NCBI RefSeq assembly: GCF_900176375.1 | Contig: NZ_FWYF01000001.1 | Coordinates: 1,374,449 to 1,438,448, forward strand | Origin: Reichenbachiella faecimaris | GTDB lineage: Bacteria > Bacteroidota > Bacteroidia > Cytophagales > Cyclobacteriaceae | Direction of reading: 5' to 3' | Length of the DNA: 64,000 nucleotides | In this document: piece by piece, positions 1-64,000 of the stretch | Position numbering within the stretch: the first letter of the stretch is position 1 | Layout of the letters: every line of letters begins with the position of its first letter | The notes under the pieces: generated by a model | What the model was told of the DNA's origin: nothing | The model's input: only the letters and a program-made list of their open reading frames with translations | Database searches by the model: none | Program-made: the position numbers and the translations under genes

Positions 1-2127
1 AAAGGCGACCTCAGCAGGTCGCTGGGCTATTTTCATGAATCTATAGATGCCATAAACCAAATAAAAAATAAAGGAGCTCTAGCCTTTAGTTTATACAATA
101 TCGCTGTCATACATAGGCAGCAGGGCCATTTGGATTCTGCCGAATACTACTCCCAAGAAAGCTTGCAGGTAGCCAAAAGCAATAACTTGAAAAATGACAT
201 TCGCAAAATTCATGAAAACCTGTCCATCATAGCTGAAGGACGAGGAGACTATGAGAAGGCCCTTTTTTACTTCAAGCTGAATCAAGAAAATGAAGACTCC
301 ATTTTTAATGAACAAACAACGCGAACCATTGAAAGCTTAAAGTCACAGTACGAAGCAGAAAAGAAAGAAGCGGAAACCATGTTTCTTCGCGAAATTGTGG
401 AACGCCAACAGACCATCATTATACTGGCAGCTGCAGCCTCTGTGCTCCTTTTGATCATTGCCATTATCATTTATATGCGGGCAGTAGAAAGAAGAAGATT
501 GAATCGTCAAATTTCTGCTCAAGCTAAAAAGTTGGAAGAGCTAGACTTTGCTAAATCACGATTCTTTGCCAACATTTCCCATGATCTGCGCAGCCCACTC
601 AGTTTGATTTTGGGTAATTATGAACAAATCAAGCAAGACGATGAGTCTTACCTTACTTCGGACTCCAAACAAAACTTGGAAGTGGCCAATAAAAATGCCC
701 AGCGCTTACTCTTTCTTACAGATGAAATCAATGAGTTAACCAAGTTAGAGGAAGGTAAAATCAGCTTAAAGCTGAAAGACGTACCTGTAAATTCTTATTT
801 ATCTGCCTTGGTATCAATGTTTAAATCCTCAGCCGAATTCAAATCAGTGAATTTGACTTATGAGTCTTCCATAACAGATGAAGTCGGCATTTCTATTGAC
901 CCCAATCAGTTTGAAAAGATTATTTTCAATCTGATTACGAACGCCTTGAAACATACGCATCAGGGAGACTCCGTTATGGTCAAAGTCGAAACCATAAACC
1001 ATGATCTCAAAATATATATCAGAGACACTGGTGAGGGCATTCCTGAAAATAGTCTCCCCTATTTATTTGATAGATACTATCAGTCTCCTACGAACAAATA
1101 TCATGTTTATGAAGGGTTAGGTATTGGTCTTTCTCTGGTCAAGGAACTCATTGATGTTCACGGTGGGAAGATTAGCGTTAAATCCAAGATTGGAGAAGGA
1201 TCTACTTTTACGTTGACAATACCTTTCATGACATTGGAAGACTTGAACCCTGAAGTGCCAGAAACCTCAGAATATATTCAAACCAAAAACAAACTATGGA
1301 GCGAACTCTGGGAGAAAACATACCAGGAAGGGCAAACGGTGAGTCTATCTGCCAATGGTCAAGATAGTAGCAAACCCAAACTACTTCTGGTAGATGACCA
1401 CCCAGAGGTTCGGGAATTTATTGCCAAACTGATCAAACAAGACTACGAGGTAACTGAAGCCGAAAATGGTGTAATGGCACTCAAAATACTCAAAAATCAG
1501 TCTATTGATTTGGTAATCACAGATTTGATGATGCCGTGGATGGATGGATTTGAACTACTGGAAAAAATGCAGGAAAATGAAGATTGGAAGTCAATTCCTG
1601 TTTTGGTAGTTTCTGCCAGAAATACTGCAGATGATCAGTTTCAGGTATTGACCAGAGGCATCAACAACATCCTTCAAAAGCCTTTTGGTAAAAAAGATAT
1701 TTTGCTCAGGATCAAAAATTTACTAAACCAAAAAGAAAAGTGGGCCAAGGAAGGTGGTAATACCATTATTGTCAATGACAGACCTTTGATAAACGATATT
1801 GAAAAAGAATTACTTGAAAAAGTAAAAAAGTTAGTGATTGAACAGATTGACAATCCAGATCTAACCGTACTTGTATTGGCAGATGAAATGGCTGCCAGCG
1901 AAAGAAAGGTCTATAGAATGATTAAAAAATTGACTGACCTCACTCCGCACGAATATATCAAAGAAATCAGATGGCACTATTTGGAGCAATTGATCAAAAA
2001 CAAGAGTCTCAAAAACCCTACAGAGGCTGCCAAGGCCATTGGCATGAAGAACGTGACAAATTTCAAAAAACAATTCCACAAAAAATTTAACAGGAGTATT
2101 GAAGAAATGATGGCGAAGAAGGTCTGA
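1..2127 (+). CDS. TPR hybrid histidine kinase / response regulator with AraC-type output (5' truncated by window edge)
   Basis: The reading frame is open from base 1, so the start lies outside the window. The first ~100 visible codons look like tetratricopeptide repeats, followed by a charged coiled-coil stretch and one membrane segment (near base 415-480). A HisKA motif NISHDLRSPLS follows with the phospho-acceptor His at base 580, then an HATPase domain (NLITNALKH, GEGIPE, GIGLSLVKELI). A receiver domain (LLLVDDHPEV) has its phospho-Asp in VITDLMMP at base 1522. The last ~100 residues are an AraC-type DNA-binding domain (MAASERKVYRMIKKLT ... GMKNVTNFKKQFHKKF). Family knowledge: one-protein two-component systems whose TPR sensor region may face the periplasm. 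It lacks the beta-propeller of PUL-type HTCS proteins. It is not adjacent to a glycan locus, so its signal is unknown. A 20-bp gap separates it from the next gene. Confidence 0.92.
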   Translation, partial: KGDLSRSLGYFHESIDAINQIKNKGALAFSLYNIAVIHRQQGHLDSAEYYSQESLQVAKSNNLKNDIRKIHENLSIIAEGRGDYEKALFYFKLNQENEDSIFNEQTTRTIESLKSQYEAEKKEAETMFLREIVERQQTIIILAAAASVLLLIIAIIIYMRAVERRRLNRQISAQAKKLEELDFAKSRFFANISHDLRSPLSLILGNYEQIKQDDESYLTSDSKQNLEVANKNAQRLLFLTDEINELTKLEEGKISLKLKDVPVNSYLSALVSMFKSSAEFKSVNLTYESSITDEVGISIDPNQFEKIIFNLITNALKHTHQGDSVMVKVETINHDLKIYIRDTGEGIPENSLPYLFDRYYQSPTNKYHVYEGLGIGLSLVKELIDVHGGKISVKSKIGEGSTFTLTIPFMTLEDLNPEVPETSEYIQTKNKLWSELWEKTYQEGQTVSLSANGQDSSKPKLLLVDDHPEVREFIAKLIKQDYEVTEAENGVMALKILKNQSIDLVITDLMMPWMDGFELLEKMQENEDWKSIPVLVVSARNTADDQFQVLTRGINNILQKPFGKKDILLRIKNLLNQKEKWAKEGGNTIIVNDRPLINDIEKELLEKVKKLVIEQIDNPDLTVLVLADEMAASERKVYRMIKKLTDLTPHEYIKEIRWHYLEQLIKNKSLKNPTEAAKAIGMKNVTNFKKQFHKKFNRSIEEMMAKKV

Positions 2128-2147
2128 TTTTTTCTTATCTTCAGGCC

Positions 2148-3437
2148 ATGATTCTAAACGACAAAAAGACCATCAACGCCTGGTGTTCCTACGACTGGGC
2201 CAACTCAGTATATAACCTAATCGTAACCACGGCCATCTTCCCCATTTATTACAACAGTGCCACTGAGGCAGCTTTTGGTGGGAACGTGGTTCGTTTTTTT
2301 GGATGCTCAATAGATAGCTCAGTACTATACTCTTATGCCATTTCTTTCTCGTTCTTGATTGCCGTTTTACTCTACCCTGTACTGTCAGGTGTGGCAGATT
2401 ACAGAGGGTCAAAAAAGGCATTCATGCGCTTTTTCACTTATTTAGGCTCTTTGGCTTGTATAGGACTTTATTTCTTTGAAGGAAGCAACATAGAATATGG
2501 GATTTTGTTGGCCATTACTGCAAGTTTAGGCTACGCTTCATCTGTCGTTTTTTACAACGCCTTTCTTCCAGAAATAGCTTCTGAAGACCAAATGGATCGA
2601 GTAAGTGCCAAAGGCTTTTCCATGGGATATATTGGCAGTGTATTGTTACTGATTGTTAGCTTGGTCTTAGTATCCATCCCAGAGACCTTCGGGTTTGATG
2701 GAGCTGGAAGCGCCACTCGCTTTGTGTTTCTTTTGGTTGGCATCTGGTGGTTTGGTTTTGCTCATATTGCCTTCTCAGCACTCAAGGACAATCGCACGCA
2801 TGGGAAGATTACGGGGGAAGTCTTGCGTTCAGGTTTCAATGAATTAAAAAAAGTATTTAGCAGTTTAAAGGAAAATGTGAATTCCATCCGTTTTCTATAT
2901 TCTTTCTTCTTCTACAGCATGGGTGTGCAGACGGTCATGCTTTTGGCACCATTGTTTGCCGCTGAGGAGATTGGAATGGAATCCAGCGAAATGATCATTG
3001 TGATATTGATTATACAATTGGTAGCTGTAGGTGGAGCCTATTTGTTTGCCACCATTTCCGACAAAAAAGGCAATAAAATATCCATTTCATTAGCTGTCAT
3101 GATCTGGTTCTTTATTTGTATACTGGCTTATTTCATTGCAGATAAGACAGTCTTTTATGGATTAGCTGGCTTACTTGGTTTAGTGATGGGTGGCATTCAA
3201 TCTATTTCAAGATCCACTTATTCGAAGCTGATCCCAGAAGGCACTAAAGACACAGCTTCTTATTTCAGTTTTTATGATGTCACAGAAAAGTTCGCCATTG
3301 TATTAGGCACCTTGGGATTTGGTTACATTCTTCAATTGACTGGCACGATGCGCAATTCTATGCTATTTATGGGTTTATTTTTCGTGATAGGGTTAATCAT
3401 CTTATCAAGAGCAAAACTTAATAAAGGCACAGCTTGA
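2148..3437 (+). CDS. MFS transporter, UMF1 family (Atg22-like)
   Basis: A 429-aa integral membrane protein with about 12 hydrophobic segments. The N-terminus (NAWCSYDWANSVYNLIVTT) is the usual signature of the UMF1/Atg22-like branch of the major facilitator superfamily. A second conserved stretch (GLVMGGIQSISRSTYSKLIPE) lies about two thirds along, in the usual position. It should be an inner-membrane permease. In bacteria the substrate of this branch is generally unassigned and nothing here identifies it. It starts with ATG 20 bp after the hybrid kinase and its stop overlaps the start of the next gene by 4 bp, so it is probably cotranscribed with the acyltransferase. Confidence 0.9.
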   Translation: MILNDKKTINAWCSYDWANSVYNLIVTTAIFPIYYNSATEAAFGGNVVRFFGCSIDSSVLYSYAISFSFLIAVLLYPVLSGVADYRGSKKAFMRFFTYLGSLACIGLYFFEGSNIEYGILLAITASLGYASSVVFYNAFLPEIASEDQMDRVSAKGFSMGYIGSVLLLIVSLVLVSIPETFGFDGAGSATRFVFLLVGIWWFGFAHIAFSALKDNRTHGKITGEVLRSGFNELKKVFSSLKENVNSIRFLYSFFFYSMGVQTVMLLAPLFAAEEIGMESSEMIIVILIIQLVAVGGAYLFATISDKKGNKISISLAVMIWFFICILAYFIADKTVFYGLAGLLGLVMGGIQSISRSTYSKLIPEGTKDTASYFSFYDVTEKFAIVLGTLGFGYILQLTGTMRNSMLFMGLFFVIGLIILSRAKLNKGTA

Positions 3438-4780
3438 TTTACAATTTTCTCAAAATAGTAGTCAAAGTGGCTCTTCGGATATTTTTCCGGAAAGTGTCTG
3501 TTCATAAAGCCATTGATTTACCCACTGAGGGCCCCTTGATCATTGTTGGGAATCACCCCAACACCTTTATGGATCCATTGATTTTGGCCACACTGTTTCG
3601 ACAGCGTGTAGGATTCTTGGGGAACGCTTCCATTTTTGTCAACTCCTTCGTGAATGCCATATTTGCCTACTTCAGGGTTATCCCAGTATATCGAGATAAG
3701 GACGTGGCTCCAGGAGAAAAAATTGACAATGAAAAGACGTTTCGTGACTGCTATAAGTTCTTAGAAGCTAACAACTCCTTGATGTTGTTTCCAGAAGGCA
3801 CCAGTTATCACGAACTGAAACTTCGAAAAATAAAGACAGGTGGTGCACGCATTGCGTTGAGCGTGGAAAAGAAGAACCATTTCAAATTAGGCGTTAAAAT
3901 CATTCCCATTGGACTTTATTATAGCAATCCATCTAAGTTTAGGAGTAAAATCTATGTGAACACGGGAGAGCTCATTTATACCAAGGACTTTGAAGCCATC
4001 TACGAAAGGGACGAGGTAGCTGGCGTACAAGCATTGACCGAAAAAGTCAGGGAATCACTCGAAAGCCTTACCATTACCACAGAAGACAAAGAACAAGAAG
4101 ATCTATTTTTTAAAGTCAAGAGGATTTATAAGGATCAATTAATAAAAAGAGCTGAGTCATTTAAAAACGATGAGTTTGAATTGACTAAGGAGATAGCCAA
4201 TGCTATTCAGTATTTCAAAGTTTCCTTTCCTAATAAGTTTGAAACCATCAAGACAAAAATAGATCGTTGTAGTCAGCTGCTAGATGAATTTCAAACCACT
4301 GCCAGGCGAACGAAACCACTCAAAAACAAACTAAAAAAGATCAGCATTCTAATCTCTGGAACCATATATCTAATAGCAGGCTTTCCTTTATATCTCTATG
4401 GGCTTATTCAAAACTTGATTCCATTTCGCACCCCCTATTGGCTGGCCCAAAAATTCACCAAGGAACCCGAATATTATGCACCCATCATGATGAGTCTTGG
4501 CATAGTGGTGTTTCCTCTATATTATTCTCTTTCGTTTTTTTTATTTGACATCAGACTATCACCTGACCCACTTCTATTAAGTCTTTATTTGGCATCACTT
4601 CCGCTATCAGGCTATTACGTTCTTCACTATTATCATTTCTTTCGCGCTGGGATTTCATTTCTCAAAATTCATAACCTGATCCATTCGAAAAAGGATCTAT
4701 TAAAAGAACTCGAACAACTGAAAGTTTCTATTTTTGACGAACTAGACGAAGCCAGAACGATCTATTTAAAAAGACTATAA
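3434..4780 (+). CDS. PlsC-like lysophospholipid acyltransferase with C-terminal membrane domain
   Basis: A 448-aa protein. The catalytic HX4D motif is NHPNTFMDP (about residues 38-46). The glycerol-phosphate-binding block is FPEGTSYHELKLRKIKTGGA. Together they place it in the PlsC/LPLAT acyltransferase superfamily, whose members transfer acyl chains to lyso-phospholipids or glycerol phosphate at the inner membrane. After the roughly 230-residue catalytic part there is a charged helical linker and two to four hydrophobic segments, making it longer than a classical PlsC (about 240 aa). The start is TTG, overlapping the upstream stop as TTGA. No ATG precedes the catalytic motif, so an alternative start would lose it. 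The exact lipid substrate cannot be told. Confidence 0.85.
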   Translation: MIYNFLKIVVKVALRIFFRKVSVHKAIDLPTEGPLIIVGNHPNTFMDPLILATLFRQRVGFLGNASIFVNSFVNAIFAYFRVIPVYRDKDVAPGEKIDNEKTFRDCYKFLEANNSLMLFPEGTSYHELKLRKIKTGGARIALSVEKKNHFKLGVKIIPIGLYYSNPSKFRSKIYVNTGELIYTKDFEAIYERDEVAGVQALTEKVRESLESLTITTEDKEQEDLFFKVKRIYKDQLIKRAESFKNDEFELTKEIANAIQYFKVSFPNKFETIKTKIDRCSQLLDEFQTTARRTKPLKNKLKKISILISGTIYLIAGFPLYLYGLIQNLIPFRTPYWLAQKFTKEPEYYAPIMMSLGIVVFPLYYSLSFFLFDIRLSPDPLLLSLYLASLPLSGYYVLHYYHFFRAGISFLKIHNLIHSKKDLLKELEQLKVSIFDELDEARTIYLKRL

Positions 4781-4784
4781 TCGC

Positions 4785-5135
4785 ATGACTAAAATATATC
4801 ACAACCCAAGATGTACAAAAAGCAGGCAAGCGCTTGCCTTGCTCGAAGAGAAAAATGAGCAGATTGAGATTATTGAGTACCTCAAATCCAACCCCACCAG
4901 GGAACAAATCACTGAACTAGTAGCCATGCTAGGGATCAAACCTCTTGAATTGATTCGAAAGAGTGAGAAAATTTATAAAGAAGAATATAAAGGCAAAGAA
5001 TTGAGTGACAAAGAGTGGATTGATGCAATGGTTTCCAATCCCATTCTGATCGAACGACCAGTGGTGGTGAAAAACGGAAAAGCCGCCATCGGACGCCCCA
5101 TTGAAAATGTGATCGAGATTCTATGGTTCGATTGA
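4785..5135 (+). CDS. ArsC/Spx-family thioredoxin-fold protein (arsenate reductase-like)
   Basis: A complete 116-aa protein of ArsC-family length. The N-terminus IYHNPRCTKSRQAL carries the single family cysteine at residue 10 in the C-T-K-S-R context. The C-terminal block PILIERPVVVKNGKAAIGRP contains the arginine-proline region typical of glutaredoxin-dependent ArsC. In characterised relatives this Cys and Arg reduce arsenate with glutathione and glutaredoxin. Many Bacteroidota copies are only annotated by similarity and stand outside ars operons, as here. It starts 4 bp after the acyltransferase stop and is the last gene of the run, so it is probably cotranscribed. Arsenate reductase is the best name, but a general redox role is possible. 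Confidence 0.85.
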   Translation: MTKIYHNPRCTKSRQALALLEEKNEQIEIIEYLKSNPTREQITELVAMLGIKPLELIRKSEKIYKEEYKGKELSDKEWIDAMVSNPILIERPVVVKNGKAAIGRPIENVIEILWFD

Positions 5136-5211
5136 TTTACTGCGTAATTTATATTGGAATTAACCCCATTAGAAAATATTTCAAATTTCTCAGGCTTTTT
5201 TTAAATAGCCG

Positions 5212-5243
5212 TTGTAGTTCTAAAATATGTTATGCTATATTTG
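5212..5243 (+). promoter_or_regulatory. Bacteroidota-type promoter for the tRNA cluster
   Basis: TATATTTGC at 5236-5244 is a perfect TAnnTTTG -7 element. A TTG at 5212-5214 lies 21 bp upstream, close to the -33 element spacing used by the Bacteroidota primary sigma factor. It is placed about 90 bp before tRNA-Ser and is the only such match in the gap. Confidence 0.55.
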
Positions 5244-5335
5244 CATCTCGTTTTTGAGGAGCACCAAAAAAGCGAGGGGAAAAACGTTCCGAAGAGATGA
5301 GATTTCGATCCATTTCTACTAGTTTGGTATCCACT

Positions 5336-5423
<88 letters not shown>

Positions 5424-5457
5424 AAGAAAGAAGAAAAAGTCTTCTTATAATATTGAT

Positions 5458-5531
5458 GGTCTGCTAGCTCAACTGGATAGAGCAACTGCCTTCTAAGCAG
5501 TAGGTTTCAGGTTCGAGTCCTGAGCGGATCA
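5458..5531 (+). tRNA. tRNA-Arg (TCT)
   Basis: A 74-nt tRNA. The acceptor GGTCTGC pairs with GCGGATC (two wobbles) and the discriminator is A. The D-arm GCTC..GAGC and anticodon arm ACTGC-CTTCTAA-GCAGT give anticodon TCT. The T-arm is TCAGG-TTCGAGT-CCTGA. Its last 13 bp including the following C (CTGAGCGGATCAC) recur at 5622-5634 and 34547-34559, as expected of an integrase target. Confidence 0.95.
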
Positions 5532-5574
5532 CAAAGTGACGTGATTGACGAGATGAATATCTTGAATTGCAAAA

Positions 5575-5634
5575 GCCTTCTAAGCAGTAGGTTTCAGCGG
5601 TTGGACGATTCGATTCGAGTCCTGAGCGGATCAC
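5575..5634 (+). pseudogene. Partial, interrupted copy of tRNA-Arg 3' half
   Basis: This stretch repeats the tRNA-Arg gene from the anticodon arm (GCCTTCTAAGCAGTAGG, identical) to the 3' end (CTGAGCGGATCAC, identical). The T-arm is broken because 16 bases (CGGTTGGACGATTCGA) replace a single G. It has no 5' half, so it cannot fold into a tRNA. It looks like a scar of integration or unequal recombination at the tRNA-Arg 3' end. Confidence 0.85.
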
Positions 5635-5670
5635 GAAAATTGTCAATAATACCGGTGACAATTCATTTAT

Positions 5671-5744
5671 CGGGATGTAGCGCAGTCCGGTAGCGCACCT
5701 GGTTTGGGACCAGGGGGTCCCAGGTTCGAATCCTGGTATCCCGA
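5671..5744 (+). tRNA. tRNA-Pro (TGG), left copy
   Basis: A 74-nt tRNA. The acceptor CGGGATG pairs with TATCCCG (terminal G-T) and the discriminator is A. The anticodon arm CCTGG-TTTGGGA-CCAGG gives anticodon TGG. It is identical to the copy at 34637-34710 except for T at 5718 against A at 34684 in the variable region. Confidence 0.95.
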
Positions 5745-5751
5745 CTTCTAA

Positions 5752-5778
5752 AAGCTCAGCAATTTGCTGGGCTTTTTT
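5752..5778 (+). terminator. Rho-independent terminator after tRNA-Pro (left copy)
   Basis: Stem AAGCTCAGC / GCTGGGCTT with loop AATTT, followed by a T run. The identical hairpin follows the right-hand tRNA-Pro. Confidence 0.8.
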
Positions 5779-5786
5779 GGTTTTAA

Positions 5787-6428
5787 GCCATCTGAAAGTA
5801 CTAGACCCATATGACGGATCAGGGTATATAATTTTGAGTTATGTTGAATGCCTTGGGAGATAAACAAATGTCAATTTTAATTCATTTTGTTCAAGGGGAT
5901 AGGTTACAATACAAATTGGTCTGGCTTAAAGTTAAATGCATCTGTAGGATTAATGATTTTTAAATGATATTGACATATATTTTTTACGGTCGGACACATT
6001 CACCTTTTTCTAGCCCACAACCCTACCCTTTAAAAGCTGAAAAGAGTGCTCGTTACCGCCAAAAAATGATGTGATGGGTTTTGATGATGAAATTGGCCCT
6101 TGCCCTAAAATTAACCCGCTCCTAAACCCAAGCTATACTAACCCCGACATTCATCGGGGCAGGCTATAACGCAGGACATTCATATTACTGCTGGTCGTGT
6201 TTGTCAGCATGAATCAATGCATTGTACTGATTGTTCAATCTTTGGCACTGACTGTTCATTATTTTGTTCCATACGGAGTTCGGACAATCATTTATCAATC
6301 TGTCATTAAATTGGTAGAAGCATAGCAAACACTATCAGCCAACTGAGCTTTTTCCAAAAGGCCAGTGCATGGATATTTAGACCTTCGGCTTATAGATTGG
6401 ACAGTAAAAACAATAACAAAAGAAAATC
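5787..6428. other. Gene-free left end of island
   Basis: No credible coding sequence is visible on either strand. The stretch contains a GC-rich hairpin without T tail (CCCCGA/TCGGGG, 6142-6159). The direct-repeat regulatory motif at 6226-6260 is listed separately. It presumably carries the promoter and 5' UTR of the GH32 gene. Confidence 0.6.
6226..6260 (+). promoter_or_regulatory. Candidate island regulator site A (upstream of GH32)
   Basis: ACTGATTGTTCA (6226-6237) and ACTGACTGTTCA (6247-6258) are direct repeats 21 bp apart, two helical turns. The block TTGTTCAAT..TT.GCACTGA starting at 6231 recurs at 12191, and in looser form at 27414. All three copies are in intergenic regions of the island. 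They are plausibly the binding site of the HTCS output domain. Confidence 0.45.
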
Positions 6429-7871
6429 ATGAACATGTACAATAAAGGCAGTGGGTTAGCCCTATTCACAATCATCTTTCTAAGTATTTCAAATTTTGTA
6501 AATGCTCAATATTACCCACACAACGATAGCATTAATTACAAAGAAAACTATCGGGGGCAGTATCATTTTAGCCCCAGATCGGAATGGATGAATGATATCA
6601 ATGGGCTCGTTTATCAGGGAGGAAAATACCACATGATTTACCAGTGGGGAAATAAGATAAGACATGGAGGGTACGCTACAAGTCATGATTTACTGCACTG
6701 GAAAGATCAGGGGGTGGCATTGATCCCTCAAAATTCATTCTTACCTCCCGATGCAAAGCGAAATGTATCAGGCAATGAGGTGTACTCGGGGAGTGCGGTA
6801 GTGGTTTCAGGGGAAACGGCTATGAAAATAACCGGCTCTGAGAAAGAAGCTATCATTGCCATATATACAGGTACCGGTAAGGGTACTTGTTTGGCATGGA
6901 GCAATAACAACGGTAAGACTTGGCAGGATTATCAGGGAAACCCGGTTGGAAACCTGACGGATGACGCGATTCCGCGTGACCCATGTGTTTTTTGGCACGA
7001 ACCTTCATCAAAGTGGATACTGGCTATCTATGAAAACGGCACGACCTTTTACGGTTCCTCTGATTTAATACAATGGGATTATCTAAGTAATATAAACTTC
7101 GGATATGAATGCCCTGATATGTTCCAGCTACCCCTGGATGGTGATGAAAATAACATGAAATGGGTATTATTGGATGCTAACGGTTCTTACCTTGTCGGTG
7201 AGTTTGATGGAACCACTTTTCGGAAAGATGAAAGTCAGCAAACCTTCATGATGGATGTGGGGCCGGACTTTTATGCCGCTCAGACCTTTCCGATGGGAAA
7301 CCTGCCTAATAATGATCCGCGAATTATTCAAATAGCCTGGATGGATCACTGGAATGGCGGAATAGGTGAAATCGTCTGGGAACGAAACGCTACTTTTCCC
7401 GTATCCCTGGGTCTCAAAACACTGAACGAACAAATACGAATAACCAGAAATCCTATCAATGAAATTTCTACTATTTATGAAAACACAAAGGTTTGGGACA
7501 GTCAACTGATAAAAGTAGGAACCAATTTATTGAAAGGAGTTCACTCTAAAAAATTTGAGCTATCTCTTGAATTTGATTTGACAGGCAGTACCGCCTTAAA
7601 TTTGGGAATAAAAGTGGCCAACAGATATATTATATATGACCTATATAATAAGACCTTATTGTCCAATGAACTGTTACCGGATGACGCTAATCATATTAGC
7701 ATAAAATTGTTGGTTGACTGGGGACAACTTGAAGTATTTGGCAATGAAGGTACTTTCTCATACACACAACAATTCGCTTTCTCTCCTGATCACGATAATA
7801 TAGAATTGTTTTCAGACGGAGATATCCAGTTAATATCCATGGAATTTCATGAATTGGCGAGAACATGGTAA
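6429..7871 (+). CDS. Secreted GH32 fructan hydrolase (levanase/fructanase-like)
   Basis: A 480-aa protein with an N-terminal signal peptide ending near NFVNAQ (residue 27). The three GH32 signatures are in order. WMNDING has the nucleophile Asp56. IPRDPCVF has the transition-state Asp184. ECPDMF has the acid/base Glu227. A C-terminal beta-sandwich (from about residue 350) completes the usual GH32 architecture. The family hydrolyses beta-fructosides such as levan, inulin or sucrose. The first motif is unusual because the normally invariant Pro of MNDPNG is Ile. There is no type IX sorting domain, so it is probably periplasmic. The gene stands alone with candidate site A about 170 bp upstream. 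Exact linkage preference cannot be read from sequence. Confidence 0.9.
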   Translation: MNMYNKGSGLALFTIIFLSISNFVNAQYYPHNDSINYKENYRGQYHFSPRSEWMNDINGLVYQGGKYHMIYQWGNKIRHGGYATSHDLLHWKDQGVALIPQNSFLPPDAKRNVSGNEVYSGSAVVVSGETAMKITGSEKEAIIAIYTGTGKGTCLAWSNNNGKTWQDYQGNPVGNLTDDAIPRDPCVFWHEPSSKWILAIYENGTTFYGSSDLIQWDYLSNINFGYECPDMFQLPLDGDENNMKWVLLDANGSYLVGEFDGTTFRKDESQQTFMMDVGPDFYAAQTFPMGNLPNNDPRIIQIAWMDHWNGGIGEIVWERNATFPVSLGLKTLNEQIRITRNPINEISTIYENTKVWDSQLIKVGTNLLKGVHSKKFELSLEFDLTGSTALNLGIKVANRYIIYDLYNKTLLSNELLPDDANHISIKLLVDWGQLEVFGNEGTFSYTQQFAFSPDHDNIELFSDGDIQLISMEFHELARTW

Positions 7872-8033
7872 AGAATTGAGACGTAAAATCTCGTTTATGA
7901 TATGGTTGTCAAAGCCATGCTAGTGACATGTAATTTGAAGATTCTCTAGTACAATAAATCTATCTCACTGTTTAATAGAAAAGTGCTGCAAACCCTTGTT
8001 TGAAGTAGTAGATACCAACTTCGCGAATCAATA

Positions 8034-8066
8034 GAAAATGGATCGGATAACTTCCGACCCATTTTC
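8034..8066. terminator. Bidirectional terminator between convergent genes
   Basis: GAAAATGGATCGG / CCGACCCATTTTC inverted repeat (one bulge each side) with A-rich and T-rich flanks. It lies between the GH32 gene and the convergent beta-helix gene and could serve both. Confidence 0.6.
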
Positions 8067-8117
8067 ATTGAACTGCCCAATCTGCCGCCTCAGGAAACGG
8101 CCAAAGCTGGTTCAGAA

Positions 8118-11100
8118 CTATTTTATAACGAACCTTGCACTTTCCACCTTTCCTTCCTGGCTGACTCGAACGATATATATACCTCTTTCAAAAGCAGAAA
8201 CATCAATGGTAATTTCAGACTGATTTATCTCTTCCATTACAAAAGACAAACGACCTATCAGATCAAAAATTTCTAAACTGTCTGTTATGACATCTTCACC
8301 CAGATTGATGTTCAAATGGCCATTTTCTATAGGATTGGGATAGATTTCAAATGTCTTCACTTCGTCCAGTAAAACCTCCTGATCTTCCTCAGAAGCTATT
8401 CTGGCACCAGAGGCCACTGTTATCGAACCTTCCGTTTCTTCAGTTCCGACCTTGCCACCCCACCCCCCGTTTTGGGTAGACAAATACACTAAAAAACGGT
8501 AATTGCTTCCTGTAGGTATTGGTAGGTTGTTCGTTAATGGTATATCAATACTTACTGTTCCTGATGTACCTGTCAAAAGGGTATTCACGTACCCATAGTT
8601 TTGGGAGCCAGTATTTGTCTGAAAATCAACAACTAAATCACGTGGGTTACCATTGGTGGTGTATTCTACCACTACACTAACTGTTTCTCCAGACTGAACA
8701 GATGCTGGGTATTCCATGACATCAACGATTGCATCACTTAAAGCGGATGTTGAAACTGTTACCGGAGTTTTAGTTACTTCAGTTCCAATCTTGCCTTGCC
8801 AACCACCTTCTACTGTAGACAAATACACAACAAAACGGTAGCCACTTCCAGTTGCCGGGTCGTTCGTTATTGGTACACTAAGACTTATAGTTCCTGATGT
8901 CTCAATTAGAAGTGTATTCACGTACCCATGGTTTACGCTTCCATCATCTGTCTGAAAATCAACAACTATATCGCGTGCGCTACCGTTGGTAGTGTATTCG
9001 ATCGTAACCGTGGCTGTATCACCCGCCAATACCGTAGTTGGATAATGGACGGCAACAACCGAATCCGGTAAAGCAGAGGATGTTACAGGTACCTCATTTG
9101 TACCGTCTTCAGCTCCAGTTATGAGATTTGCATACGTGCCACCTACTGTGGTCAAGTATGTAGCAAAGCGGTAATCATCCCCAGGTGGTGGATTGCCTGT
9201 TATTGGTAGAACCACATTTATTGTTCCTGCCCCGTCCAAAGGAATCCTCTTAAAACCATGGTTGGTATAATCCAATTCATATTCCTGAAACTCAACAATT
9301 AAATCACGCTGCTCACTACACTCGTAATCGATCGTTACCGATCCTGTACCATCTGCCTCTACCGTAGCTGAGTGATCGGTGATATCCACGTCATCCGACA
9401 AAGCAGAAGCCGATACTGTTACAGAAGCTGTGGCGTCCTCAGTGCCAGATATTCGTTCAGCATAACCGCTATCTAATTTAGTCAGATATCCCGCAAAACG
9501 GTAGCCACTTCCAGTTGCCGGGTCGTTCGTTATTGGTAAATTGACGTGTATTATTCCAGACCCACTCACATTAATTCTATCGTAACCGTGATTTGTGTAA
9601 TCATCTCCATTTTCCTGAAACTCAATAATTAAATGACGGAGTTCACTGGATGAGTATTCGATCGTTACCGTTGCAGAACCATCAGGGTTTACCGTAGTTG
9701 GGTAATTGGTAATTTCGAATTCATCAGGCAAACTGGACCCTTCTCCCTGATCAGACCACACTTGCATTGAAGCCGAGTCAACTATTACACTGTCAGTATT
9801 GGCGGTATCTTCAAAAATATCACCTGCACCAATTCCAGATCCATTATTAATATTATGCGCGATGACCACATACTTGGAATTATCCACCGCCACAGCTTTT
9901 CCTACTCCCCAGCTGCCGATACTATTATTTATGATGTAAATACCATCATGACCTTCCCTTGCTGGTTCAGTAATGGTCCCCCCATTAATTATTCGCGAAA
10001 AGAAAGATATGGATCCTGCCCATTCGGGTAGATCATTAGTGCCAATCCAGGAATTATATTCTGAGTCAAAGCCACAATTGTAAATGGCATTATCGGCAAC
10101 AAACACGTTAGATGAAAAATCACCTTCTATATAATCACCGAGTTCATTGTGAAAAGTAATTGCCGCATTGGATAAGCCCTCAAAATAATTACGGGTTACT
10201 ATCCCATTGGATGCTTTCAGAAAAATCCCAAATCTTCGGCTATTTGTCAGGCTATTGTCGGCAATATAAAAATTACCGGTCATGTCCATGATCGCTAATC
10301 TACTATTTGCAAATGAGAAGGTGGGATTACCCGTCAGCGTCATTTCTTGAGTTCCAACATCATACGTTGCCACTTCATAGATAGCTTGTAAAGCTCCTGA
10401 TGTCACATCAATGAAAACGACTCTATCACCGGATTGAATTGGCGCTATTTGACTTAAAACCCCTATGGTCAAATTAGGTCCTTCGTTGATAGTTATAACT
10501 GAACCATTTTTTGAGTAGGTATAATATTTAGTATAAAAATTGATTGCATCGTCAGCCTGACCCCTAAAGATATTACCTTGAACCCACGGCCCAATGCGCA
10601 TGGACTGCATATGTACGGCATCTGCATCCATACTCAGAGCGCGACCTTCCTTTATATCTACTGTACAATCCAAGATATTGATCGCGTTGTTAAAATTACC
10701 ACTGAAAGGCGTTGATGTCCCGGCATAAAATGTAAGATTGTTGTAAGTAATTTCACTTGAAAAGCCAGCGTAAAAACCCGGAGCACCACTTTCGCGGAGC
10801 AGTCTTACAAACCGATCGCCTACCTCAACTTCTTGCCCATTGATGTTAAATTTATAATCAGTATTATTAGAATTAGCACTTAAGTCGATTAAGCTTGGCT
10901 CGTAAGTCACTTTAGTCCCTTCTGATATTCTACCATCTATCGATGGATCTATAGCGTAACCCCAAATTTGACTAACGCTATCAGTGTGATACTTGACATC
11001 ATTTAGTGCAATCCCTTCCAAATGATCCGCATAAACAGTATCCCCATCTACGGCTTTGACCTCTGTGAGGGTATATGGTAGAAAACTATCCTCAAAATCG

Positions 11101-12080
11101 ATGGTCAGGTTTATGATTTTGGCCTTTTCACATCGATAAATATCCATGATACCCTTTGTCATAACATTTCTGCTTGAGAAGAGCAATGTGGCTCCATTAC
11201 CATTAATCAATACATTATTCTTGCTTAATAAGAGAAACACTTGATTTGCAGACTCCCTGCCAGTTGGCATTTCGTTGATAATATAGGTTCCTGAATTCAG
11301 ATTGATAACATCCCCTGCTCCAAGAGCATCGAGGGCGTCTTGAAAATCATCCTCAAAATCTTCTGAATAACTTATGGTAGTAGAGGTCCCAGTAAAAGTG
11401 GCCGGATCAGGGTTCCAGGGCTCTGGTCGGGAAAGCGTTTTCATTTCCAGATACCTAACTCCGACTGTTGGATCTGAAGCGGCAAAAGTGATTACTAACG
11501 AATTTATCAACCTGTAATACAGTCCCGATGGTATGGCCACCGAACCTACTAATTCATCTGCTGTATTGGCTCCAGCATGGATGGTCATTAAATCCTGATC
11601 AGCATTTAATGTAAACCTTACCGTGCTATATCCATTATTACCACGGGTGAAGGTTCCATCAGCTGTATTGGCTGCCCCGGCATATAGATCCGCAGTTCCA
11701 TCAGGGAAAAATGTGCAAAAGATGTTTTGGTTCGATGCAGTAAGAGCGGCTTTGGCATCCGAAAAACCTATGGAGATGGAATCAGCATCGGCGGGTATTC
11801 TTATCCTGGCTTCAACGGTTCTCGTTTCATGATCCCCTATTATCGGAATGGATAATGCGGCAAAAGTGGCACTACTAGTAGAAGAGGTAAGTTCTCCTCC
11901 AGCAAGTGAGGCGCTACCAGTCCACCCGCTATCGCTGTGTCTGAAGTCTAATTCTGGCTCCAAACCCTGCAAAGAGGTGGTCTCGTCAAAATTTTCTCTT
12001 AGGATCGTTAAAGGCTCCTCAGTTTGTGCACTGGCAAACCAAAAAGACCCCATTAATAATAAGCTAAATAATGTTTTCAT
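8118..12080 (-). CDS. Large secreted beta-helix glycosidase-like protein (GH110-like) with four Ig-like repeats and type IX sorting domain
   Basis: A 1320-aa protein. Residues 1-18 are a signal peptide (ends FASAQ). Residues ~25-215 form a beta-sandwich of unknown family. Residues ~225-760 are a right-handed parallel beta-helix. In the helix, DADAVHMQS puts an Asp at residue 487 and QADDAINFY puts Asp-Asp at 510-511. This spacing of 23 matches the other two helix proteins of the island and the GH110 pattern. Residues ~785-1230 are four tandem ~112-residue Ig-like units, each with (N/Y)HG(Y/F) or NYGY and (Y)RF..YL. The last ~80 residues are a type IX sorting domain (FEIYPNPIENGHLNINL). Probable role: cell-surface or secreted exo-galactosidase-like enzyme. 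The GH110 link rests on motif spacing only, and a polysaccharide lyase or fructotransferase-type helix is an alternative. Confidence 0.8.
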   Translation of the reverse strand: MKTLFSLLLMGSFWFASAQTEEPLTILRENFDETTSLQGLEPELDFRHSDSGWTGSASLAGGELTSSTSSATFAALSIPIIGDHETRTVEARIRIPADADSISIGFSDAKAALTASNQNIFCTFFPDGTADLYAGAANTADGTFTRGNNGYSTVRFTLNADQDLMTIHAGANTADELVGSVAIPSGLYYRLINSLVITFAASDPTVGVRYLEMKTLSRPEPWNPDPATFTGTSTTISYSEDFEDDFQDALDALGAGDVINLNSGTYIINEMPTGRESANQVFLLLSKNNVLINGNGATLLFSSRNVMTKGIMDIYRCEKAKIINLTIDFEDSFLPYTLTEVKAVDGDTVYADHLEGIALNDVKYHTDSVSQIWGYAIDPSIDGRISEGTKVTYEPSLIDLSANSNNTDYKFNINGQEVEVGDRFVRLLRESGAPGFYAGFSSEITYNNLTFYAGTSTPFSGNFNNAINILDCTVDIKEGRALSMDADAVHMQSMRIGPWVQGNIFRGQADDAINFYTKYYTYSKNGSVITINEGPNLTIGVLSQIAPIQSGDRVVFIDVTSGALQAIYEVATYDVGTQEMTLTGNPTFSFANSRLAIMDMTGNFYIADNSLTNSRRFGIFLKASNGIVTRNYFEGLSNAAITFHNELGDYIEGDFSSNVFVADNAIYNCGFDSEYNSWIGTNDLPEWAGSISFFSRIINGGTITEPAREGHDGIYIINNSIGSWGVGKAVAVDNSKYVVIAHNINNGSGIGAGDIFEDTANTDSVIVDSASMQVWSDQGEGSSLPDEFEITNYPTTVNPDGSATVTIEYSSSELRHLIIEFQENGDDYTNHGYDRINVSGSGIIHVNLPITNDPATGSGYRFAGYLTKLDSGYAERISGTEDATASVTVSASALSDDVDITDHSATVEADGTGSVTIDYECSEQRDLIVEFQEYELDYTNHGFKRIPLDGAGTINVVLPITGNPPPGDDYRFATYLTTVGGTYANLITGAEDGTNEVPVTSSALPDSVVAVHYPTTVLAGDTATVTIEYTTNGSARDIVVDFQTDDGSVNHGYVNTLLIETSGTISLSVPITNDPATGSGYRFVVYLSTVEGGWQGKIGTEVTKTPVTVSTSALSDAIVDVMEYPASVQSGETVSVVVEYTTNGNPRDLVVDFQTNTGSQNYGYVNTLLTGTSGTVSIDIPLTNNLPIPTGSNYRFLVYLSTQNGGWGGKVGTEETEGSITVASGARIASEEDQEVLLDEVKTFEIYPNPIENGHLNINLGEDVITDSLEIFDLIGRLSFVMEEINQSEITIDVSAFERGIYIVRVSQEGKVESARFVIK
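8400..9730 (-). repeat. Four-fold internal repeat in the beta-helix protein gene
   Basis: Four consecutive ~335-bp units encode the Ig-like domains. Units 1 and 3 share a perfect 45-bp block (8831-8875 and 9494-9538, encoding ITNDPATGSGYRF). Surrounding sequence is diverged, which suggests recent gene conversion between non-adjacent units. Confidence 0.85.
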
Positions 12081-12477
12081 ACGCTAGGCATTTATGAATT
12101 AACATGAATGGCCCTTCTGCAAACCTTTTGCAAAGACCAAAATTCAATACGACAAGCTTATTGGAATTATCGTCGGTGGGCTTTTCTGTGTTGTTCAATT
12201 ATTAGCACTGATTGCTAAAACTTTTTTACTGCGTAGGGCAGTGAGTCCAATAGGGTGATGCTAAGATTCTGGGTGTGGGATAATGGTCTTTGTAAATCTT
12301 TCCGGTCACTATTTGCACGAATTGAGCAATTCCTCTCTTTGAACTTTCAATGTCAATTTTTGACTAATCAGGAGAACCCCTTGATTCAGGTTCATTCTAA
12401 ATTAATACCAGTAAACCTACTTAGAAACAAAGGACAAAAGCACACTTTGCAGAAGGCCCAAAGTTTCTAACTAGGGC
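12081..12477. other. Divergent intergenic region
   Basis: Lies between the leftward beta-helix gene and the rightward ricin-lectin gene. No credible coding sequence is visible. It holds candidate regulator site B and presumably both promoters. Confidence 0.6.
12191..12220 (+). promoter_or_regulatory. Candidate island regulator site B
   Basis: TTGTTCAATTATTAGCACTG followed by ATTGCT. It matches site A (6231-6260) at 24 of 30 positions by eye, including TTGTTCAAT and GCACTGA. It sits between divergent genes of the island. Confidence 0.45.
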
Positions 12478-14691
12478 ATGTTTAACCTAATACTTCTTAA
12501 AATGAAACCAAATCAACACAACGTTTGGAAGCCATTAAAAATCTTAATGCTTTTAATTCTAGTTTATTCAAACCCCATTGCAGCTCAAACCTGGCAATTC
12601 AGTCTGGGGCCGACATCTACTTTGAGTCAATCCATGTTTCCATCCTCAGATGATGGATATTTTCCAGATGGAAATTTGAATGTGCTTAAAATTGGTTCTG
12701 ACTACTATGCCTTTTGGGCTCATTATCAGAACTACAGAACCATCGCAAATTCTCCCTTACTCCAAAACCATGAAAATCAGTTGAATCCATCCACTCCCGT
12801 ATTTGGAGGACGAGAACCATACAATGGCACATCAAACGGTTTTGACGACGGTGGTAAATGGTTTATCGGAGTTCATCAAAGGAATGACACTTTGATCGGC
12901 TTTTTTCATTCCGAGAGTCACTGGTATCCACGCAACACTGGACATGCCTATAAGTCAGTTGGCGTAAGTTATTCTTATGACAATGGGGCTACCTGGACCT
13001 CAGGCATCAAGGCCATAGGCCATACCCTTACAAAACCTGTCGATCCCGCATGGTCTGGACTGGGTGACGGGTGCGTTATTTATAACCACCTTGACAACAA
13101 CTGGTATTGTTATTATGTCCCGGCAATTGGGTCAACCGCTATTAGCATGGCAAGATCGTCAGATAGATATGGAGCTCCCGGAACATGGACTAAATGGAAT
13201 AATGGTTCCTTTAGCACAGCAGGATTGGGTGGAGCGGAGACTCCCATAGCAGATCTTCTTGAGGCACCAGGTGGGAATCCATCAGTTCATTGGAATTCTT
13301 ATCTACAAAAATTTATCATGGCTTGGCATGGTTGGGATGAAAAACTATATATCAGTGCCAGTGATGATGGAATTACCTGGGAAAATGCCCGATTGCTGAT
13401 TGACGCAGGCTCTAGAACCTGGTATCCTGTTATCATAGGTGCCAATAGCGCAGAGGGAGGACAAACGGTAACTCTATATTATGGAGCCAATTTTCAAACA
13501 GACGGAAAACGGACACTTACTTATAGGACCATCTCATTTACGGGTACCAACCCTAACCAGCTTATCGCCGATGGTAGATATGCCATTAACAATGTGGCAA
13601 ATAATCAAAACCTTGCTTCAACGGATGCCAATAACTGGAATGCCGCTGTTGTTTACAATGATGTTTACCTTGACCAACGATGGGATATTGTCCACCTGGG
13701 CAATAACGTTTACAGCCTGGAGTTATCGTGCTGTTCACGAAAATTAGATGTAAGCAATGCTGATTGCGCAAACAATACCCAAATACTTTCATGGCCTGAT
13801 AATGGTCAGAATAACCAGAAATGGCAAGCCGAATTAGATGGTTCGGGAAATTACATTTTCAGGCCCCTCCATTGTCTAAGCCAAGCTTTGAGTGCTTCAT
13901 CAGGAAACTCGAACGTCGTAACTCAAGCATATAATACAAGTGATGATCTGCAAAAATGGACATTGACATCTGAATCTACCCAGTTGATTCCAGATGGTCG
14001 GTATGAAGTTAGAAATACCTCAAGCAGCCTTAACCTGGCTTCTACCTCATGGAACAATTGGAATGCGCTTGTGGTCGGTGCGGATGTATATCTGGATCAG
14101 AGATGGGACTTTACGCACATTGGCGACAATGTTTACAGTGTTGAATTGGCCTGTTGTGCACGAAAATTAGATGTTAGCAATGCCGATTGCGCTAACAATA
14201 CCCAATTACTCTCATGGTCGGATAATGGGCAGGACAATCAGAAATGGAAGGCTGAATCAGATGGTGCCGGCAATTATATTTTCAGACCACTTCATTGCCA
14301 GGGGCAGGCGCTCAGCCAATCTTCGGGAAGTTCTAATGTACAAACCATAGCATACAATCCAACCAGTGATCTACAAAGGTGGGCGCTTATACTTGGATCA
14401 GGATTCCGTTTCGCAAGCGGGCGTGTTGAATCTGCTGAATTGAAAGAATCGATAAATATTTATCCCAACCCAGTTACTGATCAGGTCACAATATCTGGAT
14501 TTGAGGGATTAGGTGTCGCTCGCGTTCAAGTTACGGATATAAACGGCCGACTTGTCAAAACTGTCGTTCACCTCGATGACTATGAATTAATTAATCTGGA
14601 TCTGGAAGGAATTGGTGATGGTATCTATTTCGTCAGCGTTGAAAACGAAGTAGGAATAGCAAGATTTAGAATTAGCAAAACTGCGAAATGA
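12478..14691 (+). CDS. Secreted beta-propeller protein with two ricin-type lectin domains and type IX sorting domain
   Basis: A 737-aa protein. ATG at 12502 is an alternative start that leaves a cleaner signal peptide (ends NPIAAQ). Residues ~40-355 look like a five-bladed propeller of the GH43/GH32/GH117 fold class. The supporting motifs are FPDGNLNVLKIGSDYYAFW, SYSYDNGATW, YNHLDNNWYCYY, SASDDGITWENA and WYPVIIGA. I cannot assign a family or catalytic acids with confidence. Residues ~361-500 and ~503-640 are two closely similar ricin B-like lectin domains (LDVSNADCANNTQ, DNGQ.NQKW, IFRPLHC) that arose by duplication. Residues ~655-737 are a type IX sorting domain (INIYPNPVTDQV). It is probably secreted and glycan-bound, helping the island's enzymes on the same substrate. 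Confidence 0.78.
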   Translation: MFNLILLKMKPNQHNVWKPLKILMLLILVYSNPIAAQTWQFSLGPTSTLSQSMFPSSDDGYFPDGNLNVLKIGSDYYAFWAHYQNYRTIANSPLLQNHENQLNPSTPVFGGREPYNGTSNGFDDGGKWFIGVHQRNDTLIGFFHSESHWYPRNTGHAYKSVGVSYSYDNGATWTSGIKAIGHTLTKPVDPAWSGLGDGCVIYNHLDNNWYCYYVPAIGSTAISMARSSDRYGAPGTWTKWNNGSFSTAGLGGAETPIADLLEAPGGNPSVHWNSYLQKFIMAWHGWDEKLYISASDDGITWENARLLIDAGSRTWYPVIIGANSAEGGQTVTLYYGANFQTDGKRTLTYRTISFTGTNPNQLIADGRYAINNVANNQNLASTDANNWNAAVVYNDVYLDQRWDIVHLGNNVYSLELSCCSRKLDVSNADCANNTQILSWPDNGQNNQKWQAELDGSGNYIFRPLHCLSQALSASSGNSNVVTQAYNTSDDLQKWTLTSESTQLIPDGRYEVRNTSSSLNLASTSWNNWNALVVGADVYLDQRWDFTHIGDNVYSVELACCARKLDVSNADCANNTQLLSWSDNGQDNQKWKAESDGAGNYIFRPLHCQGQALSQSSGSSNVQTIAYNPTSDLQRWALILGSGFRFASGRVESAELKESINIYPNPVTDQVTISGFEGLGVARVQVTDINGRLVKTVVHLDDYELINLDLEGIGDGIYFVSVENEVGIARFRISKTAK

Positions 14692-14709
14692 AATTTCTGA
14701 CTTAACTAA

Positions 14710-14754
14710 CTCGAAGAGGAAAACCAGCGGCTCAAGCGGATGTTTGCAGATTTT
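14710..14754 (+). mobile_element. Relic of IS3-family OrfA
   Basis: The frame reads LEEENQRLKRMFADF, the leucine-zipper end of IS3-family OrfA proteins (typically LEEENRRLKRLYADL). Nothing else of the element is recognisable. It lies just after a secreted protein gene and before a broken galE, marking a rearranged spot. Confidence 0.55.
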
Positions 14755-14830
14755 GAAGGCCGCGAATTTACGAAAAACTTTAGAAAAAAATACATATTAC
14801 TGTTTAAGGGGGTTTCTAATTATTAAGTTC

Positions 14831-15236
14831 ATGAAAAAAGTTCTTGTCACTGGAGGTACAGGTTATATAGGCTCACATACGGTGGTTGAGCTGCAACAAT
14901 CGGATGATGAAGTAGTTTGATAATTTGCCAAACTACAGAAAAGAAGTCCTTCAGCAAATTCAAACAATTACCAATCAGTTACCGGAGTTTGTTGAAATAG
15001 ATCTAGGAGATGAAGCCGAGGTCAATCAACTCTTCACAACACAAAAAATTGATGCCGTTGTTCATTTTGCTGCAAGCAAATCGGTGGTGAATCCATTGTT
15101 GAATTATGAACTGGTCGATAGACGCCCAGGATATATAGAAAAGATATTTACTGATATTAGCTATGCTAAATTCGAGTTGGGTTGGACTGCGCAACTGGGC
15201 ATTGAAGACATGATGCGTACGGCTTATCAATGGTAA
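14831..15236 (+). pseudogene. galE: UDP-glucose 4-epimerase remnant
   Basis: It begins MKKVLVTGGTGYIGSHTVVEL, the GalE Rossmann nucleotide-binding motif, then hits a stop after DDEVV. The reading resumes in another frame with DNLPNYRKEVLQQI ... IDAVVHFAASKSV. After NPLLNYE it jumps straight to the C-terminal VDRRPGYIEKIFTD ... KFELGW. About 190 residues, including the catalytic YxxxK region, are missing. It therefore has both a frameshift and a large internal deletion and cannot be functional. Functional GalE would convert UDP-galactose and UDP-glucose. Confidence 0.9.
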
Positions 15237-15285
15237 AAAAATCTCGACAAAGAAAAGTGACACACAAAAATAGTTTTGGGTTAAG

Positions 15286-15312
15286 GGCACTCCGGGGGGA
15301 GTGCCTTTTTTA
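15286..15312 (+). terminator. Rho-independent terminator
   Basis: Perfect stem GGCACTC / GAGTGCC with a G-rich loop and a following T run, 50 bp after the galE remnant. It is probably the original galE terminator. Confidence 0.8.
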
Positions 15313-15819
15313 TTATGTTTAATAAAACGGTCATACTCTGTCGCCATTTAAGATCGTAATATCTAATAGAGTTGGTTTTGGTCTATTTTTAATCTTCATG
15401 AATTAGTCATGAAAGTTTCATAGCATTTTTTCACTTTCTCATATTTATGATCAATTACGAGAAAGTATTACTTGTATTCATCATCAAATATTTAATAAAT
15501 GAGAATGGCGGGAAGCATTTTGAAAACAGTTTTAAACCTCATACCTCACTCACACAGTTTTTTGGATACTACCTTTGAATTATATAGAATACTAATTGGA
15601 TCGAATGACTTCTGGAATAAATGATCAAAGAGAGCTAGCTTAAACGGGTTTGGAGGAGATTTAGACGTTGCTTGATCTGTTCAGCTTTCGGCATTTTCGT
15701 GTAACTCGTTATAGTATTAACTTGGTCGTCGCTGGTGTATCAGTCAGGAAACATCTTGTTCATTGTGCCTCCATATTCCTTTTTTGAAGTTTCACCTTCG
15801 CCACCAATCTAAAACATAA
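15313..15819. other. Gene-free region
   Basis: No intact gene is visible. Short leftward frames (around 15600-15810) look like broken coding sequence but match nothing I can name. It lies downstream of both flanking transcription units. Confidence 0.5.
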
Positions 15820-18152
15820 TCAATCCAATCCGTTTTTGATTAATTGTGTTTTAATCACTCCAACTTTATCACTAATCATAATCAAGTATACTCCTGGTTT
15901 AAGATCAAACTTTATTCTTTCGGTTATTGAACTGATTTGGGCTGAAAAAACTTTGTGACCATTGAGATTAAAGATGTTCAATGTACTATCATCTGGAAAA
16001 CTCTTTGAAATTCGGATTTCATTTTGACAAGGATTTGGGTATATGACCAAGTTTTGCTCATCCGACAGACTCATAATTGGCTCTGGGTATGTAGGCTCAT
16101 CGGTCAGTTCAAATTCAATCCAATTAAGATCGAATGTGCCACTCACTACGTGCAAAAACAACTGATTTATGGATGAATTGATCTGCAGAACTGTATCGAC
16201 AGTAAAATAAATACTCCACCCTCCTGTTTTAGGCGTAAGGATGGTTCCTAATAGGTTTTCATCTTGATCAGAAATATTAATTATACCATCCTGAGATTGA
16301 CTGGAGGTACGAAACTTTACCGAGTACCAGCTCGAAGAGTCAATGCAAGTCTTGTACATCACCCAATCACCAGGATCAGTCCATCCTAAAAACATACCAC
16401 GACCATCACCCTGAGTATCAGCAATTTTTACACCTGACATGTCATGATAATATTCTGCCTCTATTCTACCTGGAATATTGAAACACTCAACTTCCACATC
16501 CAAAGTGCATTCACCTCCCAAATCCTCGATTTCTGTACCAGTGTTGTTTTCAACAATAACATTACTACAATATTTATAACGAATCAAATTCCTTCCCGGC
16601 TCCCCACTTTCGATAACATTGTCAGTTATCATTAAACCATCAATATTTTGAGCATAAATTGCCGGAACCTGAATGTTCTTAAATGTATTTCCGGTTATTT
16701 CGATATCATTGAATACCTCACACCTGACATTCGTGGTGGCTGTTTCAGGATGAAAATTAATTACTCCATAGTCGGTTCCCGATTGGAAATAACCACAGTC
16801 ATCAAAGGTGTTATTCCGAATGACAACATCCCTACCAATCTTGGATTCATTCCAATACGTTGAGACATCAAATAATATCCCCCACATTAAATTCCGCTCA
16901 AAAGTGCAATTCTCTATTAATGCATTTTTTGTACTTACAAGAATCCCTCTCGCACGGTTTGCTCTAAAAGTAGAATTGGTAACCCTTAACTTCCCAACCA
17001 TAGACACATTGGCAATTTTCAAGTCGGTTATTGATCGGGCAGGAATAGGTTTTTCCAGCTGTAATCGCATAGAATTCCCGTTCTTATTTGAAATATTTGA
17101 AATGATATTATATCCCAAACTGTGTAGCGCGTTCTTGTCAATGAATTCAATAGTATCCCCTACCCGATACCCTATTGCCTGATACCATGATGGATTAGAC
17201 CCATTTATTTGGATGCTGTGTTCATCAAACTCTTCCACCACATCAAGGAAATATCCGTGCAAATTGATACCATCATCACTCATATGTTCGAAATAGCAAT
17301 TGTCAAAACTGAGTGTGCCTCTCACATCCAGGTTATGAGATCCATCGGCATTAGTCGTTACCCAGAAATTCTCCTTAGCCTCAATGCGACAATTTAAATG
17401 AATAATATTTTCAGCTCCATTGGTACCTAAGAAAGCATATCCGGGAGAAACATGTACAGTGATATTTTCATAAAGCACGTCCTTGCATCCTGTAGAGGTA
17501 ATAAATGAATATCCTGTATAAAGGGTGTGGCGTAAAACTATCCATGAACCAGTCTTATAGCCGTTGTAGTTGCTGGTAATTCTAATGATGTTTTTTTCCT
17601 CATCTTCCCATTGCCAATCGGTAATACCATATCGTTCGTTTCCATTGGCCATTTGTCCGGAAATACTATCATACTCTGCATATGCTTCAATTCGTTTCCC
17701 ATCAGGATTAAAACCCTCGTAAATCTGGACTACCATAAAGTTAGAACCAGCTTCGACAATGGTCCCTTGAGAAAAAGGCGGGTCCTGATAATCAACTTTG
17801 ATGTCCTTAACAGCTAGATTCTTACACTGGACGAATTCAAATAAGTTGGGGTTATAATTCATGCCAAGAACCTCTATTGTGCTCCCTGATCCATTTATTG
17901 TAAGGTTGTCAATGACATCTATGTAGAAATAGGTACCTGTTTGATCCTGAGAGTTGATGTGATATTTCCCCATCGGGAAAAAAGCACTGGATTTTCGAGA
18001 CCTCTGCACGCTTCAATTGCATTTAGAATGGCTCCTTTATCATCATCGCCAGGCTGGTCAGGTGTAGCGCCATAGGCCGTTATATCTACTACCTGACCCA
18101 ATAAGCTGGAGGTAAAAATAATCCCTAAGATCGCTAAAATGGTCGCTCTCAT
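15820..18152 (-). pseudogene. Secreted beta-helix GH110-like protein, split by a one-base frameshift
   Basis: The N-terminus starts at 18152 with a signal peptide (MRATILAILGIIFTSSLLGQ) and the helix cap VDITAYGATPDQPGDDDKG. The frame is lost at a run of six A (17978-17983, + strand). One more base restores ENPVLFFPMGKYHI and the 700-residue remainder, so the intact product would be about 776 aa. The helix holds NADGSHN (Asp codon at 17344-17346) and, 23 residues on, MSDDGINLHG, the same Asp/Asp-Asp geometry as the other two helix proteins. Then follow a CBM6-like beta-sandwich (GRIEAEYYHDMSGV ... GDWVMY) and a type IX sorting domain (LVIYPNPCQNEI). It is the last gene of the leftward SusC/D operon. 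The frameshift could be a real mutation, slippage, or a sequencing error. Confidence 0.82.
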
Positions 18153-18221
18153 TATTGTTAATCATGTCCTTAATCTGGCTACAGCCATTATCCGGATTTA
18201 GTCAGTAGATCGTAATTAAGG

Positions 18222-19133
18222 TTATTTCTTATCGAGAAGATATACCGTATTGGCAAACTCAATTCCGATATTGATATATCCGTCACTGTTATAGTGATAA
18301 GGGTCAGAGTAGTCATAATTCCTTGTCTCTCTGACAATGGCAGCATTTCGGTCATTTCGAACGAATTCTTCTTGAGCATGCTGAACTAACTCACCGTACT
18401 TCCAGACTTTACCATTTTCGGCAAGACCCGAATCAGATATTTTTCCAATAATCACGGGCAAATCATCATCATGGAAAGTTGCTCTCATTAGATCCATAAG
18501 ACGTTTAAGGTTGTAGTAGTAGTGCTCAGCGATACCTTCAGTAACAGTTGCATCACTTTCACCTTGCATCCAGATGATACCACTTGGTATCCATAGATCT
18601 TCAAGTCCATTGTTGTTAATATCACGATTACCCATGGCGTTATTAACTGTAGCCAGAAAGTGGTCAAACTGATTTATCCCCGAGTTGCTTCGATAGTCCA
18701 TTTCCCATGATGCGTAGTCCCTTGAGGCCAAACTATCTATAGATGATCCCCCTAGTGCATATTTAATGATAGCAATGTTATCCTCTGGATATAGCTGATT
18801 TATTCGGTAACCAAAGGAAAGCTCAGGGCCAAATTTTTGAGATAACTCATTGACAGATTCATTGCTACTGAACCCGGCACCATTCCCAGGTCTTAAGCTA
18901 TCCCACCTCCCAATACCGCCTGAAGTATTGTCATCACGGATCGGATTCCCATGGAAAATCCAGACATTATTAACCGCACCTCTCAGGCTATCGGGCAAGT
19001 CGTCGTTCGATCCATACCCCTCCATGTTGGACTGTCCGCCAAGGAAAAAAACCCTCAACACATCTTTATCCTGACCCGAAGCTTGGGTGCCACAGTAAAT
19101 GATCAATACAATTATTAATATCCTTAATTTCAT
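18222..19133 (-). CDS. SASA-domain carbohydrate esterase (sialate O-acetylesterase / acetyl-xylan-esterase-like)
   Basis: A 303-aa protein with a signal peptide ending near ASGQ (residue 20). SGNH-type blocks are in order. GGQSNMEGYG carries the nucleophile Ser at about residue 35. KYALGGSSID is the Gly block. IWMQGESDA is the block typical of SASA proteins. DPYHYNSDGY carries the C-terminal Asp/His. The family removes O-acetyl groups from sugars, in carbohydrate esterase families such as CE6. There is no sorting domain, so it is probably periplasmic. It lies 69 bp downstream of the frameshifted helix gene's start side and 116 bp from the GH110-like lipoprotein, within the same leftward operon. 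This suggests the island's substrate is acetylated. Confidence 0.85.
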   Translation of the reverse strand: MKLRILIIVLIIYCGTQASGQDKDVLRVFFLGGQSNMEGYGSNDDLPDSLRGAVNNVWIFHGNPIRDDNTSGGIGRWDSLRPGNGAGFSSNESVNELSQKFGPELSFGYRINQLYPEDNIAIIKYALGGSSIDSLASRDYASWEMDYRSNSGINQFDHFLATVNNAMGNRDINNNGLEDLWIPSGIIWMQGESDATVTEGIAEHYYYNLKRLMDLMRATFHDDDLPVIIGKISDSGLAENGKVWKYGELVQHAQEEFVRNDRNAAIVRETRNYDYSDPYHYNSDGYINIGIEFANTVYLLDKK

Positions 19134-19249
19134 TTTTGTTATATCTGTTTTCGTGTATCAAGAAAATACCAAGTGTAATCGTAGGAGGCCGAGCAGAAGA
19201 TTCGAAGCAACTACAAAAAAAAAGAGTCGATGACTTTTAATAGTCATCA

Positions 19250-21103
19250 CTAGTTCTGATAGAAATACTTGTTTGAGTTTTCCATCACTACATCATTAAA
19301 GCCTATTTGTTTGTCGATCTTGACTTCACCACAATTTTTCAAGCTAATTTCTGCCTCGCCCAGGCCCTTGTATGTATTGCCTGAAATAAACACATTAGTA
19401 CAATTCTGAATATCAAAATGTGAGAGATCGGGATAGATAGCCTCAAACAAACTGGTCTGAATGATCTTATTATCAGTTATAGTGAGCGTGTCAATACTGA
19501 GACCATACACCAACAGTCGGTCGAAGGTTTTAATGGTGTTATCGGTGAAAACAATGTTCTTATGAAAGAACCCATTTGATCGATAATCTTTCCCTATGAT
19601 AGGGTCCACCTGAAGAATTGCCTGAGGATTGTGCCCACCGATACCTAAATCTTCGAAAGTATTTCCTTTAACAAGGACATTCGTAACTGGGCCAGATTCA
19701 AACCAATAATTGGCATCTCCACAAATCCTGATACCTGCCATCATGGAGGAGAAGTAGTTGTTCGTAATCTCCACGGGTTTGGGGGTTGATATGAGCAAGC
19801 TCCTGGCTCTATTCTGACGAACAATACTGTTTGTGATTTTTGCTGAAGCCAAGTAGGACAGATTTTCCAGCACCGTGTTCTCCAATTTTAAATCCGAAAT
19901 ATCTTCGTTCAGCGAAATTTTGTAATCGTTCTCCGAATCCATCCTAACAGATTTTACCGTAACCTCCCTAATCGACAAGAGATCTGTTCTGGCCACAAAT
20001 CTTAACGTATCACCTTCTGAGGCAAATGTAAAACCCTCCTGTTGAAAGTGCCCAAAGCTTGACTTGACAGTTTTGGAATCAACCACCTCATCCACCTTCA
20101 TATAAGTACCATGGACATTGGAGGCATCATCCAGCATATTTTCAAAAAGACAGGAGTCAATTTTGATTAAACCTCTACAACCTACAAAGTGAGTAGCATC
20201 GGCTGAAGCCCCAATCATCCGGGTCGAGCCCTTTGGTAGGGTGACATTGAATTTTTTTAAGGAAATGTCCGCAGATTTTTCAGCAATTAGCGCCATTGCA
20301 CCGCTTGCATATACATTTATATTCTCCAGGTGTACATTTTTTGAATTCTGAATACTCAAACCTGGATATTTTCGGTTCTGTCCGTGTGGCCCCTTATCTA
20401 CCCATATAAAACCAACAGGAGGTAATTCCTGTGCTTTATAATTTGAGAATTCAACCACTCCCGGTGATTTCTCCACGGCTGTTAAGGGGTTACTATACCA
20501 AGCATGTTCGAATTTGGAAGTATAGTAACTGGGACGTTTGGACATTTTTTCGTAAACGATGTTTTCACCTAGTTTAAGTTTCCAGTCATACCCTTTGAAG
20601 TACAACTGATCACCTATAATCTCATAGTCATTTTCCTCACTGACTTTGAGCGTGAATGTGTTGTTGATCGGATCATTTTCCATGACTTCACCTTCAAAGG
20701 TGAATGGCCTGTCCCAATAAATATTGAAGTTTTTCAATTGTGCTTCACCTAGACCAAATAACACAAACGGAACTATTCCCCCGTGAAATATGAAATCAGA
20801 CCCGTTTCCGTTTACTTCTATACTTGAATAGTCGAAGAAGGGAAAGGCGATCTTTTTATCCCCATTATCATTATTGGATATAGCCAAGTACTTCTCTGTG
20901 GCATTTTCCGGATAAAAATGGTAAGTACCCTTTTCAAATTCTAATTTAACAGTGCCATTTTTGACGGCAGCCAATTTATCCTTCAGGAATACGGAAAAAT
21001 CATCTGATAGGCCTGGGTTAAGTTTTATTATGTCATTTTGCTGTGAGGTACACCCAATACAAAAAAGAACAACAAGAAAGTTGAATTTTAATAATCTAAA
21101 CAT
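19250..21103 (-). CDS. GH110-like alpha-galactosidase lipoprotein (right-handed beta-helix)
   Basis: ATG at 21103 is chosen because it gives a lipoprotein signal (MFRLLKFNFLVVLFCIGC). An upstream ATG at 21169 would bury it. The 617-aa length fits GH110. GASADATHF puts an Asp at residue 302 and NMLDDASNVHGTYMKV puts Asp-Asp at 325-326. This 23-residue spacing followed by N(V/L)HG is the GH110 pattern, where three Asp residues act as acid and base in an inverting mechanism. Known GH110 enzymes remove terminal alpha-1,3-galactose. Helix rungs continue to the C-terminus (VTNVLVKGNTFEDLG, KNIVFTDNTIKTF). It lies directly downstream of susD in the leftward operon and is probably a periplasm- or surface-facing lipoprotein. 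Confidence 0.82.
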   Translation of the reverse strand: MFRLLKFNFLVVLFCIGCTSQQNDIIKLNPGLSDDFSVFLKDKLAAVKNGTVKLEFEKGTYHFYPENATEKYLAISNNDNGDKKIAFPFFDYSSIEVNGNGSDFIFHGGIVPFVLFGLGEAQLKNFNIYWDRPFTFEGEVMENDPINNTFTLKVSEENDYEIIGDQLYFKGYDWKLKLGENIVYEKMSKRPSYYTSKFEHAWYSNPLTAVEKSPGVVEFSNYKAQELPPVGFIWVDKGPHGQNRKYPGLSIQNSKNVHLENINVYASGAMALIAEKSADISLKKFNVTLPKGSTRMIGASADATHFVGCRGLIKIDSCLFENMLDDASNVHGTYMKVDEVVDSKTVKSSFGHFQQEGFTFASEGDTLRFVARTDLLSIREVTVKSVRMDSENDYKISLNEDISDLKLENTVLENLSYLASAKITNSIVRQNRARSLLISTPKPVEITNNYFSSMMAGIRICGDANYWFESGPVTNVLVKGNTFEDLGIGGHNPQAILQVDPIIGKDYRSNGFFHKNIVFTDNTIKTFDRLLVYGLSIDTLTITDNKIIQTSLFEAIYPDLSHFDIQNCTNVFISGNTYKGLGEAEISLKNCGEVKIDKQIGFNDVVMENSNKYFYQN

Positions 21104-21316
21104 GTTTTTTTTCCAGTTACTGGTTTTGTGCTTATCAATGAGTCTCAAGAATAGATTGGAATCATCCAACTTTTAATTTTGAAACCTTAAGACTCCCCAA
21201 TGCTCAGATTTAAGAAAAGGAGATGATCTTCAGTACAATAGAAATTATTTGAGTAAAAAGTTGTAATCAAAAAAACAGGAGAAAAGGGACTTTTCTTCTC
21301 CTGCAAAACTTTTGAA

Positions 21317-22843
21317 TTACTCAGTACTATAGCCAGGGTTTTGCTTTAGATCTCCCCCACTAATTTGAATCTCCCTAGCCGGGATAGGATATAATATGTG
21401 ATACTCTTGAATGTTTGCCGCTGCAAATTGACTCCCTTCACTAGTTAACGCCTGTACGGTTTCCAACAGTTTACCAAATCGAACTAAATCCACCCATCTA
21501 TGACCCTCAAAAGCCAGCTCCCACTTACGTTCGTCGAGTAATGCTTGCTCGTTAATACTGCCTAGATCTACGGACTGAGGTGAATTGATATCCAGTCCAA
21601 AACCTCGTCTTCTAACCTGATTTATTGCTAAAAGAGCCTCTGCATCAGAATAGGACGCAGATGAGCCCGCATCTCGCCACTTGGCTTCTGCATATGTCAG
21701 TAGCACATCTGCATATCTTGTCAATGGGAAGTTGAAAGGAGATTGCCATTCAGTGGAATATCCTCTGGTGGCAGGATCAGGATCATGTCGCCACTTATAA
21801 GCGTACACGGTTCCATCAGTGATGGGTTCAGTATCTCCATTAGCGTTTATAACTAAATAATCAACGACGTTACGAGCTCTTCTCAAGTCTAATGGGTCAT
21901 ATGAATCGAATAACTCTACAGTAGCTCGACCAAGTTTGTATGAGATGTTATTTTCCCACGGACCAAGAGTTCCGTCCCAGGTACCTACCTGTCCTCCTTC
22001 GTTATTGCTTGAAATGTATTCAGCATCGAAAATGTACTCTATACCATGTTCATTATCTAACTCGAATATATCTCCATATACCGGCTCCAGATCGTAAGGC
22101 CCATTATCAATTACGTCCTTGGCATAGCTTGCGGCCAGTGCCGCAGCAGATGCATCGTTTAAAGGCACTCCCGACATTTGAAGATAAACTTTGGCGAGAT
22201 AAGTTTTAGCGACATATTTTGTAGCCCTTCCATCTTCATTGGTCACTGGAAGATTTTCTTCCGCCGTTTTAAAATCAGCTATAACCCTTTCGTACGTTTC
22301 AGCTAAAGTGGATCGGACGTTCTTAAATTCATTAATATTTGTACTCTCGGTGATGATGGGTACCCCACCGAAAAACCGAGCCAATTGAAAATAATAGAAC
22401 CCTCGAAGGAAGCTTGCCTCACCAAGAATTTTATTCCGGGAATCCGTCGACATGGAAACAACGTTTTCATTAATCTTACCTATTATAACATTGCATCTGG
22501 AAATACCTCGGTACTGGTCTGCATAGGTGTCTGCTGGCACACGTGAAAACGGAGTATATGTGTAATTTCCGATGTATTTGTGATCATCATACTGCGCCAC
22601 AAACATTTCGTCAGTTCCCGCGCGCCCCATCATCATCAGTCCTCTGAAATAACTCCCAAAACCATTACTAGGCCCCTGATGAGAGGCTACCACATCATAA
22701 GCACCACCAAGGGCAAGCTCAAAATCTGCTACCGAGGCAAAAAAGTTTCCCAATTCCAAATTACTTTGAGGAGGAATTTCCAATGCATCCTGGCAGGAAG
22801 AAACCAAGACCACCGCTATTATCACTATTAATATCTTTTTCAT
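21317..22843 (-). CDS. susD: SusD-family glycan-binding lipoprotein (island PUL)
   Basis: ATG at 22843 gives the lipoprotein signal MKKILIVIIAVVLVSSC. A start at 22852 only adds three residues. About 508 aa, typical for SusD/RagB. Family blocks include LRGFYYFQLARFFGGVPII, the TPR-like KYVAKTYLAKVYLQMSG, and the C-terminal RYADVLLTYAEAKWR ... LLDERKWELAFEGHRWVDLVRFGK. SusD proteins sit on the outer membrane and lid the SusC transporter. It starts 10-20 bp after susC in the same operon, and is followed by the GH110-like enzyme. Confidence 0.96.
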   Translation of the reverse strand: MKKILIVIIAVVLVSSCQDALEIPPQSNLELGNFFASVADFELALGGAYDVVASHQGPSNGFGSYFRGLMMMGRAGTDEMFVAQYDDHKYIGNYTYTPFSRVPADTYADQYRGISRCNVIIGKINENVVSMSTDSRNKILGEASFLRGFYYFQLARFFGGVPIITESTNINEFKNVRSTLAETYERVIADFKTAEENLPVTNEDGRATKYVAKTYLAKVYLQMSGVPLNDASAAALAASYAKDVIDNGPYDLEPVYGDIFELDNEHGIEYIFDAEYISSNNEGGQVGTWDGTLGPWENNISYKLGRATVELFDSYDPLDLRRARNVVDYLVINANGDTEPITDGTVYAYKWRHDPDPATRGYSTEWQSPFNFPLTRYADVLLTYAEAKWRDAGSSASYSDAEALLAINQVRRRGFGLDINSPQSVDLGSINEQALLDERKWELAFEGHRWVDLVRFGKLLETVQALTSEGSQFAAANIQEYHILYPIPAREIQISGGDLKQNPGYSTE

Positions 22844-22862
22844 TTTAAACAACTTTAGATTA

Positions 22863-25800
22863 TTAGAATTGAATGTTTATGCCAGCCATGTATGTCTTGG
22901 CCCTTGGAAATGCACCGTAATCAATACCTTGGACGAATGGAGCACTACTTTGATTTGTAGTGACCTCTGGGTCGTAACCTGAGTAATTGGTAAATACCGC
23001 CAAATTATTGGCAGCTACGTACATTTTAGCATTCTTAATTCCGTAGTTAGAAATCCACTTTGAAGGTAAATTATATCCCAGCCGAACCATCTGTAGTCGA
23101 ATGAAAGAGGCATCTTCAATCAAGAAGTCTGCAGGTTGTCTTACTGGTATTCCGGCGTATTGCGTACTGTTTGGATTCTCAGGTGTCCATCTGTTCAACC
23201 AATCTGAAAACTGATTTTCTGAATTTCCAAAAAATATCCCAGCTTTTGTTTTAGTGGCATTGAACACATCATTTCCATAAGAATATTGAAGAATAATATC
23301 TAGCTCAAATCCCTTGAACCCAAAGCTGTTATTCCAAGAGCCGTATGCTTTAGGAAGTGAGTTTCCAATTTTTGTACGATCATACCCATCAATTAAGCCG
23401 TCGGGTGTTCCATCTGGGCCGGAGATATCCTTGAATTTAATATCCCCAGGTTGCTCTCCGGATCCGGCAGTTGGAACACCGCTAAACAAATCTCCATTGG
23501 AATCAAAATCCTCCGGTAAGTAAAGACCATCCGATTTGTAACCAAAGAAGTCATTAATGGAACCCCCTACTTCTAATATCACCTCATCACTGTAGATGCC
23601 ATCAAAATTCACATCTATATAAATCGGCTGCCCATCACCCCCAAGGGCTTTTATTTCATTCTGAATGGATGTCATATTTATGCTAGTATTCCAAGTAAGG
23701 CCGCTTTGAGTTCTCAAATCGTAACCGAGCGACAGTTCAATCCCTGTATTGGCTATTTCTCCGATATTTAACCATCCGTTCTCAAATCCTGTAGAGATCG
23801 AAAGTGGTGTAAACAGTAACAAATCAGTTGTCTTCTTTACAAAATATTCAGCAGTGAACGAGAGTGAATTATCAAAAACACCCAGATCAAGCCCCATGTT
23901 ATACTGAGTAGTTGTTTCCCAAGTAAGATTTCTGTTTTCAAGAGAGCTTGGTGCCACTCCATTCGCAAACTGACCGCCAAATGTATAGTTGGAGAATTGC
24001 TGATCTAGCAAGGCACCTTGAAGCGGAACACTGGCATTGCCCGTCTGACCGATACTTCCTCGTAACTTCAAGTTGGAAATCATATTATTGCTACTCATGA
24101 ATGACTCATTATGAACATTCCAAGCCGCCGACCCTGAATAAAATGTACCCCATTTATCCAAAGCGAACCTTGAACTTCCATCGCGACGTACGGTAAATGT
24201 GGCAGAATAACGGTTGTCATAAGTATAGTTTGCTCTGGCATAATAGGACATTAGTGCCCATTTGTCAGCACTTGTGGAAGAAAACCATTCTGCAGCAGAC
24301 TGAAGAGAATTGTAGCCAAGCGATTCATTCTGAAAATCTCTTCCTTCTGCTCGTGTGAAATCACTTATGTTTTGCTGAAATGAAAATCCACTCACGAGAT
24401 TAAAGCGATGGTCATTGATTTGCTTAGAGAGCGTGAAGTAATTTTCATTCAGGAGATTTCTGGCATTTACCGTCGCTGAAGTACCGACTCCATTATTAAG
24501 CGCTCCCCAGGGAGTGGCAGCTGCATAGTATTGCTGGTCTACAAGGGTAAAGAAATCTAAACCTAAAGTGGATTTAAAAGACAACCAGTCAGTAAATGCG
24601 ACATCCACATATAGGTTCGCAATAGCTCTATTAATTATTTTATCTAGTTGAGTATTATCAGCAAGGTTTCTTGGACCTCCAATATTGCTTTGCTCATCCT
24701 GATCAATTTGATACGGATTAACACCCGCTCGTCTAAAACGAGATGCTGTATTATTGTCCATTCTGAAAGGAGCCGCAGTCAAGGCACTGATGGTCAAGCC
24801 GGCAGCAGTACCTTCTCTCCCTCCCGTTGGAGGACCATTGTTTATTATTCGACTGTAGGTGATGTTAGATCCAACGGCCACCTTATCACTAAACTGATGA
24901 TCTAACGCCAATCTTGAAGTGATTTTCTCAAAATTGGTATTGATCAGAATTGATTGATCCTTTGTGTAGGACGCTGACAGGGAATAACTAGTCTCCTTAG
25001 ATTTGCCCTGTACACCAATTGTATAATTTTGAATAGCACCTCTACGGTAAATTTCGTCCTGCCAATCAACATTCATTTTGTCTGCCTCGGGGAATTCAAA
25101 GAGTTCACCGTCTTCAGATGTAAACAATCTGTTACCCGGATTTAGCGTTTGCTGGTAATCAACATATTCTGTAAAATCCATCACATCCAACCTCTTTTTC
25201 ATCTGATGTACACCAAAATATGAACTAAACGTAATGCCTGATTGACCTTTGCGCCCCTTCTTAGTGGTTATCAAGATGACTCCCTTAGCTCCTCTGTTAC
25301 CATAGATGGCTGTGGCAGAGGCATCTTTCAAGACCTCCACTGATTCGATATCTGCCGGATTGATAAATGCAAAAGCACCTACTTTACCTGAGTATTCATC
25401 TAAGCCCCCTCCAGCGCTATTCGAAACTTCATTGAGTGGGAATCCATCTACCACGATCAATGGCTGTGAACTTCCTGAAACTGAAGCGATACCTCTAATA
25501 TTCATTTTAGTTTCAGCACCTGGCTGCCCTCCCGTCGAGCTTACATCGAGTCCTGGTATTTGACCCCGCAACGCATCTTCGAAATTGACTAAAGGACGAT
25601 TCTTTAAAACATCCGTGTTCAAAGTTGAAACTGCTCCGGTGATCTCAGTACGACTCTGCGTACCATAACCGACCACTATTACCTCATCCAACTCTGAAAC
25701 ACTGGTAGCTAGATTGATATTAAATATGGTACGGCCATTTACTAAAACCTCCTGATTCTTAAAACCCATCGAGCTAAACATGAGGGTAGCATCACTCGCA

Positions 25801-25994
25801 ACATTCAATGAGAATTTACCATCTACATCGGATATCGTACCATTGGTAGTTCCTTTTTCTTGTACGGTAACTCCCGGAAGGGACTCACCCTTGTCATCCA
25901 CCACTGTTCCTGAAACTTTTGATTGAGCAACTATCATGTTGCTAATAAGCATGATAATTCCGATCAGAAGGCCTTTTTTCATATTCTTTTTCAT
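22863..25994 (-). CDS. susC: SusC-family TonB-dependent outer-membrane transporter (island PUL)
   Basis: A 1043-aa protein. It has a signal peptide (ends MIVAQ) and a CarboxypepD-like domain (VSGTVVDDKGESLPGVTVQ). A plug with LDEVIVVGYGTQSRTEITGAV as TonB-box/plug start and the SusC signature GNRGAKGVILITTKKG follow, then a C-terminal beta-barrel ending in GINIQF. It imports oligosaccharides with the adjacent SusD. Order in the leftward operon is PKD lipoprotein, susC, susD, GH110-like, SASA esterase, helix protein. Confidence 0.97.
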   Translation of the reverse strand: MKKNMKKGLLIGIIMLISNMIVAQSKVSGTVVDDKGESLPGVTVQEKGTTNGTISDVDGKFSLNVASDATLMFSSMGFKNQEVLVNGRTIFNINLATSVSELDEVIVVGYGTQSRTEITGAVSTLNTDVLKNRPLVNFEDALRGQIPGLDVSSTGGQPGAETKMNIRGIASVSGSSQPLIVVDGFPLNEVSNSAGGGLDEYSGKVGAFAFINPADIESVEVLKDASATAIYGNRGAKGVILITTKKGRKGQSGITFSSYFGVHQMKKRLDVMDFTEYVDYQQTLNPGNRLFTSEDGELFEFPEADKMNVDWQDEIYRRGAIQNYTIGVQGKSKETSYSLSASYTKDQSILINTNFEKITSRLALDHQFSDKVAVGSNITYSRIINNGPPTGGREGTAAGLTISALTAAPFRMDNNTASRFRRAGVNPYQIDQDEQSNIGGPRNLADNTQLDKIINRAIANLYVDVAFTDWLSFKSTLGLDFFTLVDQQYYAAATPWGALNNGVGTSATVNARNLLNENYFTLSKQINDHRFNLVSGFSFQQNISDFTRAEGRDFQNESLGYNSLQSAAEWFSSTSADKWALMSYYARANYTYDNRYSATFTVRRDGSSRFALDKWGTFYSGSAAWNVHNESFMSSNNMISNLKLRGSIGQTGNASVPLQGALLDQQFSNYTFGGQFANGVAPSSLENRNLTWETTTQYNMGLDLGVFDNSLSFTAEYFVKKTTDLLLFTPLSISTGFENGWLNIGEIANTGIELSLGYDLRTQSGLTWNTSINMTSIQNEIKALGGDGQPIYIDVNFDGIYSDEVILEVGGSINDFFGYKSDGLYLPEDFDSNGDLFSGVPTAGSGEQPGDIKFKDISGPDGTPDGLIDGYDRTKIGNSLPKAYGSWNNSFGFKGFELDIILQYSYGNDVFNATKTKAGIFFGNSENQFSDWLNRWTPENPNSTQYAGIPVRQPADFLIEDASFIRLQMVRLGYNLPSKWISNYGIKNAKMYVAANNLAVFTNYSGYDPEVTTNQSSAPFVQGIDYGAFPRAKTYMAGINIQF

Positions 25995-26035
25995 GTCAAT
26001 ATTTTAAAATTTTTTAATCCTATTAATGTGTCGGG

Positions 26036-27181
26036 TTAGTCAACAACCTTCAACGAAATTTCATCAATGAAGACCTTCGTAGTGACATCCGCACCAAAGA
26101 TGATATCAGGGAACGCATTGGTTCTCAAAACTCCATCATCTGGAATTGTGATCTGAATAGAAACTTGTTGCCAATCTGTTGTCAAAACAAATGGAATTCC
26201 TGAAACCGAACTGCCATTAGGATAGTATTCGGTATAACCTTCTTCAACGCAAGCTTGACATGCACCAGACCATTCCGGTAGATGGTTCACAACCCTGAAA
26301 GTACCCAGCGAGACTCCATCTGCGCCCGCCTTAACGTACATGCTCAAAATGTAATCCTTACCTGGTTCAAGACTAACCTTGTAATCAGCAAAGTCACGGC
26401 TTATTATCTGAGCGAAGGACCATGTATCGGTATAGGTAAAAGATGAAGACGTGGCTGTACCATTAGCACCTGGTATTTCAATGCCATCATATGGGAATGC
26501 GTCTCCATTCCATGTCTGCCAGCCTACCACAGCACCATTTTCAAAGTCACCGTTAAGAATTAACTCAGGAGGACCAATTTGAACCATTTTCGTTTCAGAT
26601 ACCTCATTTCCATCTGCCGATCTAGTAATAGTCAACATGACCTCAACGGGCTGGTTGATATTGAATGTAACAGTTGGATTTTGTTCTGTAGAAATAGCAG
26701 GGTTACCAGACGGAAACTCCCAAGACCAACTAGTAGGGCTTCCTATGGATGCATCGGTAAAAGTGATCGATTCGCCAACCTTAATTCTTGTTGCTGATGG
26801 CTCAAAGTCGGCTATCAGAACAGGGAAAACAGTAATATCAAAGGTTTTGACTTCTTTCGTTCCATCAAAATAGGTAATCTCCAAAGTAGGTTGTACCTCT
26901 CCTTCTTCTTGGAAGGCCACATTAACCGCCGGCTCTGTGGATGTTTCAGGAATTCCTCCAGGAAATGTCCAAACACGACTCGATACCCCAAAAGAAAGAT
27001 CCACAAAAGTAAGCTCGGCTCCATCGGCAACTGTAAATTCTGATGAGACTGTAGCCATCAGTTCTTTAAGTGCCTCTTCTTCCTTAAAATTATCATCGAC
27101 ACACGAGATAATTAGAGGTAGCAACATCATGCCTGTAAAAAGCTTCAGTAATGCTCGTTTTTTTAAGTAGTAGTTTAGCAT
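26036..27181 (-). CDS. PKD-domain surface lipoprotein (putative surface glycan-binding protein)
   Basis: A 381-aa protein with a lipoprotein signal ending MMLLPLIISC. Two PKD-like domains follow (FTVADGAELTFVDLSFGVSSRVWTFPGG and IKVGESITFTDASIGSPTSWSWEFPSG). The C-terminal ~180 residues (LILNGDFENGAVVGWQTW ... VFIDEISLKVVD) look like a CBM4/22-type jelly roll. Such proteins typically bind glycan at the surface next to SusC/SusD. It is the first gene of the leftward operon, 41 bp before susC, and diverges from the HTCS gene. An SGBP upstream of susC is less common than one downstream of susD. Ligand unknown. Confidence 0.85.
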   Translation of the reverse strand: MLNYYLKKRALLKLFTGMMLLPLIISCVDDNFKEEEALKELMATVSSEFTVADGAELTFVDLSFGVSSRVWTFPGGIPETSTEPAVNVAFQEEGEVQPTLEITYFDGTKEVKTFDITVFPVLIADFEPSATRIKVGESITFTDASIGSPTSWSWEFPSGNPAISTEQNPTVTFNINQPVEVMLTITRSADGNEVSETKMVQIGPPELILNGDFENGAVVGWQTWNGDAFPYDGIEIPGANGTATSSSFTYTDTWSFAQIISRDFADYKVSLEPGKDYILSMYVKAGADGVSLGTFRVVNHLPEWSGACQACVEEGYTEYYPNGSSVSGIPFVLTTDWQQVSIQITIPDDGVLRTNAFPDIIFGADVTTKVFIDEISLKVVD

Positions 27182-27279
27182 AATAAAATAAATTTTAAGA
27201 AAGTAGTGTTTTCACCAATGTAATTCAAACTAAATCCTCTGTGATTACTCATTAGAAATTGCTCCTAATTCGACCCATC

Positions 27280-27296
27280 CGAAATACCGTATTTCG
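27280..27296. promoter_or_regulatory. 17-bp perfect palindrome, candidate operator
   Basis: CGAAATAC-C-GTATTTCG is a perfect 8-bp inverted repeat with a one-base centre, overlapped by a second one (CCGTA/TACGG, 27287-27301). It lies about 100 bp upstream of the PKD lipoprotein gene. The symmetry suggests a dimeric repressor, but no LacI- or GntR-type gene is in the island. Confidence 0.4.
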
Positions 27297-27406
27297 TACG
27301 GAAAATAATATCCTGAGTGTTTTCATCAGAATTCAGTAGAATTAATTAGTACCTCAAAGGTATTCTTGACTTTTGTGATTCATTTGACTCTCAAGTTCAA
27401 TTAGTA

Positions 27407-27443
27407 TTGCTCATTGGTCATACTTTAACACTGATTGAGTAAT
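27407..27443 (+). promoter_or_regulatory. Candidate island regulator site C
   Basis: TTGCTCA (27407) and TTGGTCA (27414) are tandem half-sites, followed by CTTTAACACTGATTG. The pattern TTGnTCA - CTTT - CACTGA matches sites A and B, here upstream of both the HTCS gene and the SusC/D operon. Confidence 0.4.
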
Positions 27444-27643
27444 TAATTGACTTGAATGATCAAAATCTCTCATTATTCACTACCATGGGACATTTCCTAA
27501 ATTGATGAAAGATTCGTATATCATATTTTTCATTGGTGAGGTTTAAGTGGTTCTGATTATTTTAGACGAATAATCATCCAAAGACTAGTTAACCCCAATT
27601 ATCCAACCATGGGCATTTCACCCAGAGTCAAAGTGAAAATGAA

Positions 27644-30600
27644 ATGACATGTACTTTCCAGAAACATAAATTAATGGGCTTAAAAAAATTACATTTATTC
27701 GTCTGGGCGCTATTTGTGGTAAGTCATCAAGCTGCAGCTCAGCAAGCTTATGATTTGAGGTTTTTATCGGATGATATCAACGATAGGTTACCACACAGCG
27801 ATATCAATACGATAGTTCAGGACAAGTACGGCTTTTTATGGTTTGGCACATACAGTGGACTTTGCCGATATGATGGAAAAAATATTAAGATTCTAAAAAA
27901 TGAGTTTAATACTTCCAACACTCTCTCGAACTCCAGGGTAATGTGCCTTGAACAACTGACAGATGGTAGCATGCTCATTGGTACCGAAGGAGGTGGTTTA
28001 AATCATTATGTTCCAAAGCTGGAAACTATCAAGACTTATCGAAGAGCTGATAATCAATCAGTTAGTAGTGATGTGATCAATTCGATTTATCAAACGAAAA
28101 ATGGATCAATATGGATTGGAACTTCAACCGGTCTGGACCTCATGGTCATAGAAGGAGACTCAGTATACTTTGAGAAAGTTTTCAGTAGCCCTTACGGCGT
28201 ATTTGCAATAACAGAAATGGCTAATGGATCACTGCTATTTTCATCCGGAGCTGAAGTGTTTGAAAAGAAAAAAGATACGAAATTTTACAGCAAACTAATA
28301 AATCTAGTCAGTGGTGTAAACGCTATCCTTTCAATCAATGAACAAATCCTGGTCGGTTCGGAAATTGGGCTACATCTATTAACTGATTCTGGTGTTCAAA
28401 CCATATTGAATTACCCAATCATAGACATATTTCAAGCACATGACTCCACTATCTGGCTTGGAACAAGAGGATACGGACTCGTTGAAATGAGCCATGATTT
28501 ACACATTATCAGAGAGTTCAGAGCAAATAAATCCGATCCAAGAAGTCTCACTCTGGATGAAGTAAGTTGTATATATGAAGATCATTCTGGGGTTTTGTGG
28601 ATCGGAACTTATGGAGGAGGAGTGAATAAGCTGGATTTGCGAGCTAAAAAATTTGAATTGTACACCAACCGGCCATGGGAAGAGAACAGCCTCAGTGGTG
28701 AAAGGGTAATTTCATTTTACGAAGACTCTCAGAATCTGATTTGGATCGGGTTAAGAGGTAATGGAATTAATGTTATGAATCCGAGTGGTGTAATTAAAGA
28801 ATTATCTATTGCAAAAGAAGCCCCTTTTAATGGAGCAAGTGTTTCATCCTTTTATGAGGATCCATTAGGCGGTTTATGGGTTGGTACATGGGGAGGAGGT
28901 ATTGTAGTTCTTACACCCGATAACAAAAGGAAACTGTTGAAAGGTGAAAAGCCAACATTTTTGCCTCTGCTTGAAGATTATAGCTCCGTAGAGAAAATAG
29001 TAGAGGACTATGAGGGGCATGTTTGGCTTAGCAGTACATCTGGTTTGATTCAATATATCCCAGGTGATAATAATTATTATGATGGGAAATTTCACGCCTA
29101 TGGATCTAAGGATGATATACCAATCACTGATGATTTTATTAGAGACATATATGTGGAAAAAGGAGAAAAAGACGGTAAAAAAGTGGTTTGGGCTGGAACT
29201 CGGAATGGCCTAAACCGGATAACACTAGAAAATGAAAAATATGCCATAAAACAGATTCTTTCAGACCCCAACAATCCATCTTCACTTCCAAGTAATTTTA
29301 TTTCCGTTATTATGGAAGACCAACATGGCAATCTTTGGTTTTCAGGGCTGGGTGGAGGTATAGCAAAGTTATTATCGGGAAGTGAAGACCCAGGTGACCT
29401 AAAATTCAAGGTGTATAGCACAAAAGATGGGTTACCAAATAATGAAATCGAGACGATTCTTGAGGACGATCTCGGGAATTTCTGGATGGGTGGATATGGT
29501 CTAACAAGATTTGATCCCAATAATGAAGCAATCGTCGGTTTTGATGTAAATGACGGACTTCAGAGTAATGCTTTTAAAGTATGGTCGGCACTCAAGCTTA
29601 ACAATGGTAAATTGATATTTGGAGGCACAAAAGGGTTCAATGTTTTTGATCCAAGAGAAATAAGAATTAATGAGATACCACCGAAACTTACACTAACAGA
29701 ACTAAAAATAAACAATGAGTCTGCTAATGATCTGAAGCCAATTCAAGGACATAAAATTTTAGATTCAAGTGTTCTGGTTACTCGAAAAATTGAATTACCC
29801 TATGAACTTAACAGTTTCACTATCTCGTTTGGAGCTCTTCATTATACTTCTCCTGAGAATAACCAATTGAAATTCAAATTAACCGGCGTTGACTCAGATT
29901 GGCTCAGTTTTCAAGGGTCAGAAACATCCCGAAATTACTCCAAACTTAAGCCTGGCAACTATACATTCACCTTCACCGGAGCAAACAGCGATAACATCTG
30001 GGCATCAGAAGATTTATCGTTTCAAGTAACTGTACTGAAACCATATTGGGCCACTACTTATGCCTTGATACTGTATTTGATCCTCTTGGTAATTGTTCTC
30101 CTCATTTTTAGAAGGTATTCAATCATTCAAGTAAAAGAGATGGGGCAAATAAAACTTGAAAGAATGCGGCGTGATCAAAAGGAGGAACTCAATAGATTGA
30201 AAATAAACTTCTATACAGAAGTATCGCATGAATTGCGCACACCATTATCCCTCATAAAAGGCCCCGTAACGGATGTTATGGATAGCACATCACTCAATGT
30301 GGCAGATCGAAAAAAGCTTGAGATAGTGCGCAGGAACACAGAGCGAATGGCCCATCTGGTAGATGAAATCATGATATTCACTGAATTCGGAAAAGAAGCT
30401 TCAATTCTTAAAGCCGCCGAAGGAAACATAATTAAATTTGTTAAAGAGATTCAATTATTCTTTAGCGCCGAGGCGGCTGGAAGAAATATAGATTTCAGGT
30501 TCGAATCTGATTACGAGGAACATCTCATTTATTTTGACAGGGATAAATTGGAAAAGGTATTTTTCAACCTTTTGAGCAATGCCTTTAAATTCACTCCACA

Positions 30601-31723
30601 AGGAGGTATGATCGAAATCAAGGCTCAAATCGAATCTAATGGTAAAATTGTCTTTTCAATTTTCAATACTGGGAACCTCATACCTGAAGAAGATGTCGAG
30701 CACATATTCCAACAATTCTATACAACCAAGAGCAAGGATATAAAAGGACACGGAATAGGACTATCTGTTGCGCTGCAAGTGATTAAGCAACACGACGGTG
30801 AAATATGGTTAGAAAACAAGGAGAATGGCGTTTGCTTTTATATAGCGTTAAAACCTGGGAAGGCACACTTCAAGCCCCAAAAGCTAATTAGCAATTTCAC
30901 AAATAGTGAAAATCTACCTCATTATGTAATGAATGACTCTGAAATCGATGATCAGTCAACAAGCAGTGTCAAAAACAAAACTATTTTGATTGTTGAGGAT
31001 AATACCGAGCTTAGAGAATACTTGATCCAACAATTATCAAAGCATTTTCAGGTTCTGGAAGCAGAAAATGGCAAGGTAGGCCTAGAGACAGCAATTAAAC
31101 ATTTACCGGATGTTGTGGTCAGTGATATGATGATGCCAATAATGGACGGTTTGAACATGTGCCGTCAAATCAAATCAAATATACATACCTCTCATATTCC
31201 TGTGATTATTCTTACGGCAAGAACCTCTCTAATGCAGCAAATAGATGGATATGACGTAGGTGCAGACTCATACGTTACCAAGCCATTCAGCACTCAACTC
31301 CTTCTGGCAAGAATAAATAACTTGATATCTTCAAGGGAGAAATTGCAAAATCTATTCAAGAATGATTTAAGCCTTTCTCCAAAAGAGATAACCGTAACAA
31401 CCCTTGATGAAAAAATCTTGACGAACACGATTGAAATCATAGAGAAATTCATGGAGGACAGCGATTTTGGAGTTGAAAAGCTCTGTGAAGAAATAGGAAT
31501 GAGCAGATCACAACTGTACAGAAAGATTAAAGCGCTTACCTCCTACTCTATTAATGACTTCATCAGGTTAATCAGACTTAAAAGGGCCGCACAACTCCTG
31601 GCTCAGGATAATAGCTCAGTGTCAATGATAATGAGGCAAGTAGGGTTTGAAAACCAATCGTACTTTTCGAGGGCCTTCAAAGAACAATTTGGTGTAAGCC
31701 CAAAACAATACGCCTCAAAATAA
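27644..31723 (+). CDS. Hybrid two-component system (HTCS) regulator of the island PUL
   Basis: A 1359-aa protein. An internal ATG at 27674 gives a tighter signal peptide (ends HQAAAQQ) and may be the true start. Residues ~30-690 are a periplasmic two-propeller sensor made of Reg_prop repeats (GFLWFGTYSGLCRYDG, GVLWIGTYGGGVNKLD, NLWFSGLGGG). A Y_Y_Y domain follows (~720-800), then one membrane helix (~805-830). HisKA is SHELRTPLSLIKG with His862. HATPase (LSNAFKFTPQGG, GHGIGLSVA), a receiver (ILIVEDNTELREY, phospho-Asp1161 in VVSDMMMP) and an AraC domain (GMSRSQLYRKIKALT ... NQSYFSRAFKEQFGVSPKQY) complete it. HTCS proteins sense an oligosaccharide in the periplasm and activate the neighbouring PUL. 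It is divergent from the SusC/D operon. Confidence 0.96.
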   Translation: MTCTFQKHKLMGLKKLHLFVWALFVVSHQAAAQQAYDLRFLSDDINDRLPHSDINTIVQDKYGFLWFGTYSGLCRYDGKNIKILKNEFNTSNTLSNSRVMCLEQLTDGSMLIGTEGGGLNHYVPKLETIKTYRRADNQSVSSDVINSIYQTKNGSIWIGTSTGLDLMVIEGDSVYFEKVFSSPYGVFAITEMANGSLLFSSGAEVFEKKKDTKFYSKLINLVSGVNAILSINEQILVGSEIGLHLLTDSGVQTILNYPIIDIFQAHDSTIWLGTRGYGLVEMSHDLHIIREFRANKSDPRSLTLDEVSCIYEDHSGVLWIGTYGGGVNKLDLRAKKFELYTNRPWEENSLSGERVISFYEDSQNLIWIGLRGNGINVMNPSGVIKELSIAKEAPFNGASVSSFYEDPLGGLWVGTWGGGIVVLTPDNKRKLLKGEKPTFLPLLEDYSSVEKIVEDYEGHVWLSSTSGLIQYIPGDNNYYDGKFHAYGSKDDIPITDDFIRDIYVEKGEKDGKKVVWAGTRNGLNRITLENEKYAIKQILSDPNNPSSLPSNFISVIMEDQHGNLWFSGLGGGIAKLLSGSEDPGDLKFKVYSTKDGLPNNEIETILEDDLGNFWMGGYGLTRFDPNNEAIVGFDVNDGLQSNAFKVWSALKLNNGKLIFGGTKGFNVFDPREIRINEIPPKLTLTELKINNESANDLKPIQGHKILDSSVLVTRKIELPYELNSFTISFGALHYTSPENNQLKFKLTGVDSDWLSFQGSETSRNYSKLKPGNYTFTFTGANSDNIWASEDLSFQVTVLKPYWATTYALILYLILLVIVLLIFRRYSIIQVKEMGQIKLERMRRDQKEELNRLKINFYTEVSHELRTPLSLIKGPVTDVMDSTSLNVADRKKLEIVRRNTERMAHLVDEIMIFTEFGKEASILKAAEGNIIKFVKEIQLFFSAEAAGRNIDFRFESDYEEHLIYFDRDKLEKVFFNLLSNAFKFTPQGGMIEIKAQIESNGKIVFSIFNTGNLIPEEDVEHIFQQFYTTKSKDIKGHGIGLSVALQVIKQHDGEIWLENKENGVCFYIALKPGKAHFKPQKLISNFTNSENLPHYVMNDSEIDDQSTSSVKNKTILIVEDNTELREYLIQQLSKHFQVLEAENGKVGLETAIKHLPDVVVSDMMMPIMDGLNMCRQIKSNIHTSHIPVIILTARTSLMQQIDGYDVGADSYVTKPFSTQLLLARINNLISSREKLQNLFKNDLSLSPKEITVTTLDEKILTNTIEIIEKFMEDSDFGVEKLCEEIGMSRSQLYRKIKALTSYSINDFIRLIRLKRAAQLLAQDNSSVSMIMRQVGFENQSYFSRAFKEQFGVSPKQYASK

Positions 31724-31848
31724 AATCACCAACAGAAAATCAATCAGATTAAGTGTTAACTTATACAACTAAACTCTGTCTGTGCTATTTCAACCCTGAC
31801 CAGGGCTGTTTACCAAGTTAAGAAAGTAAATTAAGTATATTCCTTTGT

Positions 31849-32028
31849 CTATATTCCCTTCAGATTAACTCCTTCAATTTCAACTTGAGAAGGAGCACTA
31901 TCATGAGCTCCCATCCAATACTCAGCACATCTTACCCCATTGTTACTCTTGCCAAGAAGATTCAATAAAAATTCTGTCCCTCTACATTCATAAATTTGAA
32001 TGGCTCCTTTGATTTTCCTTATCGGCAT
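31849..32028 (-). pseudogene. manA: Class I mannose-6-phosphate isomerase, N-terminal remnant
   Basis: Fifty-nine codons from ATG at 32028 read MPIRKIKGAIQIYEC ... LLNLLGKSNN ... CAEYWMGAHDSAPSQVEI. This is the start of ManA-type isomerases, where AEYWMGAHPSAPS is diagnostic. Reading stops at 31849. The remaining ~330 residues, including most zinc ligands, are absent. It follows the sugar porter by 42 bp in the same direction, so the two were once an operon for uptake and entry of mannose or fructose. The functional enzyme interconverts mannose-6-P and fructose-6-P. Confidence 0.85.
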
Positions 32029-32070
32029 ACCTGCACTATTTAATCTTTTACTATCAAACTATATTGTGTG

Positions 32071-33399
32071 TTACCGAACCAATTCCTTTTCCAGCTCTTC
32101 CAAAGACTTCCCTTTTGTTTCTGGCATCATAAAATGGGTATATAGCAACTGAAGAATCATAAAACATCCGAAAAAAATAAAGGCCACCCAAGGTTCAAAT
32201 GCATTGATCAAGACCGCTCCAAAAAGCGTGATCAAAGCAGCAAACACCCAGTGGGTACCACTGCCCCAGGCTTGACCATAGGCCCGAACCCGGTTGGGGA
32301 AAATTTCAGAGATAAATATCCATATTACAGATCCCTGCCCTATGGCATGAGAGGCGATAAATGTCAAGATGAATACCAATTTGAATACAGAACTTAATTC
32401 TGCATAAAACCCATAAGCCACCATAAACAAGCTAACTATGTAACCTAATGACCCTATATACATCAATTGTTTTCGTCCGGCCCTATCTATAAGCACCATC
32501 CCTAAGAAGGTGAACGCCAGGTTAACTATTCCAATAGAAATTGAACTCAAAAGTGAATCCGACGAGCCAAATCCAGCTTTTTGTAAAATTTCAGGAGCAT
32601 AATAAAGAATAAAATTGATCCCCGACAGCTGGTTGAAAAAGGCAATCAAAAATGCCAGTATCAATGAACGCTTGTACTTAGGAGCAAAAACTGATGATTG
32701 GTCATTTTTGGTTTTACGATGGTCTTCTTCTATATCCTGTAACATGAGATTGGCCTGCTCTGGTGATCCTGCTAGTTCATAAAGAACTTTGCTTGCGGCA
32801 GTTGAATCATTTTGATAAATGATCAGCCACCTCGGGCTCTTAGGCACCCCAAGTACCATTAAGGTATAAACAAGTGCAGGTACGGCTTCTATCCCCAGCA
32901 TCCATCGCCAATCATTATCGCCTCCTACCCCTTGTAGCAGGTAGTTAGAAATAAACGCTATCAAAATACCAAATACCAAGTTAAATTGGTACAGAATACC
33001 AAGGCGCCCTCTGTTGTTAGCAGATGAAATTTCTGAAATGTAGGTTGGAGCAGCAATGGAGGAAACGCCTACTCCGAGGCCACCGATAAATCTAAAAATC
33101 GAAAACGAGTAGGGGTCGGGGGCCAACCCCGACCCAACGGCTGAAATAAAATATAAAACACCTATCCAGATCAAGGTTGTCTTACGACCAAATTTATCGG
33201 TAGGCATACCGGCCATTAAAGCACCAACAACTGTGCCCCACAATGCCATAGACATAATAAATGTCCCATGAAACCATTCTGAGGTTTGCCATAATTCTTT
33301 TATTGGAAGATTGGCTCCTGAAATTACTACAGTATCAAACCCAAAAAGAAAGCCAGCCAATGAGGCTGTCACGGAAGCAAGGATAAGTTTTTTGTTCAT
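32071..33399 (-). CDS. Sugar porter-family MFS transporter (hexose:H+ symporter-like)
   Basis: A 442-aa protein with about 12 membrane segments and the sugar-porter signatures. DKFGRKTTL is the loop 2-3 motif. The PESPRWL-equivalent reads VPKSPRWLI. QLSGINFILYYAPEI is helix 7. DRAGRKQL is the loop 8-9 motif. PETKGKSLEELE is the C-terminal motif. QLSGIN fits the GLUT/XylE group. It takes up a monosaccharide through the inner membrane, perhaps the fructose or galactose released by the island's enzymes. It lies between the manA relic and the symporter relic, all leftward. Confidence 0.92.
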   Translation of the reverse strand: MNKKLILASVTASLAGFLFGFDTVVISGANLPIKELWQTSEWFHGTFIMSMALWGTVVGALMAGMPTDKFGRKTTLIWIGVLYFISAVGSGLAPDPYSFSIFRFIGGLGVGVSSIAAPTYISEISSANNRGRLGILYQFNLVFGILIAFISNYLLQGVGGDNDWRWMLGIEAVPALVYTLMVLGVPKSPRWLIIYQNDSTAASKVLYELAGSPEQANLMLQDIEEDHRKTKNDQSSVFAPKYKRSLILAFLIAFFNQLSGINFILYYAPEILQKAGFGSSDSLLSSISIGIVNLAFTFLGMVLIDRAGRKQLMYIGSLGYIVSLFMVAYGFYAELSSVFKLVFILTFIASHAIGQGSVIWIFISEIFPNRVRAYGQAWGSGTHWVFAALITLFGAVLINAFEPWVAFIFFGCFMILQLLYTHFMMPETKGKSLEELEKELVR

Positions 33400-33531
33400 T
33401 CGAAAGTGATTAATGTATTAAAAAATAACTCATTCATTCTAAGCATGGACTTAATCTGTTTGTCAAAAAATTTGGTAGTATCAATCAATACTTCATCCTC
33501 GGTTTTATCCGAGACAACAATTTTTACATTC

Positions 33532-34161
33532 CTAGTAAAGAATCCAACCAAAAAGCAAGCAGAATTGATCCAAAGACATAAATATACCTTTAGCCATGTC
33601 TGTTTTTGCATCAGCCAAAGCTCCTCCTTTGTATATATATAGCTCTACGATAAACGTGCAAATTATCATACAAGAGACATACCCTATTTCACCATTTATA
33701 AACCCTACGAACAACTTACCTATTCCAGCAATTTGAAGGATCATGTAAGGAACTAGCAATACAATGGCGACAACACTTATGAAAAGAGCAAGTGTATCAG
33801 ACTTGTAATAACCGGTTAAAGGCTTATTGGATACATAAATTTGTTTTCCTCATTCGACAAATCTGCCAGTTTATAGCCTATAAAAATCAAACTTATCGGT
33901 GTATAAGTATAAACACCTATTCCATGAAATAGAAATGCTCCAATACTATGAGAGTAAAACATGGCCCGAAGTCCAACAAAAGTGAAGGCTCTAAAATATG
34001 TCGTGTAAAAAGTAAGGAATAGTAGAACCCTTTCATTTCCCCTTTTTCCGTATTGTAACGAACTGGACTATTAGTACTTTTATATCCCTCAAAATCCAGA
34101 GCGTCACAACTAAGAACAACCCTTGACCTATGGCAATGCTTACTACATTTTCTTCAATCAT
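33532..34161 (-). pseudogene. Sodium:solute symporter (SSS family) remnant
   Basis: From ATG at 34161 the sequence reads an N-terminal helix, MIEENVVSIAIGQGLFLVV. In shifting frames it continues with IFIGYKLADLSNEENKFMYPISL, then LVPYMILQIAGIGKLFVGF, INGEIGYVSCMIIC and GGALADAKTDMAKGIFM. These are in the right order for the first five or six helices of an SSS transporter. At least two frameshifts interrupt it and the rest of the ~500-residue protein is missing. No functional product is expected. Other decayed sequence extends down to about 33400. Confidence 0.75.
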
Positions 34162-34466
34162 AAATACTATATTTTAAGATCGTTTTGGCTCATACGCATA
34201 TTAACCCATTCTCGTGGAATCTTATTTATACGATTAAAAAAAAATTGCTTTGTTCTTGCTGCCATTCTCAATTATTTTCAAAAAACAATCCAGAAATCTT
34301 CATCGCGATTGAACAAAACACCATATTTAATCTTATTTACATTGTACGTTTGTTGCACCCGAAACCCGTTCTGTACAACTAACTAATTTTCAATCCATAA
34401 AAGAAATGTGTTTGAATCCCGACAAAGTCTCAAACTTAATTTATGCTTTGAATTAATATTAACATG

Positions 34467-34487
34467 TTGTACCCATTTTGTACCCAG
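34467..34487 (+). repeat. Tandem TTGTACCCA repeat, possible integrase arm sites
   Basis: TTGTACCCA occurs at 34467-34475 and again at 34479-34487, 12 bp apart, 60 bp before a tRNA-Arg 3' end copy. Short direct repeats beside a tRNA-end core are typical of attachment sites of tyrosine integrases. No integrase gene is present in the window. Confidence 0.4.
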
Positions 34488-34546
34488 AACCTTCAAGTCA
34501 CTTCAAATATTTGATTATCTGCTAATTAAAATGTGCTGTTTTAATT

Positions 34547-34559
34547 CTGAGCGGATCAC
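34547..34559 (+). repeat. 13-bp copy of the tRNA-Arg 3' end (attachment-site-like)
   Basis: CTGAGCGGATCAC equals the last 12 bases of tRNA-Arg plus the following base (5520-5532) and the fragment end at 5622-5634. It stands alone here, 77 bp before the second tRNA-Pro. Confidence 0.55.
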
Positions 34560-34636
34560 TGCCGAGTTCAAAATTATGAATTCAATGTTTAAAATTATTT
34601 TTGAATTTTGAATATAAAACTTTGAACAGACAAGTT

Positions 34637-34710
34637 CGGGATGTAGCGCAGTCCGGTAGCGCACCTGGTTTGGGACCAGGGGGACCCAGGTTCGAATCCT
34701 GGTATCCCGA
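34637..34710 (+). tRNA. tRNA-Pro (TGG), right copy
   Basis: Same structure as the tRNA at 5671-5744: CGGGATG/TATCCCG acceptor, anticodon TGG. It differs by one base (A34684) outside the paired stems. Both copies look functional. Confidence 0.95.
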
Positions 34711-34717
34711 CTTCTAA

Positions 34718-34744
34718 AAGCTCAGCAATTTGCTGGGCTTTTTT
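34718..34744 (+). terminator. Rho-independent terminator after tRNA-Pro (right copy)
   Basis: AAGCTCAGC / GCTGGGCTT stem, loop AATTT, then a T run, identical to the left copy. Confidence 0.8.
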
Positions 34745-34832
34745 GGTTTTAATGCAGCTACAAAGCATTTTAAAACACTTCTTCTGGTGATCTTTTTCAG
34801 ATAGTTATATTAATAAAAGTTTCCTGCAGACT

Positions 34833-34863
34833 AAAAAAGGAAGCTTTTTGAACTTCCTTTTTT
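34833..34863. terminator. Bidirectional Rho-independent terminator
   Basis: AAAAAAGGAAG / CTTCCTTTTTT with a 9-base loop. It can end the tRNA-Pro transcript on + and the leftward SusC/D operon of the second locus on -. Confidence 0.75.
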
Positions 34864-34962
34864 ATCCGACACCTGTCCCGTCCTAAAATAGTGTTACGGG
34901 TAGAATTTTGTATCCACTTATTTTATTACACTTCTACAATTACCTTTCAGATTGAACATGGA

Positions 34963-36432
34963 TTAAGGATTCTGCTCACAAGCCGGATTATAGCTAATTT
35001 CTCCTTGAGGGATATAAAATATATTCCTTGGATCGTTCCAGGGAATTGTTTGAGTTGTCTCTCCTTCTGCTAAGTGAATTCCCTCATAGCTTCGATCTAA
35101 GTCTCTTTTATTTCTAAACTGATCTATTGCCCTGTGCCCTTCATATGCCAGCTCCAGTCGTCGCTCTTCGAGAACAATATCCAAAACCGAACGTCCTCCT
35201 AGATTTGCTAAGGTGTATAATGCCGTTCCAGTGAGGCCCGCTCTTGCTCTTATTACATTTACATCCGTGAGCGCATCAGTATCATTTCCATTTTTGGCAT
35301 ATGCCTCTGCTCTATTGAGGTAGACTTCTGATAGTCTCAGATACTGGGGTGATGCCAAGTTGACCACTCCCTCCTGCCCAGAAAATTTAGTAATGTATCG
35401 AATTGGGTATCCATTTTTTAAATTTCCATTGATGACAATAAGGTCGTTTCTCACATCTGTTGGATGCTGCTGTATCAAATCAAGAAAAGTCTGAGAGACA
35501 AATACCTCTCCCCACCCTGTACCATTTCCATCATCATAATACATAGACCCAATAGACCCTTGTTTTCCTTTATGATCATCAGGGTTGATATGTTTGATAA
35601 TAAAAATTGACTCTGTAGAGTTTTGGGTATTGGCAAAGTTATCTAAGTACACGCCATTGCCAGCCAAACTAAATCTACTTGAGCTTATCACATTATCTGC
35701 AAATTCTATAGCCTTGTCATTATCTTCCATATACAAATACGCACGACTCAACAATGCCCAAGCAGCCTCTTTTGACGCATATTCAACTCCTCTATGCTTA
35801 CTTTGACCCATTAGATCTACGGCTTTCAATAGATCTCCTACCACCGAATCATAGCACTCTCCTACTGTCGACCTGGATTGCACGGCTGGTGAACTTGCAC
35901 TCTTTTTTAAAACAACACCAAGGTTGTCTCTACCGTGCGAATAGGGCTGGGCAAAGAATCTCAACAGATCAAATGTTACTAATGCTCTCAAGAAGTAATT
36001 TTCCCCAATAATATGATCCGTCTCTCCACTCTCTCCTTCCACCGAATTCTCAATAATGGAATTTGCCCCTAACATCAACTTATAGGCGATATACCAGATA
36101 TATGCAGAATTCTCTTGTGTATTTACATGGTTTCTGGTAAATACTAAATATAGTGGGTCAGATGAAAATTGCGTATACATCACATTATCTCCACTAAATT
36201 CACCCATTTGATACAAATGGCGCACGTATGCGTTGTTAAGATTGGGGCCAGCACCACGAAAGCCCTGCGTCACCTTCAGTAGATCATAGTTTCCGTTGGT
36301 TGCCACATCAATTCCATCATCTATGGACAGAAGCACTTCCGTAGAAAGTTTATCAGTTGGTTCAATCTCCAGTTCGCAAGCCGACTGGAATATTAAGCTT
36401 AAACCAGCTATTATATATACAGTTTTTTTCAT
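34963..36432 (-). CDS. susD: SusD-family glycan-binding lipoprotein (second locus)
   Basis: A 489-aa protein with lipoprotein signal MKKTVYIIAGLSLIFQSAC. Family blocks include NYFLRALVTFDLLRFFAQPYSHG, ASKEAAWALLSRAYLYME, YLRLSEVYLNRAEAYAKNG and the C-terminal DIVLEERRLELAYEGHRAIDQFRNKRDLDR. It is a surface partner of the SusC upstream, whose stop is 3 bp away, so the two are one operon. It shares no obvious close similarity with the SusD at 21317, consistent with a different substrate. Confidence 0.96.
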   Translation of the reverse strand: MKKTVYIIAGLSLIFQSACELEIEPTDKLSTEVLLSIDDGIDVATNGNYDLLKVTQGFRGAGPNLNNAYVRHLYQMGEFSGDNVMYTQFSSDPLYLVFTRNHVNTQENSAYIWYIAYKLMLGANSIIENSVEGESGETDHIIGENYFLRALVTFDLLRFFAQPYSHGRDNLGVVLKKSASSPAVQSRSTVGECYDSVVGDLLKAVDLMGQSKHRGVEYASKEAAWALLSRAYLYMEDNDKAIEFADNVISSSRFSLAGNGVYLDNFANTQNSTESIFIIKHINPDDHKGKQGSIGSMYYDDGNGTGWGEVFVSQTFLDLIQQHPTDVRNDLIVINGNLKNGYPIRYITKFSGQEGVVNLASPQYLRLSEVYLNRAEAYAKNGNDTDALTDVNVIRARAGLTGTALYTLANLGGRSVLDIVLEERRLELAYEGHRAIDQFRNKRDLDRSYEGIHLAEGETTQTIPWNDPRNIFYIPQGEISYNPACEQNP

Positions 36433-36435
36433 TTT

Positions 36436-39400
36436 TTAGAATTTTATATTCAATCCAACTATGTATTGTTTGCTGATAGGATACTTGTTGTAAGCCATGC
36501 CTGGCAGGGCATACGACAAATTGGTCATATTTACATCAGCATCCACACCAGAGAATTCGGTAAAAGTGTGCAAGTTATCAACCCCAACACTCAAATTTGC
36601 ACTTCTGATTTTCGCCCAGGCAAATGCTGCCTTCGGCAAGTTGTAAGAGAGCGTGATATTTCTAATTCTCACGTAATCTCCATCTTCAATATATCTTGAC
36701 GAGGTAAAATGAGACCCATCCGTATCCCCACGCTCAAGTACAGGATGAGTCGCTTGATCTCCCGGCTTTTCCCATCGACTCCAACCATCTATCAAGTTCA
36801 TGAAATTTATACCTGTATTGGCTCCATCGGCATCAACAAATTCACGAGTAGAATGATAAATTTTATTTCCACCTTGATAGGTAAGCAAGACGCTTAAAGA
36901 AAGTCCTTTGTAGCTGAACCTATTGGTAAATCCTCCAGAAAATTTCGGTAATGCCGAGGAAATTGGTTGAAAAGTAGCTTCTGAATATACGGAAGTAACC
37001 CTCCGCTCTACCTCATTGCCGGAATTGTCATATACAATTTCTTCCCACATTGGAGCTCCATTGTCACTATTGACTCCCAACCATTTAGGCATGTACCATG
37101 TAAATGCCTCTTGGCCTACCTTGTTAATCTGTTGCACCCCATTGACACTTAGGATTTGTTCGTCTTCAGTATCCGTTATTTTCGTTATTTCGTTTTTATT
37201 ATAGCTTAGATTGAAACTCCCCTCGTATCTAAACTCTCCAAAACTTTTTTGATAGTTGAGTGCAATTTCAACACCTTTGTTATTCATGGATCCAATATTT
37301 TCCCATCTTCTTTCGATTCCTCCCGAAAATGCTAATTGTCTATTAAACAGCATATCATCCACGTTTTTATTATAGACATCTATACTCATAAATAAATCTC
37401 GTCTGATGATAGACATATCCATGCCCAAATTGAGCATAGTGGTGGTTTCCCAGCCTAGTTTATCATTCCCAGCACTTAAAGGTGATGCAGCTGGTTGTCC
37501 GTTATATTGACCCGAAATATTGTAGGTGGCTAGAAAAGGGAATTCGTTCATTTCATCGAAAGCTGAGGATCCGTCATTACCAACCAACCCATAACTAATT
37601 CTAAGTTTTAGTAGATCTACAAAAGATGAATTCTGCAAGAAAGACTCCTTGGATACTACCCAAGCAAAAGAAGCTGCTGGGAATGCTGCGTATTTTTTAT
37701 CTGATGCAAAATTTGAAGAGCCATCTATTCTATAGACAACTGTTGAGAAAAACTTGTCTTTGAATCCATGTGTCAGCTCTCCCATGTAAGAAATCCCTCT
37801 TGAAGTAAATTCTCTCCCCTCTATGAACTGTTTCGTAGAAGCTCCAGATAGCACTTCAATACCAGGACTGAGATTCCATGCATCCACTCCTATGTTCTGT
37901 GTATTGTAGATATCTCCTTCATGCGCAATGAATCCAGCTATATGATGATTTCCAAAATCTTGCGAGGCTCGGATAATATGAGTGGATAATGCACCATACC
38001 CCTCCGACTGACGAACAGTTATTTCCCCATTGTTGGCCACCCCCTCGTGGGAATTGTTTGAGTAATAAGTATCAGTTCTTGAATTAAAAGAATTTAATCT
38101 AGTACGTGTTTCGACACTCAACCAATTTGTTATATTCAGTACCATCCTGGTACTCCAAAAGGTATTGAGGTCTGATGATGATAATTTATTTGATTCCTGA
38201 GAATGCAAGAAATTTCTTCTGAATTGTCCATACCACGGATAAGCTACAGGATCGTAGTCCGACCCATTCAAAAATATAGTACGCCCGTCCTCATAATATG
38301 GATTATCCCAAGGCAAACTCCAATAAGCGTCCTCAAACCAACTATAGTGTTCAAAATTAGACTTTGAATATTGAACATTTACGTCTGTATTAATAGAAAA
38401 TATTTCTGAACCAGAATAGCCAATATTGGTATGAAGATTCAATCTTTCATAATCAGTTTTCCGAAAAGTACCCTCTTCGTCAAAATAATCTACGTCAAAA
38501 ACATATTTGAGCTTTTCGGTCTGACCCAGTACAGAAAATGTATAGTTCTGCAATAAGGCCTTTTGAAATCCTGCATCCAGCCAATCAAAGTTTTGATCTC
38601 TCAAATCTTGAGGGCGTAGCTTTAGAAAACCAATTCTGTCATCTCCCCACATCTTCTCTTGGGTATCATAAAGAGTCTCACCATCCATCATTGAGAAGTT
38701 TCCTCTTGTTGCCTCTTTCAATGCCATTCGACTAGACAGAGAAAACTCTGGGATTGCTGATTTTGATTTTTTTGTGGTAATAATCACTACTCCAGCAGCC
38801 CCCCTTGAGCCATAGAGTCCAATGGCTGCTGCATCTTTCAAAACTGTAACAGTTTCCACATTCGTAGGCACATAATTTCCACCAATCATTCCATCAATCA
38901 CAAAAAGTGGTGGCTTATCTGCATTAATGGAAGTGATCCCTCTAATTCTTATGTCTGGTGCTGCTCCAGGTGCACCACTCGCACTATTCACAGTCATACC
39001 AGCTATTTTCCCCTGAAGCATACTCCCTAAGTTTGAGGAAGTGACAGAAGACTGGATGTCTTTACTATTTAAAGTGACCACGGAAGCAGAAATTTCACTT
39101 TTTGTCTTCTGAGAATAACCAGTGACTATCACCTCTTCCAACGCTGATACATCAACTTCCAGAGTAATAGTCCAGTTCATATGATCCCCTACTACCTTTT
39201 CCTGGCTCATATAACCAACGTATGAAAATACCAGCGTTTCGTTCGCAGATGCCTCTATGCTGAAGTTACCATCGAAATCTGTGGTCGTACCACTACCAGT
39301 CCCTTTCTTGATTATTGTAACTCCAGGAAGGGTGGTGTTATCATCACCAGACATTACTGTTCCTTTAATTACCTGCTGTGAGAAAGCCGGTAAGGAAAGA

Positions 39401-39459
39401 CCAACAAGGAGAACCACAATTATGAGCCTGCCCATTTCTAAAAATCTTATTTTGTACAT
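36436..39459 (-). CDS. susC: SusC-family TonB-dependent outer-membrane transporter (second locus)
   Basis: An ATG at 39459 (MYKIRFLEMGRLIIVVLLVG) gives a clean signal peptide ending LPAFSQQ. The frame is open to 39489, which would add ten residues. About 1007 aa. It has a CarboxypepD-like domain (IKGTVMSGDDNTTLPGVTII), TonB box and plug start (LEEVIVTGYSQKTKSEISASV), SusC signature (GSRGAAGVVIITTKKS), and a beta-barrel ending in VGLNIKF. It probably imports glycan pieces for the GalNAc-type locus. CTTTCAT direct repeats upstream (39473-39492) may bind the DeoR-type regulator. Confidence 0.96.
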   Translation of the reverse strand: MYKIRFLEMGRLIIVVLLVGLSLPAFSQQVIKGTVMSGDDNTTLPGVTIIKKGTGSGTTTDFDGNFSIEASANETLVFSYVGYMSQEKVVGDHMNWTITLEVDVSALEEVIVTGYSQKTKSEISASVVTLNSKDIQSSVTSSNLGSMLQGKIAGMTVNSASGAPGAAPDIRIRGITSINADKPPLFVIDGMIGGNYVPTNVETVTVLKDAAAIGLYGSRGAAGVVIITTKKSKSAIPEFSLSSRMALKEATRGNFSMMDGETLYDTQEKMWGDDRIGFLKLRPQDLRDQNFDWLDAGFQKALLQNYTFSVLGQTEKLKYVFDVDYFDEEGTFRKTDYERLNLHTNIGYSGSEIFSINTDVNVQYSKSNFEHYSWFEDAYWSLPWDNPYYEDGRTIFLNGSDYDPVAYPWYGQFRRNFLHSQESNKLSSSDLNTFWSTRMVLNITNWLSVETRTRLNSFNSRTDTYYSNNSHEGVANNGEITVRQSEGYGALSTHIIRASQDFGNHHIAGFIAHEGDIYNTQNIGVDAWNLSPGIEVLSGASTKQFIEGREFTSRGISYMGELTHGFKDKFFSTVVYRIDGSSNFASDKKYAAFPAASFAWVVSKESFLQNSSFVDLLKLRISYGLVGNDGSSAFDEMNEFPFLATYNISGQYNGQPAASPLSAGNDKLGWETTTMLNLGMDMSIIRRDLFMSIDVYNKNVDDMLFNRQLAFSGGIERRWENIGSMNNKGVEIALNYQKSFGEFRYEGSFNLSYNKNEITKITDTEDEQILSVNGVQQINKVGQEAFTWYMPKWLGVNSDNGAPMWEEIVYDNSGNEVERRVTSVYSEATFQPISSALPKFSGGFTNRFSYKGLSLSVLLTYQGGNKIYHSTREFVDADGANTGINFMNLIDGWSRWEKPGDQATHPVLERGDTDGSHFTSSRYIEDGDYVRIRNITLSYNLPKAAFAWAKIRSANLSVGVDNLHTFTEFSGVDADVNMTNLSYALPGMAYNKYPISKQYIVGLNIKF

Positions 39460-39472
39460 TTTGTAAATTTTT

Positions 39473-39492
39473 CTTTCATATACTTTCATTAC
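39473..39492 (-). promoter_or_regulatory. Candidate DeoR/AgaR-type operator upstream of susC
   Basis: CTTTCATATACTTTCATTAC contains CTTTCAT twice, 10 bp apart, and resembles the repeated TTTC half-sites bound by DeoR-family repressors. It sits within about 35 bp of the susC start, so it may overlap the leader. Related sites are at 39814, 41785, 48636, 51177 and 56092. Confidence 0.4.
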
Positions 39493-39837
39493 TTGTTATT
39501 CGCAAGATATAAAAATTATTTTATCCTTCATATAATTCTTTATAAAAAATTATAACGAAATAATCTTACGTATTATGGAATACATAAATTAAAGCCGTAA
39601 TTTGATCTCCTGACCCCTATAAGCTCTTCAATGGTTTAAACTTAATCTCAATATTGTCATTACAATTTCAAAATCAGTAAAAACAGAGAACTAATAAGGA
39701 AAACGCGATAAAAAACTTTTAGACGCTTAAAAGAGAAGAGTTTGCATGCTTCAATTAAGAGGGTTCAATACAAATAATATTATTTTCGTTTGCTTTCTTT
39801 TATTTTTCATTGTACTTTCGTAAAGTAATTATATAAT
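39490..39837. other. Divergent promoter region between susC and the CBM9-like lipoprotein
   Basis: AT-rich, with no coding sequence. It contains the candidate promoter/operator at 39789-39826 and the leader of susC. Confidence 0.6.
39789..39826 (+). promoter_or_regulatory. Promoter with overlapping palindromic operator for the CBM9-like lipoprotein
   Basis: TTTG at 39789-39792 and TACTTTCG at 39813-39820 (one base off TAnnTTTG), 20 bp apart, look like -33 and -7 elements. The -7 element is inside the perfect inverted repeat ACTTT-CGT-AAAGT (39814-39826), so a regulator bound there would block transcription. Confidence 0.5.
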
Positions 39838-39873
39838 ATGGAAAAAAAATACAAACAATTTAAAAGTAGTATT

Positions 39874-40827
39874 ATGAAAAAAAATTCTTTTGTCCAAGCA
39901 ACATTATTGAGCGCCACTTTTTGTGCGATTATGTTATTTAGCTCCTGCGGTGACGATTCAGAAGAAACCACTCCCGCTCCAACAGCAGATTTTACGGTAA
40001 CCATAGATGGAAAAACTGTTGCATTCACGAACACCTCTGCAGATGCCGAAAGTTATAGCTGGGATTTCAACGATGGTAATACTTCATCAGAAGAGTCGCC
40101 TAGTCACACATATGAATCCAATGGAACGTACTTAGTCGAGCTTACAGCGACTAATAAGACTGGATCAGAAACAAAGTCCTCAGTTTTGGAAATTATCAAC
40201 ATCAATATTGATGGTGATCTTTCAGATTGGGATGATGTGATTGCAATTGCCAGCATAGGCACGGGGTCTCTTACAAGTGTAAAAATAGACAATCTCTCGA
40301 AGGACAAATTGTTTGTTTACATAGAAGGCACAGCCGATATGACCTCATTTTTTGATCTTTATCTAGATTTTGATTTCGACGCCACAGGCGAATCAGACAC
40401 TACTGGGTATATTGCTAGCGTATACCCAAAGGCTGTTAAAGTAGGCTGCGACGTATTGTTTGAAGGATTTTTTGGTAACGAAAACGCTAGAAATGAATTA
40501 AGCGGAATGTTTTATGGCGTCTTTTTGGCTGATGCTGATGTAGACTTTGGCGCTCGTGACGAACCTACCCTGGATCCTAATATGATCGCATTCTCAGACA
40601 TGCAAGCTGTGGGCAGTGGATTTGCTCTTGAGTTCTCTATTGATCTAAGCTTTCTCCCAGACAGAATTACTGTCAATGATGAAATGCAGCTATTTATAGA
40701 TGAATGGGACAATAAAGCAGACGCACCAGCTGACTGGTGGGCAGGTGGCTTCTCAGGACATTTTCCAGAGCAAGACAATGAAGAGTCGCTACCTATTAGA
40801 TACGAATTTAAAGGCGTTGATAATTAG
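39874..40827 (+). CDS. PKD + CBM9-like surface lipoprotein (putative surface glycan-binding protein)
   Basis: ATG at 39874 is preferred over 39838. It gives a lipoprotein signal (MKKNSFVQATLLSATFCAIMLF, SSC), and the predicted transcription start would leave almost no leader for the earlier ATG. Residues ~30-110 are a PKD domain (NTSADAESYSWDFNDGNTSS). Residues ~120-317 are a CBM9-like beta-sandwich (IDGDLSDWDDVIAIASIGTG ... LYLDFDFDATGESDTTGYIA). The same module occurs five or more times in the 1792-aa protein at 56171 and in the relic at 48260. It probably sits on the cell surface and binds the locus substrate. It diverges from susC and converges on the DeoR gene across a shared terminator. 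Confidence 0.82.
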   Translation: MKKNSFVQATLLSATFCAIMLFSSCGDDSEETTPAPTADFTVTIDGKTVAFTNTSADAESYSWDFNDGNTSSEESPSHTYESNGTYLVELTATNKTGSETKSSVLEIININIDGDLSDWDDVIAIASIGTGSLTSVKIDNLSKDKLFVYIEGTADMTSFFDLYLDFDFDATGESDTTGYIASVYPKAVKVGCDVLFEGFFGNENARNELSGMFYGVFLADADVDFGARDEPTLDPNMIAFSDMQAVGSGFALEFSIDLSFLPDRITVNDEMQLFIDEWDNKADAPADWWAGGFSGHFPEQDNEESLPIRYEFKGVDN

Positions 40828-40853
40828 CAAAAAAGCAATACAATAGCCAACAT

Positions 40854-40891
40854 AAAAAAGTGAGCCCAACCTAAAACAGGGTTCACTTTTT
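40854..40891. terminator. Bidirectional terminator
   Basis: AAAAAGTGAGCCC / GGGTTCACTTTTT stem, 11-base loop, with A and T tails. It lies between the convergent lipoprotein and DeoR genes. Confidence 0.8.
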
Positions 40892-40971
40892 TTATTTTTT
40901 TAGAACAAGCTATTAGATGCACTAAAGGAGAACTTTTACTCCTACTTCTTTGTGACCCAATCAATCAGAAA

Positions 40972-41745
40972 TCACGCGAGTAGTATTTCAACATTATGCT
41001 CATCAAGTTTTGCTCGGTCTTGTGGTTCAATTGCATCTGTAACCACTGTAGTCACATCTGACACGTCGCAAAAGAAAGCAAAACTTCTTCTGGAGAATTT
41101 GGTTGAGTCAGTCAACGCTATAATTTCTTTTGAAATCTGGATCATTTTTTCGTTAAACTGAGCCTCTTCTAAATTAGGAGTATACAACCCTATACTTGTA
41201 TCAAACCCATCTGCTCCTAAAAACACCTTATCTACATTCAAGTTTTTTAGTCCCTTTTCTGCCATTGGCCCTACAAGGGATTGAGAATTTTGTCGCAAAA
41301 AGCCGCCTGGTATAATCAAATTGACATTGGGCTTATTCATCAGCAAGATCACAATATTTATCGCATTGGTAATTACGGTCAGGTTTTTTATCCCATCCAA
41401 ATTTTTCACCATTTCTGCCGTCGTTGTTCCTGAATCAATCAATATAATATCCCCGTCTTTCACCAATTCTGCCGCCTTCTTACCTATCCTTATTTTTTCA
41501 TCTAAATGAATTTTATCCTTTGACGACAACTCTAAATCAATACCAACCCTCCCTTCAAACTTCATTGCGCCTCCACGAGCACGGATAAGTAATTGCTTTT
41601 TTTCTAATTGATCTAAATCATTTCGAATTGTAACCTCACTGACACTAAAGAGATTACTCAGCTCATCAACGAAGACCTCCGAATTTTCATTGACCATTTG
41701 CAAAATGCTTTTTCTTCTGGAAACGGTCGCATGCTTATTTCTCAT
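40972..41745 (-). CDS. agaR: DeoR-family transcriptional regulator (AgaR-like)
   Basis: A 257-aa protein of standard DeoR length. The N-terminal helix-turn-helix is RRKSILQMVNENSEVFVDELSNLFSVSEVTIRNDLDQLEKKQLL, the DeoR signature. The C-terminal sugar-phosphate sensor domain has DSGTTTAEMV, NAINIVILL and LGADGFDTSIGLYTPN. The family represses sugar catabolic operons and is released by a phosphorylated sugar. It is divergent from agaS with 184 bp between, and AgaR is the known regulator of aga operons in enterobacteria, so the symbol is by context. It probably acts at the TTTCRT-type sites scattered through this locus. Confidence 0.88.
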   Translation of the reverse strand: MRNKHATVSRRKSILQMVNENSEVFVDELSNLFSVSEVTIRNDLDQLEKKQLLIRARGGAMKFEGRVGIDLELSSKDKIHLDEKIRIGKKAAELVKDGDIILIDSGTTTAEMVKNLDGIKNLTVITNAINIVILLMNKPNVNLIIPGGFLRQNSQSLVGPMAEKGLKNLNVDKVFLGADGFDTSIGLYTPNLEEAQFNEKMIQISKEIIALTDSTKFSRRSFAFFCDVSDVTTVVTDAIEPQDRAKLDEHNVEILLA

Positions 41746-41784
41746 ATTCTTCTATTAGTCATAATTAGCACTAAGATACATACA

Positions 41785-41803
41785 CACTTTCATTATCAAA
41801 ACA
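41785..41803. promoter_or_regulatory. Candidate DeoR-type operator between agaR and agaS
   Basis: ACACTTTCATTATCAAAAC lies in the divergent region, 40 bp upstream of the regulator gene. It contains the CTTTCAT half-site shared with the susC upstream region. Confidence 0.35.
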
Positions 41804-41929
41804 ATTACTCGCTATAAGGTAAAATAAGGATATAATTATTAAATAATAAGTATTTGAAAGATCGCGTCTATTTATTATATTTGTGCAGCATATAATGCTC
41901 TAAATGAAACACATTAAATAAGGAAATGA

Positions 41930-43078
41930 ATGTTAGGTTACACAAAAGAAGAACTGCAAAAAATTCGTGGAGTTGATACAGCCAGCGAAATCTGCCAACA
42001 ACCGCAACTTTGGCTCAAAATTTGGCAACTCATAGTTGATCAAAAAAAAGAATTAGAATCCTTTCTAGAAGAAGCAGTTCAAAACTCACAAAATATAATC
42101 CTTACTGGAGCAGGTACCAGCGCATATATTGGGCTATCTCTTGAGGGAATTTTTAGAAATAAAACTGGTGTAATCACCAAATCCATTTCAACAACACATC
42201 TGGTTTCACATCCGAAAGACTATTTTTCCAGCGAAACCCCAGTACTTCTCATATCCTTTGCCAGATCAGGCAACAGTCCTGAAAGCAACGCAACTGTAGA
42301 ACTGGCGGACAAGCACTGCCTAAAATGCTACCACCTTATCATTACTTGCAACGCTGACGGAGAACTAGCCAATCATACCACCAAAGGCAAAAAACATTTG
42401 ATCTTACTTCCCAACGAATCCAATGACAAAAGCCTGGCTATGACCAGTAGCTACACAGGGATGTTGCTTGCAGGACTGCTTACGGCTCGAATCAAGGAAA
42501 TACTCAGCCTTGAAGCCAAAGTAAAAACACTCGCACACTACGGCGACATCATTCTAAACAAGTTTCACTACAAAATAAAAGAGGCAGCCAGTTACAACTT
42601 CAATAGAGCCGTGTTTTTAGGATCAGGTCCATTGTATGGCACCGCCAAAGAATCCCATCTAAAGCTACAAGAATTGACGGATGGAAAAATTATTTGCAAA
42701 CATGATTCATTTCTTGGTTTCCGACACGGCCCCAAAGCCGTTATTGACAACTCCACTCTAGTTGTCTACCTACTTTCAAATTCTGACTATGTGACTAAGT
42801 ATGAAAAAGACCTAATCAAATCTATGGATAAGGGTAAAAAATCAATGCTGCAAATCGGGATTATGGAAAAGCCTTTAGTCGACATTGAGCTTGATATGGC
42901 AATTGTACTCAATTCTAAAGCCCTACTTGACGAAGAAATGTTAACTATCTGTTCTATAATCCTCGCCCAGGTATTAGGTTTTTATAAGGCAGTAGAGCTC
43001 GGCTTATCGCCTGATAACCCTTCAGAAAGTGGAGCCATATCCAGAGTAGTAGAGGGTGTAACCATTTACAACAATTAA
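41930..43078 (+). CDS. agaS: AgaS-like galactosamine-6-phosphate deaminase/isomerase (SIS domains)
   Basis: A 382-aa protein with two SIS domains, the AgaS architecture. Recognisable blocks are ILTGAGTSAYIGLSLEG (sugar-phosphate loop), STTHLVSHPKDYF, LLISFARSGNSPES, MTSSYTGMLLAG, FLGSGPLYGTAKESHLKLQELTDG and HDSFLGFRHGPKAVI. Characterised AgaS deaminates galactosamine-6-P to tagatose-6-P plus ammonia. It acts in the cytosol. It opens the rightward operon, and the kinase and aldolase that follow are the next two steps, which strongly supports this assignment over a GlmS-like role. Confidence 0.93.
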   Translation: MLGYTKEELQKIRGVDTASEICQQPQLWLKIWQLIVDQKKELESFLEEAVQNSQNIILTGAGTSAYIGLSLEGIFRNKTGVITKSISTTHLVSHPKDYFSSETPVLLISFARSGNSPESNATVELADKHCLKCYHLIITCNADGELANHTTKGKKHLILLPNESNDKSLAMTSSYTGMLLAGLLTARIKEILSLEAKVKTLAHYGDIILNKFHYKIKEAASYNFNRAVFLGSGPLYGTAKESHLKLQELTDGKIICKHDSFLGFRHGPKAVIDNSTLVVYLLSNSDYVTKYEKDLIKSMDKGKKSMLQIGIMEKPLVDIELDMAIVLNSKALLDEEMLTICSIILAQVLGFYKAVELGLSPDNPSESGAISRVVEGVTIYNN

Positions 43079-43100
43079 GTATCTTCAGCGACTGTAACAT

Positions 43101-44072
43101 ATGAATGTCAATAACAATATGGAGATGAAAAAAAGCAAGGTATTAGTTGTAGGGGAATTGAACGTAGATCTCATTTACGATAACATAGAAGGCCTTCCTA
43201 TAATTGGGAAGGAAAAACTAGCTAAGAATTTCACCTTTACCTTAGGAAGTAGTTCAGCCATTTTTGCTTCCAATCTAAGTACGCTTGGAACTCAAGTGAG
43301 TTTTCTCGGTAAGGTTGGAAATGACGAATTTGCCCGTACTGTCAGAAAATCACTTTCTGAAAAAGGAGTAATTACGGATTATATCATCACATCGGATAAG
43401 TACAATACAGGATCTACCATGGTACTGAACTATAATATGGATCGAGCAATGATCACTTATCCAGGAGCCATGGAACATTTGCTAGCAGAAGAAATTACCG
43501 AAAATATACTGGTAAAATTCGATCATCTACATTTGAGTTCCATATTTCTACAAAAAGCACTCAAACCAGACGTTGTTGCTTTATTCGAAAAAGCCAAGAA
43601 TTTAGGACTGTCTACGTCATTAGATCCTCAATGGGATCCTGCAGAAAAATGGAATTTAAACCTCCAAGAGCTTCTTCCCTTTGTTGATATTTTCTTACCA
43701 AACGCCAAGGAGTTTCTTTTTCTCACCAAAAGTGAAACTATAGCAGAAGGACTTAGAAAATTAGAAGGCAAACATAAAAGTATTGTAATCAAGGATGGAG
43801 ATAATGGGGCGCATCTCTGGGATGGGATCAAGCTTATCTCCAAACCCGCTTTTCTAAATACCAACGTAGTTGATTGCATAGGTGCTGGCGATAGTTTTGA
43901 TGCCGGATTTATTGACTTATACTTAAAGGGCTCGGATTTATTAACCTGCCTTCAGCGAGGCAATATTATTGGTGCCGTAAATACCTCTTGCTCAGGAGGG
44001 ACTGGTGCCTTTCAAAGCAAGCAACAGGTGGTCAAAATCGCTAAAGAAAATTTCTCATTTGAATTGACATGA
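43101..44072 (+). CDS. PfkB-family carbohydrate kinase (probable tagatose-6-phosphate kinase)
   Basis: A 323-aa protein. ATG at 43119 or 43125 could be the true start, since conserved sequence begins at KVLVVGELNVDLIYD. The PfkB signatures are the glycine stretch near FTFTLGSSSAIFASNL and the C-terminal VDCIGAGDSFDAGFIDLYL with the catalytic Asp. It looks like the ribokinase/KdgK branch rather than LacC/FruK. Lying between agaS and the aldolase, with its stop overlapping the aldolase start (ATGA), it most likely makes tagatose-1,6-bisphosphate. Family alone does not fix the substrate. A LacC/FruK-type kinase is decayed at 51298, so this gene may have replaced it. Confidence 0.85.
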   Translation: MNVNNNMEMKKSKVLVVGELNVDLIYDNIEGLPIIGKEKLAKNFTFTLGSSSAIFASNLSTLGTQVSFLGKVGNDEFARTVRKSLSEKGVITDYIITSDKYNTGSTMVLNYNMDRAMITYPGAMEHLLAEEITENILVKFDHLHLSSIFLQKALKPDVVALFEKAKNLGLSTSLDPQWDPAEKWNLNLQELLPFVDIFLPNAKEFLFLTKSETIAEGLRKLEGKHKSIVIKDGDNGAHLWDGIKLISKPAFLNTNVVDCIGAGDSFDAGFIDLYLKGSDLLTCLQRGNIIGAVNTSCSGGTGAFQSKQQVVKIAKENFSFELT

Positions 44073-44890
44073 AAAAACTACAGCATCAACTCGCAGACAA
44101 TAAAAGAAATGGCAAAGCTTTGCTCGCTACAAATTTTTATAATTTTGAAACTTTGTCCAGCGTGCTCATGGCCGCAAAGTCTTTAAATACTCCAATCATA
44201 TTGCAGCTATCAGAGAGCTCAATCCAATATATGGGACTGAGCGTGTCTAAAAAAATAGCTACAGCGGCCATAGAACAATATGGGGTAGAAGCCTGGATAC
44301 ATCTGGATCACGGCAATGACATAAATTTGGTCAAATCTTGTATAGATGCTGGATTCGACTCTGTCATGATTGATGCCAGCGAAAAATCCTTCGAGGAAAA
44401 CATTAGAATCACCAGAGAGATAGTAGAATATGCCTCAGGATATGACATCAATGTAGAGGCAGAACTTGGGTATATTTCCAAACTTGGACAAGAACAAAAA
44501 ATGATTTTTACTCAACCCCAAGAGGCCAAAGCATTTGTAGACGCTACTGGAATAAATGCTCTTGCCATAGCAGTTGGTTCAGCTCACGGCTTTTACAAAG
44601 AAACTCCTAAATTGCAGCTAGACCTGATTCAGCAGATCAATCAGGCCACTACAGCTGCTCTTGTATTACATGGCAGTTCAGGCATTCCTCATGATCAGCT
44701 AAAAGAATCGATCAAAAGAGGAATTACTAAAATCAACTTGGCTACAGAAATAAAAAATACCTTTATGAAAGGTCTGAAAAATTACTTAGCTCATTCAGAT
44801 GAAATAGATTTAAGACAGGTTTTTCCTGTTGCGACAAATCAAGCCAAAGAGCTGGTAATGGAAAAACTAAAAGTCATAGCCTTCAACTAA
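44069..44890 (+). CDS. Class II tagatose-/fructose-bisphosphate aldolase (GatY/KbaY-like)
   Basis: A 273-aa protein, the length of GatY/KbaY. Zinc and catalytic blocks are all present: WIHLDHGND (catalytic Asp and zinc His), DSVMIDAS, VEAELGYISK, VGSAHGFYK (zinc His), LHGSSGIP (zinc His), and KINLATEIK (phosphate binding). It cleaves tagatose-1,6-bisphosphate to dihydroxyacetone phosphate and glyceraldehyde-3-phosphate in the cytosol. Context (agaS, kinase) favours tagatose over fructose bisphosphate. It overlaps the kinase by 4 bp and is 10 bp from the next gene. Confidence 0.92.
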   Translation: MKKLQHQLADNKRNGKALLATNFYNFETLSSVLMAAKSLNTPIILQLSESSIQYMGLSVSKKIATAAIEQYGVEAWIHLDHGNDINLVKSCIDAGFDSVMIDASEKSFEENIRITREIVEYASGYDINVEAELGYISKLGQEQKMIFTQPQEAKAFVDATGINALAIAVGSAHGFYKETPKLQLDLIQQINQATTAALVLHGSSGIPHDQLKESIKRGITKINLATEIKNTFMKGLKNYLAHSDEIDLRQVFPVATNQAKELVMEKLKVIAFN

Positions 44891-44900
44891 CATAAATATC

Positions 44901-45962
44901 ATGAGGAGCCTGTTGTTAATTATTTTGGCCTTTTTTTTCCATTCTGGATATTCCCAGAATAATAACCAATTGCTAAAAGATTACCGACCTGTTCCCATTC
45001 ATAATTTGCCAATCACAAAGATATCCAAGGCCAAGTTTCCAGTAATCGACATGCATTCTCACACTTATGCCAATACCGAAGAGGAAATTAAGGCCTGGAT
45101 CTCTACAATGAACGAAAAAGGCATTACCAAAACCATTTTACTCACCTTCTCTACAGGCGCAAGATTTGATAGTTTGTACACCATGTATTCCAAGTATGAA
45201 CAATTTGAATTATGGTGTGGTATTGATTTCACCAATTACAATTTGCCGAATTGGAGTCAGTCGGCCATAGAAGAACTAGAACGCTGCTTCAAACTGGGTG
45301 CCAGAGGCGTAGGCGAAATGGGAGACAAGGGTGAGGGACTAGTTTATTCCAAGCCAACTCCAGCATATGGCATGCATATAGATGATCCTCGAATGCAGCC
45401 AATTATTCAAAAATGTGGAGAACTAGGCATGCCCATCAACATTCATGTGGCAGAGCCTTATTGGATGTACGAACCGATCAACAACCACAACGATGGATTA
45501 ATGAATGCAGCCAAATGGCCCATTGATCAATCAAAACCAGATATACTGCTTCACAACGAACTAATTTTTACACTTGAAAATGCCGTCAAACAAAACCCAA
45601 ATACAACATTCATTGCTTGCCATTATGCCAACTGCAGCTATGACTTGAGTATTATTGGATCATTGCTGACCAAATACCCAAACTTATACGTGGATATCTC
45701 TGCGAGATATGCGGAAACCTCAGTTGTGCCTCGCTACACGAAGGCATTTATTGAAAAGAATCAAAATAAGCTTCTTTACGGCACAGATATGGGGTTTAAT
45801 CCTGCCATGTATGAAATCACTTTCAGAATCCTAGAATCTGCTGATGAACATTTCTACGAAATAGACTTGTTCAACTATCATTGGGATCTAAATGGACTTA
45901 ATCTCAGTAATAAGGCATTAAAAAAACTATATTATGAAAATGCAAAGAAAATCCTGGATTAG
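44901..45962 (+). CDS. Exported amidohydrolase-2-family metal-dependent hydrolase
   Basis: A 353-aa protein with a signal peptide (MRSLLLIILAFFFHSGYSQ), so periplasmic. The mature part is a metal-dependent TIM barrel. DMHSHTYAN is the HxH metal pair at strand 1. GARGVGEMGDKG, INIHVAEPY (metal His), FIACHYANCS (metal His) and LLYGTDMGFNP (metal Asp) follow. Members hydrolyse amides, lactones or decarboxylate. It is not NagA/AgaA and not cytosolic, so it is an unlikely GalNAc-6-P deacetylase, although a periplasmic deacylation of an amino sugar is conceivable. Its last 29 bp overlap the next gene, implying translational coupling. Confidence 0.82.
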   Translation: MRSLLLIILAFFFHSGYSQNNNQLLKDYRPVPIHNLPITKISKAKFPVIDMHSHTYANTEEEIKAWISTMNEKGITKTILLTFSTGARFDSLYTMYSKYEQFELWCGIDFTNYNLPNWSQSAIEELERCFKLGARGVGEMGDKGEGLVYSKPTPAYGMHIDDPRMQPIIQKCGELGMPINIHVAEPYWMYEPINNHNDGLMNAAKWPIDQSKPDILLHNELIFTLENAVKQNPNTTFIACHYANCSYDLSIIGSLLTKYPNLYVDISARYAETSVVPRYTKAFIEKNQNKLLYGTDMGFNPAMYEITFRILESADEHFYEIDLFNYHWDLNGLNLSNKALKKLYYENAKKILD

Positions 45963-48027
45963 ACTCCTAGCCTATTTCTACCCTACAGTTTTTATCCTTA
46001 TTTTTTTTACTGCGTGTAGTGAACAACCAAGACTAATCAAACATGGCAAACTGGTCTTGAATGTCAACGACCTGATGCAAACTAAGGTAACTTCACTACA
46101 TAGCGAAGCCAAGCCTTTTCTTGCTGATTTTTCAAGTTCAGAGACGCTACAGATTGGCACTCTTACGCTCAGTGAATTCAAACTGACCAATTGGGTTGAA
46201 AACATACTTAGTGGTGAAAAATCCGGCAAACAATGGATAATAACCGGTCTTGCACAAGGGGAAAATTTCAAAGTTGAGAAGAGAGTAACCATCACAGCAC
46301 ATGATGGTTTCGAAGATCTTTTAAGTTTTCAAGTGACCTATTCCAATCAAGGTGGTGATCTCCAAGTGCGTGCCTGGTCAAATCATAATTATGAAATTCT
46401 CAATCAACAAGACACCCCTCCGTTCTGGGCATTTCAGGGGAGCTCTACTAGCGAAAGAAAGGACTGGGTATTGCCACTAGCCCCTGGCTTCTACCAAAGA
46501 AATTATATGGGCATGAATGACAGTGACTATGGCGGTGGAATACCAGTAACCGATATCTGGAGAAAGGATGCTGGTATTGCCATAGGTCATCTAGCCCCTG
46601 TTCCCAAATTGGTGTCATTACCCACAGAAATCCCTTTAAATAATGAAAATGTGAAAATAAAAGTAACGAAAGAGTTCGAGCACCCCACTATATTTAAAGC
46701 TGGAGAATCGATCAAAACTATCGAGACCTTTGTTATGGTTCACTCTGGAGATTATTACAACGCTTTGTCAGTCTATTCAGAGCTAATGCAGTCCAAGGGC
46801 ATTAAAATGGCGGCCTCAGAAGGTGAAGCATTTGAATCCATCTGGTGTTCATGGGGATATGAAAGAACCTTTACCGCTCAGGAAGTCCTGGGTACGCTAC
46901 CCAAGGTAAAAGAACTTGGTATCAAATGGGCAGTTCTTGATGACGGTTTTCAAATAGCAGAAGGGGATTGGAACGCCAATCCAAAAAAATATCCTAGAGG
47001 GGATATAGAAATTAGAGAATTAGTAGATGGCATGCATGCCATGGGACTCAAAGCAAAAATTTGGTGGACACCCTTAGCCGCCGACCCCACAAGTAAGTTG
47101 CTCGCAGAACAGCCTGATATGCGATTGTTTCAAAGTGACTGGTCTCCACAGTTCATTACATGGTGGGATGCTTACTACCTTTCGCCCGTCAACCCAACTG
47201 TCATAGACCACACCCAAAAAGTACTAGATCTTTTTCTAAACAAATGGGACTTTGATGGTCTCAAAATGGATGGTCAGCACATGAATGCGGTACTTCCAGA
47301 CCACAATCCTGCGAGCGAATTAGACTATCCTGAACAATCAGTAGAAGGGCTACCAAATTTCTTTCAAATGATCTATGATGAATCCAGAAAAATAAAACCT
47401 CATGCGGTAATTGAAAATTGTCCATGTGGTACGTGCATGTCATTCTACAATATGGTCTCTATGAATCAAGCCGTTGCGTCAGACCCAAATTCGCTTTGGC
47501 AGATTAGACATCGCGGCAAAACATATAAAGCTTTGATTCCCCAGACCGCCTACTACGCAGACCATGTAGAACAAGTCAAAACTGATGGGAAATTCAACAC
47601 CAATTTTGCAACCGCACTTGGCGTAGGTGCCGTGCTTGGCACTAAATTTACCTGGCCAAAAGACAACCCCAACACAAAACAGGGTCAATATGTACTGACT
47701 CCAGAAAAAGAACTCATTTGGAAAAAATGGTTTGCTCTATACGATAAAATGATGCTATCCAAGGAAGGATATTTGGGTAACTTATATGACATTGGCTATG
47801 ATCTCCCCGAAACTCATGTAATAAAAAAAGGAGACTATCTGTATTTTTCATTTTACAATGAAAATTGGAGTGGTCCGGTTGAATTTAGAGGATTAGCTAC
47901 AGGAACAACATATGAACTTTACGACTACGCAAATGACCAGCCACTGGGAATGGTAGATATCAACCAATCTTCGCTAGATTTAGCGTTTTCTGATTACCTC
48001 CTTGTTCAAGCCAAACCCATAGAATAA
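45934..48027 (+). CDS. Clan GH-D (GH36-like) alpha-galactosidase / alpha-N-acetylgalactosaminidase lipoprotein
   Basis: A 697-aa protein with lipoprotein signal (YPTVFILIFFTAC). The N-terminal ~270 residues are a beta-supersandwich. A TIM barrel follows with WCSWGYERTF, WAVLDDGFQIAEGDWN, GLKAKIWWTPLA and WDFDGLKMDGQHMNA. The Asp of LKMDGQ is the likely nucleophile, as in GH36 LKWD. VIENCPCGTCMSFY and VASDPNSLWQIRHR follow, where the Asp of ASDP is a candidate acid/base. C-terminal beta domain to the end. GH36 contains alpha-galactosidases and alpha-GalNAcases, and the GalNAc-type operon suggests the latter. It probably sits in the periplasm or outer-membrane leaflet. Last gene of the operon. 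Confidence 0.83.
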   Translation: MKMQRKSWIRLLAYFYPTVFILIFFTACSEQPRLIKHGKLVLNVNDLMQTKVTSLHSEAKPFLADFSSSETLQIGTLTLSEFKLTNWVENILSGEKSGKQWIITGLAQGENFKVEKRVTITAHDGFEDLLSFQVTYSNQGGDLQVRAWSNHNYEILNQQDTPPFWAFQGSSTSERKDWVLPLAPGFYQRNYMGMNDSDYGGGIPVTDIWRKDAGIAIGHLAPVPKLVSLPTEIPLNNENVKIKVTKEFEHPTIFKAGESIKTIETFVMVHSGDYYNALSVYSELMQSKGIKMAASEGEAFESIWCSWGYERTFTAQEVLGTLPKVKELGIKWAVLDDGFQIAEGDWNANPKKYPRGDIEIRELVDGMHAMGLKAKIWWTPLAADPTSKLLAEQPDMRLFQSDWSPQFITWWDAYYLSPVNPTVIDHTQKVLDLFLNKWDFDGLKMDGQHMNAVLPDHNPASELDYPEQSVEGLPNFFQMIYDESRKIKPHAVIENCPCGTCMSFYNMVSMNQAVASDPNSLWQIRHRGKTYKALIPQTAYYADHVEQVKTDGKFNTNFATALGVGAVLGTKFTWPKDNPNTKQGQYVLTPEKELIWKKWFALYDKMMLSKEGYLGNLYDIGYDLPETHVIKKGDYLYFSFYNENWSGPVEFRGLATGTTYELYDYANDQPLGMVDINQSSLDLAFSDYLLVQAKPIE

Positions 48028-48204
48028 TATTCTATCCTTAAAGAAATATATGATACACAGTTACTTTTACAACGGCAAGATATCCAAGCATTTGACTTCT
48101 CTAGCTACTTCACAAACCAACTTCAACTCACCTAACTATCACACTAAAATGACTTTCTAAAAAAAACATCTGCCAATTCAAGAAAAAATCGCTGCGATTC
48201 TATC

Positions 48205-48238
48205 ACAAAAAACCGAAAAAAAATCCCTTCGGTTTTTA
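48205..48238. terminator. Bidirectional terminator
   Basis: AAAAACCGAA / TTCGGTTTTT hairpin with a 10-base A-rich loop. It lies after the rightward aga operon and downstream of the leftward relic. Confidence 0.65.
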
Positions 48239-48259
48239 CCAATTTAGAAAATGATAGTG

Positions 48260-48615
48260 TTAATCAATAATTAACCATTGCTTAGATAACTCAAGACTAG
48301 TGTAATCTTCACCCTCGTTTGTCAGATAACCATACTCTTCCCTACCATCTGCTCCAGCAGATTCGTGCGCTTCCGGTGAGTAGCCAGTAGTTGCACCTCC
48401 ATCACTATTTAGATACATTTGTGCAAATCCATACAGGGCATATCCCCTTCTACATAGAAATAAATATAAGCTAAGTCTGATGCGGCTTTTACCATTGAGA
48501 CAACTCCTGTATTGTCAGAATTTCTTTCTGCCAATACCAGCACAGCATCCCAATCTGAGAAATCTCTATCAATCAAAATTTTAAAAAACTTTTCCCATAA
48601 TTCTATTATTAACAA
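48260..48615 (-). pseudogene. Frameshifted CBM9-like module relic
   Basis: From 48615 leftward the frame reads ILIDRDFSDWDAVLVLAERN ... MVKAASDLAYIYFYVEGDM, which parallels IDGDLSDWDDVIAIASIGTG in the lipoprotein at 39874. After a frameshift near 48420 the next frame continues MYLNSDGGATTGYSPEA and GADGREEYGYLTNEGEDY, the matching middle of the module. It stops at 48260. It has no signal peptide and lacks the C-terminal third. It is the remains of a paralogous surface glycan-binding protein. Its upstream region still carries two TTTACGAAA sites. Confidence 0.78.
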
Positions 48616-48635
48616 TATTTTGTAATTATTAATTA

Positions 48636-48669
48636 GTTTACGAAATCATATTAATAGTTTTACGAAAGT
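48636..48669 (-). promoter_or_regulatory. Paired DeoR-type operator-like sites upstream of the relic
   Basis: TTTACGAAA occurs at 48637-48645 and 48659-48667, about two helical turns apart. Read on the minus strand the second is GACTTTCGTAAAA, nearly the palindrome ACTTTCGTAAAGT found upstream of the intact paralogue at 39814. Confidence 0.4.
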
Positions 48670-48842
48670 CAATAATAAGATTTAATTGAAAATGATGCAT
48701 ACACATGTTAAATTACTTTCGATTTACATCAAAATATTAAAACTGGGAACAGAATTTTTCTTTAAAAAAGTTTCGATTATGTGCCAGTAAATTTCTCGGC
48801 AAAAAATTAACATACATTTGCCATCTATTGTCTCGTAATCAG

Positions 48843-49724
48843 TTATTCTGAATCAACCGCCAACAAAACAGCAGCTACTACTGCCAGGCCTATGGCACCC
48901 AGCTTTATACTACCTGGCATTACACTTAAGAAAATCATCGCAATTATTGATGTCATCAGGGGCGCACCCGCATTGGTGAGAGGTGAAACCACTATGGCCT
49001 TGCCATACCTGAAAGCATAAACCAAACTTAATGCGCCTACGGAATTCAATACCTGAATTCCTGCTGCCAAGTACATACCATCAGCTCCCCAATTGATATC
49101 TTGCTGGAAATCAGTCATTAATAAAGCTACTGGTATAATAAGCAAGCCTGAGAGCATCATATAGAAAAATATACTTTCGGCTTTCATGGACTCATTAGAG
49201 ACCTTCATTACATAGGCTTGCAAGCCCCAAGCGGTCAAAACCAGTACGGCCATTGTGAACCAAGCTGACTCACTGATGTCCGTTTTCGAACCTTGAGAAT
49301 ACTCAAAAAGCGGCAATGCGATAAGTGCGAAAACAATCCCCAGACTTCCCCATTTCCCAGTACGCTCTTTTAAAAAAAAGAAAGATAACACGATGGTAAT
49401 AACTGGCGACAATGAAATAATCGGAAAAATAAGATAAGCGGGTCCGATTTTCACTGCATGAAAAAGAAGCATCTGACCACCTGCCCCCAGCAAACCTATT
49501 GCAACACCTAAAAAGATCGATTTCTTGTCACATTCCAATTTCCAGTTTACCATTTTCAGCACGATAAGCGCTGGCGGAACCATGGTCACTGCCCAAACAC
49601 AATACACCAATGTTGAGGGAAACCCATTTTCGGTAGGAATGCCTGTAAAAGCACCCCAAATCCCCCAAAAAACAGTGGTAATAATGGCATACGTAAACCA
49701 TAATTTCGAATAACCCGCCTTCAT
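48843..49724 (-). CDS. DMT-superfamily (EamA/RhaT-like) sugar permease
   Basis: A 293-aa protein with about ten membrane segments in two repeats (WGIWGAFTGIP ... LIFPIISLSPVITIVLSFFFLKER; LTAWGLQAYVMKVSNESM ... VVSPLTNAGAPLMTSIIAMIFL). This is the drug/metabolite transporter fold, which includes sugar and amino-sugar uptake carriers. It is 62 bp downstream of the GH109 gene in the same direction, so it probably imports the monosaccharide released by that enzyme, GalNAc by inference. No other inner-membrane sugar carrier is visible in the second locus. Confidence 0.85.
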   Translation of the reverse strand: MKAGYSKLWFTYAIITTVFWGIWGAFTGIPTENGFPSTLVYCVWAVTMVPPALIVLKMVNWKLECDKKSIFLGVAIGLLGAGGQMLLFHAVKIGPAYLIFPIISLSPVITIVLSFFFLKERTGKWGSLGIVFALIALPLFEYSQGSKTDISESAWFTMAVLVLTAWGLQAYVMKVSNESMKAESIFFYMMLSGLLIIPVALLMTDFQQDINWGADGMYLAAGIQVLNSVGALSLVYAFRYGKAIVVSPLTNAGAPLMTSIIAMIFLSVMPGSIKLGAIGLAVVAAVLLAVDSE

Positions 49725-49786
49725 TTTGTTGATTATTAAATGATAAAAAAGTACTCTCCAATCTAAAACTAAATATTTGCTTACAC

Positions 49787-51139
49787 CTAAAAAGCATCAT
49801 CGAAGCCAAAGATTGGCTTTCTATGAACCCATTTTCCGTTCGTGAAATCAGGAAATTCCTGTGGTTCGCTTCCTCTTGCAATAGATTGTTCACTCAGACA
49901 AGTTACGGAGGACCAAGAGACACAATCGTACACATCCAAAGGCATTTCTTTGCCTTGTTTTAGGGCTTCTACAAATGCATGAAGGACAAAGAAGTCCATT
50001 CCACCATGACCAGCTCCTTGAGTATCGTTTTCATGCTTCTTCCACAATGGGTGATCATATTTTTTCATGTAATTATCTGCATTTTCCCATTCATGTGGCC
50101 TGCTTTTCCCTTCAATATGAATAGAATTATTTATATCCATCCATAGCCCTTTAGTACCCTGAACCCTAAAACCCAATGAATACGGGCGAGGTAAACTTGT
50201 ATCATGAGTAAGCATAATGCTCTCACCATTGGCACATTTTATCATAGTATTTACAATATCGCCAAGTTTAAATTCGATATTGGCATTAGGATGGTTGGCA
50301 CCTCCGTTGGGATGATTTACAATATAATCATGTAAACCTCTGGCCTTACTAGCAGTGGAAGTCAGTGACACAAAGCGATTGCCTCTATTATTGTTGATAT
50401 ATAGCCCGGCCGGGCCTAGTCCGTGCGTTGGATACAATTCACCGTTTCGTGAAACAGAATGCTGAGTTCTCCATTTGGCTTCGCTATAGCCTTTGTCACC
50501 GAATTCTACTCCGCCGCCATATAGCTGTTTACCGTTGTTAAATTTGACCGCTCTGAGATCATGTTCATATCCGCCTTGTAAATGAACAATTTCACCGAAC
50601 AAATTTTCTCTTACCATACCCAAAACTGCCATTACATCTCTACGATAACACACATTTTCTAGTATCATAAACGGGGTATTTGTAGACTCATATGCCTCTA
50701 CCAAATCCCAACATTCTTCTATCGAAAATGCGCCTGCTACTTCCAATCCAGTTGCCTTGCCCGCCTTCATGGCATCCACTGCCATTTTGGTATGCCATGT
50801 CCATGGAGTAGAAATAATAACCCCATCCACATCTTCTTTTTCCAACAGGTTCTTGTAATCTAACTCCCCTTTTCCATAAGCAACAGGCGTCTTTTGCCCT
50901 GCCTTTTTTACCAACTCCTGTGCATTAGTCAACGCATCCCGATCAATATCACATACCGCCGTAATTACCACATCCTTTCTTTGTAGGGCTACACTAAGTT
51001 GGCCTGCCCCTCTAGCACCTACACCAATAAAGGCCAATTTAAGTTGAGATTCACGCTGCTTCGAAAATGATGCCATTGGCGCCACCATTGACAAAGCCGT
51101 AGTAGCGGCTGCTTTACCCATAAACTCCCTTCTATTCAT
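49787..51139 (-). CDS. GH109 alpha-N-acetylgalactosaminidase-like (Gfo/Idh/MocA fold, Tat-exported)
   Basis: A 450-aa protein, the usual GH109 length. The N-terminus MNRREFMGKAAATTALSMVAP is a twin-arginine signal. The NAD-binding Rossmann motif is FIGVGARGAG. GH109 blocks are VCDIDRDAL, IISTPWTWHTKMAVDAMKAG, EVAGAFSIEECWDLV, YPTHGLGPAGLYINNNRGNRF and GAGHGGMDFFVLHAFVEAL. GH109 enzymes use bound NAD+ in an oxidation-elimination-reduction cycle and release terminal alpha-GalNAc. Many Gfo/Idh proteins are not glycosidases, but THGLGP with GHGGMD and the aga operon next door support GH109. It should act in the periplasm as a folded, cofactor-loaded Tat substrate. Confidence 0.88.
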   Translation of the reverse strand: MNRREFMGKAAATTALSMVAPMASFSKQRESQLKLAFIGVGARGAGQLSVALQRKDVVITAVCDIDRDALTNAQELVKKAGQKTPVAYGKGELDYKNLLEKEDVDGVIISTPWTWHTKMAVDAMKAGKATGLEVAGAFSIEECWDLVEAYESTNTPFMILENVCYRRDVMAVLGMVRENLFGEIVHLQGGYEHDLRAVKFNNGKQLYGGGVEFGDKGYSEAKWRTQHSVSRNGELYPTHGLGPAGLYINNNRGNRFVSLTSTASKARGLHDYIVNHPNGGANHPNANIEFKLGDIVNTMIKCANGESIMLTHDTSLPRPYSLGFRVQGTKGLWMDINNSIHIEGKSRPHEWENADNYMKKYDHPLWKKHENDTQGAGHGGMDFFVLHAFVEALKQGKEMPLDVYDCVSWSSVTCLSEQSIARGSEPQEFPDFTNGKWVHRKPIFGFDDAF

Positions 51140-51176
51140 ATATCAAGTATTTTAAATAATAAACTAAAAGCAATTT

Positions 51177-51196
51177 AACGAAAGTTTATGAAAGTT
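51177..51196 (-). promoter_or_regulatory. Candidate DeoR-type operator upstream of GH109
   Basis: AACGAAAGTTTATGAAAGTT carries two YGAAAGT half-sites exactly 10 bp apart. On the coding strand these read ACTTTCAT-AAACTTTCGTT, matching sites near the other genes of the locus. Confidence 0.45.
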
Positions 51197-51297
51197 TTAA
51201 ATATTTTGTTTGCTTTGTAATTAAGTAAATAACGAATCGTTTCGCTCAACTATGAACTTATCTTCCGTTAATGCAAAAACAAATGGCTTAATAAGTA

Positions 51298-52149
51298 GTG
51301 TGCCCTAACCTCGCCGTTAATATATATGCTACTATAAAGAAGGTAACAAAAGGGACTCCCAACAGAATACTCACTGAGCAAAGATTTCCTGATGGCAAAG
51401 GGATCCTGTCGCAATGGCATTGGCGGAATTGGGATTGATGTGACTTTAATAGGATTTTGGAGATTCGTATCTGGCGAATGGATAAAGGATCAATGTCAAA
51501 ACCATTACCCATCGATTGCAGTGGATGGCCTAATATTGAGCGGTGGTCTAGGACTTGCTAGACCTACAAAACTTCTGACGATTTTGATCATACCGAACTA
51601 CTTGGAACAGGTTCTGAAATCACTCACACTAATCAACAACAATTCTATTTGAAAATAGAGTTGTTACTGGACAATAAGAGCATCGCTGTATGTAATGGCT
51701 CCTGGCCGTAAGGCGCTCATCCCGATGGTCATAAGAATATCATTCAGCTGGCCAAAAGGCATGAGTAAAAGTTTTTCTGGACTGCACTGGTTCTCATCTT
51801 TACAAGGCCTTGACTGCCAAGTCTTTTGGTATACATCTGAGTAGCAAGGAAATTTTAGACTTTTTTCATCACCAGAACTTTGAGCAGGCAAAACAGGTGA
51901 TTTTGACGCATTGCGATCATGCCTATGTAACTGATGGTTCTAATAGATTATATGCATGTACGTCCTCGCAAAAAGTTAATGTGAAAATTGAGCTTGAATT
52001 AATAATGAGCACTGTTGCGCTAGAGATTGTTTGCTGGTTGGGATAGTGGCTGGTCTTTATTGGACATCGCCAAAATTGCTGCTGCTGCAGGATCGGCTAA
52101 TTGCATTAGATAAGAATTGGGCATGCTGCACTTAGATGATGTGCAATAA
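51298..52149 (+). pseudogene. Decayed LacC/FruK-type PfkB sugar-phosphate kinase
   Basis: Reading across several frames recovers a PfkB kinase in correct order. CPNLAVNIYATIKKVTKGTP then NRILTEQRFPDGKGI is the N-terminal sugar site and GGKG equivalent. GIDVTLIGFWRFVSGEWIKD follows. TELLGTGSEIT and IELLLDNKSIAVCNGSWP correspond to the GSLP region. LTAKSFGIHLSSKEILDFF, AYVTDGSNRLYAC, and WSLLDIAKIAAAAGSANCIR end the protein. Frameshifts and stops separate the segments. The LacC/FruK branch phosphorylates tagatose-6-P or fructose-1-P, so it once probably served the same pathway as the intact kinase at 43101. Confidence 0.75.
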
Positions 52150-52201
52150 AGACATGTCGAAATACGCAACTGACAATATAAAACAGCTGGCAAAAGAGAA
52201 A

Positions 52202-53722
52202 TCAATTGGTATACAATTTCATATTTCCCAGATTTGTCATCAAAATACATAACCCTTCTGGACTATTAAGCTTGAATGAAAAAAAACTTTTAGACTCTAT
52301 TTCATTCTCTTTAAAGACTATTTTACCGTGCAACGTGTAAACATATACTTCCTTAAAAAAACCTTGCTTTGCTGTTAATTTTATTCGCCCGCTATCCATA
52401 GATATGGAATAGTTCGAATCCAATAATTCATTGACTCCTAATACTTCTGAAGGCTCATACGCATACGGCGTATTCTCTGTTCCATAATAAGATATAGTCT
52501 GCGTTTCTAAAATTTGATCGCTTTCAATAGTTAGTACCGGATCGTTGCTTCCAGCGGCTACGTTGCATACAATGGTATGACCTGGCAACAGTAGTTTAAG
52601 GCTCTCAGAAGCCCTCACTCCATTCACTGTAACAAAAGCATCACTATAGAAAGGTGCCACACCTACATTTTCTACTTCTACTACTGAGTGCCCCTCACCA
52701 GATTTAAATGAATTTATCTTAAACTTATACCCCATATATCTACTGGCCTCTGCTATGCGTTCGATAGATTGATATTGCGTCTGATCATTGCCCAAAATAT
52801 AGGACATATGAAAACGCTCAACAGCACTTTCAAAGGACTCTCCATATGCCCCTGTATCAGGAATCAGTACACTTTGTTGATCGTACGTTGAATAGTAGCT
52901 GAACTCCCCTCCAGCAGGTGCCCATTGGTATCTATTTCTATCAAAAAAATTCCAGCTTGATTCATTATAATTCGCGTGGTCTTTGTGCATAAAAGAATCA
53001 TCAAAAAGGCCAAAGTTAATGTCCTTCAGTTCAGATTTGGTTTCGAAAGGAGAATATGCTGCACCAGCCGCATCAATTGAAATACTCCAAGTTGTACTCA
53101 CAAAAACAGATGCCATTTTATTAAAAAATTCTTCTTGATATTCCATACTTGGAAAAGTCTCACCCAAGACAAAAGGGCCATCATAGATATGGTACTCAGC
53201 CCAGAGGCCAAATCCCGTCTGCACAAATGCTAACCTCGGATCTTGATCATAGTTGGCGGCAAATTTCTCATAGAAGTCCAAAATACATCGTTGCAATTCT
53301 TCATGAGTCCAATCTGGAAACCATGTAGTGTTTCCTTCAGAAATACCCTGGGTTTCTTCATAGTCACTGAGATCTTTAATATACTGAGGCACCGTGGTTG
53401 TCTTTCCAGGGTAGGAGAACCTAAATCTCAAAACAGCTTGATGATTTCGGCTAGCGATCTCATCCAACAGTTCTTCCACCACGATCCAATCGTAAGTATC
53501 CTTCGCAACAACCACTTCCGCATAGCTCATATACGAATATTCCAGTGAGATCACATCTGTATTGATTTTACTATTTGTTGGCCAAAGCACAATCCCAGTC
53601 ATGGGCTGTACACCAGATATATCTTGATCGATTGTTATCTGCTTTAGATTTTGTCCTATCGAAACACATACAATTAAAAATACTGTAACTCCAGTTATTA
53701 ATAGTTTTTTCACGAAATTCAA
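52202..53722 (-). CDS. Secreted DUF4832-type protein, putative glycosidase-like barrel
   Basis: A 506-aa protein with a signal peptide (ends CVSIGQ). The body looks like a TIM barrel of the DUF4832 type. Blocks are LEYSYMSYAEVVVAKDTYDWIVVEELLDEI, AVLRFRFSYPG, AFVQTGFGLWAEYHIYDG, FGLFDDSFMHKDH and GGEFSYYSTY. GLWAEYH aligns with GAWGEWY of the next gene and GTWGEWY at 56171, so the Glu in W-x-E is conserved in all three. The C-terminus (~430-506, YSISMDSGRIKLTAKQGF ... VYVYTLHGKIVF) resembles a degenerate type IX sorting domain. It has no NPERG motif and is the most divergent of the three. I know of no established function. The context suggests cutting the locus polysaccharide. Confidence 0.72.
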   Translation of the reverse strand: MNFVKKLLITGVTVFLIVCVSIGQNLKQITIDQDISGVQPMTGIVLWPTNSKINTDVISLEYSYMSYAEVVVAKDTYDWIVVEELLDEIASRNHQAVLRFRFSYPGKTTTVPQYIKDLSDYEETQGISEGNTTWFPDWTHEELQRCILDFYEKFAANYDQDPRLAFVQTGFGLWAEYHIYDGPFVLGETFPSMEYQEEFFNKMASVFVSTTWSISIDAAGAAYSPFETKSELKDINFGLFDDSFMHKDHANYNESSWNFFDRNRYQWAPAGGEFSYYSTYDQQSVLIPDTGAYGESFESAVERFHMSYILGNDQTQYQSIERIAEASRYMGYKFKINSFKSGEGHSVVEVENVGVAPFYSDAFVTVNGVRASESLKLLLPGHTIVCNVAAGSNDPVLTIESDQILETQTISYYGTENTPYAYEPSEVLGVNELLDSNYSISMDSGRIKLTAKQGFFKEVYVYTLHGKIVFKENEIESKSFFSFKLNSPEGLCILMTNLGNMKLYTN

Positions 53723-53756
53723 GAATGCTTATGGTAAACAATGAAAACCCTTTCTT

Positions 53757-55736
53757 TTATTCGGTCAGAATAAGTTTGGTGATCCGAGTCCGACCATTGC
53801 TATCGAGAACTGAAATGATATAAGTACCTACTCGCATTCCTTCCTGATCAATCTTCAGCTTCTTCTTATTTGTCTTAGTTTCCAAAACTTTCACTCCATT
53901 CATATCATGAATAGTAACTTGTCTGACCGCATGGTCTTTAAAATGAATATAAACATCTTCATCGTCAGAAGGGTTCGGATACAACAATAGTGTATCAAGA
54001 TCATTCTGACTTATTGACGTTATGGTAGCTGAAGTGGTGGCACTGGCTAGATCAGACCAAGGTGAATAACCATATTCATTCACTGACCTTATTCTATAAT
54101 GAAAAGTTGTTCCTGTAGTTAAATTTGTATCATTCCACGTAGTCAAATCAGCATCTATCACGGCCACTTCAAACCATTCTTCCGTGTCGCCGTGAGATCT
54201 TATCAACTGAAAGGAGTTTTCATCGTCTGAAAGGTCATTCCAAGTCAAGGAAATTTCTCCTGAATCGCCAGATTCAGCAATTAAATTACCTGGCGTAATT
54301 GGGAGCGTTTCACTTCCGCCGTTTCCAATTGATACAATGAGATTTAATTCATTTACACCAGATTCGGTATCATACTCACCAAAATGAGCCAACTGTATAG
54401 AATAAGCAGGGTCGTCCGCCAAGCTCATCGTCTGATCCTTGAATCGAATACCTACCATATAGTTGCCGTTGTCCAAGAATGCTGGGACTACCACTGATCC
54501 AGACAATGAAGTTTCGCCTGGTTGCCAATGCCTTATATCAGTGTTGCTTCCGCCATAATCAACTGCTGTTCTTGTCCCTGAAGACAAACTGGTTAGCACC
54601 AGTTGTATATCCTTGTTTTGGGTAGGGGCTGCATACCCTTCATTGACAAATACAAACTCGAAATTCAGCGTTCCTCCTACATCTATGGTTTCCGAGATTT
54701 CAGCCTGCTTCAAACTCAATCTATAACCCAACGCTAAGTTGATTTCGTCATGACATTCTTGTTCTCTCCATTTGGTATAGACCTGCCTGTTGTAGTCCCT
54801 ATTCAGATAGGTCCAATGCAATTCCTTCATTCTTGGAACACTCAATTCGCAATCACTATACTCATTAGAAGCATCACAAGTTTCCCCTCCAGAAATGGTA
54901 TATTTTGTTGACTGGCTCAAATAGCTAATATCCTCGTCCAAATTTGTATATGTACCATAATCGGATGCATTGGCTAAAAAACAATCATTATGATGGCCAA
55001 TCCTTGATTTGTTAGTGCCGTCATAAGCCTCATCATCAGAAATAGGCTGATCACTTTGTGTGGCATTTTGAATAATAGCTGGTGTTCTTCCTTGCACAGC
55101 AATATTTTCAGGGACAGCATCTAAAAGTGCTTCAATCACCATTCGCCTGTTCTGCTGATCCTCCTCAAAAGCAATGAAATTTGCTCCAGCAAAATTTTCA
55201 GTGTAATACCACTCACCCCAGGCACCAATAAATCCAGCTTGAATGCCTGCAATTACATCACTGTTCTCAGTGAGCACAGGTTTAAGTGAAGCAATATGCG
55301 CTAGGACAATTTCGGGTGTTGCATCCCAAATCTCAGCATCTTGAGATGCGCTATAAGCAAAGCGTATAACGCATTTCACTCCAGCACTTCTTATAGCATC
55401 AAAATCATCTTGCATTTTCTCCAAATACACAGCACCTACCTCACTTTCATCTAAAAATTGATGAAGGTAAAACAGGCGTAGAATTAATGTAATATTGTCT
55501 TCAACTCTGTTCCTTGTTAGCTCGTCGACAGCTAGTGGAATGTAATCACCTGAAAGATTACTTCCTCCAGTAAAACTATAATAGTCATCATACCAGCCCC
55601 TTTCCGGATTAGCAATCTCAGATGATGATGACACATACTGAGTGATTATATTTTGCGTGTAGCCGTATGTGCCCGCAAAAGTCTCATATAAAAACAAGCA
55701 CGCAGATAGATATTTCCTAACTCTTCTGAAATTCAT
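53757..55736 (-). CDS. Secreted DUF4874/DUF4832 protein with FN3 and type IX sorting domain
   Basis: A 659-aa protein. It has a hydrophobic N-terminus (to about residue 28, TYGYTQ), then the DUF4874 part with NPERGWYDDYYSF, ITLILRLFYLHQFL, VKCVIRFAYS and GIQAGFIGAWGEWYYTENF. The DUF4832 part follows (GHHNDCFLANASDYGTY, YTISGGETCD, MKELHWTYLNRDYN). A beta-sandwich (~340-475), an FN3 domain (~485-575, NLIAESGDSGEISLTWNDL) and a type IX sorting domain (LLLYPNPSDDEDVYIHF) end it. The conserved aromatic cleft residues and W-x-E are consistent with a glycosidase. It is 34 bp upstream of the 52202 gene in the same direction. Function is not established. Confidence 0.8.
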   Translation of the reverse strand: MNFRRVRKYLSACLFLYETFAGTYGYTQNIITQYVSSSSEIANPERGWYDDYYSFTGGSNLSGDYIPLAVDELTRNRVEDNITLILRLFYLHQFLDESEVGAVYLEKMQDDFDAIRSAGVKCVIRFAYSASQDAEIWDATPEIVLAHIASLKPVLTENSDVIAGIQAGFIGAWGEWYYTENFAGANFIAFEEDQQNRRMVIEALLDAVPENIAVQGRTPAIIQNATQSDQPISDDEAYDGTNKSRIGHHNDCFLANASDYGTYTNLDEDISYLSQSTKYTISGGETCDASNEYSDCELSVPRMKELHWTYLNRDYNRQVYTKWREQECHDEINLALGYRLSLKQAEISETIDVGGTLNFEFVFVNEGYAAPTQNKDIQLVLTSLSSGTRTAVDYGGSNTDIRHWQPGETSLSGSVVVPAFLDNGNYMVGIRFKDQTMSLADDPAYSIQLAHFGEYDTESGVNELNLIVSIGNGGSETLPITPGNLIAESGDSGEISLTWNDLSDDENSFQLIRSHGDTEEWFEVAVIDADLTTWNDTNLTTGTTFHYRIRSVNEYGYSPWSDLASATTSATITSISQNDLDTLLLYPNPSDDEDVYIHFKDHAVRQVTIHDMNGVKVLETKTNKKKLKIDQEGMRVGTYIISVLDSNGRTRITKLILTE

Positions 55737-56170
55737 AACGAATAGTCCTAACCTTATAATAAACCAACATAATCTTACTTATAAACGCAATATAATAAGT
55801 TTTCACAAGTTTATTTATTTTATTTACTTTCTTTTAATGGTTTGTCAAGTCAATTATCTCGCGAAATAAATTAAATCGAAAACTATTGACTCGAAATAGT
55901 AACGCATAGTAACAAACAAATTATCCATAAGTGATTTATAGCTAAATCTCTCAAGGTTGCGCCAGCACTCATAAAATAGCCCCTATTACATCAAAAGTCC
56001 ATTTTAGTGCCAGATAACAGGCGATCACACATCTTGAAATAAATAAACGACTAAATATTTTATTTTATTTTTCTTCACCTACAAAAAAGCTAAACGAAAG
56101 TTATATATTTTTTATTTCTTTCTTTTTAATTATATTTACTTTTTTTACTAACCTTTTAAAGTAAACTCAC
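55737..56170. other. Divergent promoter region of the two DUF4874/DUF4832 genes
   Basis: Very AT-rich with no credible coding sequence. AAACGAAAGTTATA at 56092-56105 carries the ACGAAAGT half-site seen at the other DeoR-type candidate sites. A looser TTTACTTTCTTTT is near 55825. Confidence 0.5.
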
Positions 56171-59100
56171 ATGAAAAAAACACTACTATTGATTATTGTT
56201 TTCCTCAACCTTATTAATTTAAGTACGCAGAAAATGTATGGTCAAACCTTAAAATCATCCTCCTATTCTGAGGATCTTGACGCCATTCTGAATCCAGAAA
56301 GAGGATTTTACAAACACACCGAGTCGCACAACGGATTTCCATCTGTCTTTGTTAACTCATACGCTCAATTGTCTTCAGCGCAACTTGACGGTTTTTTGTC
56401 TGAGAACATTTCGCTTGTCTTAAGACTGTTTTACATTCACGAATTTGCAAATGTAGATACCATTAGCCAGGCTTATCAGACCAAAATGCAAACGGATTTT
56501 GATCTTTTGAGACAAAAGGGTATGAAAGCTATCGTAAGATTTGCGTATAGCAACATTCAAGATTCATTAGACCTGAATGTTACTCCAGAGCGTATTGATG
56601 GGCACCTTCAGTCTGTCAAGTCTATATTGGCTGCCAATCAGGACATAATTCTTGTGGTCCAGGCGGGATTGATTGGGACTTGGGGAGAATGGTATTATAC
56701 CAATAACTTCGGAAATGCAGGGTCGATTTCAGCTGCTGACTATGAAAAAAGGTTTCAGGTAATCACCTCACTGTTGGACAATGTGCCTGCAGGTGTTGCT
56801 GTACAATTGAGAACTCCCGATTATAAGAGACGATATTTGGAGGCTATCGGAGAAAGTACCAGTGCAATATCCGCTTCGGAGGCATATAATCCCGCACTGG
56901 TGAAAGCACGCCTGGGTCATCACAATGACTGTGTTCTTTCCACGCCAGATGGTAGAGTACATGAAATAACCATACCAAAGAGTGATTTTTCTAGCCTTGC
57001 CGACACCTTGTTTGTTGGCTATAGAGGAATGTGGGATACTTACGGAACTGCTGATACTACACTCTGGGCGAATAGTACACAAAGCCAGTTGCCAATTAAT
57101 TCGGATCCGTTGGCTCAATATGTATTGGGTTCAAACAGTATTTCTGGTGGATGGGATGCCCTACCTAATTTGGTGACTTTTGTCAATGGAACCGTGCAGG
57201 AATTTAAAATGGCGGACGATGGTACCAATCTCTACATCAGAGTAGCCGAAAGTGGCTATCTCGCGTCAGGGAAATTGAGATTCGATATTTTGATCAATAC
57301 CGACGAAAATATAAGTACAGGATGGGCAGACGCTACCTTTTGGACTTCATCAGGGGCAGACTATCTGATACAGAAGTATTTAGATGCGTCTGTGACCTTA
57401 AATCAGCATACTGGAAGTGGTAGCGGGTTTACCTGGAATGCTTCAAGTTCTACCATTAGTTCTACTTTGGCATACACGGATTCTTTTGATGATCAGGGAA
57501 CTTTCGTGACCACAGACGACATCAGCTGGGTGGCCGACGATAGCAACTATGTCATCCAAGGTGGTGAAACCTGTTTGCCGACCAATCAAAACGATTGCGC
57601 CAAGTCTGAGGCAAGATTGGCCCTTCATAAGTATACATATTTGAATAGCCTCTATCAGCCAGATGTGTTGGATAAATGGGAAACTCAGGGATGTCTGGAT
57701 GATATTGAAAATGAATTAGGCTATCGGATCAAATTGAATGCGGCTTCAATACAAGGATCAGTAGCTGCAGGTAGTAAGCTTTTTGTTTCGCTAGATATTA
57801 CCAATCAGGGTTATGCAGCCCCGGCTCGATTAAGACCGCTTTACCTGGTACTGCGAGACTCGATCACGTCTGCCGAGTATAGTATCCCGTTTGAAAGCCC
57901 TGCATCTGATGTTCGTATGTGGTTGTCTGGCAATACCGTGTTCAACGAATCGCTAGTAGTACCAGCTTCGGTACCGACTGGGACTTACAAACTATTCTTA
58001 AACCTTCCGGATGCGTCGTCATCTTTGGCTAGTAATGTTAATTATAGCATTCGTTTTGCAAATCAGAGTACCTGGGAGCCGACTACAGGATACAATGATT
58101 TGAGTTTATCGACCGAAGTTACAAGTGCTGGCTCACCATCAGTACCTACTATAGTAGTAGATGGAAGTTTGGCAGATTGGTCAAATGTAGACGCTATTGG
58201 TATAGGCACAGGAGCCGTAGGTGCAGTCAAAGCACACGATATTGCGGATACTTTGTTTGTCTCTGCGGCGGGAACGTTGGGGAATGGGTTTAATTTATAT
58301 ATAGATGCCGATGGACAAAGTTACACAGGGTATGAGGGGTGGTCAGAAGGCGCTGATTATAAACTGTCTGCCGACAAACTTTATCGTTTTGAATTTGATG
58401 AGTCTTGGGTTGAAATCGCCAGCTCAATCACCTATGTCCAAAACTCGACCTCTTTTGAGGTAAAGATTCCTAAAAATCTTTTATACGGATTAGACGAAAC
58501 CGTCAAAGTGGGTTATGAGAATTTGGTTAGTGAAGTGAGTTCAGGCAAGGCTCCTTCAGCCGGAAACTTGTTTTCTTATGCGCTTGATTATGCTGTTTCC
58601 GTACCAAGGCCTGCGATTGCGATCACTGCCGATGGCAGCTCAGCTGATTGGGCCTATGTAGATCCTTTGGTGCAAACCTCTGGAACACTTAAACTTCTTA
58701 AGGCTTTTGATGATCAAACTAACATCTATGTACTAGTAAAAGGTGATTTGACAAATGTCACATCAAATTATGATATGTATATGAATACTGACGGCAGTAC
58801 ACAGACAGGTTTGATAGATCCAGGTTTTTGGTCTACCACGGGACTGGATTACGCACTTCTTTCTGGGGTGATCTATGAGCATGATTCGGTGACGTCAAAG
58901 GCGAATAATGGAGGAAACCCAAATGCCTGGGCCTGGACTGTTGCTAGTGCATCTCCAACTATTCAAACGGCTTCGGACTCAAGTACAAGGGAGATTATTA
59001 TTCCTAAAAGTTTATTGAATGAACTCAGTATTGGATCATTTGTAGATATTGGATACAGAAAAATAAATTCAGGTACGGTTGTGCACAAACTACCAGCGTC

Positions 59101-61549
59101 TGGAGGCTTGGCCAGATACGCTATAGAAACACCATATGTTGAGGATCTGGAATCCCTGATCATTTCCGATGATGTTACTAATCTCACGTTGACGGTTCAA
59201 GGTGGCGTAATAACTACGACCTATGATGCACTACTTGATGCTGATAACAGTGCAGGTACTGGTTATTCCGATGGAGCCAGCGTAAGTGGAGCAGATTACT
59301 TGATTCAAAACGGGATTCTATATAGCTACGGTGGCGATGGAACTTCTTGGGCATGGAACACTACTGGAGTTACAATTACAGTGACAGACTCAGAGATTGA
59401 CCCAAATATTTCTCAGCGACAAATATCTGTCCCTAAGTCAGGTTTGAATTTGACATCGTCTGGTGCTACCATCAGATTGGTTTATAAGAGTACAGTTAGT
59501 TTTGCAGAAACCGCAAGGTTACCTGAATCTGGAATGGAGAGTTACGTTACCGTGAAAGCCTATATCCCAGAACTAGAAACCTATACTATTTCCGATGATG
59601 GAATCAATATTTACCTCACAGTAGAAGGATCAAATGTGACGGATACTTATGAGGCCTTTATCAATATCGATAATAACACAACTACAGGATATATAGATGC
59701 CACATGGACGACCATGGGAGCAGATTACCTAATCAAAGATGGCCTACTTTACCAGTATTCTGGTAGTAGCAACGAATGGGGTTGGACAAGTGTCCCTTCG
59801 GCTATTAATGTGATCAATACTCAGTTGACCGTTGATGTCAACAAAAGAGAGATTGCCATTCCCAGGGTTTCTATGTCCACTCTTGTGATCGATGACATCA
59901 TTACCTCGGGTTATAGAAATATTATTGGAATTGATCTAGGGGCATACATACCGGGTACTGGTGGGATGAAGCCACATACGGTATCGAATTCTTATGTGTC
60001 CGACCTTCAGGAAATAGTCATTACGGATGATCAGGATAGCGTTTACATTACTGTCAAGGGAGGTAACCTTGCCTCCACCTATGACCTTTTTATCAATAGT
60101 GATGAAAATGCGACCACAGGCTATTATGTACCAGCATGGGATGCCTCTGGTGCAGACCTTTTGGTACAGAATGGGACGTTGTATGATTACTCCGGAACTA
60201 GTAATGGATGGGGTTGGACTGGCAGCGCAAATAGTGTGGCTATACAAGACACTGACCTTGGAGGTGGCTTGCACCAAAGAAAAATCAGTGTTCCTAGAGC
60301 AGCTATTGCCAGCACCACGCTGACTGTAAGTGTTGGATATGGAAATACTAGTGGAGGTAACATCGTGGCACAACTTCCTGCTGATGGAGATATGTTGGCC
60401 TATGTACTTACGCCTTTAGAATTGACAATTGGTGAAGTGGGCAAGATTACCAACGATCAGGTCGATGGTAGTGAATGGACTTCAGTTTCGTTGACTAATA
60501 CCTACACTAACCCAGTGGTAATCATGAGTCCATTGAGCTACGAAAATGGACAACCAGCTACTTTGAGAGTTAAAGATGTTACATCCAGTTCTTTTAAATA
60601 TCAAATAGATGAATGGGACTATCTGAACGGCTCACACAGTGAAGAAAATTTCTTCTATCTGGTGGTAGAAGCGGGTGTTTATGAGTTAGATGGAGGCGTA
60701 ACTTTGCAGGCAGGGGCTACCTCTTCGGACGACGATTGGGCCAGTGTCGCTTTTACAGAGAGCTTTAGTACAACGCCGTTGGTATTTGCGCAAACGGTGA
60801 CATACAATGATGCCGCAGCACTTACCACGCGTATTCGCTGGATTGATAATGAAGCATTTGACTTGAAAGTGCAAGAAGAAGAGGGTAGCGACAATGAACA
60901 TGCTCTGGAAACAGTAGCATGGCTAGCGCTATCTGAAGGTGTGGGCAATATTGGCCGAACTTATGAGGTAAATGGTACGTCCCGGAACTATGATCATATT
61001 TTCTTCGAAAAATATCTGACCAACACTTACGACGACCCTCTACTCTTTGCGCATATGCAAACTTCATACGGTAGTGATGCCTGTGCTTTGAGGTACGATA
61101 ATCTGGACGAAGATGTGGTTGAGTTCAAGGTAGAAGAGGAAAAGTCGGCCGATTTTGAAACCAATCATACCAACGAAGAGATCGGCTTTTTCGTGCTCGA
61201 TAGTGCTGGTGTTATTAAAGGCAAGCAAGTGTATCAGGCTGGGGCAAGAATTAAAATTTCGGGCACAATAAGCGTAGAGCAGGAGGTCATTGAATCGACC
61301 TTTGAATATAATACATATCCTAATCCTGTATTTGATAATCTTAATATAGCTTATCAAATCAATCAAGAAGGATCAGTGAGTATCGAGATTTACGGTCTAG
61401 ATGGTCAAAAGCATTTTTCCCAAAGTGAAGTGTTTGTGGAAGGTCATTACGCACGATCAATTGCCATATCACACGTACCTAAAGGAATAGCTATTTTGAG
61501 AATACAGGCTCATGGTAAAGTGTATACTCACAAACTACTAGTAAAATAA
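56171..61549 (+). CDS. Giant secreted DUF4874/DUF4832 protein with CBM9-like array, lectin-like repeats and type IX sorting domain
   Basis: A 1792-aa protein. Signal peptide to ~25. DUF4874 part is 35-235 (NPERGFYKH, ISLVLRLFYIHEF, VVQAGLIGTWGEWYYTNNF). The DUF4832 part starts GHHNDCVLS and is interrupted at ~258-436 by one CBM9-like unit in shifted phase. It resumes at DDISWVADDSNYVIQGGETC and runs to ~655. Five tandem CBM9-like modules start near 662 (DGSLADWSNV), 820 (DGSSADWAYV), 992, 1134 and 1278, each with a Y(D)..(I/L)(D/N).D....TGY core and (R)EI.IPKS. Three lectin-like repeats (~1417-1700; WTSVSLTNTYTNPVVIMSPL, WASVAFTESFSTTPLVFAQ, YDHIFFEKYLTNTYDDPLLF) resemble the H-type lectin fold. 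A type IX sorting domain closes (YPNPVFDNLNIAY). It is probably surface-bound and attacks the locus polysaccharide. Catalysis is unproven. Confidence 0.82.
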   Translation: MKKTLLLIIVFLNLINLSTQKMYGQTLKSSSYSEDLDAILNPERGFYKHTESHNGFPSVFVNSYAQLSSAQLDGFLSENISLVLRLFYIHEFANVDTISQAYQTKMQTDFDLLRQKGMKAIVRFAYSNIQDSLDLNVTPERIDGHLQSVKSILAANQDIILVVQAGLIGTWGEWYYTNNFGNAGSISAADYEKRFQVITSLLDNVPAGVAVQLRTPDYKRRYLEAIGESTSAISASEAYNPALVKARLGHHNDCVLSTPDGRVHEITIPKSDFSSLADTLFVGYRGMWDTYGTADTTLWANSTQSQLPINSDPLAQYVLGSNSISGGWDALPNLVTFVNGTVQEFKMADDGTNLYIRVAESGYLASGKLRFDILINTDENISTGWADATFWTSSGADYLIQKYLDASVTLNQHTGSGSGFTWNASSSTISSTLAYTDSFDDQGTFVTTDDISWVADDSNYVIQGGETCLPTNQNDCAKSEARLALHKYTYLNSLYQPDVLDKWETQGCLDDIENELGYRIKLNAASIQGSVAAGSKLFVSLDITNQGYAAPARLRPLYLVLRDSITSAEYSIPFESPASDVRMWLSGNTVFNESLVVPASVPTGTYKLFLNLPDASSSLASNVNYSIRFANQSTWEPTTGYNDLSLSTEVTSAGSPSVPTIVVDGSLADWSNVDAIGIGTGAVGAVKAHDIADTLFVSAAGTLGNGFNLYIDADGQSYTGYEGWSEGADYKLSADKLYRFEFDESWVEIASSITYVQNSTSFEVKIPKNLLYGLDETVKVGYENLVSEVSSGKAPSAGNLFSYALDYAVSVPRPAIAITADGSSADWAYVDPLVQTSGTLKLLKAFDDQTNIYVLVKGDLTNVTSNYDMYMNTDGSTQTGLIDPGFWSTTGLDYALLSGVIYEHDSVTSKANNGGNPNAWAWTVASASPTIQTASDSSTREIIIPKSLLNELSIGSFVDIGYRKINSGTVVHKLPASGGLARYAIETPYVEDLESLIISDDVTNLTLTVQGGVITTTYDALLDADNSAGTGYSDGASVSGADYLIQNGILYSYGGDGTSWAWNTTGVTITVTDSEIDPNISQRQISVPKSGLNLTSSGATIRLVYKSTVSFAETARLPESGMESYVTVKAYIPELETYTISDDGINIYLTVEGSNVTDTYEAFINIDNNTTTGYIDATWTTMGADYLIKDGLLYQYSGSSNEWGWTSVPSAINVINTQLTVDVNKREIAIPRVSMSTLVIDDIITSGYRNIIGIDLGAYIPGTGGMKPHTVSNSYVSDLQEIVITDDQDSVYITVKGGNLASTYDLFINSDENATTGYYVPAWDASGADLLVQNGTLYDYSGTSNGWGWTGSANSVAIQDTDLGGGLHQRKISVPRAAIASTTLTVSVGYGNTSGGNIVAQLPADGDMLAYVLTPLELTIGEVGKITNDQVDGSEWTSVSLTNTYTNPVVIMSPLSYENGQPATLRVKDVTSSSFKYQIDEWDYLNGSHSEENFFYLVVEAGVYELDGGVTLQAGATSSDDDWASVAFTESFSTTPLVFAQTVTYNDAAALTTRIRWIDNEAFDLKVQEEEGSDNEHALETVAWLALSEGVGNIGRTYEVNGTSRNYDHIFFEKYLTNTYDDPLLFAHMQTSYGSDACALRYDNLDEDVVEFKVEEEKSADFETNHTNEEIGFFVLDSAGVIKGKQVYQAGARIKISGTISVEQEVIESTFEYNTYPNPVFDNLNIAYQINQEGSVSIEIYGLDGQKHFSQSEVFVEGHYARSIAISHVPKGIAILRIQAHGKVYTHKLLVK

Positions 61550-61590
61550 TATTAATAATGTGCGGTTAATTTATTAACCACACAACCAGA

Positions 61591-61628
61591 AGGCTGTCTG
61601 AGCAAATGCTCTAGACGGCCTTTTTTTT
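61591..61628 (+). terminator. Rho-independent terminator
   Basis: AGGC..GTCT.GAGC / GCTC.AGAC.GCCT imperfect stem around AAAT, then eight T. It lies 42 bp after the giant gene. Confidence 0.75.
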
Positions 61629-61812
61629 AAAGTCCCTTTTACGTCGTTTAAATAGATCTACCAAGCACATTTCTTAAAGAAAAGTTTTTCTACGTGCTCT
61701 CAGGCAACAATCGTTGATGCTTAGCGTCTTTTATCAATTTTGTTTGCGAGGTCACAATGCCACTAAAAAAAGACGACCTTTTAACTATTGGACGCAGATT
61801 TCTTGAGATGGT

Positions 61813-62030
61813 CAACTTGGATTGTAATCGTTGGATTCTTACTTCATTTCTTTCCTCTAGTGCTTGCTCACTGAGTTCTGGTTCATGTCAAGAAGTATAA
61901 AATAGGCACAGGTTAAGATTTTGTGGCCTATCGCCCTGGCTGACTTCTTGATGCAAATATGCTGTACTTGTAACAGATGTGTATTTAGTGTGTGTAATGC
62001 TGCCATAAAGCTTCTATTGGCTGTGTTTTG
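61813..62030 (-). mobile_element. IS110-family transposase C-terminal relic
   Basis: Leftward from about 62030 the frame reads FMAALHTLNTHLLQVQHI and KKSARAIGHKILTCAYFILL, which fits the C-terminal kkA..AigHkIL..iY..L block of IS110-type transposases. In the next frame, LSEQALEERNEVRIQRLQSK matches the following conserved helix. Frames are broken and nothing upstream remains. Confidence 0.5.
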
Positions 62031-62080
62031 AGATATTAGTTCGATAGTTTAAGGGTTGGTCACTTATCAACCTCTTTAAC

Positions 62081-62106
62081 AAAAAAACTGAGGCTTGTGC
62101 CTCAGT
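62081..62106 (-). terminator. Rho-independent terminator of the small secreted protein gene
   Basis: Perfect stem ACTGAGGC / GCCTCAGT, 4-base loop, with seven T on the minus strand, 28 bp after the stop at 62134. Confidence 0.85.
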
Positions 62107-62133
62107 CTATTCTTAAATAAGAAATATGTTTTA

Positions 62134-62619
62134 TTACTCCACCCTCACCATGTAAACCGCAGCATCATCATCTAAGGGCCTTCCATCTTCATAGGCGACT
62201 AAAACACCATCTTCGAAAATCCAGTACTCGTCGTCTCCCATCTGAAATGAGTCAGAGTCATCTATATATAGCTCTCCCCTGCTGTTAATATACCATTCCG
62301 AGTATTCAACTTCCTCCTCACCAAAGGCAGATACATATATCCTACATTCGTGATTATCACGGAATTCTAGTTCGATATCAATTTCATCCAGAATTCCTTC
62401 GACCAAGTTGCCAGTTGCTCTAAGTATCAATCTGGCAAAAGCATTGTCTTCATCACTAATTTCTTGTTCGAAAACATCCTCATCCAGAGAAATTTTCATT
62501 TTCCAAACACCTTCAAGGTCACTTTCGCGTACCCTACCATTTTGAGCATCAGCCGATTGAAATCCAATCAATAGGCCAGCAAGTATTATAAATTTATTCA
62601 TGAGCTTTTTCGTTTTCAT
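62134..62619 (-). CDS. Small secreted acidic protein of unknown function
   Basis: About 161 aa from ATG at 62619. ATG at 62601 (MNKFIILAGLLIGF) is equally possible. The signal peptide ends QSADAQ. The mature part is very acidic, with antiparallel-strand patterning (LEGVWKMKISLDEDVF, IDIELEFRDNHECRIYVS, EVEYSEWYINSRGELYID, YWIFEDGVLVAYEDG). This resembles lipocalin-like small beta-barrel proteins of Bacteroidota, in which a W-K-M start and W.I....G.L are common. One cysteine. It stands alone with its own terminator and no functional neighbour. Confidence 0.75.
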   Translation of the reverse strand: MKTKKLMNKFIILAGLLIGFQSADAQNGRVRESDLEGVWKMKISLDEDVFEQEISDEDNAFARLILRATGNLVEGILDEIDIELEFRDNHECRIYVSAFGEEEVEYSEWYINSRGELYIDDSDSFQMGDDEYWIFEDGVLVAYEDGRPLDDDAAVYMVRVE

Positions 62620-62793
62620 TACTATGTTATACAAGGTACAATCTTTTGTATAATACTGATGAAGTTCAAAAAAAGTTACACAGACCAGAAATATTTGTTT
62701 TCAAAACATTCCATACAGAACATTTAACATTCCCTTTCTATCATTGAAGGGGAATCATTAGTTTTGCAGAATAATTAATACGAATCAAGAACT

Positions 62794-64000
62794 ATGTTTG
62801 ATAATCTTAGTGTAAAGCTCGACAAGGCCTTTAAAAACCTGAAGGGGCAAGGAAGGATAACTGAAATTAACGTGGCTACGACCGTCAAGGAAATTAGACG
62901 GGCACTGATAGACGCTGATGTTAACTTTAAAGTAGCGAAAGAAGTCACAGATTCCATCAAGGAAAAAGCACTCGGACAAGATGTATTAATTGCAGTATCT
63001 CCAGGTCAATTATTAACGAAAATTGTCTCTGAGGAATTGACTGAGCTGATGGGCGGACGCACTGAGGAAATCAACCTCAAGGGCGACCCAAATGTCATTC
63101 TAATTTCAGGTCTTCAAGGTTCTGGTAAAACCACTTTTTCTGGAAAGCTGGCTCGTCACCTTAAAGCGCAAAACAGAAATGTACTGCTTGTTGCTTGCGA
63201 CATCTACAGACCTGCAGCTATAGATCAGCTGAAAGTATTGGGTGAGCAAATCGAAGTTGATGTATACGCTGAGCCTGACAACAAAGACGCACTTAAGATT
63301 GCTAAAAATGCACTTAAATACGCTAAAGAAAATAATAAAAAGACCATCATCGTCGATACTGCCGGCCGTCTGGCTGTAGATGAACAAATGATGAATGAGA
63401 TTGAGGCACTCAAAAAAGGCCTTAACCCGGCAGAGACCCTATTTGTAGTGGATTCGATGACTGGTCAGGATGCTGTGAATACCGCAAAGACCTTCAACGA
63501 TCGTCTGGATTTCAATGGCGTTGTGCTTACAAAATTAGATGGTGATACACGGGGAGGAGCTGCCTTGACCATCCGCAAAGTAGTGGACAAGCCTATCAAA
63601 TTCATTAGCTCAGGTGAGAAGTTGGATGCGCTGGACGTATTCCACCCAGACCGGATGGCCAATAGAATACTGGGGATGGGCGATGTGGTTTCTCTTGTGG
63701 AGAAGGCACAAAACACCTTTGATGAGGAAGAAGCCAAAAGAATCCAGAAGAAGATTCGTAAGAACCAATTCGGTTTTGATGATTTCCTTTCCCAGCTTGA
63801 ACAAATCAAGAAAATGGGTAATCTAAAAGATTTGATGGGCATGATTCCTGGTGTAGGTAAGGCAATCAAGGACGTAGATATTGATGATGATTCCTTAAAG
63901 CCAATTGAGGCCATTATTAAGTCCATGACAATCAAAGAAAGGGAAGAGCCCGACCTGCTCAATGGTAGCAGAAAACAGCGAATTGCTAAAGGCAGTGGCA
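62794..64000 (+). CDS. ffh: Signal recognition particle protein Ffh (3' truncated by window edge)
   Basis: ATG at 62794 opens a frame that continues to the end of the window (402 codons). The N domain (MFDNLSVKLDKAFKNLKGQG, ALIDADVNF) is followed by the GTPase G domain. SGLQGSGKTTFSGKLA is the P loop. ACDIYRPAAIDQL, IIVDTAGRLAVDE, VVDSMTGQDAVNTAK, and LTKLDGDTRGGAAL carry the other G motifs. FDDFLSQLEQIKKMG and GMIPGVGK begin the methionine-rich M domain. Ffh with SRP RNA targets membrane proteins to the translocon. About 40 residues are outside the window. It is a housekeeping gene that marks the end of the accessory region. Confidence 0.97.
   Translation, partial: MFDNLSVKLDKAFKNLKGQGRITEINVATTVKEIRRALIDADVNFKVAKEVTDSIKEKALGQDVLIAVSPGQLLTKIVSEELTELMGGRTEEINLKGDPNVILISGLQGSGKTTFSGKLARHLKAQNRNVLLVACDIYRPAAIDQLKVLGEQIEVDVYAEPDNKDALKIAKNALKYAKENNKKTIIVDTAGRLAVDEQMMNEIEALKKGLNPAETLFVVDSMTGQDAVNTAKTFNDRLDFNGVVLTKLDGDTRGGAALTIRKVVDKPIKFISSGEKLDALDVFHPDRMANRILGMGDVVSLVEKAQNTFDEEEAKRIQKKIRKNQFGFDDFLSQLEQIKKMGNLKDLMGMIPGVGKAIKDVDIDDDSLKPIEAIIKSMTIKEREEPDLLNGSRKQRIAKGSG

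Follow-up and report, generated by a model that had tools for sequence, protein, structure and literature searches.

A 64,000-nucleotide stretch of the Reichenbachiella faecimaris genome (4.7 Mb in 7 contigs, 97% complete), here called the window, carries a run of carbohydrate-related genes at positions 34963–61549. The run opens with a SusD-like glycan-binding protein (34963–36432, minus strand; PF07980, 93.9 bits; PF14322, 66.6 bits) and a SusC-like TonB-dependent importer (36436–39489, minus strand; PF13715 and PF07715), which are 59% and 49% identical, respectively, to their counterparts in a related locus of genome G158. This adjacent SusC/SusD pair (34963–39489), accompanied by the GH36-like and GH109 carbohydrate enzymes described below, marks the region as a polysaccharide-utilization locus. 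Next to the pair lies a PKD-domain protein (39838–40827, plus strand; PF18911, 59.7 bits), which is probably a surface glycan-binding lipoprotein, its location having been judged by eye.

A preliminary description of the region had listed AgaS, a PfkB kinase, a GatY/KbaY-like aldolase, an AgaR-like regulator, GH109 and a GH36-like enzyme, and Pfam and NCBIfam searches found every one of them. The regulator (40972–41745, minus strand) belongs to the DeoR family (PF00455, 179.4 bits) and is AgaR-like, scoring 251.7 bits with the AgaR model NF040755, whose cut-off is 260. The AgaS candidate (41930–43078, plus strand), a probable galactosamine-6-phosphate deaminase/isomerase, is a SIS-domain protein for which TIGR02815 (agaS_fam) is by far the best NCBIfam match at 367 bits, below the curated cut-off of 529.2. 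A PfkB-family sugar kinase (43101–44072, plus strand; PF00294, 160.4 bits), presumably acting on tagatose-6-phosphate and/or galactosamine, is followed by a class II aldolase of the GatY/KbaY type (44069–44890, plus strand; PF01116, 283.6 bits). The aldolase is presumably specific for tagatose-1,6-bisphosphate; the NCBIfam models for tagatose- and fructose-bisphosphate aldolases score alike on it, and below nearly all of their own cut-offs.

The GH36-like enzyme (45934–48027, plus strand; Melibiase, PF02065, 46.3 bits, cut-off 27) is a probable exo-alpha-galactosidase/N-acetylgalactosaminidase, and the GH109 protein (49787–51139, minus strand; PF21252, 288.4 bits) is an enzyme of the alpha-N-acetylgalactosaminidase type. 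Four features were absent from the preliminary description. The first is an amidohydrolase (44901–45962, plus strand; Amidohydro_2, PF04909, 64 bits) with an apparent signal sequence, which might, speculatively, be a periplasmic de-N-acetylase. Relatives 56–66% identical to it occur in loci G108, L069 and L071, where they adjoin the GH36-like gene, and in G158, where the gene lies elsewhere within the locus. The second is an EamA-family inner-membrane transporter (48843–49724, minus strand; PF00892, 82.2 bits) with relatives of 41–64% identity in related loci. The third is what remains of a PKD lipoprotein-type gene (48332–48618, minus strand), recognized by tblastn at 27–46% identity to proteins encoded in related loci (E ~3e-6 at best). 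The fourth is a second PfkB-type kinase (51295–52146, plus strand) decayed by stops and frame changes and matching, at E ~1e-25 in tblastn, intact kinases of G158 and L103; the L103 copy lies between AgaS and PfkB. Because this second kinase is decayed, the locus may rely for one phosphorylation step on the remaining PfkB or on a housekeeping phosphofructokinase.

Three proteins at the far end of the locus had been assigned to DUF4874/DUF4832, and the assignment holds for two of them. The protein at 53757–55736 (minus strand) combines a DUF4874-DUF4832 barrel (PF16173, 133.8 bits; PF16116, 185.8 bits) with an fn3 domain and a type IX secretion tail (PF18962, 39.1 bits). The 1792-aa protein at 56171–61549 (plus strand) has the same pair of domains (PF16173, 125.9 bits; PF16116, 166.3 bits), an H-type lectin region and a type IX secretion tail (PF18962, 34.5 bits). 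With the H_lectin model (cut-off 24), the full-length protein scores 23.3 bits and the sub-region 60368–61240, taken alone, 28.6 bits. H-type lectins bind GalNAc. Both proteins are candidate depolymerases. The third protein (52202–53722, minus strand), judged by eye to be secreted, scores 22.4 bits with DUF4832 (PF16116, cut-off 29.2) and has no DUF4874 match. In profile comparison it aligns with the main family at an hhalign probability of 97.2% (E 3.1e-11), pairing its GLWAEYH with GxWGEWY and its GGEF with GGET. Its own alignment holds 11 proteins including itself, 7 of which match DUF4832 at E 0.01. Because it falls below the Pfam cut-off yet is related by profile comparison, it is, on sequence grounds, a divergent relative of the DUF4832 family rather than a member. 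The motifs reported earlier (GAWGEWY, GTWGEWY, GLWAEYH, NPERGWY and NPERGFY) were all found in the translations. The window's genome has no DUF4832 match beyond these three proteins.

The earlier statement that the locus lacks a classical endo-acting enzyme was borne out by a Pfam scan of its 14 proteins, which matched no classical endo-glycosidase family and likewise no peptidase, sialidase or PTS family. The GH114 model PF03537, used as a test for GH114 and GH191, matched none of the three DUF4832-type proteins.

Structure prediction had been proposed as a check, and it gave a TIM barrel. For residues 30–470 of 53757–55736, AF2 with a 70-sequence alignment predicted, at pLDDT 96.2 and pTM 0.94, a (beta/alpha)8 barrel and, after it, a beta-sandwich; the model of 52202–53722, from 11 sequences, was barrel-like (pLDDT 77). 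Residues E146, D222 and E256 of the model, which are E175, D251 and E285 of 53757–55736, are invariant in 70/70 rows, and in a separate alignment they are invariant in 23/23 proteins of the phylum, divergent ones included. The 23-protein alignment comprised 22 of the 26 DUF4832 matches and one further G158 copy found by BLAST; it left out G251 and G084, whose gene order suggests that they nearly duplicate G055 and G289, and the weak matches G384 and the second site of G206. Alignment A2 drew on 68 of 93 loci (58/80 genome loci and 10/13 viral loci), picked by eye to avoid near copies. The preliminary description had singled out W-x-E as a shared motif. Its glutamate is indeed invariant and is matched by a second invariant glutamate; its tryptophan is only nearly invariant in the wider 70-row set, and D251 and E285 are as constant as the motif's glutamate.

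In the model, E146, the W-x-E glutamate, lies nine residues beyond strand 4 (133–137), D222 follows strand 6 (217–221), and E256, the glutamate of GGE, follows strand 7 (253–255). Compared with clan GH-A, the protein has the barrel and the two invariant glutamates near strands 4 and 7, one of them at this distance past strand 4. Two glutamates at strands 4 and 7 fit clan GH-A, whose enzymes are retaining and act mostly on beta-linked substrates; they also fit GH14, which is inverting and acts on alpha-1,4 linkages. Foldseek searches of the PDB returned glycosidases for both models. Those matching 53757–55736 were GH30, GH5 and GH35 enzymes, PslG and beta-glucosidases; those matching the divergent protein were beta-amylase, PslG and GH35 enzymes. 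Because the TM-scores were modest, roughly 0.1–0.5 over long alignments, these matches support a superfamily and not a family. The fold neighbours cleave mostly beta-linkages. With two profiles, no PDB chain related by sequence to DUF4832 was found at E 1, and phmmer matches of 53757–55736 were confined to its fn3 region and tail. Fold and invariant residues argue strongly that the DUF4832 proteins of the window are glycosidases, in which catalysis would be carried out by E175, after strand 4, and E285, at strand 7.

The preliminary description regarded DUF4874 and DUF4832 as domains without an established function. This is outdated. A 2025 paper reports that a purified fragment (residues 28–468) of SIR_1591, a DUF4832 protein of Streptococcus intermedius, disrupts preformed Pel aggregates as PelAh does (PMC12345266). 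According to that report, deletion of SIR_1591 gave no phenotype, the polymer of S. intermedius is rich in GalNAc and resists disruption by the galactosaminidase Ega3, the Pel linkage is alpha-1,4, and the structural neighbours of SIR_1591 are beta-amylases and beta-galactosidases (PMC12345266). Compared by description and not by sequence, SIR_1591 resembles the window proteins in being a DUF4832 protein with a TIM barrel tied to a galactosamine-type polymer (PMC12345266), and 53757–55736 shows the corresponding order of a TIM barrel followed by a beta domain in its AF2 model of residues 30–470. SIR_1591 is described as part of a pel synthesis cluster and as having a transmembrane helix (PMC12345266), whereas the window copies lie in a catabolic locus, and two of them, unlike SIR_1591, carry type IX secretion tails and extra modules. 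The C-terminal beta-sandwich and the lectin-like region could suggest that the DUF4832 proteins are non-catalytic, surface-bound proteins that merely bind the polymer. The pair of glutamates close to strands 4 and 7 of the barrel, constant throughout the 70 sequences, and the reported activity of SIR_1591 (PMC12345266) make such a role most improbable.

The survey suggested earlier, of whether DUF4832 and agaS occur together, was carried out on 395 evenly sampled genomes of the phylum. DUF4832 was found in 18, AgaS relatives (E 1e-40) in 20, and both in 5. With the window's own genome left out, four genomes have both, against 0.8 expected (hypergeometric p 0.006). The two genes lie 2.4, 4.6, 17.4 and 31.6 kb apart in these four, that is, within 20 kb in 3/4, and simple arithmetic puts the chance of at least 3/4 pairs within 20 kb at ~3e-6. 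Because 13/18 DUF4832 genomes have no AgaS at E 1e-40, the association holds for a subset. GH109 proteins close to that of the window (E 1e-90) occur in 64/395 genomes and in 7/17 other DUF4832 genomes (p 0.01); in three of these seven (G091, G379 and G108) the gene lies no more than 20 kb from DUF4832. Genome G158 has, in a single stretch, genes for the GH36-like enzyme, GatY, PfkB, AgaS, the DeoR regulator, SusC, SusD, EamA, the PKD protein, the amidohydrolase and three DUF4832-type proteins. Its locus proteins other than DUF4832 are 38–66% identical to those of the window, and its GH109 gene is on another contig, outside the locus stretch.

A profile scan of genome contigs returned at least 513 DUF4832 relatives, and the 80 most similar to 53757–55736 were kept; all counts out of 80 refer to these best 80 of at least 513, whose loci are not independent, many being close kin. 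AgaS, GatZ or GatY lies near DUF4832 in 12/80 loci. AgaS itself is present in 10 (37–56% identity), where ~0.015 would be expected by chance in the 1.36 Mb searched, a background rate that used a stricter threshold than the BLAST search of the 80 loci. Any catabolic enzyme was found in 16/80 and a SusC/SusD-type gene in 26/80. GH109 at 40% identity or more occurs in 5/80, a GH36-like protein at the same level in 6/80, relatives of the PKD protein in 20/80, relatives of 52202–53722 (48–58%) in 10/80, and relatives of the amidohydrolase in 2/80. GatZ/KbaZ, the partner subunit of tagatose-bisphosphate aldolase, adjoins AgaS in G009, G108, G171 and L067. Neither Pel-type nor catabolic marker genes were seen in 46/80 loci, some of which have SusC/SusD and other locus proteins; because only 40/80 loci reach 21 kb, some of those lacking marker genes will be cut short. 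In a tree of 85 proteins, where no more than 4 of the 18 Pel-type loci described below are represented, the label "catabolic" needs 14 changes; it was set by hand and also takes in loci with SusC/SusD or GH109 that lack AgaS. At least 10 of the changes are forced by well-supported branches. Since these fall on several separate branches, the catabolic linkage is not one inherited block. Pfam on 10/117 listed neighbours showed no common theme, and a GGDEF protein near DUF4832 in L084 was the sole hint among the neighbours scanned.

A second kind of neighbourhood links DUF4832 to Pel. In locus L072 (Flavobacterium enshiense), the DUF4832 gene is accompanied by genes for a DUF2194 protein, a 656-aa protein without a Pfam match, a GH114 enzyme (80.2 bits against a cut-off of 27), a PelG-like exporter (26 bits, slightly short of its cut-off, 29) and a GT4 glycosyltransferase that carries DUF3492 (125.6 bits), which we take to be of the PelF type. 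The GH114 gene stands in an operon beside DUF4832 in L072 and its relatives. At least one relative of the DUF2194, GH114, PelG or PelF-type genes of L072 occurs in 18/80 loci, 14 of them from Flavobacterium, and PelF or PelG types occur in 14/80. Catabolic genes are absent from all 18 loci. In streptococci and clostridia, DUF4832 genes are reported to adjoin pelDEADAFG (PMC7112168). An association between DUF3492 and DUF4832 across the 395-genome sample failed: no genome has both (26 with DUF3492, 18 with DUF4832; 1.2 expected, p of none 0.29). In family f24 the DUF3492 matches lie for the most part in genes arranged in tandem, and they may not represent Pel.

Synthesis genes near DUF4832 in Flavobacterium, in G055 and in Gram-positive pel clusters (PMC7112168) would be expected if the DUF4832 proteins remodelled or released the producer's own exopolysaccharide, as synthesis-cluster hydrolases do, and served no feeding function. 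For the window copies we consider this very unlikely. They sit among SusCD, AgaS, kinase and aldolase genes, and a search of the window's genome for Pel-type genes found no PelF-type DUF3492 and, in the whole genome, no GH114 (PF03537). Since both are missing, the target polymer is probably foreign to the host.

The window's genome likewise yielded no GatZ/KbaZ and no full-length NagA/AgaA (no TIGR00221 match above cut-off, best 27 bits). AgaS with or without AgaA is described as a sign of GalNAc or galactosamine use, and AgaS without AgaA as a sign of galactosamine use (PMC5583593). AgaS without AgaA/NagA would weakly suggest the galactosamine branch only, and with it a partly deacetylated polymer such as Pel. 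As proof of a deacetylated substrate, the absence of NagA was demoted. Full-length NagA is missing in 9/12 AgaS genomes examined (10/12 by the curated cut-off; the 12 were chosen from 20) and present in 2/5 genomes with both AgaS and DUF4832. Because most AgaS genomes lack NagA, its absence is not specific.

The locus shares an AgaR-like regulator, AgaS and a tagatose-bisphosphate-type aldolase with the Escherichia coli aga/gam system (PMC3668189). Unlike that system it has no PTS family among its 14 proteins and, in the genome, no full-length AgaA/NagA and no GatZ/KbaZ, and it is coupled to SusCD and secreted candidate depolymerases. The mucin GalNAc locus BT4240-4250 of Bacteroides thetaiotaomicron has SusCD, GH109 and cytoplasmic amino-sugar metabolism in common with it (PMC11992087). 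That locus differs from the window in having an APH-family GalNAc kinase and a mucin protease, and the paper names neither AgaS nor DUF4832 or DUF4874 (PMC11992087).

Alternatively, the locus might target some other GalNAc-containing glycan, for example O-glycans of glycoproteins, LPS or capsule, and its DUF4832 proteins would then be glycosidases for that glycan. In other glycans, too, terminal alpha-GalNAc or galactose is a substrate of GH109 and GH36-type enzymes, and BT4243-GH109 belongs to a mucin locus (PMC11992087). The lack of AgaS in most DUF4832 genomes of the sample is in line with such a target, as is a Wzy-type polysaccharide cluster in G055 that ends with DUF4832 and has a similar gene order in G251. 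That the family may serve other glycans is also suggested by a DUF4874-DUF4832-dockerin protein listed among cellulosomal proteins of the rumen (PMC7480376). On the other hand, the Pel-type genes near DUF4832 in 18 of the best 80 loci, together with the reported activity of SIR_1591 (PMC12345266), point to a galactosamine-type homopolymer, and the absence of peptidase and sialidase families from the 14 scanned proteins speaks against such a glycan. We therefore judge another GalNAc glycan to be a rather unlikely target.

Utilization of a foreign Pel-like or galactosaminogalactan-like polymer, composed of galactosamine and N-acetylgalactosamine, is the probable function of the locus. Fold, invariant residues, conserved neighbourhoods, the SIR_1591 precedent, the H-type lectin region and the lack of PelF-type DUF3492 and GH114 in the window's genome support this explanation. 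Counting against it are the decay of the second kinase, the many DUF4832 genomes without AgaS and loci without marker genes, the failure of DUF3492 and DUF4832 to share a genome in the sample, the dockerin protein of the rumen list and, for SIR_1591, the lack of a deletion phenotype and the GalNAc-rich polymer that Ega3 leaves intact. The mostly beta-cleaving fold neighbours, set beside the alpha-1,4 linkage of Pel, also count against it. In the scheme that we infer for the activity of the DUF4832 proteins, the cell locations and the order of steps, the secreted DUF4832 barrel enzymes would cut the polymer outside the cell, presumably in endo fashion at alpha-1,4 linkages, and the pieces would be bound and imported by SusC/SusD and the PKD lipoprotein. 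GH109 and the GH36-like enzyme would trim them to monosaccharides in the periplasm, and the EamA or an MFS transporter would import the amino sugar. After phosphorylation by the PfkB kinase, AgaS would convert galactosamine-6-phosphate to tagatose-6-phosphate, from which a kinase and the GatY-type aldolase would yield triose phosphates. The AgaR-like repressor would control the gene set. The earlier proposal that the DUF4832 proteins are glycosidases for a galactosamine-containing polymer is thus largely right, with support from the barrel, the co-occurrence with AgaS and SIR_1591, and a galactosamine-type substrate is likely. Both checks proposed with it, on fold and on co-occurrence, turned out largely in its favour. 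It is less new than it appeared. For a galactosamine-type polymer, a DUF4832 glycosidase has already been published (PMC12345266); its place in catabolism, within a SusCD-AgaS-DUF4832 locus that would serve a Pel-like polymer, seems new within the literature searched, in which no utilization locus for Pel or galactosaminogalactan was found. One published table names GH135 and GH109 (PMC11653725).

Bacterial and fungal biofilms contain polymers such as Pel and galactosaminogalactan, and enzymes able to dissolve these two are under study as agents against biofilms. If the explanation is true, some bacteria graze on biofilm matrices by means of a dedicated food locus, such loci offer ready-made sets of secreted and periplasmic enzymes leading from polymer to monomers, and a family of "unknown function" can be assigned by a simple assay. 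GH114, GH135, GH166 and GH191 are also barrel enzymes acting on galactosamine polymers; they use an Asp/Glu pair (PMC12054363), whereas two Glu and one Asp are invariant in the DUF4832 alignments. It is conceivable, though we put it forward with some doubt, that DUF4832 arose independently of these four and adds another family of alpha-1,4-galactosaminan hydrolases to them, with two Glu in a beta-amylase-like inverting layout. It would then serve in three settings: making Pel, eating Pel (here with a dedicated Pel/galactosaminogalactan system) and, in phages, stripping Pel.

DUF4832 proteins are encoded at 13 loci on 12 viral contigs. Ten neighbour proteins from six of the viral loci were scanned. 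In L159 the DUF4832 gene directly follows a gene for a tail-fibre-like protein, and in L147 it precedes one for a tail-fibre-assembly-like protein; the scanned neighbours in L150, L151, L153 and L156 matched no tail family. A search of a phage collection at E 1e-5 found nothing related to the L159 copy. The position of these two phage copies, in L159 and L147, would fit a depolymerase role. The best structural match in BFVD was a DUF4832 protein of an Ackermannviridae phage.

Within its catalytic barrel region, the 1792-aa DUF4874-DUF4832 protein (56171-61549) carries an insertion of approximately 180 residues (about residues 255-440 of the protein). The insertion sits between the invariant strand-6 Asp and strand-7 Glu, and is absent in both 53757-55736, the other DUF4874-DUF4832 protein, and the divergent DUF4832-related protein (52202-53722).

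DUF4832 genes on two viral contigs (L159:1015-6278 and L147:3681-8383) adjoin tail-fibre-type genes, and their products are candidate phage depolymerases. Others lie beside polysaccharide synthesis genes. In Flavobacterium enshiense, DUF4832 adjoins a Pel-type operon with DUF2194, GH114, PelG-like and DUF3492/GT4 genes (L072:11609-21275), several relatives of which were found. In genome G055, the DUF4832 gene, which runs across the end of stretch L031, is the last gene of a Wzy-type synthesis cluster including glycosyltransferases and a chain-length tyrosine kinase (L031:5473-19384). Gene order in genome G251 resembles this cluster with DUF4832.

An Amidohydro_2 protein with an apparent signal sequence is encoded on the plus strand at 44901-45962 and may be an amino-sugar deacetylase. 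Its gene adjoins the GH36-like gene in the window, in genome G108 and in stretches L069 and L071. After the GH36-like gene, L071 encodes a 484-aa protein (19589-21043) with no Pfam match; genes for 485 and 492 aa occupy the equivalent position in L091 and L095, respectively. In the window, no equivalent gene was observed following the GH36-like gene.

Two genes inside the locus are decayed. A second PfkB-type sugar kinase (51295-52146, plus strand) is interrupted by several stop codons and frame changes, and related loci hold intact relatives (L030:12343-13272, from genome G158, and L103:1524-2450). On the minus strand, 48332-48618 is the remnant of a PKD/glycan-binding protein gene resembling 39838-40827.
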